Shown in pieces: positions 1 through 64,000 of a stretch of DNA of 64,000 nt (positions are counted from its first letter, which is position 1; each line of letters begins with the position of its first letter). The stretch covers positions 1,302,001-1,366,000 of the forward strand of contig NZ_CP093362.1 in assembly GCF_023380225.1 (NCBI RefSeq), written 5' to 3'. The notes beneath the pieces are model-generated. The model worked only from the letters and a program-made list of their open reading frames with translations, made no database searches and had not been told where the DNA came from. Position numbers and translations under genes: made by a program. Source of the stretch: Apilactobacillus apisilvae (GTDB lineage Bacteria; Bacillota; Bacilli; Lactobacillales; Lactobacillaceae).

Positions 1-609
1 CAAAATGTTGAGAGTATGAAAAAATACTCAAATGGTTACTTTAGTTGGTTTATGAAAACCATTAAAAAACCTAGTGAAGAAGTTAAGGAAAGTCATACAT
101 ATTACGGACTAACTTCATTTATTGTTTCAGCTATTTTAATTGCATTTACCATGTATCATAGCTTTATGACTATCTCTTCACTTTTAGGAGACACTTTTGG
201 TTCTGTTTTAGGTAATAACATTAGTGATAATGTTAGTTATTTCGACTGTTTGATAACTGTATTAATCTTGATTATTGTTTGGATTTTAATCGGTTTTCTT
301 GCTAAAAAGTTCTCATCTAAAAATAAAATTGGCTTTTTTGAATATCTTAATAAGCTATCTAATGTTACTAACTACATAATTATTATAGATTTACTTCTAT
401 CTATACTAGTTTTAGTTTCATCAAGTTATTTAGCTTATGCCTTAGTTTTCTTATTTATTACACTAATTATTCCTGTTGCATATAATATTGGCTTATCATT
501 AATTCTGTTCGAACATTCTAACAGTAAAATTGATGAAATTTATATGGTATTAGGAACGATTATTGCCGACTTATTGGCGGTTTTAATTATTTTTAAACTA
601 TTTAGTTAA
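1..609 (+). CDS. YIP1-like multi-pass membrane protein, 5' end outside the window
   Basis: Membrane protein of unknown function with about five hydrophobic segments and a short loop rich in Lys/Ser (around residue 100 counted from the in-window Met). The first Met in the window is at 16, but the frame stays open to base 1 (codons read QNVES before that Met) and no convincing ribosome site precedes it, so I treat the gene as truncated by the window edge. Family members in lactobacilli often carry an N-terminal zinc ribbon before a segment like NGYFSWF, which would lie upstream. It sits 20 bases ahead of a zinc-ribbon protein on the same strand, so the two probably form an operon. The DUF6574/YIP1-type assignment is from memory of the family and is tentative. 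Confidence 0.6.
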   Translation, partial: QNVESMKKYSNGYFSWFMKTIKKPSEEVKESHTYYGLTSFIVSAILIAFTMYHSFMTISSLLGDTFGSVLGNNISDNVSYFDCLITVLILIIVWILIGFLAKKFSSKNKIGFFEYLNKLSNVTNYIIIIDLLLSILVLVSSSYLAYALVFLFITLIIPVAYNIGLSLILFEHSNSKIDEIYMVLGTIIADLLAVLIIFKLFS

Positions 610-629
610 GATTAAGAGAGGATCTTTCC

Positions 630-2030
630 ATGCCTAAGAAATTATTTTGTCCCAATTGTGGACATCCCATTCAAGCATCTGATGAATTTTGTCAAAACTG
701 TGGTTTTAATTTAAAAAACATTGATACAAATAATGACACAGTTAATAATAATTCATCACAAAATGATGCTAATCAATCAAATAATAGTCAGTTTAATAAT
801 CAAAACGCTATTCAAAGAAAATCACCACAACACAAGATGAAGCATCCTAAATTGAAGCTTTCTATCATTGCAATTTTGGTAATCGTCTTAGGTGGTGGTT
901 ACCTATTTGGCCAAAATTATTATTCTAAAAGTGCTACGATGAATCGAATTGTTGATGGAATGCAAGATCAAAATGATGTTACTAAATACTTCTATACTAA
1001 TGATCCTAGTTACACAATGAATAGTGATTCATTAACACCATTATCTAATTACTTTAATGACAATAAAGAAAAATTGTTTGAATTTAAGTCTCAGCTAATG
1101 GATGGTGGTGAAACTAGTGGTGACAAGTTTGAATATAAACAAAATGGCCATCAATTTTTAATTTTTCCTCGTTACCAAATTAAGGCCAAGACAGTTTATC
1201 CAACTGTTTACACTAATCGTGATAATGCCAAAATTGAATTAGATGGTAAACATATTCTTACTTCTAATAGTAGTGATTATCAAAAGAAGATTGGCCCTAT
1301 TTTTCCAGGTCAATATGAATTAAAAGCAACCGGTCAAGTTAATGGTAAGAAAATTTCTAATGATGGTAAATATTACTTAAGTGATAATGCTGATTCGGTA
1401 AACTTAGTATTAAAAACGATCAAATTTAAGGTGTCAGCTGCACCTAAATCAGTTATTTACATTAATGGTAAACGTCAAGGAACTGTTGACGATAGCGGGA
1501 ACTATGCTGTTCCAGAAATGCCATATTCATCTAATATGGTTGTAACTGCTAAATACGGTAATATTGATTCTAATCCAACTAAGGTAACTTCAGATGATAA
1601 TGAGTCCACCGTTGATGTTACTTATCCAGGTAGTGTATCTAAAGATGATACTCAAAACTTATTAGACGATGTATCTAATAATTTACAAAATATTGTTAGT
1701 GATGGTGATGCTGACGATTTAGATGATGATTTTGTTGGTGGATCAGACAATAATTCATACAATCAACTTTACGATTGGGGTAAAACTCAACATAAAAATG
1801 ATGATATTAATAGTGTTGATTTGACCAACGATATTCAATCTATTACACCAGGTCATGATGGAACCTCAATTATTAATTACAATGTTAAGTATGTTTTCTA
1901 CAGTGATGATTCAACAAATACGGAAGTATTCAGATGGACCGCTACTGTTAAAAAAGATGGCGATAATTTGAAGATTGTTAAAACTGCCTCAGATAATAAA
2001 CCTATTTCACAACACAAAGAAGAAGATTAA
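630..2030 (+). CDS. Zinc-ribbon, TcaA/YvbJ-like membrane-anchored protein
   Basis: 466 residues. The N-terminus holds a zinc ribbon with two Cys pairs (CPNCG near residue 7, CQNCG near 21), then a disordered Asn/Gln-rich linker, one transmembrane helix at about residues 75-95, and a large extracellular part. That part has the layout of TcaA/YvbJ proteins, with small beta domains around residues 190-330 (for example the segment KSVIYINGKRQGTV) and a C-terminal NTF2-like portion. Family members act at the envelope and affect cell-wall stress and glycopeptide response in staphylococci; the role here is inferred only. A good ribosome site (AGAGAGGA) lies about 10 bases before the ATG. It is the second gene of a unit with the preceding membrane protein and ends at a bidirectional hairpin. 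Confidence 0.75.
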   Translation: MPKKLFCPNCGHPIQASDEFCQNCGFNLKNIDTNNDTVNNNSSQNDANQSNNSQFNNQNAIQRKSPQHKMKHPKLKLSIIAILVIVLGGGYLFGQNYYSKSATMNRIVDGMQDQNDVTKYFYTNDPSYTMNSDSLTPLSNYFNDNKEKLFEFKSQLMDGGETSGDKFEYKQNGHQFLIFPRYQIKAKTVYPTVYTNRDNAKIELDGKHILTSNSSDYQKKIGPIFPGQYELKATGQVNGKKISNDGKYYLSDNADSVNLVLKTIKFKVSAAPKSVIYINGKRQGTVDDSGNYAVPEMPYSSNMVVTAKYGNIDSNPTKVTSDDNESTVDVTYPGSVSKDDTQNLLDDVSNNLQNIVSDGDADDLDDDFVGGSDNNSYNQLYDWGKTQHKNDDINSVDLTNDIQSITPGHDGTSIINYNVKYVFYSDDSTNTEVFRWTATVKKDGDNLKIVKTASDNKPISQHKEED

Positions 2031-2033
2031 TAC

Positions 2034-2075
2034 AAAAAAATGGTGTTACCCACATAATTGGATAACGCCATTTTT
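2034..2075. terminator. Bidirectional rho-independent terminator
   Basis: Stem of AATGGTGTTACCC against GGATAACGCCATT with A-run on the left and T-run on the right, so it can terminate both the zinc-ribbon gene and the convergent gene at 2077. Confidence 0.8.
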
Positions 2076-2076
2076 A

Positions 2077-2727
2077 TTATTGTTCATTATTTAATTGATC
2101 TAAATTAATTTCATTTTTACCTACCAAGTCAACGTGACTTTGTTTTGATACATAATCAGGAATTGGTGATTTAGTTTTTACGCTAGTATAGAATTTGAAA
2201 TGATTAAATTTAGGGGCATTACTAGTAATCATGGTTTTGTAAGTTTGACCATTATAGATTACCTTAGCAGGCCAGTAAGTATTAATTTTGTATACTGATC
2301 TAATAAAGATGGCATTGGTTTTGCCGTAACGTTCCATATTCAAGGGTGGCATTCCAGCAACTGGATCGCTAGGATGATCAGCCATAAACATACTATTTTG
2401 AATAATCATCTTAGCATTTTGTCCTTTATACCAATTTCCTAAATAGTCACGAGTGATTGGCTTATAAATCGGATGCTTATTCACATCATCACCATTTTGA
2501 TCAGCGACATTATCATAAGTATCGTCATTTTTTTGTACTTTGTGATTTTGTTTTGCTTTTTGATAGCTATCATTTTCAGCAATTCGTTTCATTAAGTTAT
2601 CGGAAGAAACTGGTAGGGTGTCAGCTTTATCAGTGTTATTATCTGATAAGTTATTGAATGCGACACCACCGCCAATTGCGATAAGTAGCACAGCAACTGA
2701 ACCAATAATTGTCTTTTGAAATTTCAT
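2077..2727 (-). CDS. Secreted or membrane-anchored protein of unknown function
   Basis: 216 residues. It begins with a short basic stretch and one hydrophobic segment (MKFQKTIIGSVAVLLIAIGG) without a lipobox Cys, so it is either a signal peptide or an N-terminal anchor. An Asp/Asn-rich linker follows (about residues 28-85), then a folded part of about 120 residues rich in Tyr and Lys with no motif I recognise. The start is supported by a ribosome site AAAGGA about 9 bases upstream. It is transcribed alone, converging on the zinc-ribbon gene and sharing its terminator. No function can be assigned. Confidence 0.65.
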   Translation of the reverse strand: MKFQKTIIGSVAVLLIAIGGGVAFNNLSDNNTDKADTLPVSSDNLMKRIAENDSYQKAKQNHKVQKNDDTYDNVADQNGDDVNKHPIYKPITRDYLGNWYKGQNAKMIIQNSMFMADHPSDPVAGMPPLNMERYGKTNAIFIRSVYKINTYWPAKVIYNGQTYKTMITSNAPKFNHFKFYTSVKTKSPIPDYVSKQSHVDLVGKNEINLDQLNNEQ

Positions 2728-2861
2728 TAAATAAATTCCTTTCGATTAATCTAGTAAACATAATCTTAACATGAATCTTTTATAACACAGATTTTATTAC
2801 ATTATAAATATAAATCCTCACTTTGTAAATTTTTAATATATTTGGGACCGCTTAAAATACA

Positions 2862-3236
2862 TTAAGATTTCTTGATTTCAAGAATTATTCTAGACTTTTG
2901 TAAATATTTAACTTCATACTTATCGGTTAAATCGGCTAAAAAAGGTCCTAGCTGGTCACTTTTCGGAGATAATGCATCCAAATATTTTAGATATGTTTTC
3001 TTTTCGTCATCATTTGCAATTTTTTTAAAATATCCCCAAACATGTTGATAAGCAGTCACCAACGTAGCTCTAGTTGGAGTGATATTTTCTAAATCAATCA
3101 CAATTTGTTCATATTTATGTTCTTTTTCTTTCGTCCATTGATTATTTTTAGCTAAATTTCGAATTTCATTATAAGCTTGTTGAGAACGTGCCATTACCCA
3201 ATATTTGTTGTATGCCCAATCACTTTGCCATGACAA
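2862..3236 (-). CDS. DUF1722 (YbgA-like) family protein
   Basis: 124 residues covering nearly the whole DUF1722/YbgA domain. Recognisable segments are WAYNKYWVMARSQQAYNEIR near the N-terminus and YQHVWGYFKKIANDDEK in the middle. The biochemical role of the family is poorly known; in proteobacteria the domain is often fused to a DUF523 domain, while stand-alone forms like this one are common in lactobacilli. The start codon is TTG: read on the minus strand, a good ribosome site (GAGGTG) lies 6 bases before TTG-TCA-TGG, while the overlapping ATG is out of frame. It is monocistronic. Confidence 0.75.
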   Translation of the reverse strand: MSWQSDWAYNKYWVMARSQQAYNEIRNLAKNNQWTKEKEHKYEQIVIDLENITPTRATLVTAYQHVWGYFKKIANDDEKKTYLKYLDALSPKSDQLGPFLADLTDKYEVKYLQKSRIILEIKKS

Positions 3237-3370
3237 ATGAAATCACCTCTATATTTTCTTCTTATTTTATGGCATTCATTTAAAAATGCAAGTTTTAATT
3301 TATTGATAAATTTTAGCTAAACCTATTGCTTATTTAATTAAAACTTTTATAATTTGAAATAATTCAGTGT

Positions 3371-3376
3371 AGGAGG
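3371..3376 (+). promoter_or_regulatory. Ribosome binding site deciding the start at 3384
   Basis: Perfect AGGAGG, 7 bases before ATG 3384 and only 1 base before the in-frame GTG 3378, so the ATG is the real start. Confidence 0.75.
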
Positions 3377-3383
3377 TGTGAAG

Positions 3384-3710
3384 ATGAAAGTTACAATCAA
3401 GCTAGATGGCATGTTAGCTGATCAGGTTAAAAAATCAGCTAATACTGCGCATACTAGTGTTGAAGAATACATAACTAATTTGCTACAGGATACTTTAAAA
3501 ACGGGTAACTTTGAGCAGCGTCAATTTGTTGGTAAACGTGTTGATGGTAAGAATGTCAATGGCAATAATCATCTCGTAATGATGGATGGAATTTATTATC
3601 GCTATGATTTAATTAATGAAAAAGAACTCAATCAAAATGCTTCATATGAAGTTATTGGTAATAATGGAAATATTTTATATTTAAAAAAAGTTAAGGAAGA
3701 AGGAATTTAA
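3384..3710 (+). CDS. Small protein with RHH-like N-terminus and OB-like C-terminus, SPFH partner
   Basis: 108 residues. Residues 1-40 (VTIKLDGMLADQVKKSA and a following helix) look like a ribbon-helix-helix antitoxin/CopG fold. Residues about 48-108 are a run of beta strands ending in YEVIGNNGNILYLKKV, which resembles the OB-type C-terminal domain of NfeD-like proteins. Its stop is 2 bases from the start of an SPFH protein, the classic NfeD/stomatin arrangement, so a partner role is likely. There is no transmembrane helix, unlike normal NfeD. I chose the ATG at 3384, 7 bases after AGGAGG; a GTG at 3378 is only 1 base from that site. The domain calls are fold impressions, not searches. Confidence 0.6.
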   Translation: MKVTIKLDGMLADQVKKSANTAHTSVEEYITNLLQDTLKTGNFEQRQFVGKRVDGKNVNGNNHLVMMDGIYYRYDLINEKELNQNASYEVIGNNGNILYLKKVKEEGI

Positions 3711-3712
3711 TT

Positions 3713-4534
3713 ATGCCATTTGGAATTAAAGTTGTTAGACAAAACTATGAAGGACTAGTTGAAAATTGGGGTAAATATCGTAAAACAATTCACTCAGGAT
3801 TACATTTTTACATTCCATTTGTTCAAAAAATCAGAAGTGTTAGTTTAGCAATGCAACCTAAGTTGTTACCTCGCTATTCAATCATCACGAAAGATAATGC
3901 TGAAGTATCCGCCAGTGTAACTTTAAATTATCACGTTACTAACTCGGTTAAATATCAATACGAAAATACGGATTCAGTTGAATCAATGTCGCAATTAGTT
4001 CGCGGTCATTTAAGAGATATTATTGGTCGTATGGAATTAAATGAAGTGTTAGGTTCAACCGCTAAGATTAACCAAGATTTAGCTGAAGCAATCGGTGATT
4101 TGACCAATACTTATGGAGTTAATGTTGATCGAATTAATATTGATGAATTAACTCCATCAGCAGCTATTCAAGAAGCAATGGATAAGCAGTTAACTGCTGA
4201 TCGTGAGCGTCAAGCTGAGATTTCTAAGGCACAAGGTGATGCTCAATCCATCCAATTAAGAACGAAAGCACAAAATGAAGCTTTGATTGCCACTGCTAAT
4301 GCCAATGCCAAAGCTACTAAATTAAAGGCAGATGCTGAAAAATATCGAATCGATACAGTTCAAGATGGATTGAAAAATGCTGATGAAAAATACTTTGAAA
4401 ATCAATCAATTAATGCATTTGGTGAGGTTGCTAAATCCGATAGCAATTTAATTGTGGCACCAATGAACAAAGCTAATGAATATGGTCAAATTGCTACTTT
4501 AAAGAAAATCCTTAAAGATGGCGATAAAAAATAG
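3713..4534 (+). CDS. SPFH/Band 7 (stomatin-like) protein
   Basis: 273 residues. Residues about 5-190 form an SPFH/Band 7 domain: NYEGLVENWGKY, then GLHFYIPFVQKI, then the helical segment starting VRGHLRDIIGRMELNEVLGS. Residues about 185-235 are an Ala/Lys/Gln/Glu-rich helix typical of flotillin/QmcA coiled coils that drive oligomerisation. Family members form ring-like scaffolds on membranes and associate with proteases or NfeD partners. There is no N-terminal transmembrane helix, so membrane attachment would be peripheral or through a partner. It is the second gene of a two-gene operon ending at the hairpin at 4539. Confidence 0.85.
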   Translation: MPFGIKVVRQNYEGLVENWGKYRKTIHSGLHFYIPFVQKIRSVSLAMQPKLLPRYSIITKDNAEVSASVTLNYHVTNSVKYQYENTDSVESMSQLVRGHLRDIIGRMELNEVLGSTAKINQDLAEAIGDLTNTYGVNVDRINIDELTPSAAIQEAMDKQLTADRERQAEISKAQGDAQSIQLRTKAQNEALIATANANAKATKLKADAEKYRIDTVQDGLKNADEKYFENQSINAFGEVAKSDSNLIVAPMNKANEYGQIATLKKILKDGDKK

Positions 4535-4538
4535 TCTT

Positions 4539-4567
4539 AAAAAAGTCATTTTATAATGGCTTTTTTA
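4539..4567 (+). terminator. Rho-independent terminator
   Basis: AAAAAAGTCATT paired with AATGGCTTTTTT (one G-U) around a 4-base loop, ending in T-run, directly after the SPFH gene. Confidence 0.75.
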
Positions 4568-4622
4568 TTTGTTTATAATATAAGGTTAACTTTTTACATG
4601 AAAAATATTAATATATAATATT

Positions 4623-4637
4623 GGGGGTGTAAAAATT
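4623..4637 (+). promoter_or_regulatory. dacA: Ribosome site and possible ATT start of the carboxypeptidase
   Basis: GGGGGTG at 4623-4629 followed after 5 bases by an in-frame ATT (4635-4637). No ATG, GTG or TTG is in frame between this site and ATG 4674, which lacks its own ribosome site. Confidence 0.4.
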
Positions 4638-4673
4638 AATAATAAAATTTTACAAAAGACGCCGGTAATCTTA

Positions 4674-5549
4674 ATGGTTATCATATTTTTTATGACTTTT
4701 TTTAATCCAATAATTGCGAATGCTGATTTTAAGACATCAATGTCTAATCATGCTAGGGCTGCAGCAGCAATGGATTTAAATAATCATAAATTTCTTTATA
4801 CAAAAAATGCTAGTAAACGTTATGCAATTGCTTCAACTACCAAATTAATGACCTTATATTTGGCAATTAATAAAGTACAGCATGAACATAATGGCTGGAA
4901 TCAACGGGTAAAAATTTCTAATAACTTGAGTCGTATGAGCAAAAGTTCTGACTTAGGAAACGTTCGATTAGTTGCGGGAAGAAAGTATACCGTTAAGACT
5001 TTGTATCGTGCCAGTTTAATTGCTTCATCAAATGCATCGGCCATTACTTTAGGTAAATGGGTGAGTGGTTCGAATAATAAATTTATTCATTTAATGAATT
5101 ATCAAGCTAAACAATGGCATCTTCAAAACCAAGCTCATTTTGTTTCGGCATCAGGTTTAGAAAATAATGACTTATATCGATATGGAATTCGCTATGGTAA
5201 ATATCGTGATTATAATCGAGTAAGTGCTAGAGCAATTACCAATATCGCAGCTAAGTTATTAGATTTATATCCTAATATTGTTAATGATGCTAAGCATCGG
5301 ATTGCTTATATGGGTAGCCAAAAAATGAAAAATGAGAACGAATTGTTAAAGGGTGGCTATAGTTATGATCATGCATTGCATGTTGATGGCTTAAAAACGG
5401 GTTACACACCTTTAGCTGGTTATTGTTTAGTAAGTACTAGTAAATTACATAATCGTGATCGTATTATTGTAACAACTTTACACGATAATAGTGGATCAAG
5501 AGATCAAGCTAAAATGATTAAAAGTATTAATTCAAGTATAGGAGAATAA
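4674..5549 (+). CDS. dacA: D-alanyl-D-alanine carboxypeptidase, PBP5/DacA family
   Basis: Serine peptidase that removes the terminal D-Ala from peptidoglycan stem peptides outside the membrane. All three active-site motifs are present: STTK (residues 54-57), SSN (118-120) and KTG (241-243). It is short for the family (291 residues) and appears to lack the C-terminal beta domain and membrane anchor, so it is probably a secreted form. ATG 4674 has no ribosome site and gives a signal peptide without basic residues. Reading back in frame to an ATT codon at 4635, 5 bases after GGGGGTG, would add NNKILQKTPVIL and complete a normal signal peptide; I keep ATG as the conservative start. It heads a run with the next three genes (gaps of 6 to 30 bases). 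Confidence 0.85.
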   Translation: MVIIFFMTFFNPIIANADFKTSMSNHARAAAAMDLNNHKFLYTKNASKRYAIASTTKLMTLYLAINKVQHEHNGWNQRVKISNNLSRMSKSSDLGNVRLVAGRKYTVKTLYRASLIASSNASAITLGKWVSGSNNKFIHLMNYQAKQWHLQNQAHFVSASGLENNDLYRYGIRYGKYRDYNRVSARAITNIAAKLLDLYPNIVNDAKHRIAYMGSQKMKNENELLKGGYSYDHALHVDGLKTGYTPLAGYCLVSTSKLHNRDRIIVTTLHDNSGSRDQAKMIKSINSSIGE

Positions 5550-5555
5550 TTTTTA

Positions 5556-6551
5556 ATGAAGAATAATGTTCTTAAGTGGATATCATTAGCCACGGCAGTA
5601 TCAGGTTTATATTTAGGCATAAATAATATTTCTGCACATGCGGATGATAATGCTCAAACAACTCAACAAAGTACTTATAATGAAGCCAAAACTTTATATC
5701 GCACTAAATTTCATTTTTATAAAGAACCTAATTCGAAATATCGATTAAGTTCTGCTAAGTATGATAAAGGTAAGAAGTTCAAATTAACTCGTATTGCGCA
5801 AAGCAGTGGTGGAATTACCTACGTTAAGACTAACAAGGGCTGGATTAATCAGAATGCTTTTACTCAGTATGTAACTGGCTTTGGTAATATGGACTACTCA
5901 ATGAAAGTAGTGAAAGACGATGCAGCACTTTATAACAAGCCTTATGAAACTGCTGGGGCTAAAAAAATTGGTTCCACTAGTTCATTAGGTATCTTTAACC
6001 AAGAAGTTAAAGTGAATGGCCGTGCTGAAACTAATTTACGTAAAGGGTATTATCGTTTTAATTATAATGGTAGAAACTATTATATTAGGGGTAAATATTT
6101 AGAATTTAATTTGGCTGGACTAAGTGGTTCGAATAAAAAAATTGAAACTGCTTTTAAAGCCGGTTATAAGCTTTATGGCAAATCACCTTATGCATGGGGA
6201 AAAGGTCGTACAGTATCAAGTGTACGTATGCACCAATTTGATTGCTCTTCATTTGTTCATTATATGTATTCCAAAGCTGGGGTTCGCTTAGGTGCAATGT
6301 CAAGTGCATCAACATATACTTTAAAAAACATGGGAAGCCATGTTAATTATAAGCATATGAAACGTGGTGATATTTTCTTCTTTGATGACAAATCAGAAGG
6401 GAAATTCTGTCATGTTGCCTTTTATTTAGGTAATGGTTTATTTATTCATGATTCTCCTTCCGCTGATACTGGTGGTGTCGGGATTTCATCATTAAATGAT
6501 CCACATTGGAGCTCACGTTTTAATCATTATGTTAGAAGAGTTGTATATTAA
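5556..6551 (+). CDS. Secreted NlpC/P60 peptidoglycan endopeptidase
   Basis: 331 residues. Signal peptide at residues 1-29 (cleavage likely after AHA), then SH3-like or surface-layer-associated repeats (about 45-105 and 112-185), then a C-terminal NlpC/P60 cysteine peptidase domain. The predicted catalytic residues are Cys230 in FDCSSF, His286 in CHVAFYLGNG and His298 in FIHDSP. Such enzymes cut gamma-D-Glu-diamino acid links in peptidoglycan stems. The ribosome site GGAGAA overlaps the end of the carboxypeptidase gene (6-base gap), so the two wall hydrolases are co-transcribed and probably act together in wall remodelling. Confidence 0.85.
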   Translation: MKNNVLKWISLATAVSGLYLGINNISAHADDNAQTTQQSTYNEAKTLYRTKFHFYKEPNSKYRLSSAKYDKGKKFKLTRIAQSSGGITYVKTNKGWINQNAFTQYVTGFGNMDYSMKVVKDDAALYNKPYETAGAKKIGSTSSLGIFNQEVKVNGRAETNLRKGYYRFNYNGRNYYIRGKYLEFNLAGLSGSNKKIETAFKAGYKLYGKSPYAWGKGRTVSSVRMHQFDCSSFVHYMYSKAGVRLGAMSSASTYTLKNMGSHVNYKHMKRGDIFFFDDKSEGKFCHVAFYLGNGLFIHDSPSADTGGVGISSLNDPHWSSRFNHYVRRVVY

Positions 6552-6569
6552 TAAAAAGTGGTGATTTGT

Positions 6570-7139
6570 ATGTTTCCATGTAAAATTGACGATGAGATTG
6601 AATTATCATTACCTGATATTGATCATGATGCGAAAGCTTTGTTTAATTTAATTGATCAAGACCGGAATCGAATTATGAAATGGTTGCCTTGGGTTAAACA
6701 TATGCAGACGGTTAAAGATGAACAAATCTTTTTATCTAATTCATTAATAGATTATCAAAATAATAAATCCTTAATAGTAGTTATTAAATATCACGGAGAT
6801 ATTGCTGGTACTATCAGTTTTAATGGCTTTGATGAAAACCGTCATACCGCGGATATTGGATATTGGTTAGGCAAAGATTTTACGGGTTATGGAATTATTC
6901 ATCGTTGTGTAATCGGGATGTTAGATATTGGATTTAATCATTATGATTTAAACAAAATCATTATTAATGCAGCGGTTGAAAATAATGCTAGTAACAATGT
7001 TGCTAAAAAATGTAATTTTCATTTAGATGGTGTCTTAAGAGAAAACGAATTATTATTAGATGGCTTTCATGATGAAAATACTTGGTCATTACTATTAAAA
7101 GAAAAAATTCATAATGATTTTCATTCAAATAAAATTTAA
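6570..7139 (+). CDS. GNAT acetyltransferase, RimJ/RimL type
   Basis: 189 residues covering one complete GNAT domain of the ribosomal-protein N-acetyltransferase kind. Visible features are the N-terminal RNRIMKWLPWVKH segment, the central strand ADIGYWLGKDFTGYGI leading into the acetyl-CoA-binding turn, and a C-terminal block with NNVAKKCNFHLDGVLRENEL. It acetylates an alpha-amino group or a small amine; the substrate cannot be told. The ATG at 6570 was chosen because GTGGTGA (6558-6564) is a good ribosome site 5 bases before it; the in-frame GTG at 6558 lies inside that site. Third gene of the wall-hydrolase run. Confidence 0.8.
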   Translation: MFPCKIDDEIELSLPDIDHDAKALFNLIDQDRNRIMKWLPWVKHMQTVKDEQIFLSNSLIDYQNNKSLIVVIKYHGDIAGTISFNGFDENRHTADIGYWLGKDFTGYGIIHRCVIGMLDIGFNHYDLNKIIINAAVENNASNNVAKKCNFHLDGVLRENELLLDGFHDENTWSLLLKEKIHNDFHSNKI

Positions 7140-7168
7140 GGTAAAATTACTTTCAAAAGGGTGGTCTT

Positions 7169-7711
7169 ATGAAAAGTAAGTTAAAAATGTCAATTAAGGG
7201 TTGGCTATTTGCAGTAATCTTTTTTGTGTTTGCTGTATATGCCGGCTTTATTCAATATCACTATGATGGAATCAAAGATATTGATGTTACGTTCTTGTTT
7301 ACTAATCTAGGTGATTATATTTGGTCTTTAATTTCTTTAATAATTATTGTCATATTATATGTAGCTTTTAGTTTAGTTCCATCGCGTAAATTAACTTTAT
7401 TACCTAATATATTCATGCTCATGACAGCAGGACAAATTTTAGTGCAAGCATACTATACATTACCAAGACTAAATATTATCGGTTTAGTTGTGGAATTAAT
7501 ATTTACAATTACTCATTTAATGCTTGCTTATTATTTGACTAAGATTAGTTTTGATGTGATTGATAATGATAACGATAAAAAAGGTTATTTTAATAATTGG
7601 TTTAATCAACTTAAGAAAAGTTTGATGCAGAATTATCGGGAATTAACTATATTTATGATTTTATATATTTTAATTCGTTCGATTACTGTAATATCGGTGA
7701 CAATTAAATAG
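7169..7711 (+). CDS. Four-helix membrane protein of unknown function
   Basis: 180 residues with four clear hydrophobic segments (roughly residues 10-28, 46-66, 75-118 as a pair, 158-178) and a polar Asp/Lys loop before the last helix (around residue 130). No family is recognised. A ribosome site (AAAGGGTGG) precedes the ATG. It is last in the run that begins with the carboxypeptidase and is followed immediately by a strong terminator. Confidence 0.65.
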   Translation: MKSKLKMSIKGWLFAVIFFVFAVYAGFIQYHYDGIKDIDVTFLFTNLGDYIWSLISLIIIVILYVAFSLVPSRKLTLLPNIFMLMTAGQILVQAYYTLPRLNIIGLVVELIFTITHLMLAYYLTKISFDVIDNDNDKKGYFNNWFNQLKKSLMQNYRELTIFMILYILIRSITVISVTIK

Positions 7712-7712
7712 T

Positions 7713-7752
7713 AAAAGAGCTCAAAATTACTAAAATTTGAGCTCTTTTTTTT
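7713..7752 (+). terminator. Rho-independent terminator
   Basis: Near-perfect stem AAAAGAGCTCAAAATT against AAATTTGAGCTCTTTT with a long T-run; separates the wall-hydrolase run from the giant gene array. Confidence 0.9.
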
Positions 7753-7862
7753 TAAGCAAAATCTTTGATAGTTATATTAGTTTAGAATTATTATTTACTT
7801 GTAGAAAATAATTATGTACATATTAATTATTGTTGAAATAATTCTGGATGGGGATGCTTTAA

Positions 7863-10800
7863 ATGCAATACAACAAAAAACAATTTCGTAAATCCAATGA
7901 CAAAAAGATTATGAAAAAGGTTAAGAAGCACTGGGTTGTTGCTTCAATTGCATCATTTGCATTCTTTGGTGCATCAGTTTTCGCTAGTAGTAGTATGAAT
8001 GTTAAGGCTGATGATAAAGATTCTAATAATGTTATTCAATATGAACCTAATAATAATCAAAATTCTAATAATACTGAAAATATTTCATCAAAGAATCAAA
8101 ATGGTGACCAAAGTAATTCTAATGAAGTAACTTTCAATCCTAGACAAAGGCAACCAATTTCTAGTGCCCAGTTACAACAAAGCAATCTTACTTCTATGCA
8201 AGGTGCTCAGACTAATCCATCTACTCAAAATAAAGTTTATACTAATGCTGTTCAACAAAATCAAAGTACAAGTAACAATGATAAAGGTATAAAAGATTGG
8301 CAAAATGGTGTTAAAGATAATACTAATACCAGCTCCGATTATAATAATGCTTATAATTCCGCTAGTCAGGGATTTAAGGACTCAATGAATAGTGATAAGA
8401 ATATTGTTCAAAGCCAGAATAAAAATAATACGAATAATCCTGCGTCAAACAATAATAAGATCAATTCAAATTATCAATCTGGAGTAAATCAATATAATAA
8501 TTATCGAGATGTTATGAATTCTGGAGCTTCAGATGCCTATAATGGTAAAGGTGATAATTCATCATTACAAACTGATACTTCAAGTAAAAATTATTATGAA
8601 GCTGCCTATAATGGTGCTAATAATGCTAAATCTGATTACAATAATGTGACACAAAATGAAGGAACTAGTAATCAAGATTACACAAATTATCAACAATGGT
8701 TAGCAGATAATAATAAAAGTCAAAATGATACTCCACAACAAAATCGAGATAATGTTAAATCTTATAGTGATTACCTAAACGATAAATTCAATTCCAAGGG
8801 TAATGTTAGTGTTCATACTAGCAATTCTGCAGTTGTCCAGGTTGCTAAACCTGATGATAATGCAATTGTTAGTCAACAAAATCAATATAATCAACAACAA
8901 AATTATAATAATAATTCAGGTTATGCACTAGCTTATCAATATGGAATTAATTACTTTTTAGCTAATAAAGGTGCTGAAGATGCTAAAGCTGGTAAATGGA
9001 ATGGAACTAATGGTTCAAATACCATGAAGTCATTCTATCAACCTAGTTCAGGTTCAACTAATCCATATGATCAAGCTTATTTAGGTGCTCAAGCAGCCGT
9101 AAATAAACAAATTAGTCAAACACAATCCGGAACAAATACGACTGTTAATAATTATTCAGGAACCAATAATTCGGCATATTATCAAAGTGGATATAATGAT
9201 GCTGCTAACCAAACTCAAAACGGAACGGTTTATATTGGTAATGCCGTTCAAATGGATAACGTGTTCAAAAATGATATGGCTAACGTTAATTCATTGAAAC
9301 TAGTTAACGATATTGCTTATATGAATTATGACAAGTTTGCATTAACAGCTGTTAAAAATATTAATTCTACTAATTTAGATATCGATGGTCAAAATCATAT
9401 GTTAGATCAAACTGATACTAATTATACTTTTTGGCCCAATAATCCTAACACTAAATTGAATATCCATAATTTTCAGACTATTTATGGTGCCAGTTATTAT
9501 GGACCATTTGCTTTTGATAACACTGGTAATGATAATAACGCAAACACCTATTCTATAACTTACTCTAATATTAATTATATTGGGTCTAAGTTGGTTTCTT
9601 CATATTATAGTGATGTATACGTTAACGGAAGTGTTAATCAAGATGATGTTGATACTTATACTTCACCATTCAATTCAATGGCAACTCAAACTGATAATAT
9701 CTATGGTAATGGTGGTAACTATCAACCAGGAGTGCAAATTAATAATATGATTTTAGGAGCTGGTGCTAAGTATTTCGTAAATACTGCTCAACAAACTGGT
9801 GGAACAACTCTTCAAATTAGGGGTAATTTAACATTAGGCCAAAATTCTACAATGACTCTAATGCCTACTGGTGCTGCTCAAGGTCAAAATAGTCCAGATA
9901 ATGTTAATAATTATGGTATTGATATTCAAAATGCTGATTCATCACTTAATGTCAATAAAGGTGCTACTCTAAATGTTTATCCCGAAACCAAATATGGTCA
10001 ATATGTTTCAGGTATTCATAGCAATGGTAATATTAATATTAATGGCGGAACCATTAATGCAGAAGCATATGGGGAGTTTGCCAATGGAAAAAATGTATTA
10101 ATTTATTCAAATGGTTCTATTGATGTTCTTAATGGTGGTAATTTGAATGTTAAAGTTGCTGGAACAAACAATAACTCAGCTGGTTTAATTAATAATAATT
10201 CTGTTATGAATATTAACAGTGGTGGAACTTTAACTGTTGATGGTAGTAACACTAATGGAGTTGTTAACCTAATTAATGGGAATCAACTTAATGTATATGA
10301 TGTTGGCAATAGGAATGTTAATCTATTAAGAAATTCTAATAATAATAGTTCATTCTCTACTGCTGGTATTAATGGGTACACTGTTCGTGCCTATACTGAT
10401 CCCGCTAAACCTAATGATACTTGGTATTATGACTTCAATATGGATTCAAGCGGAAATTATACTGGTACTGACCAAAATGGTAAGAAAACGACTGGAAATA
10501 TCAATACTCAGTCACTATATATAGCTGCGGTTCCATCGGCATATTTTGTTGGACCAATCTATGTAACCAAAAATTTAAGTGGTAATACCGTAATTAATGG
10601 TTACGCTAGAGTTGCTCAATATAGTTCAACTGCTGGTCCTGTATATATTCAATATGTTGCCGGTAACTCTGATGGACAAAGCATTCCCCAATATACAGAT
10701 ATGCAAACTATTGGGAATCCATCTATTGGTAATAGTTTCTCTAGTCTTGATAAGGATAAGTACAATCAACAAGTTCAAATTAATGGTAAAAATGATTTAA

Positions 10801-13800
10801 TCCCTATTAGCTTTACTTTACCCGCTGGTAGCCCATCTTATAACACTTATGGAGTTAGACTTCGTTATGGTGTTAGTGGTGTCAATGAAGTGATAGCTAA
10901 TAATAAGTATACTTCTAGTGTTGAAGGTCGTAATCAAACCAGCGATGGTAATTTAAGTGAGAATAATTCGGTACTATCAGCTGGATCTATTGATAGCTCC
11001 AACCAAGGAACTGATAATGCATTAGATGATTTATCTAATCAAACTAGTGATAAAAGTTCTACTATGTATCAAAAAGATCCTGATTACACTAATGCTTATG
11101 ATAGTGTAACTGCCGGCTATAATTTGTATGGCAAGAATCCTAATCTAGGATTAAACGATCAATCGAATGTAAATTCTATTTTGCAAAATCTACAAGCTAG
11201 CAATTATGATGTCGTTAATGGATCATTCAATAATATTGCCGATCCAAGTTCATTTATTAAAGGTTATGCTAGAGCTAAAGCCGATGCTCAAGGATACATT
11301 GATGGTGCTAATGCATTTGATAAAAATGGTTACAATCAAGCAGACAATAGTCAAACTAATAGTTATAAAAATAACTATAATCAAGCTTTCACATTTGCAA
11401 TGAATGGTTTTCAAAATGCACTTGATGGCAATAAGAATCTACCAAATCCTAATGCCGGTGATAACGATCCAGAAAACATTGCTTACAATGCGGGCTACAA
11501 TGAAGAAACTAATGCCATGAATGGTTCTAAGTTAGCTGCACAAAATCAAAATGCTAGTGTTAACGGCCAAGCAAATTCATATCAAGCTGGTTTCAATGCT
11601 TATAATCAAGCTTTGAATGATTATAATACAAAACATCAAGCTAGTGATGTTAGTTCACAACCACCTTTGTATCAAAAGATGTATAACTATCAATTTAATG
11701 GTATTTGCAATGATGTTGCTAAGGGTGTTCAGGATGCACAAAATAATCCTAATCAAGGGGATGCCTACAATGGTAGTCCTGCTCAAAAGCAAGCATATGC
11801 AGCCACAGTCGCTGGTAATAATGCCCAAGCTAATAATTCACCTAAGCCAAGCGATTTTGATAAGCAGTCACCTATTTATCAAAATGCTTATAATAATGCT
11901 TACAATCAAGCCCAACAGGCACAAAAAAATGGTGCAGCTTTAACTCCGGGACAACAAGCTGCTATTAACAATAATAATAATAATAATCAAAATGCTAGTT
12001 CTGATGCTGCGCAAGCTAATCCAGCTAATGATAGTAAATATCAAGGTAATTCCAATGCTGATATGACCTATCAAGGTGCTAAAGATGGCTATGCTAATGG
12101 CGGTAATGGTAGTATGGATACTACAAAAACTAGCAACCAAAATTATGTAAATGCCTTTAATGTAGCTCAAGCAAAAGCTAAAACAGCTGCTTCAAATGGT
12201 GCTAATCAATTCTTAAGCGGGCAAAATAATAAACCAACTGAAAGTACGCCGGCAGAACAATCAGCTGATCAATATGGTTATCAACAAGCTCAAAAGGGTT
12301 ACAATGCTAATCCAGTTGATCAATCTAATACTGATCCATCATATCGAGCTGGTGTCAAAGCCGCCCAAGATAAAAATACTGGAGCTCAATATGCTCAACA
12401 ACATCCTACCCAAGGAATTAACTATCAAGGTCAAAATCAAAATCAAATCGATGCCTATAATGCTACCGTTGATGGGAGTAAAGCCGGAGCAAGTGGAATT
12501 ACTAAACCTGATTTAAGCAAACAATCACGAGTATATCAAGATGCATATAATAGTGCTTATCAACATGCTAATGATATTGCTAACCGTGCTGCTGCAGGTC
12601 AATTAAACGAAAATAATCTTATTACTCCACTTGACCGTAATTCATTTGCACAAGGGACTTCAGATGCTCAAAATGGTTATAATATCGCCTTAGAAAATAA
12701 TCCAACCACAAATGACAGTAAATATAATGGTACTTCTAATATTGATAAAGCCTATCAAGGTGCCCGTGATGGATTTACTGATGGGACAACGCCTAATAGT
12801 TCACCTAAAAGTAATGATCCTGTATACCTAAATGAATATAATAGAGCAAAAAATGATGCAGCTAAAGCAGCTAATACTGGTGCCCAAGAATTTGCTCAAG
12901 GTAATGATAAAGGCTCCAGTAGTACTTCGTCATCAAATGATGCTTTAAGTGCTGCCCAAAATAAAGGCTTTGAGCAGGCTCAAACAGGATATAGAAATCA
13001 AATTGCTAATGATGTAGATGGGAATAATAAAAATGTTAACTATGCACAAGGAGTTCAAGCTGCAAAGGATGTACAAAGTGGACAAGAATTAGCCAAAACA
13101 GATTTGTCAACTGGATTAGAACATCCAAGTAGTATTGCTCAATCACAATCATTTAATGGAAGTAAAGATGGGACTATGGATGGTGCTTCAGGTAAACCAA
13201 TGAATCCTAAAGAAAACAATGATTTCTATAATAGTTCTTATCAAAAGGCTTACAAAAATGCTCAATATTTAGCACAACAGGGTGCCGAAGGTAATCCTGT
13301 TGACCAAAATAAATTAAATAACGATAAAATGGCTAGTGAAGCTTACTCACAAGGTGTTAATGACTATAATAATGCTTATCAACAAGCGTTAAGCCAAAAT
13401 ACACCTGATAATGATGGTCAACATACTGGTGATAGTAATTATGATCAAGCTTATAATGGTTCAATTGACGGATTTAAAGCAGGTAACAATCCTAAGAGTC
13501 AACCAACTAGCAGTAATCCTGTTTACATGCGTGCTTATAATCAAGCACAACAAAATGCTAGTCGTGCCGTTACAGATGGAATTAACGAGTTTAAAGCTGG
13601 TAAATCCCAAACTGAAGTAAGTGATAAAAACGATCCAGTATCAGAAGCACAAAACACTGCCTTTAACCAAGCTAAAGCTGGATATAATGCCAATCCTGTA
13701 GATTCTACTAATAAGAATCCAGGTTATTTAGCAGGGATTCAAATGGCTAAAGATAAGAATCAAGGTATTAGCGATGCACAAAATGCTAATCAACCTGATC

Positions 13801-16800
13801 CTAACTATCAAGGTAGTGATGAGCAAAAACAAGCTTACAATGCTACCTTTGCTGGAATCAAAGCTGCCATGAATGGTCAAGCTCAACCTGATTTGAGTAA
13901 TCAACCTAAGGTATATCAAGATGCATATAATCAAGCTTATCAACAAGCCAAAGCAAATGCTGATAAGATTGCTCAAGGTAATACTCCAACTGATTTAACA
14001 CCTGCCCAAAAGCAAGCTAATGCTGATGCTCAACAAGCAATTACTAATGCTGCTAATGCTGCAAATGATAATAATCCAGCTAATGATGCTAAATACGCTG
14101 GTAATACTAATGCTGATCAAGCATATCAAGGTGCTAAAGCTGGTCTTGCTAACGGTGGAACTGGAAAGATGGATCCTAGCAAAGCAAACAATCCATACTA
14201 TAAAAATGCATTTGATAACGCCCAAAGACAAGCTCAACAAGCTGCTCAAAATGGAGCTAACCAATATGTAAATGGTGAAACTAATAATCCAACGGAATCA
14301 AATAATGCTGGAAAGGCAGCTGATAACTATGGTTATCAACAAGCTCAAAAAGGTTACCAAGCTCAAATGAATGGAACTGCTGATAGTCAAAATAATGATC
14401 CATCATATCAAGCTGGTATTAAAATGGCTAATGCTGCCAATCAAGGAGCTAGTGATGCTAATAATGCTTCTCAACCAGATGCTTCATATAATGGTAGTCC
14501 TGCTCAAAAGCAAGCTTACCAAGCTACCTTTGATGGAACGCAAGCCGCTATGAATGGTCAACCAATTCCAAGTGATTTGAATAAGCAATCACAGGCATAT
14601 CAAGATGCTTACAACAAGGCATATAATGATACTGATCAAAAAGCTAAGGCCAATGCTACTGATATTATTGACGATAAAATTCCTGCTGATTTGTCTAACG
14701 CTCAACAACAAGCTGCTCATCAAGCATCCAAAGTAATGAATGATGCCATTAAAGCTGCTGATGCTAATAATCCAGATAATGATGCACAATATTCAGGCAA
14801 TACTAATGCTGACAAAGCCTATCAAGGTGCTAAAGATGGTTATGCTAATAATGGTAATAATACGATTGACCCTACCAAAGCTAAAGATCCATATTATAAG
14901 AGCGCCTATGACAAAGCTAATAATGATGCTAGACAAGCAGCACAAGCTGGATTAAATGAATTTAGAAATGGTCGTGAAAATAGCAGTTCTCAAGGTCGTA
15001 ATGATGCAATAAATAATGCTCATAATGATGGCTATAATTCAGCTCAAGATGGCTATAATGAACAAAGAAAGAACCAAGTTGATCCATCAAATAACGACCC
15101 ATCATATCAAGCTGGAGTTCAAATGGCAATTGATGAAGCCAATGGTGCTAATGATGCCCAAAATTCAGAACATCCTAAAAAAGATTACCAAGGTAGTTAT
15201 GATCAAAAACAAGCTTATCAAGCTACTTATGATGGGATTGCTGCGGGTGCTAATTCTGCACCAAAGCCATCTGACTTAAATACTAAATCTCGTACTTATC
15301 AAGATGCTTACAATGCAGCTTATAATCAAGCCCAAGCCTCAGCTAATGCTTTAGCAAATGGTGGTCCTAATACAAATTTGAGTCCAGCTGAAAAGACAGT
15401 AATTACTGATGCTAATACTAATGTTGATCAAGCTAAAAAGGCTGCAAATGAAAATAACCCATCTAATGATGACAAATATAACGGTAATACTAATTCTGAT
15501 ATGGCATATCAAGGAATAAAAGATGGCTATGCTAATGGTGGTAACAATCAAATCAACCCTAATAAAGCTAACAATCCATTTTATCGTAATGCCTTTAATG
15601 ATGCTCAGCAAAAAGCAAAAGCAGCCGTTCAGAATGGTTTGAATCAATTTACAAATGGTGATTCAAATACTCCTAATGAAGGAACTCCTGCTGAACAAGC
15701 AGCTAGTCGTAACGCATATAACGATGCTCAAAATATGTATCAACAAACTATGAATGGTGCTAATAACATTGACCATAATAATTTAACTCCAGCTCAAAAG
15801 GCGGGCTATGATAAAGCTAAGAATGTATTGAGTGGATTAAGTGATAATATTAATGGTAAGCAACCTGAAAATAATGATAAAAATTATATGAATGGTTACA
15901 ACACTGCTAAAACAGCAATGGATAATGCTATTAATGATGCTCGTAATGGTAAACATACTTCGAACGTACCTAGTGGCTTGAACCCAGATATTTATAATAA
16001 TATCTATAAAGAAGCTCAAGCTGCATATAATGATGGTATTAGTGGCAAAGCTTCCAATCCAAATACTAATAATGCTATTGATAAGAGTGTATACAGTCAT
16101 GCATACAAGATGGGACAAAACGATATTGTAATTCCATCATCTAATAATGACCTGCATGCTAACACTGTCAATAAACCAAATATTAATCATAATAAAGCTA
16201 ATAAAGGTTTTAATACTCAAGACTTTTACCTTGGTGAAATGAATGCATTGAGAAATATTAAAAATGCTAAAGTATCATCATCTAGCTATAATGATGGTTA
16301 CCGTAATGGTTTACTTGGCTTATCTGGAATGAGAGATGCAGCTAATAAATCATTAATGAAGAAGTTTAGTAATAAACAAGATAAAGCTTCCTATGACGAT
16401 GGATACAGTGGTTACAAGCATGGGATTGCTGCTGCAAAACGTACGATGAAGGCCAACAAACGTTTAAGCAAACATGATTTAGCTGGTAAAAATGCAATTT
16501 ATGTTCATGCATTTAAGCAAGGGATGAAAGTTGAACAACGTCATCAACATAACTTAGGTATTAAGCGTGGAATTGAAAAGGCTAAATCAATGCATGCTGT
16601 GCCTACTAATTTGAACATTACTCATTCATTAACCTATGCAAAATCATACATGAGTGCATATAAACGTGAAATGAAACGTAAGATGCCTAAATACGTTTAC
16701 AATGTTAGAAAGATTTTCACCCACAGTAATGTGAAGTTCACAAGGTCTGATCGTATTAAGGAATATGTAAGAAAGCCAAGATATGACTCTAATATCTTTA

Positions 16801-17141
16801 AAGTTGTGGGTATTGAATACTACAAGAATGGAACACCAAGATATCGTGTTCGTGGTGGTGGTATTGTATCCAAGAGTGGTACTGGTGTAATTGCTGCCGA
16901 TAATAGTGTTGTAAATGTATATTATCAACATAATTTTAAACAAATTAGAGTGATTAAACCAAAGGGTGCATTGGTTCATACTGGGAAGAAATTCAGTAAG
17001 AATAATGTCGCTCGAAGAGCATATCATGGTGAAATCTTTAACGTTGATAAAGTTGTTAACTACAAAGGATTGACCAGATTCTATATTGGTCATGGAGAAT
17101 ATGTAACAGCTAATAAGACTTATGTTGGAAAAGTTAAATAG
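7863..17141 (+). CDS. Giant secreted repeat protein 1 (beta-helix adhesin-like)
   Basis: 3092 residues. Order of parts: a degenerate KxYKxGKxW-like signal peptide (residues 1-50, with KKVKKHWVV before the hydrophobic core); an Asn/Gln/Ser-rich disordered region (50-350); a block shared by all four paralogues (YGINYFLANKGAEDAKAGKW near 360); a pectate-lyase-like beta-helix (about 459-880, with DGQNHMLDQ near 508 and YYGPFAF near 545); a beta-sandwich-like module (about 890-1010); a repeat region (about 1080-2780); a basic tail; and two DUF5776-like wall-binding modules (from about 2941 and 3030, ending GEYVTANKTYV). The repeat units are about 230 residues long and carry YxDAYNxAYxQA and ADxAYQGAKDGYANGG signatures. 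No LPXTG is present and Cys is almost absent. Likely role is a very long surface adhesin or scaffold. The start is ATG after GGATGGGG. Confidence 0.85.
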   Translation: MQYNKKQFRKSNDKKIMKKVKKHWVVASIASFAFFGASVFASSSMNVKADDKDSNNVIQYEPNNNQNSNNTENISSKNQNGDQSNSNEVTFNPRQRQPISSAQLQQSNLTSMQGAQTNPSTQNKVYTNAVQQNQSTSNNDKGIKDWQNGVKDNTNTSSDYNNAYNSASQGFKDSMNSDKNIVQSQNKNNTNNPASNNNKINSNYQSGVNQYNNYRDVMNSGASDAYNGKGDNSSLQTDTSSKNYYEAAYNGANNAKSDYNNVTQNEGTSNQDYTNYQQWLADNNKSQNDTPQQNRDNVKSYSDYLNDKFNSKGNVSVHTSNSAVVQVAKPDDNAIVSQQNQYNQQQNYNNNSGYALAYQYGINYFLANKGAEDAKAGKWNGTNGSNTMKSFYQPSSGSTNPYDQAYLGAQAAVNKQISQTQSGTNTTVNNYSGTNNSAYYQSGYNDAANQTQNGTVYIGNAVQMDNVFKNDMANVNSLKLVNDIAYMNYDKFALTAVKNINSTNLDIDGQNHMLDQTDTNYTFWPNNPNTKLNIHNFQTIYGASYYGPFAFDNTGNDNNANTYSITYSNINYIGSKLVSSYYSDVYVNGSVNQDDVDTYTSPFNSMATQTDNIYGNGGNYQPGVQINNMILGAGAKYFVNTAQQTGGTTLQIRGNLTLGQNSTMTLMPTGAAQGQNSPDNVNNYGIDIQNADSSLNVNKGATLNVYPETKYGQYVSGIHSNGNININGGTINAEAYGEFANGKNVLIYSNGSIDVLNGGNLNVKVAGTNNNSAGLINNNSVMNINSGGTLTVDGSNTNGVVNLINGNQLNVYDVGNRNVNLLRNSNNNSSFSTAGINGYTVRAYTDPAKPNDTWYYDFNMDSSGNYTGTDQNGKKTTGNINTQSLYIAAVPSAYFVGPIYVTKNLSGNTVINGYARVAQYSSTAGPVYIQYVAGNSDGQSIPQYTDMQTIGNPSIGNSFSSLDKDKYNQQVQINGKNDLIPISFTLPAGSPSYNTYGVRLRYGVSGVNEVIANNKYTSSVEGRNQTSDGNLSENNSVLSAGSIDSSNQGTDNALDDLSNQTSDKSSTMYQKDPDYTNAYDSVTAGYNLYGKNPNLGLNDQSNVNSILQNLQASNYDVVNGSFNNIADPSSFIKGYARAKADAQGYIDGANAFDKNGYNQADNSQTNSYKNNYNQAFTFAMNGFQNALDGNKNLPNPNAGDNDPENIAYNAGYNEETNAMNGSKLAAQNQNASVNGQANSYQAGFNAYNQALNDYNTKHQASDVSSQPPLYQKMYNYQFNGICNDVAKGVQDAQNNPNQGDAYNGSPAQKQAYAATVAGNNAQANNSPKPSDFDKQSPIYQNAYNNAYNQAQQAQKNGAALTPGQQAAINNNNNNNQNASSDAAQANPANDSKYQGNSNADMTYQGAKDGYANGGNGSMDTTKTSNQNYVNAFNVAQAKAKTAASNGANQFLSGQNNKPTESTPAEQSADQYGYQQAQKGYNANPVDQSNTDPSYRAGVKAAQDKNTGAQYAQQHPTQGINYQGQNQNQIDAYNATVDGSKAGASGITKPDLSKQSRVYQDAYNSAYQHANDIANRAAAGQLNENNLITPLDRNSFAQGTSDAQNGYNIALENNPTTNDSKYNGTSNIDKAYQGARDGFTDGTTPNSSPKSNDPVYLNEYNRAKNDAAKAANTGAQEFAQGNDKGSSSTSSSNDALSAAQNKGFEQAQTGYRNQIANDVDGNNKNVNYAQGVQAAKDVQSGQELAKTDLSTGLEHPSSIAQSQSFNGSKDGTMDGASGKPMNPKENNDFYNSSYQKAYKNAQYLAQQGAEGNPVDQNKLNNDKMASEAYSQGVNDYNNAYQQALSQNTPDNDGQHTGDSNYDQAYNGSIDGFKAGNNPKSQPTSSNPVYMRAYNQAQQNASRAVTDGINEFKAGKSQTEVSDKNDPVSEAQNTAFNQAKAGYNANPVDSTNKNPGYLAGIQMAKDKNQGISDAQNANQPDPNYQGSDEQKQAYNATFAGIKAAMNGQAQPDLSNQPKVYQDAYNQAYQQAKANADKIAQGNTPTDLTPAQKQANADAQQAITNAANAANDNNPANDAKYAGNTNADQAYQGAKAGLANGGTGKMDPSKANNPYYKNAFDNAQRQAQQAAQNGANQYVNGETNNPTESNNAGKAADNYGYQQAQKGYQAQMNGTADSQNNDPSYQAGIKMANAANQGASDANNASQPDASYNGSPAQKQAYQATFDGTQAAMNGQPIPSDLNKQSQAYQDAYNKAYNDTDQKAKANATDIIDDKIPADLSNAQQQAAHQASKVMNDAIKAADANNPDNDAQYSGNTNADKAYQGAKDGYANNGNNTIDPTKAKDPYYKSAYDKANNDARQAAQAGLNEFRNGRENSSSQGRNDAINNAHNDGYNSAQDGYNEQRKNQVDPSNNDPSYQAGVQMAIDEANGANDAQNSEHPKKDYQGSYDQKQAYQATYDGIAAGANSAPKPSDLNTKSRTYQDAYNAAYNQAQASANALANGGPNTNLSPAEKTVITDANTNVDQAKKAANENNPSNDDKYNGNTNSDMAYQGIKDGYANGGNNQINPNKANNPFYRNAFNDAQQKAKAAVQNGLNQFTNGDSNTPNEGTPAEQAASRNAYNDAQNMYQQTMNGANNIDHNNLTPAQKAGYDKAKNVLSGLSDNINGKQPENNDKNYMNGYNTAKTAMDNAINDARNGKHTSNVPSGLNPDIYNNIYKEAQAAYNDGISGKASNPNTNNAIDKSVYSHAYKMGQNDIVIPSSNNDLHANTVNKPNINHNKANKGFNTQDFYLGEMNALRNIKNAKVSSSSYNDGYRNGLLGLSGMRDAANKSLMKKFSNKQDKASYDDGYSGYKHGIAAAKRTMKANKRLSKHDLAGKNAIYVHAFKQGMKVEQRHQHNLGIKRGIEKAKSMHAVPTNLNITHSLTYAKSYMSAYKREMKRKMPKYVYNVRKIFTHSNVKFTRSDRIKEYVRKPRYDSNIFKVVGIEYYKNGTPRYRVRGGGIVSKSGTGVIAADNSVVNVYYQHNFKQIRVIKPKGALVHTGKKFSKNNVARRAYHGEIFNVDKVVNYKGLTRFYIGHGEYVTANKTYVGKVK
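11980..16200 (+). repeat. About 690-base (230-residue) tandem super-repeats in giant gene 1
   Basis: The landmark ND-x-KYxGN-x-NADxAYQGAKDGYANGG recurs near 12016, 12700, 13400, 14074, 14770 and 15456, that is about every 690 bases. Each unit is diverged at DNA level, so the array is old or under selection rather than freshly copied. Confidence 0.75.
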
Positions 17142-17167
17142 CGTTATGCTGTAAAAAATAAAATAAG

Positions 17168-17210
17168 AGCGGATATATTTAACAAATTATAAATGTATCC
17201 GCTTTCATTT
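17168..17210 (+). terminator. Terminator after giant gene 1
   Basis: AGCGGATATA (17168-17177) pairs with TGTATCCGCT (17194-17203), followed by a T-rich run. Confidence 0.65.
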
Positions 17211-17220
17211 TGTAATATCC

Positions 17221-17250
17221 TTGAAATACTTTTTTCATTTGTACTACACT
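17221..17250 (+). promoter_or_regulatory. Candidate promoter of giant gene 2
   Basis: TTGAAA (17221-17226), 18-base spacer, TACACT (17245-17250). This would give a 5' leader of roughly 130 bases. The region is very AT-rich and other hexamers could serve. Confidence 0.3.
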
Positions 17251-17370
17251 TATGAATGTAACAAAAATTAAGAGTTAAAATAATTTACTAATTTTTTTAA
17301 TAATGGTAAATTTCTAAATATATAATTTATATAATTAAATATATTTTAATATTTAATAATCATTTATAGA

Positions 17371-17389
17371 ACAGGAGTGTCGTTAGTTG
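17371..17389 (+). promoter_or_regulatory. Ribosome site and TTG start of giant gene 2
   Basis: ACAGGAG (17371-17377), then TTG at 17387-17389, read into the conserved leader QYNKKQFNKVNDKK. The same leader begins with ATG in giant genes 1 and 4, which fixes TTG as the start here. Confidence 0.7.
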
Positions 17390-20300
17390 CAATATAATAA
17401 GAAGCAATTTAATAAAGTAAATGATAAGAAAATAATGAAAAAAGTAAAGAAGCAATGGGTCGTTGTATCCATGGCTTCTTTAGCAGTCTTAGGTGGATTC
17501 GCTGTAAGTGGAACTCTATCAATGACTCAACCAAGTTCAGTGGTTGCACATGCTGATGATGGAACATCAGATTCAACAGTTCAATCAAAGCAACAAGAAG
17601 AACCACAAGGTGAAACTGATCAACAAAAAGCATCAGATGCTACTAAGAAGGATGCAAGTAGTGCTAATAATAAAGCATCTACAAATGTTGATAACAAAAA
17701 AGGTGATGCACCATATACCCCAGATCATGAAAACGTAGCTGTTAATAGTAGTGGTAAATCATCTACGCTACCTAATGGCTCTAATGCCGGTAGTGGTAGC
17801 ACTACTCAGCCACAAACTAGTAATAACACCCAAGGTCCTAATCAAGGTGCCAAAAATTATGAAGGTGCTTCATCAAATTCAACGGATAATGATGGTAACC
17901 AAAAAGACTATGATAAAACTAAAGATGGTTTTAATGATAAATTGAATAACCAAAATCAAGACAAATCTAACAGTGATAAACAAGATAATACTGGTAAAAA
18001 AGATTCATACGATTATGGTGCACAATTAGCAAATGACAATAAGACTATTATTGATCAAGGTGCCCAAGATGCCATTAATGGTAAGGTTAAGGATGATCAA
18101 TATAAGGATAATAACTATTATAATTCTTCATACGATGGATCCAATCAGGCTAAAGCTGACTATAATAATTCTATTAATAATCAAGGTACTAGTGATAAGG
18201 ATTACACATCTTATGATAATTCTGTTTCAGATAGCCAGAACAATTCTAAAAAAGATGGTGGTGCAAATACTAACTCCTCATCAAATATTAGTAATGATGA
18301 CCATTCTGGTGGTGCAGATAATCCAAGTGATGCAAGTAATAGTGCAAAGAACTATGATAGTGATTTAAAGAAGCAATTTAATGGTACAGATGCTAATGGA
18401 AAAAGTACTAATTCAAGTGTCCAAAATAATGATGTGCGTGTTCCTAGTGATAGCAATGTTAGTGCAACTACACCTCAAAATACTAAATTAGAGGGAATAA
18501 ACGCTGATACTTATGCTTATGGATATAATTATTTCTTAGCTAATCAAGCTGCTATTGATTATGAATCTGGTAAATGGAAGGGTACTAAAGCTAGTGACAA
18601 TAATGGATCTAATGAAAGCAATTCTCAAAATGATCCTACTCATGATTATTATATGGATAGCCAACCAGATACTAAAAGTGCATATTATAAGGGGTATCAA
18701 GGTGCTAAAACTGCTGCTGAAAGCCAGTGGACAGGGAATCAAGCTTCAACTAAATTAAGTAATACAAATGGTAACATTAGTGATGTCAGCTTATCTGAAA
18801 ATCAATTTTATAAAATTGGTTATAATAACGTAAAAAATGAAATTAATGATAATAGTACTGCATTTGTTTCTAATGGATATCAATTAGATAACTTATTAAG
18901 TAACAATCAAGTTAAGAGTAATGTAAAAATTATAAATGATATTGATTATAGTAATGTTAATGGAATTGCTTCAAATAATGCCAACTATACTACTGTTGAT
19001 AAACAAATAACTCCTTCAGGCGTTATTAATGTTAATATTGATGGTCAAAATCATATTGCTGATTTTAAAAATATGCAATATCGTTTCAATCCTAGTGATA
19101 CTAATTCACAAAGTAGTCTTAGCATGAATAATTTTAAGACTATTTATGGTAATGGTTACTATGGACCTGTATCTTTTCAAACAACAAATTCTACAATTAA
19201 TTATAAAAATATTAACTATGTAGGAGTTCAACTTATTAGTGCTAGAACCACTAAAGTTAATTTTGCTGGTAAGAATAATGTTATGTTAGTAGACTCCTAT
19301 CACTCACCATTTACTACTAATGTTGTTGTAAATACTCCTCAACAAAATATTGAGGCAAGTAATATGACATTATTACCAGGTGCTAGTTACTATGGTGATA
19401 CTAACTTCCAAAACTTGGGCGGATCTGATCTTGTTCAAGTATTTAATGGTGGAACATTAACTCTTGGAAGAAATTCAAATATGACATTACTTACTGGCGG
19501 TAAGAGTATTAACAACAGTAGTAGTGGATACAATTCAGGTGTTTATATAGATAATAGTGACTCTACTATGAATTTGAATAAAGAGTCTAACTTAAATGTT
19601 ATTTATAATAAAGATTATAATTTTGGTGGAAACTACGGTTCTGGTATTTATAACAATGGTAATATTAACTCTAATGGTGGTAACATTAACATTGAATTTA
19701 GTGGTGATAGTTATGGAAACAATCCACTCATAATTAATAAAGGTAAAATCAATGTTACTAATAATGGATTAATGCAGATTAAATTATCAAATGCTAATGG
19801 AAGTTATAGTAGTGGATTGCTAAATGCCTCGACTGGTAATCAATTTAACATTGCTAGTGGTAATTTGATTATTGATGGAAGTCAAAATAATCAAAATCCT
19901 ATTACATTATTAAATGGATCTATTAGTGTTAATGATCCTGGTAATAAAGGAATTCTTCTAAAAACTAATGAAAATGGTCAATTAGTATCTAGCGGAACAA
20001 TGAATACTAGTACTGTTGCCGTCGATGATAATCGAAATAATAAACAACTTTATTATCAATACAATGTAAATGCTAATGGCACAATTACAGGTATTAGTGG
20101 TAATGGTAAGACATATAATGGTAGCACTAAAGGTAAAAATGAAGTATCAATTTATAGAGCACCATCAGTTTCTGTTTCTGGTCCAGTGAATGCTAAATAT
20201 AATGATGATGGTACTGTTACTATTACAGGGAATTTAGTTGTTGATAGAGCAGAAGAACTAGATAAAAACGATAATGGCATTTACTTAAGAAGTAAAGCTG

Positions 20301-23300
20301 ATAGTAATGAAACTAATAATACAATTCAACAAAGGGATTTTGATGATAATACTAAATACAATAATGTAATTCCAAACATTTCTAATGGTACATTAGTTCC
20401 ATTTACTCAAACTGTTAATGGTTTAAGTGGTAAGCCTGATAATGTTTCAACAACTATTAAATATGGTATACAAGGTATCACTATCAATTTACATGATAAA
20501 GACGATAATTATAGTAAAGAAACAATTGATGCTCAATCATATAGTAACAATCCCGGAGAAAATGGCGGAGTTTCTCCTGATGGTAGTAGACCAATTCAAA
20601 TTTTAAATTCTGACAACTCATATGCTCGTCGAGGAATTAAAGATGCTATTAATGACAAAGATTTTAATAGTTCAAATTATAAGAATAATGATCTTTATAA
20701 CGATAATGATTTGTATGCTAATAGTTATAATAGTGCTATAGCAGGTTATGAAGCTTATGTTAAGAAACCTGATAATAATATTAGTGATAATTATAATACA
20801 ACAGATGACAATAGTTATAAGATAGCTAAAGATAAGCAAGCTACTGAAGCTTTTGATCAAGGTTATCAAGCTGCCCAAAGTAATGCTGGTACTAATGACT
20901 ATATAGCTGGTCAATCTAAGGATAAATCTAATTACAATGGTAATAGTTCTTCTTATAAATCTGGTTATGATGAAGCAAGTAACGGTTATAAAGATGGTGC
21001 TGAAGCCAAAAATGCAGTTGCAGATGCAAGTAATGGTTATACTAAGGGATATGTTGCTGGTAAAGGAACTAGTGATTACCTAAGTGGCAAGGATAAAAAC
21101 TCATCTTCAGTTGATCAAACGCAAAATAATAATGTTAACCAAGACATTTATAATAATGCATACGATTCAACTAAAAATGGTTATAATAATACAAAAGATA
21201 ATCAAAATACAGCTTACAATTATGGAAAAAACATGCTTAATGGTATGAAAGCTGCTAATGGTAATAAAGGTTTTAATGAACCTAGCGATAAAGATAGCAG
21301 TGATTATCAAGCTTATAATGATGGTAAGAATGCATATAATGGTATGAACGATGCGTTAACGGGCCAAAATAAAGGTAAGAATGAAGACTATAAGAGTAAT
21401 AACGATGAATATAATTCAGCATATGAAGCTGCACAAAAGGGATTAACAGATAGTTCAAATAATCCAGAAAAATATACTAATCCTTCACCACAATATTCAG
21501 CATACGAAGCTGGACAAGCTGCTAGAAAAGGTTCTACCGATGCTCAAGCAGATTCGTATAGTAATAGACCTAGTGAAGATTCATTTGCACAAAAAGCTTA
21601 TGATAATGCTAAAGGAAACTTTAACGCTGGTGCTGGTAGAAGTAATGGTGCATCTACACCTGATACTAACAGTCAAGCCTATAAAGATGGTTTAGCTGCT
21701 CAAGCCGGACAACAAGCTGCTACTAAGGGAGATAAAAATGGTAGTTATCCTAATAATTCTGATGGTAGCACTTATAACGATACTCAAAGAACAGCCTATG
21801 ATAATGCTAAGAAAGCATACAATAAGGGCTTAACTGGTGATAATACAACTGGTGATGCTAAAGCTGACCAAGCAGCAAATAATGCCGGAATGTCAGCTAA
21901 AGATGGTATTGATGATGCATTTTCAAATGGAAATCCTTCAAATGACGATAAACAAAAAGGTCCAGACACAAATTCTTATGATGCTGCTAAACGAGCTGCC
22001 GAAGATGGAATGAACGGTCAAGCAAAATCTAATCTGGATAAGCAACAACAAAATGCTTATGATAATGGTAAAGCTATGTATGATGGGATGCAGGCTGCTA
22101 AACAAGATAATACAAATGGGTTAAATCATGGAGAATTAAAACAGGATAAATCATCTGCATATTCAAATTCATATACTGAAGGATCATCTCAACATTCAAA
22201 TTATGATAAAGCTTATACTGCATATAAGGATGGATTAGCAAAAATTGTTGATGGTAAAAATGAAAATAATGATAGACCTGGTCAAAATCCAATAAGTGAT
22301 GGCAATCAAAATCCTAATGAATCAACGGTTCCTTACCAAATAGCTAAAGATTCAGAAACTACTGATAATGCTATTCATGATGCTATTTATCATACAAATA
22401 CTTATAGACCTTCCAATAATGACAAAAATCAACTAACTGTTTATAATCAAGCTCAAGATGCCTACAATGCTGGTTTAACTCAACAATCTAATCAATCATC
22501 TGTTGATCATAATCAAGGATATGCTTACAACGTTGGTAAAGATGCTTTAAAGGGTATTCAAGATGCTGAAAATGGCCAACAAAACGAGCCAGGTAATCCA
22601 AATGATCAAAAAGATTCACAAGATAAAAATACAACTTATAACAAAGAAGCTTATGATCAAGCTCAAAATGACTTTAAAGATGGCAATAAAGAAAGAAATA
22701 AATTATCATCTTCTAATGATCATAATACGGTCGATACAAGCGCATCATTAGCATACCAAACTGGTCAAAAGTATGAAGCTACAAAATCAGGTATAGATAA
22801 ATATGTTAATAATGAAGATGGACCTACTCTTAAAAATAATGATTATAGTAAGACGTTAAATAATGGCTATAATGCCTATAAAGCTGGATATGAAGGTAGT
22901 AATAATGGACAACCTACCGAAACCATAAAATCTGATCCAAGTCAAATGGATGCCTATAATCAAGGCCGTGCTGCTCAAGCTGCGGTCAAAGATGCAAGTT
23001 CAGGTAAATTTGGTAATGATGGGTCTAATAGACCTTTAGATTCAACCCAACCTAACTCATCCAAGAATTCATCTGCTGATAGTATGTACAACAGTGATGA
23101 TTATAAACCTAGTGGTGCTGACTGGACTACAAATCAACAAACTGCTTATGATAATGCTTATGAAGCTTATTTAGATGGTAAGAAGAGTCCTAATTCTGGT
23201 TCTGCCCCTAATGGTCAAAAAGTTGCATATAATAAAGGGCAAGGTGATGGTCAGTTACCAGAAGCAATTAATGATGCTATTAATGGTAAAACTGGTAACG

Positions 23301-26300
23301 GTGATAATGATTATAGTAATAACATAAAGAACTTTAATTATTCTTTAGAAAATTCTAATAAGGATTCTAATTCTGATGACATTCATAAAGCTGTGGATAT
23401 TGTTAACAAAGCAATTAGTGATGCAAAAACTACTGGTAACATGTCAGATGGCAATCTTTCACCTGATCAAAAGAATTATTATGATAATGCCTTTAATGCA
23501 TATCAATATGGATTTGGCAAAAATAGTTCTGATTCATCAATTACAACAGATAATGAAAAAAACAACAGTATTCCTTACCAAATTGGCTTAGCGGCAAGAA
23601 AGGGAATCCAAGACACTAAAGATGTTAATGGTAAAACATCTTACGATAAAAATGGTGCTAATCAAGTAGAAAAAGATGCTTATACTTATGCTCAATCAGC
23701 ATATAAATCCGGTTTAACTGGTAATCCACAACCTAATAATTCCACTCAAGCCTTCAATGAAGGTCAATCTGATAAGTCTGGTATTGATGCAGCAATTAGA
23801 GGTGATTCTGAACCAAAGGACGATTCAACTGAAGTATCCAAAGTAGCATACGATGCTACAAAAGCCGGATTGAATAATCAAAATAATGCCCAAAATAATT
23901 ATGCCAATAATGCTGGTAAAGCATATCAATCTGGTTTAAGCGATGCTCAATCAACAGATAATCCTGACAATTCAGGTAAAGATCTTAATAAAGACCATCA
24001 AAGTGAATACAATCAAGCTAAGAAAGATTATCAAGATGGTCTAAGTGCACAATCAGGTAATGTAAACAGTAATGGTTATGGCGAAGGATTAAATGATCGT
24101 GCCGTTAAGCAAGGTGTTAAGGATGCATCTAATGGGGTTGCTAAAGAAGATGGTTCTTCTTATACTCCAGTTAAGCAAGTTGATGGCAAAGACATTAATA
24201 ATGTAGATAATCAAATAAATGCATATAAGAATGCGGTTAATGGATTTGACTACGGTTACGGTAATAAGAGTATCGATAAAGATAATTCAGCATATCAATC
24301 TGGTGAAAAAGCTGGTAAAGATGCTAAACAAGCCGTTAAAGACCAACAATCTGAAACAAAATCTACAGATGCAAAGTCTGATTCATATAATCAAGCTCAA
24401 CAAAATTATCAAGATGGATTTAATAATCCTAAAGCTAATGGAGACGATTTAAAGAAATTTAATAGTCAATCTGATGCATTTAAACAAGGTCAAAATGATA
24501 AAAATGCAATTGATTCTGCATTAAATGGTAAAGAAGATCATTCTGATTCACCAGCATATAAAGCTGCTAAAGCTGGTTTAGCTGGTAACGAATCATATGA
24601 TAACAATTATCAAGCCGCTCATGATATTGGACAAGCTGCAAATCAAGGAATTAATGATTCATTGAATGGAACTCCTGGTAAAACCCAATATGTCAATGAA
24701 AAAGATAAAACTGATGCCTACAATAATGCCGAACATAACTTTGATATGGGATTAGCTGATAAAACAGATGATAAAACTTCTGAGTCTTCTGATGCTTATA
24801 AAGCAGGTCAGGCTGCTAAAGATGGTTATAAAGATGCTGAAGCTAATAAGGGTGATTTTAATAAAACTTCAAATGTTGATAATTACAATGGTAATCCATT
24901 TGCCAAAGATTCTTATGACAATGCTCAAGCTGCCTACAAAGCTGGTTTAGCCGGTAATGATTCTAATGCTGATGCTAAGAAGAACAGTGTTGCTAACAAG
25001 GCTGGTTTAGATGCTAAGCAAGGAATTGCGGATGCTATTAAGGGTCAAACTGACCCAACAGCTGTTCAATCAGAAGATTATAATAATGCCTTTAATGCAG
25101 CTAAAGCTGGTAACAATGTAGATAATGCTAATAAATCAGCTGCTGATGCTAAAAAAGATGATCAAAGCACCGCATACCAAGCTGGACAAGCTGCTCAAAA
25201 GGGAATTGCGGATGTTCAAACTGGTACTGGCAGTGCTGATCAATACAAGGATAACTCTGCAGCCCAATCAGCATATTCTGATGCTAAGCAAGCCTACAAT
25301 GATGGCTTGAATGGTGGTGACAGTAAGCAAGCATCTAAGGATAATCCTACTGCTAATGCTGCTGGACAAGCTGCTCGTCAAGGTATGATTGATGCTCAAA
25401 GTGGTAATGGTAAGAATAATCCATATACAGATAATCCTCAAAAAGATGCTTATAATAAGGCAAAACAAGCATTTGATAAGGGATTAAATGGTAATGATGA
25501 TGCTGATAATCCAGTTGCTAATGAAGCAGGTAAAGCTGCTCGTCAAGCTGCTGCTGATGCTCAAGTTGGTAAGAATGATGCAAGTCCATATAATAATAAT
25601 TCCAATGCTCATGATGCATATCAAAGAGCGATGAATGCATATAATGATGGATTCAATAGTGATAAAGATAACGCCTCAGCTACTAAGGCTAATGACATTG
25701 GTAAAGCTGCTCGTCAAGGTATGAATGATGCTGAAAATGGTAAGGATAATTCTGATAGCTACAACAGTAATCCAGACGCCAAAGCTGCATATGATAATGC
25801 TAAGAAGGCCTACCAAGCTGGTATTAATGGTGACACTACTAGTGCTGACGCTAAAGGTAATCCAGCCGTTAATAAAGCAGGTTATGCTAACTTTGTTCCA
25901 TTTAGCCCTAAGACTGAGAATGATAACAATAACAGTCCTAAACCTAATGCTTATCAAGAAGCTCAAAATGCTGCTAAGCAAAAGAATTCAAACGAAAAAG
26001 CAGCTGCTAAAGATGCGGTAAATGCACTTATTAATGGTAAATCTAAATTTACTAATAGCATTAATTTAGCTAATAAGTCTCCTGAATACCGTAAAGCATT
26101 TAAGAAGGCTTATGATCAATCTAAAGCTGGATTTGATGCTGGTAAAAAGGGTCATTATAGTGGTTCATATGATTCTTCTTATCAAGAAGGTTATAAAGCA
26201 GGTAAGAAACAATTCGTTAAGAATACTAATGATGGAAAGCAAGCTGGAAAGCAAGCTGCTTCCAAATTAACTAAGTTGCCTAGCTTTAAGAACAAATCTC

Positions 26301-26824
26301 AAGCATATGCAGATGCTTACAAAGAAGCATTTAAGAAAGAAGTTAAATATAATACTCCTCATTATGTATACAACTTGAAGAAAGTTTACAGTCATAACAA
26401 TCCTAGCATGACTCGTAAGACCAGAGAAAATAAGTATGCTAAGACTGCAATGTACAAACGTGAAACATTCAAAATTACTGGATACAAGATTAATGATAAG
26501 GGTCAATTAGTTTACAAGACTTCTAAGGGTTGGATTAGTGCTGATAAGAAATCATTTAATGATGTGTACTATCGTCATGATAATCAAAATACTAATTCTG
26601 CTAGAAAATCAACACAAAAAATTCGTGTAATTAAACCTCAAGGTACTTATATTTATAATAGTAAGAACTTTAATAAGAAAACTGCTGTTAAGAATATGAG
26701 AAAAGGAACCACACTTGAAGTTAAAAGTGTTGAACAATTGGGTCATATTACTAGATTCTATCTTGGTAATGGTCAATATATTTCCAGTAATAAGACAATT
26801 GTTGAAAAAATTAATAAGAAATAA
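17387..26824 (+). CDS. Giant secreted repeat protein 2 (beta-helix adhesin-like)
   Basis: 3145 residues, TTG start. It shares the paralogue layout: signal peptide (1-60, cleavage near AHA-DDG), a Ser/Asn/Lys/Asp-rich disordered region with YD/YN motifs, the YNYFLANQAAIDYESGKW block near 378, a beta-helix from about 498 (DGQNHIADF near 552), a beta-sandwich-like module from about 926, repeats at about 1078-2838, then a basic segment and two DUF5776-like modules (YVYNLKKVYSHNN near 2991 and IRVIKPQGTYIYN near 3078, ending GQYISSNKTIV). The repeats differ from protein 1: the late units are about 59 residues long, with AYDNAKKAYQAGINGD followed by AGKAARQGMNDAENG. No sortase motif. Its first 55 residues and leader are closest to giant protein 3, so these two look like the youngest duplicates. 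Confidence 0.85.
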   Translation: MQYNKKQFNKVNDKKIMKKVKKQWVVVSMASLAVLGGFAVSGTLSMTQPSSVVAHADDGTSDSTVQSKQQEEPQGETDQQKASDATKKDASSANNKASTNVDNKKGDAPYTPDHENVAVNSSGKSSTLPNGSNAGSGSTTQPQTSNNTQGPNQGAKNYEGASSNSTDNDGNQKDYDKTKDGFNDKLNNQNQDKSNSDKQDNTGKKDSYDYGAQLANDNKTIIDQGAQDAINGKVKDDQYKDNNYYNSSYDGSNQAKADYNNSINNQGTSDKDYTSYDNSVSDSQNNSKKDGGANTNSSSNISNDDHSGGADNPSDASNSAKNYDSDLKKQFNGTDANGKSTNSSVQNNDVRVPSDSNVSATTPQNTKLEGINADTYAYGYNYFLANQAAIDYESGKWKGTKASDNNGSNESNSQNDPTHDYYMDSQPDTKSAYYKGYQGAKTAAESQWTGNQASTKLSNTNGNISDVSLSENQFYKIGYNNVKNEINDNSTAFVSNGYQLDNLLSNNQVKSNVKIINDIDYSNVNGIASNNANYTTVDKQITPSGVINVNIDGQNHIADFKNMQYRFNPSDTNSQSSLSMNNFKTIYGNGYYGPVSFQTTNSTINYKNINYVGVQLISARTTKVNFAGKNNVMLVDSYHSPFTTNVVVNTPQQNIEASNMTLLPGASYYGDTNFQNLGGSDLVQVFNGGTLTLGRNSNMTLLTGGKSINNSSSGYNSGVYIDNSDSTMNLNKESNLNVIYNKDYNFGGNYGSGIYNNGNINSNGGNINIEFSGDSYGNNPLIINKGKINVTNNGLMQIKLSNANGSYSSGLLNASTGNQFNIASGNLIIDGSQNNQNPITLLNGSISVNDPGNKGILLKTNENGQLVSSGTMNTSTVAVDDNRNNKQLYYQYNVNANGTITGISGNGKTYNGSTKGKNEVSIYRAPSVSVSGPVNAKYNDDGTVTITGNLVVDRAEELDKNDNGIYLRSKADSNETNNTIQQRDFDDNTKYNNVIPNISNGTLVPFTQTVNGLSGKPDNVSTTIKYGIQGITINLHDKDDNYSKETIDAQSYSNNPGENGGVSPDGSRPIQILNSDNSYARRGIKDAINDKDFNSSNYKNNDLYNDNDLYANSYNSAIAGYEAYVKKPDNNISDNYNTTDDNSYKIAKDKQATEAFDQGYQAAQSNAGTNDYIAGQSKDKSNYNGNSSSYKSGYDEASNGYKDGAEAKNAVADASNGYTKGYVAGKGTSDYLSGKDKNSSSVDQTQNNNVNQDIYNNAYDSTKNGYNNTKDNQNTAYNYGKNMLNGMKAANGNKGFNEPSDKDSSDYQAYNDGKNAYNGMNDALTGQNKGKNEDYKSNNDEYNSAYEAAQKGLTDSSNNPEKYTNPSPQYSAYEAGQAARKGSTDAQADSYSNRPSEDSFAQKAYDNAKGNFNAGAGRSNGASTPDTNSQAYKDGLAAQAGQQAATKGDKNGSYPNNSDGSTYNDTQRTAYDNAKKAYNKGLTGDNTTGDAKADQAANNAGMSAKDGIDDAFSNGNPSNDDKQKGPDTNSYDAAKRAAEDGMNGQAKSNLDKQQQNAYDNGKAMYDGMQAAKQDNTNGLNHGELKQDKSSAYSNSYTEGSSQHSNYDKAYTAYKDGLAKIVDGKNENNDRPGQNPISDGNQNPNESTVPYQIAKDSETTDNAIHDAIYHTNTYRPSNNDKNQLTVYNQAQDAYNAGLTQQSNQSSVDHNQGYAYNVGKDALKGIQDAENGQQNEPGNPNDQKDSQDKNTTYNKEAYDQAQNDFKDGNKERNKLSSSNDHNTVDTSASLAYQTGQKYEATKSGIDKYVNNEDGPTLKNNDYSKTLNNGYNAYKAGYEGSNNGQPTETIKSDPSQMDAYNQGRAAQAAVKDASSGKFGNDGSNRPLDSTQPNSSKNSSADSMYNSDDYKPSGADWTTNQQTAYDNAYEAYLDGKKSPNSGSAPNGQKVAYNKGQGDGQLPEAINDAINGKTGNGDNDYSNNIKNFNYSLENSNKDSNSDDIHKAVDIVNKAISDAKTTGNMSDGNLSPDQKNYYDNAFNAYQYGFGKNSSDSSITTDNEKNNSIPYQIGLAARKGIQDTKDVNGKTSYDKNGANQVEKDAYTYAQSAYKSGLTGNPQPNNSTQAFNEGQSDKSGIDAAIRGDSEPKDDSTEVSKVAYDATKAGLNNQNNAQNNYANNAGKAYQSGLSDAQSTDNPDNSGKDLNKDHQSEYNQAKKDYQDGLSAQSGNVNSNGYGEGLNDRAVKQGVKDASNGVAKEDGSSYTPVKQVDGKDINNVDNQINAYKNAVNGFDYGYGNKSIDKDNSAYQSGEKAGKDAKQAVKDQQSETKSTDAKSDSYNQAQQNYQDGFNNPKANGDDLKKFNSQSDAFKQGQNDKNAIDSALNGKEDHSDSPAYKAAKAGLAGNESYDNNYQAAHDIGQAANQGINDSLNGTPGKTQYVNEKDKTDAYNNAEHNFDMGLADKTDDKTSESSDAYKAGQAAKDGYKDAEANKGDFNKTSNVDNYNGNPFAKDSYDNAQAAYKAGLAGNDSNADAKKNSVANKAGLDAKQGIADAIKGQTDPTAVQSEDYNNAFNAAKAGNNVDNANKSAADAKKDDQSTAYQAGQAAQKGIADVQTGTGSADQYKDNSAAQSAYSDAKQAYNDGLNGGDSKQASKDNPTANAAGQAARQGMIDAQSGNGKNNPYTDNPQKDAYNKAKQAFDKGLNGNDDADNPVANEAGKAARQAAADAQVGKNDASPYNNNSNAHDAYQRAMNAYNDGFNSDKDNASATKANDIGKAARQGMNDAENGKDNSDSYNSNPDAKAAYDNAKKAYQAGINGDTTSADAKGNPAVNKAGYANFVPFSPKTENDNNNSPKPNAYQEAQNAAKQKNSNEKAAAKDAVNALINGKSKFTNSINLANKSPEYRKAFKKAYDQSKAGFDAGKKGHYSGSYDSSYQEGYKAGKKQFVKNTNDGKQAGKQAASKLTKLPSFKNKSQAYADAYKEAFKKEVKYNTPHYVYNLKKVYSHNNPSMTRKTRENKYAKTAMYKRETFKITGYKINDKGQLVYKTSKGWISADKKSFNDVYYRHDNQNTNSARKSTQKIRVIKPQGTYIYNSKNFNKKTAVKNMRKGTTLEVKSVEQLGHITRFYLGNGQYISSNKTIVEKINKK
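24900..25900 (+). repeat. About 177-base (59-residue) repeats in giant gene 2
   Basis: The AGxAAxxGxxDAxxG landmark recurs near 25171, 25353, 25527 and 25697. Each unit alternates this helix-like stretch with an AYxxAKxAYxxGLNG stretch. Confidence 0.7.
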
Positions 26825-26837
26825 TTATTAATAAATA

Positions 26838-26876
26838 AAGGATATATCGCTAATTAAAACGATATATCCTTTTTTC
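26838..26876 (+). terminator. Terminator after giant gene 2
   Basis: Perfect 12-base stem AAGGATATATCG (26838-26849) and CGATATATCCTT (26860-26871), then T-run. Confidence 0.85.
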
Positions 26877-26920
26877 TTAAAATTTAATGAGCAAAATGTT
26901 ATTACTTTAATTTTATATTG

Positions 26921-26990
26921 TGTTATCATTAATAAAACATGTATTTTATGGAGCTACGAAAACCGTCACTGCGGCTTTTGTAGCTTTTTT
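26921..26990 (+). ncRNA. Possible small RNA between giant genes 2 and 3
   Basis: An extended -10-like TGTTATCAT (26921-26929) lies just before a transcript-sized segment ending in a strong terminator. Arms 26952-26965 and 26972-26985 pair over 14 positions with one G-U and one mismatch, loop of 6, then six T. There is no ORF in it. Because the preceding gene already has a terminator at 26838, this second one suggests a separate short RNA or an attenuator for giant gene 3. No -35 is clear. Confidence 0.35.
26952..26990 (+). terminator. Second hairpin terminator upstream of giant gene 3
   Basis: AGCTACGAAAACCG opposite CGGCTTTTGTAGCT with loop TCACTG, then a T-run; about 120 bases before the TTG start of giant gene 3. 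Confidence 0.7.
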
Positions 26991-27048
26991 ACTTTTTTAA
27001 AAATAATTGGAAAAATATGAGCAAATCATTACACTTTTTAATGCTTAT

Positions 27049-27069
27049 GGTGTTAAATTATAGACGTAA
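27049..27069 (+). promoter_or_regulatory. 21-base motif shared upstream of giant genes 3 and 4, copy A
   Basis: GGTGTTAAATT, then two-in-five variable bases, then CGTAA. It matches 37313-37333 at 18 of 21 positions and lies at a similar distance from the start (43 versus 49 bases). It contains TG-N-TAAATT, so it may be an extended -10 region or a regulator site. Confidence 0.35.
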
Positions 27070-27111
27070 TAAAGATATTAATTCATTTATAGAACAGGAG
27101 ATGTCGTTAAA

Positions 27112-30100
27112 TTGCAATATAACAAAAATCAATTTAATAAAATAAATGACAAAAAAATTATGAAAAAAGTTAAGAAACAATGGGTCGTTGTATCTGTTGC
27201 TTCTTTAGCAGTTTTAGGTGGGTTTGCAGTAAGTGGAACTCTACATATGACTCAACCAACTAGTTCAGTAGTTGCACATGCGGATAATACATCCAGTGCA
27301 GGAACCTCAAATGCATCCAGTGGAGGCACTTCAACAACATCCAGTGCAGGAACCTCAAATGCATCCAGTGGAGGCACTTCAACAACATCCAGTGCAGGAA
27401 CCTCAAATGCATCCAGTGGAGGCACTTCAACAACATCCAGTGCAGGAACCTCAAATGCATCCAGTGGAGGCACTTCAACAACATCCAGTGCAGGAACCTC
27501 AAATGCATCTAGTGGAGGCACTTCAACAACATCCAGTGCAGGAACCTCAAATGCATCTAGTGGAGGCACTTCAACAACATCCAGTGCAGGAACCTCAAAT
27601 GCATCTAGTGGAGGCACTTCAAATGCATCAGTTATGAAACATAATAATGATGTTATGGGATTAGCTAATAGAAGTAACTCTACTGATAGTAGTTCACAAC
27701 TAAATAATGATCAAAAAACACAATCTGACAATGGTGCTAAAGCTTATTGGAATGACATTCATCAAAATGACATTAATAATGATTACAAACAAGATGTAAA
27801 AGGCGCTGACACTAATTCATCATATTACCAAGATGGATACAACGGTGCCGCAGCTGCATGGAAAGTTTACAATGATGCTAATAGTCAAAATGGAACTCAA
27901 AATGTAACTACTTATAATAAAAATAATGCACAAAATGGAAATAATCCTAATAGTGTTGATCCAACATTAAATAGTGGAAGCAATAGTGTTGATAGCTCCA
28001 AATCAGCTGTTATTCCTTATGATCCAACTTCTCAAAGTAATAAGGGTGAAGATCAAAAGAATATGCCTAAAACAGAAAACGAGCAAGCTACTATCTATGA
28101 CAATGGTGCTGCTAAAACAGGATCTAAAACAGTTAATATTACAAGCGGATCAGCATTTAACCAAGGAGTTACTCAATTCTTAGCACTTCAAGGTACTTAT
28201 GATGCTGAAACTGGTCGTTGGAATGGTAAAAATGTTAACGATGCATATTCTCCAAAAGCTGATTTAGGTAACTCATATGATCAATCATATCGTGGTGCTC
28301 AAGATGCTATTGCAAAACAATTTAATAGCTCTAATAATTTAACTTATACTAGCTTAGGTGATACAGGCCAAGGCATTTTTAATCCAACTGCTCAATCAAC
28401 AGATACTAATTATCAAGCAGGATTTAATGATGTTGTTAAAAAAGTTCAAAATGGAACCTCATTTGTTTCCAACGCTGAACAAATTGATAGTGCATTAACA
28501 GGTACTTTAAGTAGTGTTGGAACTGTAAATCCACCTTTGACTAATACTGTTACATCAAAAGGTGACGTTAAGAATATTAAGTTTTTGAAGGATATTGATT
28601 ATTCTAGTGCTGCTGGTGTAGGAGTATCAAATGGTGAAACTAATGTTACACTTCAATATACTAAGAATGGTCAATCAATGACTTTTGATGGTCAAAATCA
28701 TATTACTGATTTTCATGGAATTTCATACTTAGTAACTCCTTATAGCAGTGATAAAACATCATCATTTAGTTTTAATAATTTTAATGCTGCTTATGGTTCA
28801 AACTTTTATGGCCCATTTAAAATTCAAACAGGAACTGCCCAAGTAAATTATTCAAACGTTACTTATGTTGGTCCTCAATTAATGAGTAGTTCAGGTGTTA
28901 ATGCTAACGTGGATGTTTATGGTAATTTGAATGTCTTTTCTGTTGGTAATTATACAAGTCCTTTCCAGAATAATGTTATCACTGAAGGTTCTAATAGTGC
29001 TGATAATGTTACTGGTGGTGTTGGTAAGTCAGTATTTGGTGATAATCAAGAAAACTTTGAAGCTAATAACTTAAGATTACACAGCGGTGCTAATTATTAT
29101 GGCTCAACTACTGGTGGTACTGTCCTTAACTTAACTGGTAATGTGGTTTTAGATAGTGGTTCTAATATGCAATTAGTACCTATGAGAACTACTCAAGGAC
29201 AAGCTTCTGGTGGTGATAGTTCAAATGGTGTTTACTTAAGAAATAGTCTTACATCCAATGGTACTATTTATGTAAATAAAGGCGCAAATTTGAATATTAT
29301 TCCTAAAGCTGGTCCTAATGCTTCTGGATTAGCTCAAGGTATTTATCTTTCAACTGCTCAAAACCAAATTACTGTCGATGGTGGTACTTTAAGTGTTGAC
29401 TTAAATGGAACTCCTGGTGTCACTAACGCTAACTATAATGCTGGTTCAATTACAGTTGCAAATGATGGTAATTTTAATGTTACTGGAGAAAATTTAGGTA
29501 ACTTTAGTGGATATTTATTAAATGTTTTAGCAAACTTGAATATTAATAATCGTGGTAACTTTAATATTGTTACTGATGGTACTGGAAACAGTCCAACATT
29601 ACTATATAACTATGGTCAATTTAATGTTGATAATCCTGGCAAGAGTGTTTATCTACAAATTAAGCCTTTAACCAATCAAGATGGTAGTTACAAACAAGAT
29701 GGATCAGGTTACTTGTTTACTAATCAAATTAACGCTTACTCAGTAAGTTATGCATTGGGTTATAAGCCAGGTAGTACACAAGTAAATTCTGGTAATGATC
29801 AATACTACTATAAACTAACCGTTCCTAATACTAATGGAAGTAAAATTCAATACGTACCATTAGAATCAGATGGTAAACCAGGTTCACCAGTTCCCAGTTC
29901 CGACAGTGCTTATGGTGCAAAATATATATCATTAAATGCTACTCCTAATGCCAACTTTGATGGACATATCAATGTTCAAAATCAAACTAATGGTAATAGC
30001 GATTTGAATGGTAATTTAATCTTAACTAATCTACCTTCTAAACAAGATAATGGTGGGAACAATGGTCATGTTAATATAACTATTCAAAATAAAATTGATG

Positions 30101-33100
30101 AGAAAACTAATACAATTGGTTCACCTGATAGTATGGTTCTAGTTGGATCCAATGGATCACAACAAAATTTAACTTATGTAAGACAATCTGATGGATCATA
30201 TAATGTAAAAATTCCACAAATAGACAAAACTGATAACAATACTTATCGGATTGCTTTCACATATCAACTTGATAGTTCTCAAGTGCCAAGTAAAGATGGA
30301 GATTCATTAAGTGCTACTGCTAAATACTTTGTTACTGGACAAACTCAAACAATTGCATATAAGCAAAATCCAAATGATAATGGTTTGACTACTAATTCTG
30401 TAAACCCTACAAGCGATTATAAACCAGTTACATTGCCCGACAATGGTAGTGTTGTTAATTTGAATAATTCTACTAGCAAAGCACCAATTACTGCTGAATC
30501 AGCAGCAAATGATGGTATTCGTGATGGTGTCTATGATGCTGCTGCAAGTAACACAAAAAATGCAGAAGCTACTGAGGCCTATGAAAATAATTATGCTGAT
30601 GGTAAAGATGGATCCCAATTTAAAAATAATTATGTAAATGCATACAACAATGCATATGATGGTTATAAGCAAGGAACTGATGATTTATCAAACGGTAATT
30701 ACAATGTAAATCAACCTAATGAAAATCATACAGGAATGCCTAATGATGATCCTGCTAAATCCCAATATAAAGATGGATATAATCAAGTTGGCAAAGATTT
30801 AAGCTCTGGATTTAATAATAATATTGGTAGTAATCCTGATACAGCTGCAAATAGCAATAATTCTACAAACTCAATTTATAATAAGGGTATGAATGAAGCC
30901 CAAGGAGTTAAGGATACTATTAATAATAATTATGATACTGGAAAGAACAGTTCTCCTGATTATTCCGCAGCACATTCTAGCTTTAACAACGGTTATAATT
31001 CTCAAATGAAAAGTCCTAACGTTACAGCTAATACTAAACCATCTGATTTAGCCAATAATTATGGTGTGCAAATGGCTAATGGAATGCAAGATGCCCAAAA
31101 TGGTAATACTAATAATCAACCTCAACCTAAAGATTCATCAGGAAATCTTGATACTAATAATACTGATTACAAAGCTTACCAAGATGGTAAAAATGCATAC
31201 AATGGTATTAATGATGCCTTAACTGGTCAAAGTCAAGGTACTAATAATACTGATCCTAATAAGTCTAACGATGCTAGTGATTCATATAATGCTACTTATA
31301 AAGCAACACAAGCTGGATTATCTGGTGATACAAGTGTTCAATACGAAAATCCATCTCCACAATGGTCTGCATATAATGCTGGATTAGCTGCTAAACAAGG
31401 TGCTTTAGATGCCCAAGCTGGTAATGATAAATCATCTGATAGTTATAGTGGAAATCCATTTAATGGCTCCGATTCATTTGCCAAGAAAGCTTATGATACA
31501 GCTAAAGGTAACTTTAATGCTGGAGCTGGAAGAAAAGACACATCAGGCGCAGATTCTTATGAAGGTAAAGCATATAATGCCGCCAAGAATAATCCTAATA
31601 ATAGTCAAGCATATTTAGATGGACAAGCTGCTAAAGCCGGTCAATCTGATGCAGCAAATGGTCAAAATGGAAAGAATGCTACTGATCCTCAAAATAGTAG
31701 TTATAACAAGCTTAATGAACAACAAAAAGCTGCATATGATAGAGCTAATAAATCATATAATAATGGATTAAATGGTTCTGGAGAACCTACTGATGGTCAA
31801 AATGATAAAGCATCTTATAATGCTGGAAATTCTGCAAATCAAGCTATTAAGGATGCTTATACTGGGAAGAGTACCCCATCTCAAACACCATCAGATCAAT
31901 CTTCATATGACGCTGCCAAAAAAGCTGCCCAAGATGGTATGAATGGTCAACCAGCATCTAATAATGATAAAAATCAAATGAATGCATATAATGCTGGGCA
32001 AGCTGCATATAATGGGATGCAAGCTGCTAAGCAGGATGGTGACACCAATCATGATTCTACAGATTCCCAAGGTCATCAAAATAGTGCATACTCAAAGGGA
32101 TATCCTACAAATGGTACTCAAGCACAAAAGGATGCATATAATCAAGCTTATACAGCATATAAAAATGGAAAAAACTCTCAAAATAAAGACAATGCTGCTG
32201 GTGATGCTGATTCTAATAATAACCAATCCGTAATTAATCAAGCAGGAAAAGATGCTAATGCTTCACAAGAAGGTATCGATGCTGCTAAAGCTGGTAAATC
32301 ACTCGACGATTTGAAAAAATCAAATAATTCTGATGCTGCTAAGAATGCATACAATGCTTACAAGGGTGGATTTAATCAACAACCAAATTCATCATCAGTA
32401 AGTGATCCTAATTCTGGTGATGCCTACAACCAAGGTAAAGCAGCACAACAGGCGGTTCAAGATGCATCTGCTAGTGGATCTTCTGCTACACCGGGTACAC
32501 CTGCTAACAGTTCAAATTGGACTCAACAACAAAAAGATGCATATAACCAAGCGTATAAAGCATATAAAGCAGGTACTAGTCCAGATAATGCCGGAAAAGA
32601 TGCTAATTCAGCATCAACCAATGCAAGTGATGCTCAAGCTAACGTATTAGCATATCAAGCAGGACAAACCAGTGCAGCTACTCAAGCAGGAATTACTGAT
32701 GCAGCTTCTGGTAAGAGTGATAACGCTCATAATTATCCACAATCTAAAGATAGAGATAGTAATCCTCAAGCTACAACACAATTATACGATGCTTATACAA
32801 ATGCTAAAAAAGCTTATAATGGTGGATTTAATGGTACAACTACATCCGATGATAATAATTCTTCTCGAGAAGATGCTTTAAACAATAACCAAGGTGATGC
32901 TTACAATCAAGGTCGTGCCGCTCAAGCTGCTGTACAAGATGCACAAAGTGGTAAGTATTCAGATGTAAATTCTGCTGAATCTTCAAATGACAGTAGCTAC
33001 AATAGTAGTTCATATAAACCAAGTGGTAATGACTGGACATCTAACCAACACAAAGTTTATGAAGCTGCATATCAAGCATACCTAGATGGTAAAGCTAACC

Positions 33101-36100
33101 CAAGTGGTACAGCTACTGATAATGGTTCCGTTGATTACAAGCAAAATCAAGCTTATCAAGCTGGTCAAAATGTAGCGGTTGTTCCACAAGCTATTAAAGA
33201 TGCTATAAATGGTAATAATAATAGTTCTAATTATAAAGGTCAGACTACTAAACAAAATACTTACACAGATGCACAAGCATCATTTAGTTCTGGATTTAAC
33301 AATCCATCAGCTACCTATGATCCATCCAAAGATGGTAATCAAGATGCTTATCAATCTGGCCAAGCTGCATATCAAGCTATTGTAGATTCTTCATCAGGTA
33401 AAGATAAGTCAAGTGATTCATCAGTTTATAATGGTTACTCCCAACAACAAAAAGATGCTTATGATTTGGCACAAAAAGATTACAGCGCTGGTATGACACA
33501 AAAAACTGATGGATCTTATGTAAATACTAGTGATTCATCTAAGAGCGCTGCTTATGCTGCTGGTTCTGCCGCTCGTGATGGTATTAATGCTAGTGAAAAT
33601 GGAACTACTGATAAAAGACCTAGTGCTCAAGGATTAAATCAAACATCTTATGATAATGCTCAAAAGGCATTTAATAAGGGACTATCTGGTGACCAAACAA
33701 GTTCCGATGCTAAGTTGAATCCTACAGCAAATCAAGCTGGAGCAGATTACAAGCAAGGTATTACTGATGGTATTTCAGGTAATAATCAGATGAATAGCAA
33801 CTCTGATTATACTAACGCTTATAAGGCATCTAAGGCCGGTAATGATCCAGCTAATGCTTCTAAATCAGCTTCTGATGTAGGACAAGGTAACCAGAATGTT
33901 GCATATCAAGCCGGTCAAGCTGCTCAACAAGGTTTGAATGATGCACAAAATGATCCTACTAAGACATCTAATGATCATGGATATAATTCATCAACTCAAA
34001 AAGATGCCTATGAACAAGCACAAAAGGATTACCGTGATGGATTAAACGGTAGCAAATCAAATGATCCTAATAGTAGTGCTTATAAAGCTGGATTAAATGA
34101 TCAAGCTACAAATCAAGGAATTGCTGATGCAACTTCTGGTAAATTTACATCAGGAACAACTCCAGATGATTATAAGTATAATAATGATCAAAAATCAGCA
34201 TATCAAAAAGCTGGTAATGACTTTAATGACGGATTTAACGCTGGTCAATCTACAAATGGTACTTCAGATTCACATCAATCTAAAGCTTATCAAGATGGTC
34301 AAGCTGCAAACCAAGGTATTAAAGATAAGCAATCGGGTAGTGAACCACAAGGTGATAATGCTAAAAATGTTTCATATCAACAAGCACAGAATGATTATCA
34401 AGCTGGTTTAGATGGTACTGGTATTGGTAAAGACAAAGATGGAAAGGTCACTAATTCATATCCAAATGCTAATAGTGATGCCTACAAGCAAGGTCAAGCT
34501 GCAAAGAAAGCTATCCAAGATGCATTAGATGGTCAAAAGACCCCTACTGATGGTGCTAATAGCGATGTATTTAATGCCACTAAAGCAGGTATGAATGACA
34601 ATTCATATAGTCCTAACAATTATTCGTCACAAAAAGGTGCATACAATATTGGATCTGCTGCACAAAAAGCTATTGATAATGCTTCAAACAATGGTGACTT
34701 TTCTGAAAATGGTGATCAACAAGGATTTGGAAGTGATGCTTCTAAAATTAATGCTTATAATCAAGCTAAAAAGAACTTTAATGCTGGTATGAATGGTAAT
34801 TATGGTGATGGCATTGATAATCAAAGTAATGCTTATGATGCAGGTCAAGCTGCCAAAAAGGGTATTGATAATGCTGCTAATAACACACAAAATATTTCAA
34901 AGGATTACAATGGTAATGAAATTAACGCATACAAAAATGCCCAGTCTGCCTACAATGATGGATTAAACGGCGATTCTACAAGCGATTCTGCTAAAAAGAA
35001 TACTGTTGCCAACCAAGCTGGTATGGATGCTAAGCAAGGAATTGCTGATGCTATTAAAGGTCAATCTAATCCAACTTCTGGTCAATCGGATGCTTATAAT
35101 AAAGCATTCGCTGCTGCTAAAGCTGGTAATACTCCTGGTGCAAGTGCTGATGCAACTGGTGATAATGCTGGTCAAAATAATGCATATCAAGCTGGTCGTG
35201 CTGCCCAACAAGCAATTAGTGATGGTAAGACAGGCAAGGATAATTCCGGTCAATTCGATAACAATACCCCAACTGCTAAACAAGCATATGCCGATTCTAA
35301 ACAAGCATATAATGATGGTTTAAGTGGTAATAGCAGTAATGCTGATAATACTAACCCATCATCATACAATGCTGGTATGGATGCTAAGGCTGGTATTGCT
35401 GATGCCATCGCTGGTAAAAAATCTGATTCAAGTAAAGCTAAAAATGCAGCTGATTACAATAATGCATATGAAGCCGCTAAAGCTGGTAAAAATAATTCAG
35501 GAATGCCTGCATCGGGTCAACCAGGTGCTGATCAAAATCAAGCATATCAAGCTGGACAAGCAGCAGATCAAGGAACTACTGATGCTCAAACTGGAGCTGA
35601 CAATTCTGGCCAATACAGTAATAATCCATCAGCACAAATTGCTTATAATACTGCTAAGCAATCATTTAATGATGGTTTAAATGATAAAACTAATACTTCA
35701 TCTGCAAATGATAATCCTGATGCCAATAAAGCTGGACAAGCAGCAAGACAAGCTGTTATTGATGGTCAAACCGGAGCTAATAGTTCATATCCAAATGATC
35801 CAGAAAAGACCGCTTATAACAATGCCAAGCAAGCATACAATGATGGTTTGAATGGTAAGACCAATAATTCAAATCCATATGCTAATGAAGCTGGTAAAGC
35901 AGCTGCACAAGGAGCTACTGATGGTCAAACTGGAGCTAATAATGCTAGTCAATACAGTAATAATCCTGCTGCAGAAAATGCATATAATATAGCTAAAAAT
36001 GCATATAATGATGGATTAAATGGTAAAGATAACAGCGATAATCCAGTGGCAAATGAAACTGGTAAAGCAGCTCGTCAAGGAATTACTGACGCTAAAGATG

Positions 36101-37212
36101 GCAAAGATAATTCTAAGATGTATCCAAATGATCCAGAAAAGACCGCATATGAAGATGCTAAAAATGCATATAATGCTGGTTTAAATGGTGATACTGATAG
36201 TGATGTTGCTAAGAAGAACACAGCTGCTAACAAAGCTGGTTATGATAATTTTATTCCATTTGGTGGTGGCGGTGTTAATAACACTGACAATAATTCATCA
36301 AATGGTAATAATGGAAATAATGGTAACAACCAAAATGGCAATAATAATGGTTCAAATAATAATCATAATAATATTGCTAATAATCCAGCTGGTAAAAATG
36401 CCGGTATTAAGGCTGCCCTTAATGGCAAGTCATACAAAGCTAATACCAAAGGGTTAGCTAATAAGTCAGCTGCATATCAAAATGCATTTAATGATGCTTA
36501 TAATAAAGCTAAGGCTGGTTATGCTGCTGGTGCTAATGGTAAGAAGGTCAATACAAATGATGCTTCTTATAAAGCTGGATATGAAGCTGGACATAAGCAA
36601 TTTACAACTGCAACTAAGGCTGGTGAAAACGCTGGAAATGTAAGAAGAGATTTACCTAACTTTAAGCATGAATCTAAGGCTTACATTAATGCTTATAAGA
36701 AAGCATACGAAGCTCAAATCAAGAAGACTATGCCACGTTATGTATATAATTTGAAGAAGATTTATCGTCATAGTTCACCAGTCTTAGATCGTAAGACTAG
36801 AGGAACTAAATACGCTAAGACCGTATTGTACGAACGTCACGTATTTAAGGTTGAAGGATATAAGATTAACGATAAAGGTCAAGTAGTTTACAAAGTTAAC
36901 GGTGGTTGGATTCCAGCTAACGGTAAGTCAGTTGCTGATGTATACTATCGTCACAATGATCAAGAACAATTTAGCAATGACAATAAAGCTAAGTTCGTTA
37001 AAGTTAATAAGAGAATTCGTGTAATTAAGCCTAAAGGAACTTACACATATAACAGTAAACAATTCAATAAGAAGACTGCTGTAAAGAATATGCGTAAGGG
37101 ATCAGTTCTAAAAGTTAAGGGAATTGAAAAACTAGGTCGCATTACCAGATTCTATCTAGGCGATGGTCGCTATATTTCAAGTAACAAGACAATTGTTAAG
37201 GAAATTAGATAA
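27112..37212 (+). CDS. Giant secreted repeat protein 3 (beta-helix adhesin-like, with Ser/Thr minisatellite)
   Basis: 3366 residues, TTG start preceded by ACAGGAG. After the signal peptide (about 1-58) comes an exact-unit tandem repeat of SSAGTSNASSGGTSTT (residues 61-172), which the paralogues lack. Then follow the shared QFLALQGTYDAETGRW block near 350, a beta-helix with DGQNHITDF near 526, a beta-sandwich-like region at about 950-1100, repeats at about 1130-3047 in units near 59 residues (AYNDGLNGK, then AGKAARQGITDAKDG), an Asn/Gly-rich linker near 3060-3090, and two DUF5776-like modules (RYVYNLKKIYRHSS near 3207 and IRVIKPKGTYTYN near 3302). No LPXTG. The Ser/Thr repeat is a plausible glycosylation stalk just outside the export signal. 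Confidence 0.85.
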   Translation: MQYNKNQFNKINDKKIMKKVKKQWVVVSVASLAVLGGFAVSGTLHMTQPTSSVVAHADNTSSAGTSNASSGGTSTTSSAGTSNASSGGTSTTSSAGTSNASSGGTSTTSSAGTSNASSGGTSTTSSAGTSNASSGGTSTTSSAGTSNASSGGTSTTSSAGTSNASSGGTSNASVMKHNNDVMGLANRSNSTDSSSQLNNDQKTQSDNGAKAYWNDIHQNDINNDYKQDVKGADTNSSYYQDGYNGAAAAWKVYNDANSQNGTQNVTTYNKNNAQNGNNPNSVDPTLNSGSNSVDSSKSAVIPYDPTSQSNKGEDQKNMPKTENEQATIYDNGAAKTGSKTVNITSGSAFNQGVTQFLALQGTYDAETGRWNGKNVNDAYSPKADLGNSYDQSYRGAQDAIAKQFNSSNNLTYTSLGDTGQGIFNPTAQSTDTNYQAGFNDVVKKVQNGTSFVSNAEQIDSALTGTLSSVGTVNPPLTNTVTSKGDVKNIKFLKDIDYSSAAGVGVSNGETNVTLQYTKNGQSMTFDGQNHITDFHGISYLVTPYSSDKTSSFSFNNFNAAYGSNFYGPFKIQTGTAQVNYSNVTYVGPQLMSSSGVNANVDVYGNLNVFSVGNYTSPFQNNVITEGSNSADNVTGGVGKSVFGDNQENFEANNLRLHSGANYYGSTTGGTVLNLTGNVVLDSGSNMQLVPMRTTQGQASGGDSSNGVYLRNSLTSNGTIYVNKGANLNIIPKAGPNASGLAQGIYLSTAQNQITVDGGTLSVDLNGTPGVTNANYNAGSITVANDGNFNVTGENLGNFSGYLLNVLANLNINNRGNFNIVTDGTGNSPTLLYNYGQFNVDNPGKSVYLQIKPLTNQDGSYKQDGSGYLFTNQINAYSVSYALGYKPGSTQVNSGNDQYYYKLTVPNTNGSKIQYVPLESDGKPGSPVPSSDSAYGAKYISLNATPNANFDGHINVQNQTNGNSDLNGNLILTNLPSKQDNGGNNGHVNITIQNKIDEKTNTIGSPDSMVLVGSNGSQQNLTYVRQSDGSYNVKIPQIDKTDNNTYRIAFTYQLDSSQVPSKDGDSLSATAKYFVTGQTQTIAYKQNPNDNGLTTNSVNPTSDYKPVTLPDNGSVVNLNNSTSKAPITAESAANDGIRDGVYDAAASNTKNAEATEAYENNYADGKDGSQFKNNYVNAYNNAYDGYKQGTDDLSNGNYNVNQPNENHTGMPNDDPAKSQYKDGYNQVGKDLSSGFNNNIGSNPDTAANSNNSTNSIYNKGMNEAQGVKDTINNNYDTGKNSSPDYSAAHSSFNNGYNSQMKSPNVTANTKPSDLANNYGVQMANGMQDAQNGNTNNQPQPKDSSGNLDTNNTDYKAYQDGKNAYNGINDALTGQSQGTNNTDPNKSNDASDSYNATYKATQAGLSGDTSVQYENPSPQWSAYNAGLAAKQGALDAQAGNDKSSDSYSGNPFNGSDSFAKKAYDTAKGNFNAGAGRKDTSGADSYEGKAYNAAKNNPNNSQAYLDGQAAKAGQSDAANGQNGKNATDPQNSSYNKLNEQQKAAYDRANKSYNNGLNGSGEPTDGQNDKASYNAGNSANQAIKDAYTGKSTPSQTPSDQSSYDAAKKAAQDGMNGQPASNNDKNQMNAYNAGQAAYNGMQAAKQDGDTNHDSTDSQGHQNSAYSKGYPTNGTQAQKDAYNQAYTAYKNGKNSQNKDNAAGDADSNNNQSVINQAGKDANASQEGIDAAKAGKSLDDLKKSNNSDAAKNAYNAYKGGFNQQPNSSSVSDPNSGDAYNQGKAAQQAVQDASASGSSATPGTPANSSNWTQQQKDAYNQAYKAYKAGTSPDNAGKDANSASTNASDAQANVLAYQAGQTSAATQAGITDAASGKSDNAHNYPQSKDRDSNPQATTQLYDAYTNAKKAYNGGFNGTTTSDDNNSSREDALNNNQGDAYNQGRAAQAAVQDAQSGKYSDVNSAESSNDSSYNSSSYKPSGNDWTSNQHKVYEAAYQAYLDGKANPSGTATDNGSVDYKQNQAYQAGQNVAVVPQAIKDAINGNNNSSNYKGQTTKQNTYTDAQASFSSGFNNPSATYDPSKDGNQDAYQSGQAAYQAIVDSSSGKDKSSDSSVYNGYSQQQKDAYDLAQKDYSAGMTQKTDGSYVNTSDSSKSAAYAAGSAARDGINASENGTTDKRPSAQGLNQTSYDNAQKAFNKGLSGDQTSSDAKLNPTANQAGADYKQGITDGISGNNQMNSNSDYTNAYKASKAGNDPANASKSASDVGQGNQNVAYQAGQAAQQGLNDAQNDPTKTSNDHGYNSSTQKDAYEQAQKDYRDGLNGSKSNDPNSSAYKAGLNDQATNQGIADATSGKFTSGTTPDDYKYNNDQKSAYQKAGNDFNDGFNAGQSTNGTSDSHQSKAYQDGQAANQGIKDKQSGSEPQGDNAKNVSYQQAQNDYQAGLDGTGIGKDKDGKVTNSYPNANSDAYKQGQAAKKAIQDALDGQKTPTDGANSDVFNATKAGMNDNSYSPNNYSSQKGAYNIGSAAQKAIDNASNNGDFSENGDQQGFGSDASKINAYNQAKKNFNAGMNGNYGDGIDNQSNAYDAGQAAKKGIDNAANNTQNISKDYNGNEINAYKNAQSAYNDGLNGDSTSDSAKKNTVANQAGMDAKQGIADAIKGQSNPTSGQSDAYNKAFAAAKAGNTPGASADATGDNAGQNNAYQAGRAAQQAISDGKTGKDNSGQFDNNTPTAKQAYADSKQAYNDGLSGNSSNADNTNPSSYNAGMDAKAGIADAIAGKKSDSSKAKNAADYNNAYEAAKAGKNNSGMPASGQPGADQNQAYQAGQAADQGTTDAQTGADNSGQYSNNPSAQIAYNTAKQSFNDGLNDKTNTSSANDNPDANKAGQAARQAVIDGQTGANSSYPNDPEKTAYNNAKQAYNDGLNGKTNNSNPYANEAGKAAAQGATDGQTGANNASQYSNNPAAENAYNIAKNAYNDGLNGKDNSDNPVANETGKAARQGITDAKDGKDNSKMYPNDPEKTAYEDAKNAYNAGLNGDTDSDVAKKNTAANKAGYDNFIPFGGGGVNNTDNNSSNGNNGNNGNNQNGNNNGSNNNHNNIANNPAGKNAGIKAALNGKSYKANTKGLANKSAAYQNAFNDAYNKAKAGYAAGANGKKVNTNDASYKAGYEAGHKQFTTATKAGENAGNVRRDLPNFKHESKAYINAYKKAYEAQIKKTMPRYVYNLKKIYRHSSPVLDRKTRGTKYAKTVLYERHVFKVEGYKINDKGQVVYKVNGGWIPANGKSVADVYYRHNDQEQFSNDNKAKFVKVNKRIRVIKPKGTYTYNSKQFNKKTAVKNMRKGSVLKVKGIEKLGRITRFYLGDGRYISSNKTIVKEIR
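27292..27627 (+). repeat. 48-base minisatellite, seven copies
   Basis: Seven head-to-tail copies of a 48-base unit encoding SSAGTSNASSGGTSTT; the last copy ends SNA instead of STT. Copies 5 to 7 share a C-to-T change (gcatct for gcatcc), showing that copies spread by slippage. The unit is 3 x 16, so copy-number change never shifts frame. Confidence 0.95.
35150..36250 (+). repeat. About 59-residue repeats in giant gene 3
   Basis: AGxAAxxGxxDAxxG landmarks occur near 35185, 35365, 35550, 35735, 35893 and 36058 (spacing about 160-185 bases), alternating with AYNxAKxxYNDGLNG stretches. The unit matches that of giant gene 2. Confidence 0.7.
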
Positions 37213-37231
37213 CTAATTATCTATCTTTTAT

Positions 37232-37271
37232 AAAAAGTCCCAATCTAAATTAATTAGGTTGGGACTTTTTT
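37232..37271 (+). terminator. Terminator after giant gene 3
   Basis: AAAAAGTCCCAA and TTGGGACTTTTT form a perfect 12-base stem with T-run. Confidence 0.9.
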
Positions 37272-37312
37272 ACATATTTAGTAAGCTAATGATTATATTT
37301 TATTTACCATTA

Positions 37313-37333
37313 GGTGTTAAATTGTAATCGTAA
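37313..37333 (+). promoter_or_regulatory. 21-base motif shared upstream of giant genes 3 and 4, copy B
   Basis: Second copy of the motif at 27049 (18 of 21 identical, including GGTGTTAAATT and CGTAA). It lies 49 bases before the start of giant gene 4. Confidence 0.35.
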
Positions 37334-37382
37334 AGTTTTTTATTTAATGGTTCTTCAGCTTATAGAAATGGAGATGTTTTTT

Positions 37383-40300
37383 ATGCAATATAACAAAAAT
37401 AAATTCAATAAAGTTAATGATAAAAAACTGCTTAAGAAGGTGAAAAAAGAGTGGGTAGTCGTATCCATTGCCTCTCTATCCGTCATTAGTGGATTTGCTA
37501 TTTCTGGATCTTTACCTTTGAGTAAAACCTCTAATAATGTTTATGCTGATACATTAGTTAATGAAAAGAATTCTAATCAATTAGATACTTCCCAAAATAA
37601 TGAAAATAGTGATCCTGGAAAGGATACTCATGATACAAGTTCTGTTAAAAAAACGCAATCAATAACAGCTCCTTCAAGTGAAAGGGATAATCAAACACTT
37701 AAAGTAAGTGATGCATCCGGTGCTGGCAACTTAAATGAAGATAAGATGACAATGTCAGCAAGTTCTAATAACTTTGATGATTCTAAGGTTGCACCTTCAT
37801 CAAGTAATAATCAAGTAGGTGATTCTAAATTAACCGAAACGGCCAAAGCTGGTTCTCAAAGTTATAGTAATGGTGAATCTAAGCCATCTACTAATGACAA
37901 TGACCAGCAGGCTCAGTATGATGCTGCTTCTAATGGCTTTAATGATAAATTAAAACAAGGCAACACAACCAATGATAGTCAAGCTAATACTGCTCAACCA
38001 GATGCTTATCAACAAGGGCAAAATTTAGCTGATCAATATAAAAATGAAATGAATCAGGGTGCTCAAGATTATATAAATAATAAGAAAACTGATTATACTG
38101 ATCAGACTCAACAAAATTACTATAATGCATCATATAGTGGTGCCCAAACAGCTTCTAACGCTTATAATCAGTCTACTTCAAATCAAGGAACTAATGGCAA
38201 TTATGATTCATATAATAAGGCTAGTGGCCAGTCATATACTGATTATTCATCTAAGAATACGGCCAAATTAAATAGTCAGAATAATTCGAGTGTAAGATTA
38301 AATGGATCAAGTGTGAATGTTCCTTCATCAGATTCACAAATAATTAATGATGATAAGAAAAATGACAATAGTGTAGCCCAAAATTATGCTGGTCAAGGTG
38401 TCTATAATGATGCTTTTAGGTATGGAATTAATTACTTCTTAGCTAATCAGGGTGCTAATGATGCTAAGTCTGGTAAATGGCAAGGAACTAATTATAATCA
38501 AAATTCATCTAATTATGGAAATACGGCTAAAATTACTAAAGACTTCTATGATAGTAATATTAATGGTGGTACATATGATTCCGCTAAATCTGATGCATAC
38601 TACCAAGCATATGAAGGTGCTAAGCGTGGAATTGCCAATCAATTTAAGGCTGACAATACTTATAATACCGGCTTTATAGGCAGTAATTCTAATTCAACTA
38701 ATAATGATTATACTAATGCTTATAATAGTGTAGTTAATGACAATAAAAATGGAATTGTTTATGTAAGAAATGCTCAACAAATGAACTATGTTGTTACCGG
38801 AGTCACTTCTGGAACTGGTGTAAATAATAGTTTAAATATGCTTTATAACAATAATTCTTCGATTAATAAACCTTTAATTAATACTATTAATTTAGTAAAT
38901 GATGTTAATTTACAGGACGTTACTACTGGTAATTCCGGGTCTGGCGGAACTAATCCTTATACAAATACCAATTTAACAATTAATGGTCAAAATCATATTG
39001 CTGATTTTTATGGAATGCAATATTGTTTACAATATCAAGGAAGCAATAGTTATAATTTTAATATTAAAAATTTCCAAACTGTTTATGGTATAAACTATTA
39101 TGGACCATTTGCAGCTAGTTCTGGATCAATCTATTTTGATAACTTTAATTATGTTGGTCCTCAAATGTTACAATCAACAAATAATAATGTTTACATTAAT
39201 GGCAATGTCAATGCTTATCAAAATTTAGGTAGTTCTAACACTTATAATTCACCATTTCAGCAGAATGCAAAAATGGATGGTAGTGGTAATCAACAAATAC
39301 TTGCTATTAATAATTTGACTTTAGGAGAAAATTCCAACTTTTTTGGTGATGTATCAAATAATACAGGAGGAACTAATGTTCAATTGAACGGGAACCTTAC
39401 TTTAGGTGTGGATTCTAATATGAACCTAATTTCTAGAGGTTCTGGTGGTGATGGAGCTGCTAATAATGGTAATGCGGGAGTTTATTTAACATCTTCAAGC
39501 TCTAAATTAAATGTTAATAAAGGATCTAATCTAAATATAGATACTCAAAAAGCTGGTAGTACTTATGGATCTGCTATATATTCTAGTGGTGGTCAGATTA
39601 ATGTAAATAATGCTAATATTAATATTACTTTAAATGGTAACAATACGAATTCACTACCTGTTTATTTTGCTGGTGGTAATGTTTTAGTTCAAAATGGTGG
39701 TGCCATTAATGTTATCGCTAATGGTGTTAATAATTCTTCAGGAATTTTATATAATTCCGGTGGCAAGATTAATATTGTTAATGGTGGTAACTTAACAATG
39801 GATGCTACTAATTCTACTAATAGTGCATTGATTTATGGTAATGTTAGCGTTAATAACCCTGGATTATCTGGAGTTAACTTAAAAGTTAACAATGATGGTT
39901 CAACTATTTTAGAATCAGGAGCATCCATTACTGCTAATACCATTAACGTTAATGATGTTAATTACTATATGTATAATCTTAACGGAAATGGTAACAATAA
40001 TCTTACTACTATTGACCAAACAAATAATAACAATAATGGAGTTGTTCCAACCTCATTTAAAGGCGATAGTTTATTAATTAGTAGGGTTCCAGCCGCCTAC
40101 TTTGTCGGTCCAGTTAATGTTTCTTACGATTCACAAAGTAAACAAACAACAATTACAGGCAATGCTAAAATATCTGGAACCTATAACAATGGTGATAAAA
40201 CTATATATATTAAGTATTCTGACAATAATAATACTGATATTAGTAATCCTACAATTTCACAGACAACTAATAATAACAATGGTGACACAACTAAATTTAA

Positions 40301-43300
40301 TCAGTCGATGGAAGTTGAGGATAATGGTCAATTAATTCCATTTAAATTTATTTATAATACAAATATTTCACCAACTAGTGTAACAGTATTATTGAAATAT
40401 GGTGTTAGTGGAATTAATTTAAAATACAATACTGCTAATAACCCTAGCACACCTAATGTCTCAACTACTCCTGGTGGTTATGCTATGAATGTTTTAAATT
40501 ATTCTGATGATGCAAATAAAAATTTAACATCTAATTTAACCCAAGTATCAACTGGAAATGAAGGCGATGTTAATAATGGTGCTTCAGATGCAATGATTAT
40601 TAATTCTGGTGGTAACACAGTTAAGCCTAATCCAACTACTATGAGTAATAATAATGATTATTCTAATGGTTATAATTCTGCTGCAGCAGGTTATCAAGCT
40701 TTTGTTGATCAGTTAAGTAATAATAGTGTTGATCCCACTACTTTAAATTATCAGAATAATGAGAGTTATAAAAATGATTACGCTAATAGTGGTTATGCTG
40801 ATCAATTTGAGCAAGGTTTCAATCGGGCTCAACAAGATTACCAAACTGGAATTAATGATGTTAAGAAATCAATTGCCAATGGGCAAATTACGCATACTGA
40901 TAGTACCGCAACAACTAGCAATGGTGATACTTTAAGTCAGATTAATAATGATAGTTATCAAACTGCTTTTAGAACATTTAATAATGGTTATGAATATGGA
41001 ATTAATGGATCATCTTCGGACGGCTTAAATAATCAACAAATGATTGGATTTAATTATGGTAAAAATGTTTTAGTTGGTGCCAGTGCTGATTCATTACCTA
41101 CTGATACTACTGACCCTAATTATCAGGCTCAAAAAGATGGTTATCAATCTGCACAACAAGCTAGAAAAGACTATTATAATAATAGTAATCCACAAACACA
41201 AAACATTACCAAACCTAGTGATATTAAAGTATTATCATCAGATAATATTCCTAATATTCAAGTATATCAATCAGCTTACTATGGTGCACATTTAGCTGGA
41301 ACAGGTAGTAATCGTCCAACTGACGATTTAATAGCACAAAATTCTTATGATGCAGCTAAAGGTAAAGCATCATATTTAAATGGTGATGAGCAACCAACAA
41401 CTGCTAATAACAGTCAATCTTTTGTAAATGGCTATAATGATATTAAACAAGGTTATAGCGATGTAATTGCTAATGGATCAAATACTAAAGAAAAAGATAC
41501 GCCATCAGCTGAATATGATTATGGATATCAAATCGCTATTAATAGTCAAACTGGTTATAATAAGGCAGCTGATTTGGGCAATCCGCTCCCTAACTCGACT
41601 TTGGCTGGAATTAGTGGAAATGATAAATCTGCATATAAAGGTTATGCAGATGCAGTTCAAAAAATAAAATCTGGTAATTTTAGTAACAGTCTTAACAATC
41701 ATATTGCAAAGGGAAGTAATAATGATTATTATGTCTTAGCTTATGATAAAGCCATTGATATTGCTATATTAGCAAACAATGCTGGTAAAAATGCATTTAT
41801 GTCTGGTGGCAATTCAACTACTACTGACGGTAGTAAAACCGAACAGAATGTTTATACTAATGCTTATAATAAGTCTAAAGATGGCTTCCAAGATCAATTA
41901 AATAATCCGAACGCTTCCAATAATAGTAATGATGTCAACTATAGAGATGGTGTTACTCTAGCGAATAATGGAATGGACGGTTATACTCAAGCTATGAACG
42001 ATTACCATAATAATCCTAATGCTTATAGTTATAGTCCTAATGCATCACTAAATAGTTCTAACCAATCTGCTTATAAAGCAACAATTGCTGGACTACAATC
42101 AGCTAATAATCAAAACGATGATAATCGTGGTAAACGTCCTACCGATTATTCTTCTGCATTTTATGATGCAGCTCAAGCATCTGAAAGTGGTAGGATTCAA
42201 GCAATATCAAGTTCGAAAAAGAATAATTTAAGTAATATCAATAATAGTGATTCAAATGCAAATAAATATGTGATGCCAAGATTATATACCAATAGTTATA
42301 ACGCATTTATAAATGGTTATAGTTATGGACAAAATAATCCAACTGATAATAGCCAATCAAAGGATACCAATCCAATCAATGCGGATGCTTATAATCAAGG
42401 TAAAACCGCCGGTCAACAATCTCAAGGTGCTAGTGATTATCTAAACAATAAGCAACCAACAAATGGTGGAACTACTCAATATAGTAATGGTTATCAATAT
42501 GCCAAAGATGGTTATCAAGCTGGAATTACTGGTCAACCAGTTACTGGAATCACAGATGCAGAAAAAAACTCGGCTGAGTATCAAAGAGCTCAAGCAGCTG
42601 GTCATAATGCTAAGAATTATTATCAAAGTGGAGTTAATAAAGCACAAAGTACAACTAATCCACAAAGTAATTCTTCCGATACACCAACTAACGCTGTAGG
42701 TAAAGATGCCTATAATGGTGCCGCTGATGCCATTAATGCAGTTAAAAGAGCTGATACTGATGGTACTGGTGTTAATAATGTGCCTGCTTTAGATAATAAA
42801 AACAGTAGTAATAGTATTGTTTATAACAACGCTTATAATGAAGCCTTGGCAGAAGCCCAAAAGGCAAACCAAGCTGGTCAAAATAAGGCTTTAAATAATG
42901 GGAAAGATACTAGTTATGATTCTAATGTAGCTAATGATGATATCTATAATAATGCCCAAGCTAAAACCAAGACCGGATATAGTGAAGGTATAAATGGTGA
43001 AGATACATCAAAAGTACCAAGTAATTCCAATGAAGCAGCTGGGGTAGATGCAGGTAAAGCCATTCAAAGCTCATATAATCAAGCTGTAAGTGATTATAAT
43101 GATGCAGCAGATAAGAAAGATGCACCAGATACTACTAGCAAAACTGGAATTAATGCAGATATATATAATAATGCCATTCAAGGATTAAAAGATGCTGACG
43201 GTAATGGAAATGATCCAGCTGTTAAGACCAACAAGGACAATCAAAATCCAATTTATGGTTTAGCTAATTCACAAGAGTTAGCTAAGCAAGTAGCATCGAA

Positions 43301-46300
43301 TGTTATTAATAATAATGCCAATAATAGTAAATTGAATACTATTGATAACAATAATACTGATGCCAAGAATTCTTTAAATCCAGATGCTTATAAAGCAATT
43401 TATAATGCCATGATTAATGGTTATAATGATGGGCAAAGTAATCCAACTGATAATAGTAAAGTTTCCGGTGATAATCAAAATAATGTTGATGCCTATGAAA
43501 AAGGCCGCGATGCTGGCCAAAGGTCACAAGCGGTAGCTGATTTGTTAGCTGGTAAAGCAAGTGTTAAAAATGCCACTGATACTTACAATGAAGCTTATCA
43601 ATATGCAAAAGATGGTTATCAAGCTGGAATTACTGGTCAACCGGTTAATGGAATCACTGATGCAGAAAAGAATTCGGCTGAGTATCAAAGAGCTCAAGAA
43701 ACTGGTAAAAATGCTAAGAATGATTATCAAAATGGAATTCAACAAGCGCAAGATAATGCTAATCCAAATGTTAATGATTCCAATGCTCCTAAAGATAATG
43801 ATAATTCAAAGGCTGCCTATAATGCTGTTGCTCAAGCTTTGCAAGATGCTAAACAAGCTAATGTATCCGGTAAAGGATTAGACAGTGTTAATGATTTAGG
43901 TAATGATTATAATTGTAATCCTGTTTATCGAGTTGCTTATAATCAAGCTTTAAATAATATTAAAGCGGCTAATAAACAAGCTAATAGTGATTTTAATGCT
44001 GGAAAGGTATTAAATGAAAATAACGTAACACCTGCTAATAATATGACGAAGGCTTTCTATTCAGACGTTTATAATAATATTCAAAAGGGTTACCAAGAAG
44101 GATTAAGCAATCCTGGTATGACCGAACCAATTGACTCAAATGAACAAAATGGATTTAATAAAGGTAAGGCTGATTCTAGAGGTTATGTTGATGCCATTAA
44201 TGACTTTAATAATGGGACTAGATATGATAATTCTAATCCTGCCAAAGGTGAAACTGAGCCTAGTGCAAAGGCATCTTACCAAGAGACAATGAAGGCGTTA
44301 ACTGATGCTCAAAATGGTAAAAACGATAATGTCAATAATACTTCAGTCTACTCAATTGCTAATGGTCAAGGATTGGGTGCTCATAATGGCTTAGCTGCTG
44401 TTAAACAAAATGGTGGTAGTGTTCCTAATCCAATCATAGTTCCAAGCACACCTAGCGGAATTAACACGACAGCTTATCAAGATGCATATAAAGGTTCATA
44501 TGATGGTTACAACAATAAATTTGATAGTAGCCAAATTAATAATATGCCTTATGTTAATGCCTTTAAACAAGCTGCTCAACAAAAGGGTGCTGATGATTAT
44601 GTAGCTGGTAAGGTTACTGATGATCCCACTAATGAAGCTAACACTAAGTCTGAAAAGGAATATGATGCCAACTATGCCAATGGAGTTAGGGATGCTCAAG
44701 CTGCCTATGCTGGTGATGGTAATGGCAACAAAAACAGTAATCATAACAGTAACGCTTATCAAACCGGAGCTAATGCTTTAATTGATGCTGATAAGGGTTA
44801 TGATGCTGCTAAAACGAATGCTGATATTCCTGATTCCGATGATACTAATGTATATAACGCTTATTGGGGTGCTCAATCAGGTGCTAATACTGGGGATAAA
44901 GTACCAGCAAATGTTAATACCAATTCAGTAGCATATCAGACTGGTAAAAATAAAGCTCAATCAGATTCTTCACAAGGTGCTAACCAATATCTTAGTGATA
45001 AAATTGATGGCAAATCTGATTTAACACCTGAGGGTAATAACAATTTATATAATCAAGGTTACAATAATCAGAAGGCCTTTGAAGATGGTTTAAATAATAC
45101 AGTTGGATCTGATGCATCTAAATATCCTGGAAATGATGGTGTTAAGTCAGCATATCAAAATGGAATCAATGCTTCTTCAGGTTATAAAAAAGGTTATCAA
45201 GAAGCGCAGGTTGGTAACGATAAACCTTCTGCTGATGCTAGTGTTGATTCATATAATGGTTCCAAAGCAGGTTATAACGATGCTAAAAATAGTTCTGGAT
45301 TTCACCCAGATGGTAATTTAACCCAAAAGTCAGCTTATGCTAAGGCTTATGAAGAAGCTATTCAACAGATGAATGCCGGTGCTAGAGAAGTAATAGTCGA
45401 TGGTAATAAACAACCTAATGACAACAATCAAAATCATCAGGCCTTTAACCAAGGATATGATAATCAAAAAGCTTACTCTGCTGGAGTTAATGATAAAGTC
45501 GATCACTCTAATCAATATTCTGGACCATCATTAGTTGCATACCAGAATGGTCAAAAAGCTAAGGAAGCTATTATTGGTGCTGGTTCAGATGCAATTTCAG
45601 GTAAACAAAATACTAATCGTGAAGTTGATCCTGATTCATATGATGGTGCCAAGTCAGGATATATTGATGGATTAAATGGTAATAATTACAATAATATTTC
45701 GACTAAGCCGGCATCTTATCAGCAAGCATATAATAATGCTTATAATGATATTCAAACGGATCGTGCTAATGGTGCTAAAGAATTATTCAAACAAGTTAGC
45801 GGACTTAACGTTGAAAATAATAGCAATGTTAATGGTGCTAAATTACCATTTGATAAGCCACAAAATATTCATGAACAAGCTCAAAATAATGGATTTGTTG
45901 AACAACAAGGATATATTTCCGGAATTAATGGTGGTTCTACAAAAGATAATCCATATACAGACAATCCTTATAAGGATATTTATAACCAAGGTTTGCAACG
46001 TTCTGAAATTACCAAGACTGGTTATCAAGCTGCTCAAGCCAACGGCAATCCAAGTGTAAATGATTCACCTATTAAAAATTCTAATGGGAAAGAAATAACC
46101 GATAATAATGCGCTAGAGGGTTATAAAGCTGTAGCACAAGCATATCAAGATGTTAAAGCCAATAAACCACAATCTAACAATACTAACCAGAGTATTGAAT
46201 ATCAGATGGCTTATGATCATGCTTATAATATGTATAATGGAGTCAAAGCTAAAGGGGTTAGCGACTTTACAAAGGATCCAAGTGCACAAGTTAATAATCC

Positions 46301-47498
46301 ATATGATAAAGCTGATACTCAAACAGCTAAAAACTTATATAATCAAAGTAATGAAGCTGCTCGTGATGGTTACAATTCAGTTATGAATCCTAGTCAAGAT
46401 AAAGCTAGTGATAAAAATAATGTTGATTATATTGCTGGACAGAAATTAGCTAATAGTTTATTAGATGGGATTAAAGCTGCAGCTAATAGTGACAAAAATG
46501 CACCTAGTGATAATGTTGCTAAAGCAGGTTATGATGCTGCTAATGCTGCTATTAAGAATGGTGTAAATGATGCCAAAAAGAGCAATAGTAAAAATAAAGT
46601 GGATCCCGCTAAAGTAGTAGTGCCTACTGATATTCCTTCTGATGCTCGTCAGGCTTATTTGAATGCTTATGAGGGTGCATATAATGGTTATATCAGTGGA
46701 TATAATAATGGACTTCAAAATCCTAATGAATCACAAGATAGCCAATATAATAGTTTACCTGTTTATAAAGCTATTTATGATGCTACCTTTAAACAAGGAA
46801 AGAGTGATATTCCTGCACCAGCTACTTCTGGTAGTATTGAGATTCCAATTGATAATTCTGGTCACCAATTTGTTAAGCCAAATAAAAGTGCCAATAACAA
46901 TCAAAAAACAATTAGTGCTACACAAAAAGCTGGGGAACTAGCTGGTTATAAAGATGGTCTAATGCGTAAATTTAATGCTAAAGCATTAAAGAAATATTCA
47001 TCTGAATATGTTAAAGCTTATAATAATGCATTTAGAAAAGCATTTCAGAAGCATATGCCAAGGTATATTTATAATCTTAAAGGAATGTATTTGCACAATT
47101 CGAAAGGATTTAATAAGAATACTCGTGTTAAGGGGTATTCAAGAGTTACAAGAGCTTTGGCTCATGTCTTTAGGGTTTTAGGCATATCTTATTCTAAGAA
47201 TGGGTTACCAAGATATCGTGTTTCCGGTGGTTACATCACTGCAAATTATAAGTATATTGCAGATGCATATTATCGTGGTAATAAGGTAAATGAACGAGTT
47301 CGTGTAATTAAACCTAAGGGAACTCATGTTTACAGTAGTAAGCAATTTAATAAACATACAATTGTTAAAAAGATTCCTAAGAATTCAATTATTAGAGTTC
47401 AAAAAGTTGAAAAATTAGGTTATATTACTAGATTTTACATTGGCAATGGTCAATATATTTCAAGCAATAAGACAATTGTTAAAAAATTAGGTGAATAA
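37383..47498 (+). CDS. Giant secreted repeat protein 4 (beta-helix adhesin-like)
   Basis: 3371 residues from the ATG at 37383; an ATG further up at 37314 is in frame but only adds leader sequence, whereas 37383 follows TGGAG and begins the conserved MQYNKNKFNKVNDKK. Layout: signal peptide (1-55), Asn/Ser/Gln-rich region, YGINYFLANQGANDAKSGKW near 347, beta-helix with NGQNHIADF near 534, beta-sandwich-like module from about 902, repeats at about 1090-3140, and two DUF5776-like modules (RYIYNLKGMYLHN near 3225 and VRVIKPKGTHVYS near 3306, ending GQYISSNKTIV). Its repeat region is the least regular of the four but contains a recent duplication of about 368 residues. No sortase signal. It is the largest gene of the window together with giant gene 3. 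Confidence 0.85.
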   Translation: MQYNKNKFNKVNDKKLLKKVKKEWVVVSIASLSVISGFAISGSLPLSKTSNNVYADTLVNEKNSNQLDTSQNNENSDPGKDTHDTSSVKKTQSITAPSSERDNQTLKVSDASGAGNLNEDKMTMSASSNNFDDSKVAPSSSNNQVGDSKLTETAKAGSQSYSNGESKPSTNDNDQQAQYDAASNGFNDKLKQGNTTNDSQANTAQPDAYQQGQNLADQYKNEMNQGAQDYINNKKTDYTDQTQQNYYNASYSGAQTASNAYNQSTSNQGTNGNYDSYNKASGQSYTDYSSKNTAKLNSQNNSSVRLNGSSVNVPSSDSQIINDDKKNDNSVAQNYAGQGVYNDAFRYGINYFLANQGANDAKSGKWQGTNYNQNSSNYGNTAKITKDFYDSNINGGTYDSAKSDAYYQAYEGAKRGIANQFKADNTYNTGFIGSNSNSTNNDYTNAYNSVVNDNKNGIVYVRNAQQMNYVVTGVTSGTGVNNSLNMLYNNNSSINKPLINTINLVNDVNLQDVTTGNSGSGGTNPYTNTNLTINGQNHIADFYGMQYCLQYQGSNSYNFNIKNFQTVYGINYYGPFAASSGSIYFDNFNYVGPQMLQSTNNNVYINGNVNAYQNLGSSNTYNSPFQQNAKMDGSGNQQILAINNLTLGENSNFFGDVSNNTGGTNVQLNGNLTLGVDSNMNLISRGSGGDGAANNGNAGVYLTSSSSKLNVNKGSNLNIDTQKAGSTYGSAIYSSGGQINVNNANINITLNGNNTNSLPVYFAGGNVLVQNGGAINVIANGVNNSSGILYNSGGKINIVNGGNLTMDATNSTNSALIYGNVSVNNPGLSGVNLKVNNDGSTILESGASITANTINVNDVNYYMYNLNGNGNNNLTTIDQTNNNNNGVVPTSFKGDSLLISRVPAAYFVGPVNVSYDSQSKQTTITGNAKISGTYNNGDKTIYIKYSDNNNTDISNPTISQTTNNNNGDTTKFNQSMEVEDNGQLIPFKFIYNTNISPTSVTVLLKYGVSGINLKYNTANNPSTPNVSTTPGGYAMNVLNYSDDANKNLTSNLTQVSTGNEGDVNNGASDAMIINSGGNTVKPNPTTMSNNNDYSNGYNSAAAGYQAFVDQLSNNSVDPTTLNYQNNESYKNDYANSGYADQFEQGFNRAQQDYQTGINDVKKSIANGQITHTDSTATTSNGDTLSQINNDSYQTAFRTFNNGYEYGINGSSSDGLNNQQMIGFNYGKNVLVGASADSLPTDTTDPNYQAQKDGYQSAQQARKDYYNNSNPQTQNITKPSDIKVLSSDNIPNIQVYQSAYYGAHLAGTGSNRPTDDLIAQNSYDAAKGKASYLNGDEQPTTANNSQSFVNGYNDIKQGYSDVIANGSNTKEKDTPSAEYDYGYQIAINSQTGYNKAADLGNPLPNSTLAGISGNDKSAYKGYADAVQKIKSGNFSNSLNNHIAKGSNNDYYVLAYDKAIDIAILANNAGKNAFMSGGNSTTTDGSKTEQNVYTNAYNKSKDGFQDQLNNPNASNNSNDVNYRDGVTLANNGMDGYTQAMNDYHNNPNAYSYSPNASLNSSNQSAYKATIAGLQSANNQNDDNRGKRPTDYSSAFYDAAQASESGRIQAISSSKKNNLSNINNSDSNANKYVMPRLYTNSYNAFINGYSYGQNNPTDNSQSKDTNPINADAYNQGKTAGQQSQGASDYLNNKQPTNGGTTQYSNGYQYAKDGYQAGITGQPVTGITDAEKNSAEYQRAQAAGHNAKNYYQSGVNKAQSTTNPQSNSSDTPTNAVGKDAYNGAADAINAVKRADTDGTGVNNVPALDNKNSSNSIVYNNAYNEALAEAQKANQAGQNKALNNGKDTSYDSNVANDDIYNNAQAKTKTGYSEGINGEDTSKVPSNSNEAAGVDAGKAIQSSYNQAVSDYNDAADKKDAPDTTSKTGINADIYNNAIQGLKDADGNGNDPAVKTNKDNQNPIYGLANSQELAKQVASNVINNNANNSKLNTIDNNNTDAKNSLNPDAYKAIYNAMINGYNDGQSNPTDNSKVSGDNQNNVDAYEKGRDAGQRSQAVADLLAGKASVKNATDTYNEAYQYAKDGYQAGITGQPVNGITDAEKNSAEYQRAQETGKNAKNDYQNGIQQAQDNANPNVNDSNAPKDNDNSKAAYNAVAQALQDAKQANVSGKGLDSVNDLGNDYNCNPVYRVAYNQALNNIKAANKQANSDFNAGKVLNENNVTPANNMTKAFYSDVYNNIQKGYQEGLSNPGMTEPIDSNEQNGFNKGKADSRGYVDAINDFNNGTRYDNSNPAKGETEPSAKASYQETMKALTDAQNGKNDNVNNTSVYSIANGQGLGAHNGLAAVKQNGGSVPNPIIVPSTPSGINTTAYQDAYKGSYDGYNNKFDSSQINNMPYVNAFKQAAQQKGADDYVAGKVTDDPTNEANTKSEKEYDANYANGVRDAQAAYAGDGNGNKNSNHNSNAYQTGANALIDADKGYDAAKTNADIPDSDDTNVYNAYWGAQSGANTGDKVPANVNTNSVAYQTGKNKAQSDSSQGANQYLSDKIDGKSDLTPEGNNNLYNQGYNNQKAFEDGLNNTVGSDASKYPGNDGVKSAYQNGINASSGYKKGYQEAQVGNDKPSADASVDSYNGSKAGYNDAKNSSGFHPDGNLTQKSAYAKAYEEAIQQMNAGAREVIVDGNKQPNDNNQNHQAFNQGYDNQKAYSAGVNDKVDHSNQYSGPSLVAYQNGQKAKEAIIGAGSDAISGKQNTNREVDPDSYDGAKSGYIDGLNGNNYNNISTKPASYQQAYNNAYNDIQTDRANGAKELFKQVSGLNVENNSNVNGAKLPFDKPQNIHEQAQNNGFVEQQGYISGINGGSTKDNPYTDNPYKDIYNQGLQRSEITKTGYQAAQANGNPSVNDSPIKNSNGKEITDNNALEGYKAVAQAYQDVKANKPQSNNTNQSIEYQMAYDHAYNMYNGVKAKGVSDFTKDPSAQVNNPYDKADTQTAKNLYNQSNEAARDGYNSVMNPSQDKASDKNNVDYIAGQKLANSLLDGIKAAANSDKNAPSDNVAKAGYDAANAAIKNGVNDAKKSNSKNKVDPAKVVVPTDIPSDARQAYLNAYEGAYNGYISGYNNGLQNPNESQDSQYNSLPVYKAIYDATFKQGKSDIPAPATSGSIEIPIDNSGHQFVKPNKSANNNQKTISATQKAGELAGYKDGLMRKFNAKALKKYSSEYVKAYNNAFRKAFQKHMPRYIYNLKGMYLHNSKGFNKNTRVKGYSRVTRALAHVFRVLGISYSKNGLPRYRVSGGYITANYKYIADAYYRGNKVNERVRVIKPKGTHVYSSKQFNKHTIVKKIPKNSIIRVQKVEKLGYITRFYIGNGQYISSNKTIVKKLGE
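42330..43830 (+). repeat. 1104-base internal duplication in giant gene 4
   Basis: The DNA from about 42507 (encoding DGYQAGITGQPVTGITDAEK) recurs from 43611 with very few changes, exactly 1104 bases (368 codons) later. Flanking NPTDNS and AGQxSQ segments recur at the same offset, so this is a whole super-unit duplication. Confidence 0.8.
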
Positions 47499-47515
47499 CT
47501 TAATTCATAAATTGC

Positions 47516-47555
47516 AAAAAGCCAATTAAGATTTATATCTTAACTGGCTTTTTTG
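47516..47555 (+). terminator. Terminator after giant gene 4
   Basis: AAAAAGCCAATTAAGAT opposite ATCTTAACTGGCTTTTTT. Confidence 0.85.
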
Positions 47556-47635
47556 TGCTTAATATTTTACATTTTTAACAATAAGAACTACACTATAATT
47601 GTATTAATAATTAGCAATAAAGAGGTAATAGAATT

Positions 47636-47917
47636 ATGGAAATGACTGAACGTCAATTAATTCAAGAAATTTTAAATACAGTTGATGTAATTTATAGTTT
47701 TGATAATGTCGATGAAGACAATAAAGAATACACTCTACTTATTCACCGTCAAGATGGCGATAGACGTGAATTAAGCATTATTAATAATGAAATGAAGAAA
47801 TACTTTAAGGAAGCTGATTTCAGTTATGATGAAACCATCAACCCTAAAGATACTGATACCGAAATTAAAGTAGATATTGCTAGACATCATTTAGTTGATA
47901 CTACTAATGCTGACTAA
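47636..47917 (+). CDS. Small acidic protein of unknown function
   Basis: 93 residues, acidic, soluble, no signal peptide and no motif that I recognise. It reads like a compact alpha/beta protein (MTERQLIQEILNTVDVIYSF, then EYTLLIHRQDGDRRELSI). A ribosome site AGAGGT lies about 12 bases before the ATG; an internal ATG at 47642 is the alternative. A TATAAT -10 is visible at 47594-47599. It is flanked by terminators on both sides, so it is a single-gene unit. Confidence 0.65.
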   Translation: MEMTERQLIQEILNTVDVIYSFDNVDEDNKEYTLLIHRQDGDRRELSIINNEMKKYFKEADFSYDETINPKDTDTEIKVDIARHHLVDTTNAD

Positions 47918-47927
47918 TTTATAAATT

Positions 47928-47963
47928 AAAGCAGGATGATTTTTTTAATCATCCTGCTTTTTT
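47928..47963 (+). terminator. Terminator after the small acidic protein
   Basis: AAAGCAGGATGAT and ATCATCCTGCTTT, perfect 13-base stem, T-run. Confidence 0.9.
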
Positions 47964-47973
47964 ATTTGTTAAT

Positions 47974-48012
47974 AAAAAAAGACATAAAACAGTAAAAAAC
48001 TATTTTATGTCT
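47974..48012 (-). terminator. Minus-strand terminator for the DUF2628 gene
   Basis: On the minus strand GACATAAAATAGT pairs with ACTGTTTTATGTC and is followed by seven T. Confidence 0.75.
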
Positions 48013-48019
48013 CAATTTA

Positions 48020-48418
48020 TTATTTTTTAAGATACCCTGACTTATCCAACAATTTAGCTGAACGGTCATCAGCGGGCTTATATCCATTTTTTAATAAATG
48101 TTTAATGTACATTCTGTTATATAGTAATCCCCAGATAACACTACCAATTAAGTATGCAAAGGTGAAAGTTGCACTGGGATCTACGCCTAAAACAAGGCGT
48201 AAAAACATATTAACTGCCATCCATAAAATTGCATCAACACCTAAGATACATAAAAAGTTATACATATCTGATCTTAGAATTGATGGTAACCAATGAAAAA
48301 GTAGGGCAGAAATTGAAAAACCAACTTTACCAATACGTAGATTTTTAGAGTTACCTTTCTTCAAAACAATTACATTAGAAGGTAGGGGAATCATTCCATT
48401 GCCAAACGGATTTTGCAT
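48020..48418 (-). CDS. DUF2628-like membrane protein
   Basis: 132 residues with three to four hydrophobic segments. The segment KVGFSISALLFHWLPSILRS matches the start of DUF2628 membrane proteins (GFSWxALFFxxxPxLFRxD pattern), followed by helices and a polar C-terminus with GYKPADDRSAKLL. Function unknown in the family. It lies 68 bases downstream of the rRNA methyltransferase gene on the same strand without a terminator between them, so the two may be co-transcribed. Its own terminator is at 47974. Confidence 0.65.
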   Translation of the reverse strand: MQNPFGNGMIPLPSNVIVLKKGNSKNLRIGKVGFSISALLFHWLPSILRSDMYNFLCILGVDAILWMAVNMFLRLVLGVDPSATFTFAYLIGSVIWGLLYNRMYIKHLLKNGYKPADDRSAKLLDKSGYLKK

Positions 48419-48486
48419 GTTATGACCTACTTTCTTTTTTAATTAATAAGACAAGATTAACACTTATTAAAGATAAATTCTAATTA

Positions 48487-49890
48487 TTACTTTTTAGTGA
48501 ATTTTACAACTGCTTCACAACGAGGTGTTTGTGGCATCATATCGATTGGTTGAATAAAATCAACATTGTATTTACGTGTTAATTGAACTAAATCAGCTGC
48601 CATCGTTGAAGGGTTACATGATACATATACAAATTTTTCAGGGGCACTCTTTAAAATGGCCTTGATTAATTTGTCATCTAATCCAGTACGTGGTGGATCC
48701 ACGATAATCGCATCGGGTTTGAAACCTTCAGCTAACCATTCAGGTAGTAAGTCTTCAGCTTTACCGACTTCATAATGGGCATTGCGAATCTTATTGATAA
48801 TTGCATTATGGTTAGCATCCTCAACAGCTTCTGCAATGGTATCCATTCCACGAACTTCTTTGGCTTTTTTAGCTAATGGTAAACCGATGGTTCCAACTCC
48901 AGAGTAGGCATCCACAATATTTTCATTACCAGTTAATTCTAAAGCTGAAATTGCAACTTCATATAGACGTGGCATCATAATCGAGTTTAATTGTAAGAAA
49001 GCACGCGCTGATAGTTCAAAACTAAGGCGCTTAATTTTTTCAACAATAAAACTATTTCCAGCCAGTTTAATTGTTTCATTGCCCCAGATTAAGGAAGTTT
49101 TACCAGGATTAACGTTTTGCATTACGGAAGTTACTTGAGGCAATTCTTTCATGATCTTTTTCAACATGAAGCCTTTTTTAACAAACTTAGGCGTGTTAGT
49201 AACAAAGACGACTTGGACATCATCAGTATTTAAAGCAGCACGCACAACCACGGTTTTGATAATTCCAGAGCCGTTTTCTTCATTAAAGACTGGAATTTCC
49301 AATTCTTTAATAAATTCAACAATTTTACGCATTACTTCCATAGTTGCTGGATATTGTACAGAACAAGTTTCTAAATCTACAACTTCATGGGTTCCGGCTT
49401 TGAATAAACCAGCGACCACTTTACCATCTTTTTCACGAACGGGGAATTGTGCTTTGTTACGATATTCGTAAGGGTCTTCCATCCCCATCGTGGCATTAAC
49501 TTTATAACCTTTATAACCAATTGGTTGGAATTTTTCTAATGCTTGATAAATTAAATCACGCTTGAAACGTAATTGAGCAGGGTAAGATAGGTTTTCTAGT
49601 TCAAAGCCACCAACTTCACCGGCATAGCTATCACGTGGTTCTACTCGGTCAGGAGACTCTTTATTCCATTTGACTGCTTTAGCTTTAATGTATTTATCGA
49701 AAACATCAGTAACTTCAGCAACCACTTTTTCGCCTGGAAAGGCATCAGTACAAAAGACTAATTTATGTTGATAAAAGCCAATTCCTTCACCGTTAATACC
49801 CATTCTTTTAATAGTCATCTTAAATTGTTGACCAATTTCGACGGAGACATCGTCAAACTTATGACGATTATTTCTTTTATTATATTTCAT
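48487..49890 (-). CDS. rlmCD: 23S rRNA (uracil-C5)-methyltransferase, RlmCD/RlmD (TrmA family)
   Basis: 467 residues. An N-terminal TRAM domain (about 10-70) is followed by the S-adenosylmethionine-dependent methyltransferase fold with VDAYSGVGTIGLPLA (SAM loop) and VDPPRTGLDDKLI. The catalytic nucleophile is Cys425 in SCNPSTMA and the general base is Glu459 in RCEAVV. In Gram-positive bacteria one enzyme of this type (RlmCD) methylates two uridines of 23S rRNA, those handled by RlmC and RlmD in E. coli. The start is supported by GGAAAA upstream. Complete and unremarkable. Confidence 0.88.
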   Translation of the reverse strand: MKYNKRNNRHKFDDVSVEIGQQFKMTIKRMGINGEGIGFYQHKLVFCTDAFPGEKVVAEVTDVFDKYIKAKAVKWNKESPDRVEPRDSYAGEVGGFELENLSYPAQLRFKRDLIYQALEKFQPIGYKGYKVNATMGMEDPYEYRNKAQFPVREKDGKVVAGLFKAGTHEVVDLETCSVQYPATMEVMRKIVEFIKELEIPVFNEENGSGIIKTVVVRAALNTDDVQVVFVTNTPKFVKKGFMLKKIMKELPQVTSVMQNVNPGKTSLIWGNETIKLAGNSFIVEKIKRLSFELSARAFLQLNSIMMPRLYEVAISALELTGNENIVDAYSGVGTIGLPLAKKAKEVRGMDTIAEAVEDANHNAIINKIRNAHYEVGKAEDLLPEWLAEGFKPDAIIVDPPRTGLDDKLIKAILKSAPEKFVYVSCNPSTMAADLVQLTRKYNVDFIQPIDMMPQTPRCEAVVKFTKK

Positions 49891-50043
49891 ATAGTTTTCC
49901 TTTTCTAAATCCAGTAGTAATGTTTAAGTATAATTATATCATGCTAAAAACTAAAATAAAAAATACCATTAAAAACTTGATATTTAATGAATAAAAGTTT
50001 TAAATTGAAGGTATTAGGTTACAGATTACATAGGGGGATATGT

Positions 50044-51681
50044 ATGAAAAAAATTACAAAACTTGCTTTGACCGCAGTCGCAGCATTGTCCTTAGGTGGA
50101 TTAGCTGCGCCAGCTGCGCATGCGGATTCTAATTTCTTTATTCACAGTTGGGATGAAAGTAAAACACCAATTCCACAGACTAGTGCTGGCAATGTACTTC
50201 AAGACTATAACGATTCAGACTTACAAATGATGAACAACAAATTACCAAAATTCAAGCCAGTTTGGGGTAAATATAAGCACGTTAAGAGTACTGATAAACC
50301 ATATGTTTACAGTAATACTGATGAATCTAATACCGCCAATGATTTCACGACTAAATGGTTCTTACCACAAGGTTTCAATATTTCACAATCAGAACATGGT
50401 AACTATCAAGGGATCGTGATGGCTAATAATAGTATTTACTTACTTGAATCGATGGGATCAGGTGTAAATCAAGGTGCTATTATTCGTTTTAAATTGGATG
50501 CTTTGGAAAATATGGGTCTAATGCAATCAGGCAATGAAAATGTTTTATTGAATGTTTTCAATTACTTTAATCCATATACTGACCAAGGTCGTCAAAATAA
50601 CCAGGAATTTGTTGATTACTTGAATGCAACTTCAGATGCTCGTGATGATATGAAGGCTAGCGGACAAAAGATTAATAAGATTCAAACTGCTATTCAAAAT
50701 ATGAAGACCAACTTGGCGAAAGCACAAGCTGATAATCAAAAATTACAAGATGACTATAATAGTAAATTTGGAACAACTGGTCAATCTAACGATAATAGAA
50801 ACAACAAGAAGCTAACAAAACAACAAAAAGCAGCCAAAGACAAAGAAACTAAGAAACAACAAGCTCAACAAAAAGCTGCTAAGAAACAACTAGATAAGAG
50901 CATTAAAAAATATAATGCATTAGTTCAAAAGACCAATGATCAAATTAAGACTGATCAAACAACTTCTAACCAACTAAATGCTCAAATTGTTGAGGATCAA
51001 CAATCAATTCAAGAAGCGCAAAATGGGAATCCATTACTAGGCCAATATGAATCAATTACTGATTCAGTTCAATCAACACCATTAATTAATAGTGGTCATG
51101 GTCAAACGATGGCTTATAATTCAGCTAATAATCATTTGTACTTAGCTCAAGATGATAAGACTAGCGATTATAATGATAATGATGATAACCAAATCACTGA
51201 AATTGATGCTGACACAATGGAACCAGTCCATCAATATAACTTTAAGTTACAACATGAAGGCAAGAGTTTTGGCCTTCATACCTTAGCTTTTGATAAGCAA
51301 GGTCGTGCTTACTTTGGTATTCAAGCGGGTCCTAGTGGAACTAAGAACCGTAAAGCTTACAGTCTATACATTGGTAACTTAAGCGACGGTAACATTAGTT
51401 TCCGTCCTGCTAAACAAGTTATCCATTGGGCTGGTAGTTGGAACCAAGGAGTAACTTATAATCCTAAGAATGATCGTTTGTACCTAGTATCAAATGACAT
51501 TATTACTTCATTACCAGTGGATAAATTAAATGCTGGTACTTTGACTGGTAAAGATATGAAATATACAACTTTTAATTCACATCGTGAATTTGAAGGTTTA
51601 AGTTTCGATGAAAATGGCTATGGTTACTTATTAGCACTATGGCGTTCAGAAATTATGAAGACAACTTATCCATTAGAATAA
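50044..51681 (+). CDS. Secreted protein with split beta-propeller-like domain and coiled-coil insert
   Basis: 545 residues from the ATG at 50044, which follows AGGGGGA; an in-frame ATG at 49987 only adds leader. Signal peptide at residues 1-27 (cleavage after AHA). Residues about 30-190 and 335-545 contain blade-like strand patterns (NNSIYLLES, NNHLYLAQDD, DRLYLVSND, GYGYLLALW), which suggests one propeller. Between them, about 196-328, lies a Lys/Gln/Ala-rich segment that looks like a long helical hairpin. No family or catalytic motif is recognised. It is a single-gene unit ended by the hairpin at 51702. Extracellular by its signal peptide, with no wall anchor seen. Confidence 0.65.
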   Translation: MKKITKLALTAVAALSLGGLAAPAAHADSNFFIHSWDESKTPIPQTSAGNVLQDYNDSDLQMMNNKLPKFKPVWGKYKHVKSTDKPYVYSNTDESNTANDFTTKWFLPQGFNISQSEHGNYQGIVMANNSIYLLESMGSGVNQGAIIRFKLDALENMGLMQSGNENVLLNVFNYFNPYTDQGRQNNQEFVDYLNATSDARDDMKASGQKINKIQTAIQNMKTNLAKAQADNQKLQDDYNSKFGTTGQSNDNRNNKKLTKQQKAAKDKETKKQQAQQKAAKKQLDKSIKKYNALVQKTNDQIKTDQTTSNQLNAQIVEDQQSIQEAQNGNPLLGQYESITDSVQSTPLINSGHGQTMAYNSANNHLYLAQDDKTSDYNDNDDNQITEIDADTMEPVHQYNFKLQHEGKSFGLHTLAFDKQGRAYFGIQAGPSGTKNRKAYSLYIGNLSDGNISFRPAKQVIHWAGSWNQGVTYNPKNDRLYLVSNDIITSLPVDKLNAGTLTGKDMKYTTFNSHREFEGLSFDENGYGYLLALWRSEIMKTTYPLE

Positions 51682-51701
51682 GATATTAAATTAATAAAAT
51701 T

Positions 51702-51742
51702 AAAGCCTTACAATAGATATTATCTATCGTAAGGCTTTTTTG
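51702..51742. terminator. Bidirectional terminator
   Basis: AAAGCCTTACAATAGATA against TATCTATCGTAAGGCTTT, between convergent genes. Confidence 0.85.
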
Positions 51743-51748
51743 TTTAAA

Positions 51749-53269
51749 CTACTTAACTACATATTTTTGCCATATTTTCCACACATTTTCCTGTGAAAAA
51801 CGTTTAGCATTCTCGTAAGCAGCTTCGTTCATTTTTATTTGTTGATTCTGGTCATTAAAGTAATTGGTTATGCCACTAGCTAATGCATTCATATCACCAT
51901 CAGGGACAATTAAACCGCTATGATGATTATTAATTAAATAAGCGGGTCCATAATTAATGTTATATGCAATCGCTGGAACTCCATGTGCTTGACCTTCGAC
52001 TATTGACAATGGTCCAGCTTCAAATCTTGATGATACAATCATTAATTGTGCATTATTATAAACTTCATCAATATTTCGTGTATATCCCATGAATTTAACA
52101 ACGCTTTGCAAATTTAAACTATTAACCAAATTTTTTAACATTTTTTCTTCTTTATAATTATCACGTGAATCACCATATCCATAGATATCTAAAGTTAAAT
52201 TAGAATTTTTTTGATAAGCCATGTTAAATGCCTTAATCGTATCGTCAAGTCTTTTTTCATAAAAAAGTCTAGCAACCGCAATAATTTTACCTTGTTCACG
52301 TTGACCAATATCGATATGCTTTGTTTTCAATAACCTATTAGGAATGCTTCCAGCTGGAATTGCTTCGATTGGGACTTTTGTTTTCAAACGTTTTTTCATA
52401 TCATTTTTTTGTTGTTCAGATGTTACAATTACTAAATCAGTCCGACTTAATAATTCGTTATTCTTAATTGACGGATACGTTAACGGTGAATTCATAGGAT
52501 CCCAATAATCACGGAAATGAATACTATGAAAATGCTCAATCTTTTTGGCATTAGTTTTCATATCAATCATTGGAACATTAGTAATATTGCTGCGGTCAGA
52601 AATAAAAGTGGATGGTTCCTTACCATCAATAGTATTTACATCATCTAACATCATTGTAAATAATTGATTCATATTCATTAATGAGTAATCAGCACCATTA
52701 AAATTAATTAATTGTAAATTGGTTGCCACAAGATTATTGGGGCTTTTTTCATATGATACTTCATAATAATTAGAGCCATCAGGACGATGGAATTGTTCAT
52801 ATACTAGATGACCATCAGCAGTATCAAAAAATTTAGTGAGACTATTAAAACCACGATAATCATAAAAATCTTGCTTAGTAGTGTGATTATCAGCATTAAA
52901 ATATTCAACACTGTCTAATTGCTTTTCATTTTGAAAAAGATAAATTCGCATAACCTTACGTTCATGATCAAAGACTTCATAACCATCCTTAACGGGATTC
53001 ATTGTGTAAATATCCGGAATTTTCAATGATTCCACTGTTACAATTCGAGGCCGATAGTGAGTGGTCCCAGCAAAATAATCAAACATATTCAAATAGTCTG
53101 AATCTTTCAGACCATATAATGAAAGGGTGGAATGGGCTAAACGATCAAAGTTACGCGTAATAATTTTGGCTTTTACACCAAAATTTTTAAATAAATTTAA
53201 CCTTTTTACTTCAGCATGTTCAATTCCGGAACCATTAACTGGTAATGATTCATTCAAAAAATAGTACAT
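51749..53269 (-). CDS. Family GT4 glycosyltransferase, TagE-like
   Basis: 506 residues. The N-terminal half has the lactobacillar TagE-like opening (FLNESLPVNGSGIEHAEVKR) and a long insert of beta strands. The C-terminal half is a GT-B/GT4 nucleotide-sugar domain: GKIIAVARLFYEKRLDD, then the EX7E pair in EAGPLSIVEGQAHGVPAIAY. TagE enzymes add glucose to poly(glycerol phosphate) wall teichoic acid; related GtfA enzymes glycosylate Ser-rich adhesins. Which applies here cannot be decided from sequence alone. It lies 18 bases after an ElaA-type acetyltransferase gene on the same strand and is probably co-transcribed. Confidence 0.78.
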   Translation of the reverse strand: MYYFLNESLPVNGSGIEHAEVKRLNLFKNFGVKAKIITRNFDRLAHSTLSLYGLKDSDYLNMFDYFAGTTHYRPRIVTVESLKIPDIYTMNPVKDGYEVFDHERKVMRIYLFQNEKQLDSVEYFNADNHTTKQDFYDYRGFNSLTKFFDTADGHLVYEQFHRPDGSNYYEVSYEKSPNNLVATNLQLINFNGADYSLMNMNQLFTMMLDDVNTIDGKEPSTFISDRSNITNVPMIDMKTNAKKIEHFHSIHFRDYWDPMNSPLTYPSIKNNELLSRTDLVIVTSEQQKNDMKKRLKTKVPIEAIPAGSIPNRLLKTKHIDIGQREQGKIIAVARLFYEKRLDDTIKAFNMAYQKNSNLTLDIYGYGDSRDNYKEEKMLKNLVNSLNLQSVVKFMGYTRNIDEVYNNAQLMIVSSRFEAGPLSIVEGQAHGVPAIAYNINYGPAYLINNHHSGLIVPDGDMNALASGITNYFNDQNQQIKMNEAAYENAKRFSQENVWKIWQKYVVK

Positions 53270-53287
53270 AAATTGCTCCTAAATAAT

Positions 53288-53725
53288 TTATTGATTCAAT
53301 ATCATCTTAATATGGGGAGTTTGATGGAAAGTATAGACACTACCGACAGGATGAAAACCAAACTTTTCATAAAATAGTTCTTTATCTTCCTGTGCATCAA
53401 TCTCAATAGTGTGATTATGATCGAAGTGTTCATCAATTTCTTCTAATATTTTTTGAACCAATTGCTTACCTAAGCCCTTACCACGAGCTTCTTTCGTGGT
53501 TAAGACTCGGCCAAAAGTAGTTTTATCAGTATCATAAAAAATCCGAGCATAGGCTAGTAAATGACCATCTTCTTCGGCCCAGATATGTAAGGCTTTTTTA
53601 TCAACTTTATCAACTTCTTGATAAGGCCTTTTTTGTTCGACCACAAAGGTTTTTGTACGGGCGTTATATATTTCCCATAATTCGTCACGTGTTAATTTTT
53701 GAAATGTTTTTTCATGCCATTGCAT
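53288..53725 (-). CDS. ElaA-type GNAT acetyltransferase
   Basis: 145 residues, one complete GNAT domain of the ElaA subfamily. Visible features are the N-terminal ELWEIYNARTKTFVVEQK, the strand LLAYARIFYD, the acetyl-CoA loop RGKGLGKQLVQKI and the C-terminal KFGFHPVGSVYTFHQTPHIK. Substrate unknown. First gene of a two-gene minus-strand unit with the glycosyltransferase. A ribosome site (AAGGAGG on the minus strand) supports the start. Confidence 0.85.
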   Translation of the reverse strand: MQWHEKTFQKLTRDELWEIYNARTKTFVVEQKRPYQEVDKVDKKALHIWAEEDGHLLAYARIFYDTDKTTFGRVLTTKEARGKGLGKQLVQKILEEIDEHFDHNHTIEIDAQEDKELFYEKFGFHPVGSVYTFHQTPHIKMILNQ

Positions 53726-53870
53726 AATAATACCTCCTTATTTATAATTCAATTCTACTATTTTGTAGCTAAATGCAAAGAAAATACTATTTTATTTAGT
53801 AATAAAATTAAAAACATGCAGCAATATTATGATTATTAGCCAAGTCTAAGATATTCATGTTGTTTTCATG

Positions 53871-53876
53871 TATAAT
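53871..53876 (+). promoter_or_regulatory. -10 element of the type I toxin mRNA
   Basis: Perfect TATAAT about 100 bases before the toxin start, immediately before the 5' complementary element at 53881. No good -35 is visible. Confidence 0.5.
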
Positions 53877-53976
53877 ATTTGAGTAGAGAAGTTAAGGCGG
53901 TGGCTACGCCAAGGAAGTGGTGCGTATGGTTTTATAACTGTATTATTCATTGATCCTAGCGAAAGGAGTAGCCAAA

Positions 53977-54081
53977 GTGTCTGTCGCAGACGCTTTACAA
54001 CTAATGTTGATGTTTGGCACGTTTATCGTCGCGCTCATCGCATTAGTTGTTGAGATTGTAAAAAACAATCAAAAAAAATAA
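53977..54081 (+). CDS. Type I toxin-antitoxin: holin-like hydrophobic toxin
   Basis: A 34-residue ORF with GTG start and ribosome site AAGGAG 8 bases upstream, too short for ordinary gene calling. The product starts VSVADALQLMLMFGTFIVAL and ends IVKNNQKK: a short polar head, one transmembrane helix, and a basic tail. This is the pattern of the putative holin-like toxin family (Hol_Tox; same class as BsrG/TxpA-type toxins), which insert into the membrane and are silenced by an antisense RNA. The surrounding RNA elements (end pairing, converging terminators, an antisense promoter) fit a complete system. Confidence 0.75.
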   Translation: MSVADALQLMLMFGTFIVALIALVVEIVKNNQKK

Positions 54082-54111
54082 CCGCCTTAGCTCTGGCAAG
54101 CTAGCGGTTAT
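54078..54111 (-). terminator. Hairpin at the toxin stop codon, terminator of the antisense RNA
   Basis: ATAACCGC (54078-54085) pairs with GCGGTTAT (54104-54111); the T-tract is on the minus-strand side. Confidence 0.6.
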
Positions 54112-54161
54112 TATCATTATATAAAATTCGATAGTAGCCACCGTCTTAAACGGCTCTACTT

Positions 54162-54192
54162 AGGAGTCCTGTATCCGCAGGGCTCCTTTTTC
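54162..54192 (+). terminator. Terminator of the toxin mRNA
   Basis: AGGAGTCCTG and CAGGGCTCCT stem (one mismatch) followed by five T. Confidence 0.75.
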
Positions 54193-54223
54193 TTTATATT
54201 CACAGTATATAATAACTATAAAT

Positions 54224-54520
54224 AAAAATGCAAAGGAAACCCCACTTTTTTGTTAATAAAATAAAAAATATGCAGTACTTATGTTTTTAAAATACAAAAC
54301 AAAAATTTTAATTAAAATTAGCCAAAGCCTGATCCAACAATACATTGGAGCCTTTTTCAAACAGGGCTCTTTTTCTTTACATTCACCTTATATGATAATT
54401 TTATGCCAAAAAAGTAGAAAGTTCTTTTACATTTACCACCTAAACACACAAAAAATACCCCTTTTTTAGCCAAAAAATGCCAAAATCGAAAATATGCAGC
54501 AATTCTGCCTAAATCTGCAG
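54224..54520. other. Decayed second copy of the toxin-antitoxin locus
   Basis: The 522 bases without a gene between the toxin and the sigma factor hold degenerate copies of locus flanks. ATGCAAAGGAAA...AATATGCAGTA (54228-54280) matches 53771-53827, and CAGGGCTCTTTTTCTTTA near 54361 matches the toxin terminator region near 54178. A third ATATGCAGCA-type segment is at about 54490. The toxin reading frame is gone. A 62-codon ORF here (54281-54469) is not supported. Confidence 0.6.
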
Positions 54521-54603
54521 CAGTGAAATGTGCAAAATTGCTTGTTATCTTTATATTTGTTCAAAGGCCTTTGGACCAATTAGATGACAAGGATTGGTGC
54601 AAT

Positions 54604-55155
54604 ATGAACGATTGTAAGGACTTAAAATCAGGATTCGACTACCTAATGACAGGTGATCATCAGGTCATAATATATGGAGTGTTGAAACGATTGAATATTC
54701 CGAGGTACACACCTCAATATGATGATTTGATGCAAGAAGGCTTCATTATATTTGCTAAAAAGTACCGTCAATATAATGGAGAAGATGATGATAAAAAACG
54801 CTTAGCCTATCTCTATCAAGGTGTCTACTGGCATCTATTAGATCAACTTAGAAAAGCCAGCCGTGAAACGCAAAAAATGGAATTCATGGCGGATGATACC
54901 CAAGATAGTTGGGAAAACCAAATCATCGATGAATATGAATTTGAAAATGAATATTCAGGTAATCAACTATTAAAACAATTATGGAATATGAGTAATAAAA
55001 CTGAAAAAATTGTTATTTATTATCGTTACTTTGAACGAATTTATAATACTGCAGAAATTTCTCGATTAACTGGTATTGCTGAAAGCACGCTTAAAAAATG
55101 GCGAAAGCGACTGCAAGAAAAAATAATAATTTTAGAAAATCGCAAAAAAGTGTGA
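54604..55155 (+). CDS. ComX/SigH-like sigma-70 family factor
   Basis: 183 residues from the ATG at 54604, preceded by AAGGA at about 10 bases; an upstream in-frame ATG at 54523 lacks a ribosome site. Region 2 is visible in the first half (DDLMQEGFIIFAKKYRQY and GVYWHLLDQLRK) and region 4 as a helix-turn-helix near the end (YNTAEISRLTGIAESTLKKW). The size and the lack of regions 1 and 3 match the SigH/ComX-like alternative sigma factors of lactobacilli, which direct late competence genes in relatives. The two DUF genes behind it may or may not be its targets. Confidence 0.7.
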   Translation: MNDCKDLKSGFDYLMTGDHQVIIYGVLKRLNIPRYTPQYDDLMQEGFIIFAKKYRQYNGEDDDKKRLAYLYQGVYWHLLDQLRKASRETQKMEFMADDTQDSWENQIIDEYEFENEYSGNQLLKQLWNMSNKTEKIVIYYRYFERIYNTAEISRLTGIAESTLKKWRKRLQEKIIILENRKKV

Positions 55156-55187
55156 CGATTTCGCGACTAACTTCGTTACTAGTAGAT

Positions 55188-55211
55188 GTAAGGGTTGGCG
55201 CTAACGACTTA
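55188..55211 (+). promoter_or_regulatory. Hairpin between sigma factor and DUF1659 gene
   Basis: GTAAG...CTTAC with inner GTTGGCGCTAAC; no T-run follows, so it is not a simple terminator and could affect translation or stability of the downstream mRNA. Confidence 0.35.
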
Positions 55212-55239
55212 CCAATAAAATGAAATGAGGATGGAAAGT

Positions 55240-55443
55240 ATGAATAAAACTTGGGATAAAACAAAGGTAGTCTATAACATGGTCACAAAGGATGCAGAAA
55301 AGGTCGTAAAACGCTCCTTCACTAACATCATTGAAAATGTGACCGATGATCAAATTGCTGAATTTGGCTCAATTTTAAAAACTTTAACCACTGATAATTT
55401 AGAAAACGTTGAATTAGTTGAACAAACAAAATACTACGCTTAA
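55240..55443 (+). CDS. DUF1659 family small protein
   Basis: 67 residues from the ATG at 55240 (TGAGG about 9 bases before it); an ATG at 55225 overlaps that ribosome site. The sequence (TKVVYNMVTKDAEKVVKRSF, then TDDQIAEFGSILKTLT) fits DUF1659, small proteins usually encoded next to a DUF2922 protein. That partner follows 18 bases downstream here. The role of the pair is unknown. Confidence 0.65.
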   Translation: MNKTWDKTKVVYNMVTKDAEKVVKRSFTNIIENVTDDQIAEFGSILKTLTTDNLENVELVEQTKYYA

Positions 55444-55461
55444 TTAATGGAGGAAATATAA

Positions 55462-55704
55462 ATGAGAAAATTAGAATTAGTATTCAAAAGTGAAGAACAA
55501 AAGGTTAAGACACTCCGCTTGAACTATGTAAGTGGTACCTTAGACAATAATGCATTGATTAGTGACATGAATCGAATTGCGGCATTGAAGATTTTCCAGG
55601 TTAATGGGATGAACCAATACCAAATTCCGCTTGCGGCTCGTTATGTTGATACCAAGACTGACGAAATCTTCGACACTCGTAACGAAGACAAAAAACAAAA
55701 ATAA
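55462..55704 (+). CDS. DUF2922 family small protein
   Basis: 80 residues, starting MRKLELVFKSEEQKVKTLRL and continuing with a helical DNNALISDMNRIAAL segment, as in DUF2922 proteins. Ribosome site GGAGG lies 8 bases before the ATG. Second gene of the DUF1659/DUF2922 unit, closed by the terminator at 55732. Function unknown. Confidence 0.7.
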   Translation: MRKLELVFKSEEQKVKTLRLNYVSGTLDNNALISDMNRIAALKIFQVNGMNQYQIPLAARYVDTKTDEIFDTRNEDKKQK

Positions 55705-55731
55705 TTAATTAAAATCTAACATCAATACTAC

Positions 55732-55768
55732 AAAAGGCGGTTGTCATTAATTTGACGGCCGCCTTTTT
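55732..55768. terminator. Bidirectional terminator
   Basis: AAAAGGCGGTTGTCA against TGACGGCCGCCTTTT, between the DUF2922 gene and the convergent LysR gene. Confidence 0.85.
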
Positions 55769-55770
55769 GT

Positions 55771-56664
55771 CTATTCTAAACTATTATTCGGATAAGTCTG
55801 TTCAATAAATTCACGAATACAACGGACCATTTTTTGTGCTGCCGGTGTTTTCATCTGCACGGCATTCATCACTAAGAAGATTGAACGATAATAGGCCTTA
55901 TCGAATGGATAGGCACTCACATTACCATTAATATTTTCCAATGCTAACTTCGGTAAAATCCCCATACCAAGTCCTGCATCCACCATCGCAATAATTGATT
56001 GATCATCAATACTAAACTGAATCGAATTAGTTTTAACTTGATACTTATCCAATACTTCCTTGGTATCACCATCATAATCAGATTTTTGCAGAATAAAATG
56101 TTCGTTCTTAATATCTTCAATCGTAATTGAATGACCATTTTTGGGGATAAATGATTTCGGGGTAACACAATAAATCTGATCCTTAACTAATAATACCCGG
56201 ACTAACTTCTCATTAATCGGCTGACAAGTGAAGCCTAAATCAATGTTTCCTTGATGAGCTTGAGCCGTAATGTTATTAAAACTGCTTTGTGTAACTTCAA
56301 TTTTAATATCTGGATATAACTCATTAAATTGATGGACAATGCTGGGAATCCAGTTGATACAGACACTACTAAAAGCACCCATCTTAACGGTTCCAGAAGT
56401 TAATCCTTTAATGTTAGCTGCTTCTTGCATCAAGCGATTCTCATTATTTAAGATCTCTTGAATCGTTGGTAGAATTAACTTCCCAGCTTCCGTCAACTTC
56501 ACGCCCGCTCGGTTCCTAATTAAGAGTGAAAAGCCTAGCTTCTTTTCCAACTTATCAATGGAATGTGAGATCGCCGAAGGGGTGACTTCTAATAATTGGG
56601 CAGCATGATGAAAGCTACCTTCGTTCATAACGGTGACTAATGCACGGTAAGCAAAAGAAATCAT
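55771..56664 (-). CDS. LysR-family transcriptional regulator
   Basis: 297 residues. N-terminal winged helix-turn-helix at 1-60 (GSFHHAAQLLEVTPSAISHS), linker helix, then the periplasmic-binding-like effector domain from about 90 (GTVKMGAFSSVCINWIPSIV) to the end. The effector cannot be deduced. It is divergent from the first S-layer gene across a 352-base gap, so it may control its own gene and, possibly, that neighbour, although S-layer genes are usually expressed constitutively. A complete, ordinary family member. Confidence 0.85.
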   Translation of the reverse strand: MISFAYRALVTVMNEGSFHHAAQLLEVTPSAISHSIDKLEKKLGFSLLIRNRAGVKLTEAGKLILPTIQEILNNENRLMQEAANIKGLTSGTVKMGAFSSVCINWIPSIVHQFNELYPDIKIEVTQSSFNNITAQAHQGNIDLGFTCQPINEKLVRVLLVKDQIYCVTPKSFIPKNGHSITIEDIKNEHFILQKSDYDGDTKEVLDKYQVKTNSIQFSIDDQSIIAMVDAGLGMGILPKLALENINGNVSAYPFDKAYYRSIFLVMNAVQMKTPAAQKMVRCIREFIEQTYPNNSLE

Positions 56665-57016
56665 TATTAATCTTCCTTCCTATAAATATCATTAAAAAGA
56701 TTGTACATGTTTTGGGATGATTATGCTTATTTTTTGACAAGCATTCATACACGTTTTATATTGATGGTGTAAATGATGTTTGCATATTTATCGATTGACA
56801 TTAATAAACATTGCAAGTTTTTATCAATTATATTACAAAGCTTATTAGGTTATTGATAATTTAGTAAATGTTATTTATACTAATCTGTAATGAGTTCAAA
56901 TCAGCATGAATAAGTATTATTTAATTAATGGATAAAAATATTTGTTTTTTATTCTTGATATGTTATACTTTTTTATGCTTAATGAATTACATAAAATTAT
57001 ATTGGAGGAATATATA
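56665..57016. promoter_or_regulatory. Divergent regulatory region between LysR and S-layer genes
   Basis: 352 AT-rich bases without a gene. The only strong signals are the S-layer promoter at 56942 and the ribosome site GGAGGA at 57004. Upstream of the promoter lie AT-rich stretches with short inverted segments (for example TTTATCGATTGACATTAATAA near 56785) that could hold operators; none is certain. Confidence 0.4.
56942..56969 (+). promoter_or_regulatory. Promoter of S-layer gene 1
   Basis: TTGTTT (56942-56947), 16-base spacer, and extended -10 TGTTATACT (56961-56969). Confidence 0.55.
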
Positions 57017-59071
57017 ATGCAATCTAATCTAAAGAAATCATTATATTTAGGTCTAGCTGCTTTAAGTTTTGCTTCAGTTGCTAGCGTTACTGCTACTGCT
57101 TCAAACGCAAACGCTGCTTCAAAAAAAGCTGCTGCTAAAAAAGTAACTTACAAAACTACTAACAGAAACTTAGACCAATCAGTTGTATTTGCTTCAACTG
57201 GTAAGAACGCTGTTTACTCAAAACCAGGTACTGTTAAAGGTGCTAAGGTTGTAGCTACTAAGGCTGACATGGGTTCAAAAGCTAACTCAAAGAGTGTTAA
57301 CGACAACTTCATGGCATACCAAGAAGCTGTTACTTCAAAGGGTGTTCACTACTACAAGGTAGTTTCATTCGATAAGAAGGTACGTGGATACGTATACGTT
57401 GGTGGTGTTAACAAGGTTGACGGTAAGACTTCAACTGCTACACCATCAAACACTACTGGTTACTTAAAGAGCAATCGTGTATTCAATGTTGCTTACGGTT
57501 CACAATTTGGCGCTAAGCTAAAGAACTTTAACGGCATTGACTTCTCAACTCACAAGTTCACTGTTAACGATGCAGTTCAAGTACGTAATGGTGCTAAGTA
57601 CTACAACGTTACTGACCAAAGCAACGCTATGGTTAATGGTTGGGTTAACGCTGATTACTTCTCAAACGATGCTACTGACGCTGTAAACCAAGCACAAAAC
57701 AACTCAAAAGCTGTTAAGTTAACTTTCTATAATGTAGATAACAGTGGTATTGTTATGTCATCTAAGTCAGTTCAACCAAATGGTGGTTTCTATGATATTT
57801 CTAAAGATCTAAACACTCCTATTACAAGTTACAGTAAGGGTGAAGTTCTAGATGCTATCAATGCTTCTCTAGTAGGTACTGGTTACACTGCTACTGGTGT
57901 ATACAACAATGTTACTAACCCTAACCAACCAGTTAGAAAAGGTGATAGCTTAAACGTTCAAGTTAGACAAAGTGCTAAATTGAATGCTAAGTTCACACCT
58001 TACGGTCTTACTTCAGGTTCAAATGGTTCTGTAAACAGTACACCACTTGATGTAAGTAAGTTTGCTGGTATTTCAGACTCACAATTCAGAGACTTAGTTT
58101 CTGCACAAAATGATACTGTATCATTTGATAAGATGGTAAGCGAATTCTTTGATAACGGTAAAGTTTGGAATGTTGTTAAGGGTGATGATGGTAACACTTA
58201 CACATTTGATAAGACTGCTACTATGAGAGCTTTCAATGATAAGTTAAACCAATTCAACAACAATAGTAACTATTACAACAATGAACAAAGCAACAATAAT
58301 AGCTCATACCGTGATAGAGCTTATACATTTGAAACTGCATTTAACAATGGCTCATTACCTGTATACTACACTAAAGACACTTCAAACAACACTTCAAGTG
58401 TATTTAATGCAAGCCACAACGATTCTACAGGCCGTGTAATTGTTAATGCATTTGGTTCAAATCAAACTCCTCAAAAGGATAGCTTAGTTGCTTCTGTTTT
58501 GAAGAGCGCTAATACTGCCAAAGATAATGGTCAATCTGTAGCAGATTTTGCTTCACAATATGCAAAGGCTAATACTAATGATGCTTTAAACAACGCATTT
58601 GTTGTTAACCCTGTTAGTGATTCTGATAAGAACATCAACTCATATGCATTTGGTCTTCTTAAACAAGAAATTGCTAAGCAAAACCTTACAAACTACAATA
58701 CTGGAAAAGATAGTAAACCATCACAAGTTTCAGAAATTCAATCAATTCTTGATGCTAGATTAGACAAGAACAACTTTACTCTTCTTGATAAACAAAGCGA
58801 AGATAATGAAACTGTAGGAACTGATTTCGAAACATTAGGTCATATGTTATCTAATAATGCTTCAGCAGCTAATATTGCTACTGCATTTAAAAATGCTAAG
58901 ACATTGAACGATAATACTAAGGGTCTATATGTACAATCAGTTCAAGGATTATTGCAAGATGCTGTAGCTGCTTCTGATGGTACTAACCAACAAGGTAATG
59001 TTAAATTCCAAGGTAACGGTTCTGATTTAACTGTTGCTAAAATTAACGCTTTGTTAAGTGAAGTTAAATAA
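57017..59071 (+). CDS. S-layer protein, SlpA (L. brevis) type
   Basis: 684 residues from the ATG at 57017 (GGAGGA 8 bases upstream; the ATG at 56942 lies on the promoter). Signal peptide MQSNLKKSLYLGLAALSF and on to about residue 32 (ANA), almost identical in style to L. brevis SlpA. Residues about 45-215 are the N-terminal wall-binding domain (TGKNAVYSKPGTVKGAKVVA, HYYKVVSFDKKVRGYVY, VNGWVNADYF). The rest is the variable part expected to form the lattice. The first 640 bases use highly biased codons (AAC, TAC, TTC, GGT), the later part much less. First of four paralogues, with its own terminator. Confidence 0.8.
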   Translation: MQSNLKKSLYLGLAALSFASVASVTATASNANAASKKAAAKKVTYKTTNRNLDQSVVFASTGKNAVYSKPGTVKGAKVVATKADMGSKANSKSVNDNFMAYQEAVTSKGVHYYKVVSFDKKVRGYVYVGGVNKVDGKTSTATPSNTTGYLKSNRVFNVAYGSQFGAKLKNFNGIDFSTHKFTVNDAVQVRNGAKYYNVTDQSNAMVNGWVNADYFSNDATDAVNQAQNNSKAVKLTFYNVDNSGIVMSSKSVQPNGGFYDISKDLNTPITSYSKGEVLDAINASLVGTGYTATGVYNNVTNPNQPVRKGDSLNVQVRQSAKLNAKFTPYGLTSGSNGSVNSTPLDVSKFAGISDSQFRDLVSAQNDTVSFDKMVSEFFDNGKVWNVVKGDDGNTYTFDKTATMRAFNDKLNQFNNNSNYYNNEQSNNNSSYRDRAYTFETAFNNGSLPVYYTKDTSNNTSSVFNASHNDSTGRVIVNAFGSNQTPQKDSLVASVLKSANTAKDNGQSVADFASQYAKANTNDALNNAFVVNPVSDSDKNINSYAFGLLKQEIAKQNLTNYNTGKDSKPSQVSEIQSILDARLDKNNFTLLDKQSEDNETVGTDFETLGHMLSNNASAANIATAFKNAKTLNDNTKGLYVQSVQGLLQDAVAASDGTNQQGNVKFQGNGSDLTVAKINALLSEVK

Positions 59072-59088
59072 TCTTTAATATAGATTAT

Positions 59089-59122
59089 AAAAAAGAATGG
59101 ATATATTCCATTCTTTTTTTTT
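59089..59122 (+). terminator. Terminator after S-layer gene 1
   Basis: AAAAAAGAATGG against CCATTCTTTTTT with long T-run. Confidence 0.85.
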
Positions 59123-59134
59123 ACATAAATTTAG

Positions 59135-59143
59135 TGCTATAAT
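59135..59143 (+). promoter_or_regulatory. Extended -10 of S-layer gene 2
   Basis: TGCTATAAT; -35 poorly defined within a T-run that overlaps the preceding terminator. Confidence 0.5.
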
Positions 59144-59176
59144 TATTATGGTTTAAACATATAGAGGAGTGTCATT

Positions 59177-59872
59177 ATGAAGATTAATTTTAAGAAGTCA
59201 TTATATCTAGGTATGGCAGCATTATCATTTGCTACCATTGCTGGAGTTTCAACGAATGCTAGTTCAGCTAATGCTTCTACTAAGCATACTGTTAAGTCAA
59301 CACCTGCATTTACTACTACTAAGTGGGCTTTAGATCAAAGTCTTACATACCAAGCAACTGGTAGTGCTGGTATCTATTCACGTCCTGCTGGCGTTGCTGG
59401 TGCCCAACAAGTTGCTAGTGCTGACAGTATTTCTGGTAAGCAATTCATGGCTTACCAAGAAGCAACCACTCAATCTGGTGCTAAGTACTACAAGGTAGTA
59501 TCTTTTGACCGCAATATCCGCGGTTATATTGCTGCTGATGGTATTAACCAAGTTAATACTTTAATGCAAGCTGACAAGCCTGCTAACGTTCAAGGTTATA
59601 TTCACACTAATTTCATGTTTAGAGATGCTTATGCTTCTCGTTTTAGTGCTCGTTTCAGAATTATGGAAAACAACAAGTATGATTACCGTGGTGATCCATT
59701 TACTGTTATCGATGCAATGCAAGTAGTTAATGGTAACAAGTACTACTGGGTAACCGATAATTTCCATTCTAATATTAATGGTTGGGTAAATGCTAAGTAT
59801 TTCACTAATCAACCAGTAACTAGTTACCAAAAACTAGCTATTAGTCAACGTTTACACGCTGAAAACAAATAA
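59177..59872 (+). CDS. Short S-layer paralogue: signal peptide plus wall-binding domain only
   Basis: 231 residues. Signal peptide (KKSLYLGMAALSFATIAGVS, cleavage near ANA), then the SlpA-type N-terminal wall-binding domain (TGSAGIYSRPAGVAGAQQVA, YYKVVSFDRNIRGYIAADG, NINGWVNAKYFTN) and only about 15 residues more. The lattice-forming part is missing. Frame, ribosome site (GAGGAG), promoter and terminator are all intact, so it looks like a functional short gene rather than a pseudogene. It may coat or cap wall sites competed for by the full S-layer proteins. Confidence 0.75.
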   Translation: MKINFKKSLYLGMAALSFATIAGVSTNASSANASTKHTVKSTPAFTTTKWALDQSLTYQATGSAGIYSRPAGVAGAQQVASADSISGKQFMAYQEATTQSGAKYYKVVSFDRNIRGYIAADGINQVNTLMQADKPANVQGYIHTNFMFRDAYASRFSARFRIMENNKYDYRGDPFTVIDAMQVVNGNKYYWVTDNFHSNINGWVNAKYFTNQPVTSYQKLAISQRLHAENK

Positions 59873-59882
59873 TATAATTAAT

Positions 59883-59919
59883 TACTAGATAATTTAATAA
59901 TTATCTAGTGATTTTTTTA
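59883..59919 (+). terminator. Terminator after S-layer gene 2
   Basis: ACTAGATAATT against AATTATCTAGT, T-run. Confidence 0.8.
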
Positions 59920-59959
59920 TTAAAACTTAAGCCAATATTATGGCATCTTGATGAGTAAA

Positions 59960-59968
59960 TGTTATAAT
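59960..59968 (+). promoter_or_regulatory. Extended -10 of S-layer gene 3
   Basis: TGTTATAAT about 40 bases before the start; no clear -35. Confidence 0.5.
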
Positions 59969-60009
59969 CATGGGTATATTCATAATAATTATTTAAGGGG
60001 ATTTTTTAC

Positions 60010-61461
60010 ATGCAATTAAAGCTTAAGAAATCAATTTACTTAGGTCTTGCTGCTTTAACATTTGCTTCAGTTGCTGGTGCTTCTACTGCCTCAGCTACTA
60101 CTGCAAATGCTGCTAAAAAAGCAACTACAACTAAAGTAACTAAGAAAAAGACTAAAAAAACTACTAAGAAGGTCGCTAAAAAGACTGTTAAAAAAGCTGC
60201 TCCAGTAACTTTCAACGTTACTAAGTCATTAGACCAAGGCGTTGTATATCGTGCTACTGGTAGCAATGCAATCTACACTAAGCCAAACGGTGTTAAAGGT
60301 GCTCAAATCGCTGTCACTAAGGATAATATGGCTTCTAAGGCCAACTCAACAGCCACTGGTGACTTATTCATGGCATACCAACAAGTTAAGACTTCAAAGG
60401 GTGTTCACTATTACAAAGTAGTATCATTTGATAAGAAAGTCCGTGGTTATGTATATGCTAAGGGCATTGCTGAAGTAAATCCTAACAGCCAAGCTTCATT
60501 ACCTAACAACACCACTGGTTACTTAAACAGCAATCGTATCTTTAACTTCCCATACGGTTCTAAGTTTGGTGCTAAGGTCCAAAACTTTAACGGTATTGAC
60601 TTTAGTAAGGATAAGTTCACAGTTAGTGATGCAATGACTGTTTCAGATGGTAATGTTTACTACAAAGTTGCTGATCAAAACAACTCACTAATTAATGGTT
60701 GGGTAAATGCTAACTACTTTACTAATGAAACTCCAAAGTCAATTATTGATGCGCAAAACTATGCTAATGGTGTTCATGTAACTTACGTAAATAACAGTAC
60801 TTACCAAACTCTTAACACTGAAACTTTAAATCCTGCTAATATGAGAAATGATGGTACTTACAATACCCAAGATATTGTGAACTCTATTAATAATTCATTA
60901 TATGGTAAGGGTTACGCTAATGTAACTGCTAATAACATTAATGATAATTCACAAAATAGCCAAAGTTTAGCCGGTTCAGTTGTTGTTAAGAAGGGTGATA
61001 ATCTAACTGTATTAGTTAGTTCACGTGCTCAACTAAACTATGGTATTTATGGTGTTAATAACAAAGGTTCATATAACCAATCAACTACTAGCGTTAATAC
61101 TAGTGACTTGAATCCTATTAACATTTCTAATACCGACAGAAATAGCTTATTCTCCGGTGATGCTAATGGTAACTTTGATTATGTAAACTTCGAAATGAAT
61201 TTACTAAATCCAGGTAAAGCAATTAATAAGTTAACTAGCAAAGATGGTAAGTACACTTACACATTTGATGCTGCGATGACTCAAACTCATTCTGCTAACC
61301 CTGCATTATTTGCTGACGATAAAGGTACTATTAATGCTGCTGCTAAAGTTAGTGATATTAATGCTCAAAACAACGGTCGTGGTTTAAACCTTGTATATGA
61401 CATTACTAACAATAATACTGGTCAAACTGTAAATGCTAGCGATGTTAACATTTTCGGTTAA
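60010..61461 (+). CDS. S-layer protein, SlpA type, with Lys-rich linker
   Basis: 483 residues. Signal peptide (KKSIYLGLAALTFASVAGAS, cleavage near ANA), a striking Lys/Thr-rich linker at about residues 37-60 (KKKTKKTTKKVAKKTVKKAA), then the wall-binding domain (TGSNAIYTKPNGVKGAQIAV, YYKVVSFDKKVRGYVYAKG, LINGWVNANYF) and a C-terminal variable region of about 240 residues. The basic linker probably strengthens binding to acidic wall polymers. Third paralogue, with its own promoter and terminator. Confidence 0.8.
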   Translation: MQLKLKKSIYLGLAALTFASVAGASTASATTANAAKKATTTKVTKKKTKKTTKKVAKKTVKKAAPVTFNVTKSLDQGVVYRATGSNAIYTKPNGVKGAQIAVTKDNMASKANSTATGDLFMAYQQVKTSKGVHYYKVVSFDKKVRGYVYAKGIAEVNPNSQASLPNNTTGYLNSNRIFNFPYGSKFGAKVQNFNGIDFSKDKFTVSDAMTVSDGNVYYKVADQNNSLINGWVNANYFTNETPKSIIDAQNYANGVHVTYVNNSTYQTLNTETLNPANMRNDGTYNTQDIVNSINNSLYGKGYANVTANNINDNSQNSQSLAGSVVVKKGDNLTVLVSSRAQLNYGIYGVNNKGSYNQSTTSVNTSDLNPINISNTDRNSLFSGDANGNFDYVNFEMNLLNPGKAINKLTSKDGKYTYTFDAAMTQTHSANPALFADDKGTINAAAKVSDINAQNNGRGLNLVYDITNNNTGQTVNASDVNIFG

Positions 61462-61474
61462 TCAACCTAATTTT

Positions 61475-61506
61475 AAAAGACATGGATAAATTCCATGTCT
61501 TTTTTT
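61475..61506 (+). terminator. Terminator after S-layer gene 3
   Basis: AAAAGACATGGA against TCCATGTCTTTT. Confidence 0.9.
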
Positions 61507-61511
61507 GTATG

Positions 61512-61542
61512 TGATATAATAGTATTAGTAAGATTTAGGAGG
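61512..61542 (+). promoter_or_regulatory. Stranded S-layer-type promoter and ribosome site
   Basis: Extended -10 TGATATAAT (61512-61520) and AGGAGG (61537-61542), spaced as before the other S-layer genes, but no S-layer start codon follows. The fourth S-layer gene begins only at 63571, beyond an IS607 element. Confidence 0.6.
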
Positions 61543-61631
61543 AAACAATAGTAATTAAGTATATAAAAGTGGATAAATGTATACTTTTGTTATATGTTAT
61601 TCTTAACCAAATAAGAAAGAAATGGTTAAGT

Positions 61632-62226
61632 ATGTCGCCAAAGGAATTTGGAAAACGCATTGGCAAAATCGTCAAGACATTACAACGTTGGGATAATTCA
61701 GGCAAGTTAATTGCTCATCTTACTCCTACTAATCGTAGTTGCTATACAGAATCTCAATATAATCAACTGATGGGCATAAATCAAAAAAACTAATAAAGTT
61801 AATGTGATATATGCTCGGGTTTCTACTGCCAACCAGAAAGATGATTTAGAGAACCAAACAGACTTTTTGCAAACTTATTGCAATGCTAAAGGTGTTATTA
61901 TTTCTGAAGTCATCACTGATATTGGTAGTGGATTGAATTACCATCGCAAAAAATGGAACAGATTATTAGACAACGTCATAGCTGGGAATATTGAAAATAT
62001 CTATATTGCCTATCCAGATAGATTCATAAGATTTGGTTTTGACTGGTTTGAACAATTTTGTAATAAATTTGGCACAAAAATTGTAGTTGTTAATAATAAG
62101 AAACTTAGTCCCGAACAAGAGTTAACTGAAGATTTAATTAACATTATTCATATTTTTAGTTGTCGTTCTTATGGTTTGAGAAAGTATCGAAAGGGTTTAC
62201 AAGATGATAAAAACTCAAAAAATTAA
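61632..62226 (+). pseudogene. tnpA: IS607 TnpA serine recombinase, frameshifted
   Basis: Residues from MSPKEFGKRIGKIVKTLQRW form the N-terminal MerR-like helix-turn-helix; VIYARVSTANQKDD with the catalytic Ser begins the serine recombinase domain, and SCRSYGLRKYRK the end. The first frame stops at 61793, just after a run of seven A (61783-61789); the second frame resumes as KTNKVNVIYAR. Six A would give one continuous protein of about 197 residues of normal IS607 length. A GTG at 61804 could start the second part alone, but that would lack the DNA-binding domain. Either a real one-base insertion, a read error, or a slippage-dependent gene. Confidence 0.75.
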
Positions 62227-63397
62227 GATACACCCAAATAGTCATATGACAAAAGTTGTTAATGATTTGTTCAATTATAGGCGATATGTTTGGAATCAAG
62301 CACTTGGTGTATGGAACGAAATATACGATGGTTCTCTTATTTTAAACAGCAAAAAATTAAGACCTAATGGCACTAAGGTACGCAATGAATTAGTTTTAAA
62401 TAAAGCTGATTGGCAATTTAAACGTTTTTCTAGAGTATTACAGCAAACAGTTTCTCAATTAGAGCAATCATGGAAAAACTATTTTAATCTTAAAATGTCT
62501 AGTCATATGAAACCAAAATTTAAAAGCAAAAAGAACTATAAACCTACATTTACAACAGATCGAGCAAGAATTATAAAGGGTAAATTGGTAATAGATAAAC
62601 CTAACGAAGTAGATAAAGCAGAATGGTACCCAATTAAATTGTCTGAGTCTATTAGGTTTACTGGAACTTTAAAACTATGTACAGTAACTAAATTGTCAGA
62701 CGGCATATATGCTTCACTATCATTTGATACTGATGATAACAAACAATTTTCTAATACTGATAAAATCGCCGGAATTGATGTTAATGTTAAGCATTTTGAT
62801 TACAACGATGGAAAGAAAATTAATATTTATCCTCAAAAACTAGAAAGATATTATCAAAGAGTTACTTATTATCAACGGCTATTAGCTAAAAAACGTTTAG
62901 TTAACCCTAACAATTTTAAAACTAAAAGATATCAGAAAGTGAAAACCAAGCTTAGACTGAATTACCTTAAAGTTTCAAGATTGCAAAATGAAATCCTACA
63001 GAAATTCACTACCGAAGTCATGGAACAATATTCAGAAATTCATATTGAGGATTTAAACGTTCGTGCAATGATCATGAGTAATAAAATGGGTAAAAATCTA
63101 CATCGTTCTCTATTTGGGCGATTAAGAGAAATTTTAACTTACAAGTGTGAATGGTATAACCGTAGGTTAGTTGTTGTAAACAGACTATATCCATCAACAC
63201 AGATTTGTAGCAATTGTGGCTTTAGAAAAACCAGTGAAACTTATGGTGGTAAGCAAAAATTAAATGGTGATTCAATTCATCATATTCACCAAAAATATTA
63301 TTGTTATAAGTGCGGAGCCATTTTAGATAGAGATGAAAACGCAGTCAATAATTTAATTAATTACAATGAAAAAACAATGAGTTTACTTGAAAGTTAA
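62204..63397 (+). CDS. tnpB: IS607 TnpB, RNA-guided DNA endonuclease
   Basis: 397 residues, full length for TnpB. All three RuvC motifs are present: Asp192 in AGIDVNVKHF, Glu282 in IHIEDLNV and the DRD at 375-377 in LDRDENAVNN. A zinc finger is formed by Cys335/Cys338 and Cys367/Cys370. TnpB nucleases use an omega RNA from the element's right end to cut DNA and retain the element at its site. The start overlaps the end of tnpA by 23 bases, suggesting translational coupling. Because the catalytic residues are intact it is likely active even though tnpA is broken. Confidence 0.88.
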   Translation: MIKTQKIKIHPNSHMTKVVNDLFNYRRYVWNQALGVWNEIYDGSLILNSKKLRPNGTKVRNELVLNKADWQFKRFSRVLQQTVSQLEQSWKNYFNLKMSSHMKPKFKSKKNYKPTFTTDRARIIKGKLVIDKPNEVDKAEWYPIKLSESIRFTGTLKLCTVTKLSDGIYASLSFDTDDNKQFSNTDKIAGIDVNVKHFDYNDGKKINIYPQKLERYYQRVTYYQRLLAKKRLVNPNNFKTKRYQKVKTKLRLNYLKVSRLQNEILQKFTTEVMEQYSEIHIEDLNVRAMIMSNKMGKNLHRSLFGRLREILTYKCEWYNRRLVVVNRLYPSTQICSNCGFRKTSETYGGKQKLNGDSIHHIHQKYYCYKCGAILDRDENAVNNLINYNEKTMSLLES

Positions 63398-63583
63398 ACT
63401 CAAATTGCTGGGTAGGCTTTACCCAGAAATAATGTCGCAAGAGTTAATCAATGTGGTAAGGCACTTGTTGCCAAATCAGAATATTAATGTAGACTGCGAT
63501 GACTAAAAGTACAATAGGCAAAATCTAACAATGTCTATGTTTGTATGTACTTTGGAAAGCAGGCATATTAATGAATGAATTTA
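63380..63583 (+). ncRNA. Predicted omega RNA (reRNA) with guide into S-layer gene 4
   Basis: The 173 bases between tnpB and the next gene hold hairpins CTGGGTA/TACCCAG (63408-63426) and GGTAA/TTGCC (63453-63471). TnpB omega RNAs run from the end of tnpB through the right end, with the guide supplied by flanking DNA. If the right end is at 63563, the guide would begin CATATTAATGAATG. Exact ends are inferred. Confidence 0.4.
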
Positions 63584-64000
63584 TTAAAAAATCATTATAT
63601 GTAGGATTAGCAGCTATATCTTTTGGATCAATTATGAGCTTGAATGCTAATGCTAAGAGTAAAGCTAATAAACAAGTTGTTACTACTAAAAACAAAAATG
63701 TTAAAAAAACGAATCAACATACTAAAAAGTATAATAAAACCACGGTGGATTATACTGATTTAAAACTGCCTGAAGACAAGGCGTATGTTAAGGCAACTGG
63801 AATTGTCACAATGTTCAACAAGCCTGGCAAGTTGGGGAACGCTAAAGTGGTTGCTTCAAAGACTGTCATGAAGCAACTAGCTGCTTCGACTTCACCTAAG
63901 GATGTTTTTTATGTTTATGGCATGGCTAAGACTAATACTGGTCTTTATTATGCTCATGTTGTGACCTTAGGTGGCAAATATCGTGGTTGGATTTATGTTG
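63571..64000 (+). CDS. S-layer paralogue 4 (SlpA type), 3' end beyond the window
   Basis: 143 codons visible from the ATG at 63571, open to the window edge. Signal peptide MNEFIKKSLYVGLAAISFGS to about residue 30 (ANA), a Lys/Thr/Asn-rich linker (about 31-62), then the start of the wall-binding domain (TGIVTMFNKPGKLGNAKVVA and HVVTLGGKYRGWIYV). It is the most divergent of the four. Its natural promoter and ribosome site appear to be upstream of the IS607 element; what is left directly before the ATG is only GCAGG at 7 bases. Expression may be low or driven from the element. Confidence 0.7.
   Translation, partial: MNEFIKKSLYVGLAAISFGSIMSLNANAKSKANKQVVTTKNKNVKKTNQHTKKYNKTTVDYTDLKLPEDKAYVKATGIVTMFNKPGKLGNAKVVASKTVMKQLAASTSPKDVFYVYGMAKTNTGLYYAHVVTLGGKYRGWIYV

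Follow-up and report, generated by a model that had tools for sequence, protein, structure and literature searches.

What are four consecutive giant genes doing in a bacterial genome of 1.55 Mb, and how have their products come to differ? The genes, here called G1 to G4, lie in a stretch of 64,000 nucleotides (the window) that is part of contig 1 of the three-contig genome of Apilactobacillus apisilvae. The original prediction, which is partly supported, linked them to tandem giant genes of A. kunkeei, a connection that proved correct and is already published (PMC4494060, PMC10496945, PMC12863079), and the four genes are further members of that Giant family. The best explanation, which we consider probable, is that they encode secreted, stalked adhesins held at the cell wall, whose heads and stalks have been recombined against their anchors.

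Four Open Frames With One Order of Parts

All four long frames are open on the plus strand, the sole stop in each being the terminal one. They comprise G1 (7863..17141, 3092 aa, ATG start, DUF5776 at 52.3 bits), G2 (17387..26824, 3145 aa, TTG start, DUF5776), G3 (27112..37212, 3366 aa, TTG start, DUF5776), and G4 (37383..47498, 3371 aa from an ATG). The G4 frame opens at a GTG at 37314 (3394 aa), and its start is best placed at ATG 37383 because the motif QYNK is present at the start of each of the four. The predicted richness in Tyr, Ala, Gly, and Asn is borne out across G1–G4 (Asn 14–16%, Ala 10–12%, Gly 8–10%, Tyr 6–7%), as is the shared order of signal region, low-complexity stretch, solenoid, sandwich, repeats, and C-terminal end, with the head structure predicted for G1 only. 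The two wall-binding modules attributed to each protein correspond to two DUF5776 stretches in G1 and G4 and to one in G2 and G3, although the predicted structure of the G2 end contains two beta modules against the one stretch counted. The low-complexity stretch of G3 holds an in-frame tandem array of seven 48-bp units (27289..27622, plus strand, 99% matches). Pairwise identity among the four is 26–35% over long local alignments, and they are therefore not recent copies; the highest similarity over repeats and end is between G2 and G3. Within the giant genes no Rfam family reaches its gathering score, and no Ebh-type Pfam family is listed for the repeat arrays (G1–G3 at E<=1, G4 at E<=0.1).

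The heads lie on the plus strand at 9159..10892 in G1 (profile range residues 433–1010), 18788..20488 in G2 (468–1034), 28390..30351 in G3 (427–1080), and 38688..40424 in G4 (459–1037, numbered from GTG 37314). The G1 head is predicted to be a beta-solenoid followed by a beta-sandwich (model of 9150–10892, pLDDT 86.4, pTM 0.86), and structure comparison finds it to resemble the beta-solenoid binding region of serine-rich repeat proteins (SRRPs). The binding region of the L. reuteri SRRP (PDB 5ny0, 5nxk; PMC6973325) is likewise described as a right-handed beta-solenoid head on a long wall protein, from which G1 differs in its 15–20% head identity and in that serine-rich repeats, a sortase, and a second SecA were not found. 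G2–G4 score 575–634 bits against the head profile with bias correction off, the profile being partly built from G2–G4 themselves; searched against PDB sequences, it gave a single match, an antibody chain at E 0.28. SRRP ligand residues are reported not to be conserved in A. kunkeei heads (PMC12863079), which counts against the best explanation.

Some relatives depart from this head. P0036, P0038, and P0041 carry no recognizable solenoid (14–27 bits, bias correction off), as is also reported for A. kunkeei Giant5 (PMC12863079), P0023 begins inside a head, and P0021 of Philodulcilactobacillus carries a DUF285 domain as its head. Except for P0021, all other proteins reach at least 103 bits. P0012, P0030, and P0032 were considered as headless and ruled out, scoring 506, 104, and 257 bits with bias correction off.

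Stalk, Anchor, and Export

The C-terminal anchors lie on the plus strand at 16506..17138 (G1), 26189..26821 (G2), 36565..37209 (G3, 61% identical to that of G2), and 46872..47495 (G4), and were delimited by anchor alignment, with a genome search in addition for G1, G2, and G4. DUF5776 is above the Pfam cut-off in all four proteins, which are the only DUF5776 proteins over the cut-off in the window's genome. DUF5776 is described as SH3-related, its binding still to be formally established (PMC12208459). Enterococcal AtlE shares with the giants a C-terminal DUF5776 that varies between strains of one species, but it is a muramidase, unlike giant adhesins (PMC12208459).

The model of the G2 stalk and anchor is weak (pLDDT 62.8, pTM 0.37). 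Its repeats appear as helices about 28 residues apart, where pLDDT is about 40–70, and its best PDB match (E 0.027) was rated not significant. Matches of the G2 end to the SH3b domain of the Hib capsule polymerase Bcs3 (8a0m) start at E 0.077, also not significant (Foldseek probability 1.00, 72 columns, rmsd 2.0). That domain is reported to hold a fragment of a ribose-ribitol-phosphate polymer, and Bcs3 differs from the giants in being a capsule-making enzyme of a Gram-negative bacterium (PMC10299916). The poor model and the non-significant PDB matches both count against the best explanation.

One SecA in the window's genome (98% complete) is over the cut-off, a second match being weak (19.9 bits versus a cut-off of 24.6), and no sortase match was found in that genome. 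Sortase was found in 12 of 16 genus genomes and in none of the window's, A. micheneri, A. timberlakei, and G010, so that three giant-bearing genomes lack it. In seven genomes of the A. kunkeei group (G001, G002, G003, G005, G007, G013, and G015), a sortase gene lies about 7–14 kb from the nearest giant head. The KxYKxGKxW signal (PF19258) reaches 21.0 bits in G1, below its cut-off of 23.6, and is unlisted for G2 and G3 (E<=1) and for G4 (E<=0.1). Serine makes up 8.2–10.8% of G1–G4 overall, and SRRP membership was rejected on this composition, the single SecA over the cut-off, and the sortase not found.

One Chromosomal Slot in a Known Family

Giant1–5 of A. kunkeei and its relatives are reported to share one architecture, and giant clusters near rlmD are reported also from A. 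apisilvae, A. quenuiae, A. timberlakei, and A. micheneri (PMC12863079). For A. apisilvae that source gives four consecutive giant genes near rlmD with stated lengths of 2,500–5,500 aa, with which the window's giants (3.1–3.4 thousand residues) fit poorly. With Giant1–3 of A. kunkeei and fructophilic LAB they share the tandem cluster near rlmD, a signal peptide, an N-terminal SRRP-like solenoid, an Ig-like sandwich, and a DUF5776/SH3b end (PMC12863079, PMC4494060), and they may share the alpha-helical repeats, which in G2 are seen in a low-confidence model. They are shorter (about 3.1–3.4 against mostly 4.6–8.4 thousand residues in the A. kunkeei group), and, compared with Giant1–5, no fifth DUF5776 protein is over the cut-off in the window's genome. 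Unlike the Giant1–3 loci, the window has no purB/pyrB among the genes annotated over the 7.8 kb upstream, and no sortase was found in its genome.

The neighbor rlmD (48487..49890, minus strand, NCBIfam equivalog above cut-off) is 90–91% identical in the three nearest genomes, A. micheneri Hlig3 (G006), A. timberlakei HV_12 (G012), and A. quenuiae HV_6 (G009). Ten of 18 tested flank genes of the window were located in 64 kb of G006, collinear around its four giant genes, with the other eight not detected there; the giant cluster thus occupies one chromosomal slot common to the window and A. micheneri.

Upstream of the cluster, an NlpC/P60 and GW wall protein (5556..6551, plus strand) has a weak DUF5776-like stretch. 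Terminator-like stem-loops follow G1 (17166..17205, plus strand), G2 (26837–26872, listed on the minus strand), and G4 (47928–47960), the count of such sites not exceeding that in shuffled sequence. In the leader between G2 and G3, a stem-loop followed by a T-run (26951–26985) occurs once in the window and could be a terminator or a regulator. A dedicated adhesin glycosyltransferase was considered and rejected: the best NCBIfam match of the GT4 gene at 51749–53269 is SdgB, at 219.7 bits against a cut-off of 800. Relatives of this gene at 207 bits or more occur in 15 of 16 genus genomes, including the window's and the head-less G010 and G014, and the best GT4 match in G006, with four heads, has 37 bits; no link to the giants is therefore claimed.

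Farther downstream, 53862–54207 matches Rfam rli28 (plus strand, 55.4 bits) and RatA antitoxin RNA (minus strand, 59.3 bits), both above gathering scores, possibly a type I toxin-antitoxin pair. A 210-aa ORF (54523–55155) shows weak similarity to sigma-70 region 2 (21.9 bits, below the cut-off of 24). Four secreted proteins with alike signal peptides (56942–63999; 709, 231, and 483 aa, and one cut at the window end) form a second tandem surface-protein family, the 231-aa member having a GW wall domain over the cut-off. Amid these genes, an ORF judged resolvase-like by eye overlaps an OrfB/TnpB-like transposase gene (61804–63397), resembling an IS607-type element.

Distribution and Divergence of the Heads

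Protein searches that scored about 8,000 candidates with the most words in common gave 42 proteins, a subset of the relatives; three of the 39 fetched from outside the window have no signal end (P0017, P0023, and P0028). With one genome per species, heads alone were matched 48 times in 14 of 16 genus genomes, and broken frames in most relatives were not seen, all 48 matches being without an internal stop. A. micheneri Hlig3 shows a frame break in its first giant gene, between the N-terminal part and the head (L008, about 9880–9960); the break may be genuine or an error of sequencing, and P0006 is an intact relative. A broader head profile matched 43 of 251 family genomes in 14 of 40 genera, many matches being weak and some containing stops. 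In another genus (g32), the genomes G046 and G080 each have five head matches, in frames that stay open for as many as 10,557 residues.

The trees of the 48 heads, of the 35 heads and 41 anchors with their 31 shared rows, and of the paired heads and anchors are quick trees. In the 48-head tree, from which L024 was left out (frame change, 8 stops), window G1, G2, and G4 each cluster with a single A. micheneri gene (supports 100, 91, and 94), the G1 group also including one gene each from A. timberlakei and A. quenuiae. The G3 head falls in a group of eight (support 98) with the fourth A. micheneri gene. In positional order, the A. micheneri heads are of types G1, G3, G2, and G4. Orthologous heads of the window and A. 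micheneri are 49, 39, 40, and 42% identical (G1 to G4), against 91% for rlmD. In A. kunkeei giants, dS is reported to be 4–8 times dN (PMC12863079).

A Mosaic of Heads and Anchors

The first gene was compared in an alignment of 12 proteins, in which P0002 and P0003 bear the NCBI label A. micheneri, not a genome-based assignment. Over residues 131–430 these two match window G1 at 71% identity, over the solenoid at 75–76%, and over the repeats at 56–60%, and their solenoids are only 51–53% identical to that of the same-label P0006. In their anchors, identity is 81–96% with the remaining four of A. micheneri and 61% with that of the window. An A. micheneri clade is rejected by head (p-AU 1.9e-5) and repeat data (4.6e-4), and a grouping of window, P0002, and P0003 is rejected by anchor data (p-AU 0.0019). 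Anchors weakly reject a strict A. micheneri clade too (p-AU 0.039), because P0005 nests among its rows. Between P0002 and P0036, identity in 40-residue steps rises from 25 to 45, 72, and then 95% between residues 2640 and 2800 of 3238. P0028, whose longest contig equals that of P0003 in length (123,593), has an anchor of A. micheneri type, which speaks for the A. micheneri label of P0003.

For the other genes, trees were built from 35 heads and 41 anchors; P0010 and P0011 were left out of the anchors, and P0012, P0021, P0023, P0030, P0032, P0036, P0038, and P0041 are absent from the head tree, having shown no head in the initial profile run. The heads of window G2 and G3 fall in different deep groups and their anchors are sisters (support 91). 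P0014 (Philodulcilactobacillus) has a head nearest that of window G3 (48%) and an anchor grouping with other Philodulcilactobacillus proteins (98), including P0021. In tests on 31 shared rows (P0018 and P0019 left out), several groups of which were named only after the trees had been inspected, the heads reject window G2 plus G3 (1.1e-11), and the anchors reject both the G2-head clade (1.4e-5) and the G3-head group of eight (1.5e-66). Six A. micheneri proteins of three head lineages (P0017, P0020, P0022, P0024, P0027, and P0028) have anchors 72–91% identical; as a clade they are rejected by heads (1e-80) and not by anchors (0.26).

With one genome per species, the 48 head matches represent 47 heads, one having been matched in two pieces. 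Thirty-seven of the 47 were paired with an anchor, the other 10 being left out (contig ends, C-termini in pieces), and quen_L072 and ozen_L039 were left out of the tests. Heads at most 40% identical with anchors at least 60% identical occur in 16 of 666 comparisons, topped by the A. kunkeei genomes G003 and G005 (37% heads, 96% anchors); 12 of the 16, which involve a handful of genes in second position within the A. kunkeei group, are not independent. The reverse, heads of at least 55% with anchors of at most 55%, occurs in five of the 666, all involving G002. Within single genomes, unlike heads sit on alike anchors in G002 (35% heads, 70% anchors), A. micheneri (30%, 66%), A. timberlakei (29%, 66%), and the window (31%, 61%); in each case the head data reject the pairing (p-AU 2e-5 to 0.013), and the anchor data place the two as sisters (supports 100, 87, 64, and 92).

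General concerted evolution of anchors was rejected as a rule. Anchors at least 60% identical are found in only five of 38 same-genome pairs (mean anchor identity 46.6%), one of them with alike heads too, and the window's anchors are 33% identical between G1 and G4 and 33–46% between G1 or G4 and G2 or G3. A small same-genome shift appears when heads are unlike (below 36%), the median anchor identity being 43% (n=29) versus 38% (n=462; p 0.013, pairs non-independent). Reassortment of heads and anchors is, by these alignments, not general.

Published observations bear on the same point. In the first A. kunkeei gene, similarity patterns are reported to differ among the N-terminal, middle, and C-terminal regions (PMC4494060). 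Solenoid exchange with Fructobacillus, proposed exchange within and between both genera, and intragenic recombination with lower dS at the C-terminal ends of giant4a/5a are also reported (PMC12863079). The same source reports no recent gene conversion among A. kunkeei giant paralogues, which counts against the best explanation. In the open-licence literature searched, head-versus-anchor conflict, solenoid-less first-gene alleles, and Philodulcilactobacillus members were not found. On the evidence of alignments and trees, a mosaic history is established, whatever its cause, and it suggests that heads and stalks have been reshuffled against wall-attachment ends.

Interpretation and Rival Explanations

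A wall-held adhesin is the best reading, given the SRRP-like head fold and the SH3-like end, whose matches are not significant. From fold and gene content we infer a long-reach, carbohydrate-binding mechanism at the wall. The signal peptide would direct export by the ordinary Sec route, and the C-terminal SH3-like/DUF5776 end would hold a wall polymer non-covalently. The Tyr/Ala/Gly/Asn array, which a low-confidence model renders as short helices about 28 residues apart, may space the N-terminal solenoid head from the wall, and, to judge from the fold, the ligand of the head would be a carbohydrate or glycoprotein from a plant, a bee, or a neighboring cell. Heads with stalks have been recombined against anchors between strains, species, and paralogues, as the incompatible trees show, so that strains would display different heads.

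The proteins could instead be mainly released, forming an extracellular matrix or scaffold, with the anchor holding them temporarily. A. kunkeei giant products are reported in cell-free pellets, in which some particles are connected by filament-like links of about 6 nm (PMC10496945), the relation of these links to the giants being a guess, and sortase was not found in the window's genome. We think this unlikely, as DUF5776 ends over the cut-off are conserved in G1–G4 and the A. kunkeei giants are also found in whole-cell lysate, two of them according to PMC10496945 and all five, as in the pellets, according to PMC12863079. A long coat that bars phages, bacteriocins, or antagonists from the wall, its heads varying as attackers adapt, would suit giant bodies that are exchanged and heads that have diverged far beyond their flanks (39–49% between window and A. 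micheneri, versus 91% for rlmD). Yet fast head divergence also fits a change of ligand, and the nearest head fold is that of a carbohydrate-binding adhesin; we judge a shield or decoy a poor prospect. That the giants are true serine-rich repeat proteins, using accessory Sec for export and bearing glycans and a sortase linkage, would fit the shared head fold, the weak KxYKxGKxW-like signal of G1, and an SdgB/GtfA-like glycosyltransferase gene 4–6 kb downstream. This reading is already contradicted because sortase and a second SecA are missing (one SecA over the cut-off, Ser 8–11%), and that glycosyltransferase type occurs in two head-less genomes and is absent from four-head A. micheneri; we give it almost no credence.

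A separate objection is that the mismatch of heads and anchors is an artefact of trees from short, fast-evolving anchors or of mislabeled strains. The anchor tree has several long branches, three of the four sister-anchor pairs have supports of 64–92, and strain labels were taken as given by NCBI. The rejections nevertheless stand in both directions, the gaps are huge (a 96% anchor with a 37% head and, in reverse, a 62% head with a 50% anchor), and the breakpoint is sharp (P0002 versus P0036), which makes an artefact rather improbable. Beyond the best explanation, we tentatively hypothesize, at somewhat less than even chances, a cassette system in which heads and stalks move not only from strain to strain but also across species and genera, and are kept if joined to an anchor that fits the recipient's wall polymer. 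The anchor would be a fixed "socket" and the head set, or its absence, a changeable repertoire.

The giant family itself was already published. If the reassortment of heads and anchors holds, it would help explain how 40–90 kb of giant genes stay useful in small genomes, and the match of anchor to wall would be directly testable with short recombinant domains. It would also provide, in bacteria of bees and flowers, a natural collection of heads that can be interchanged and probably bind carbohydrates.
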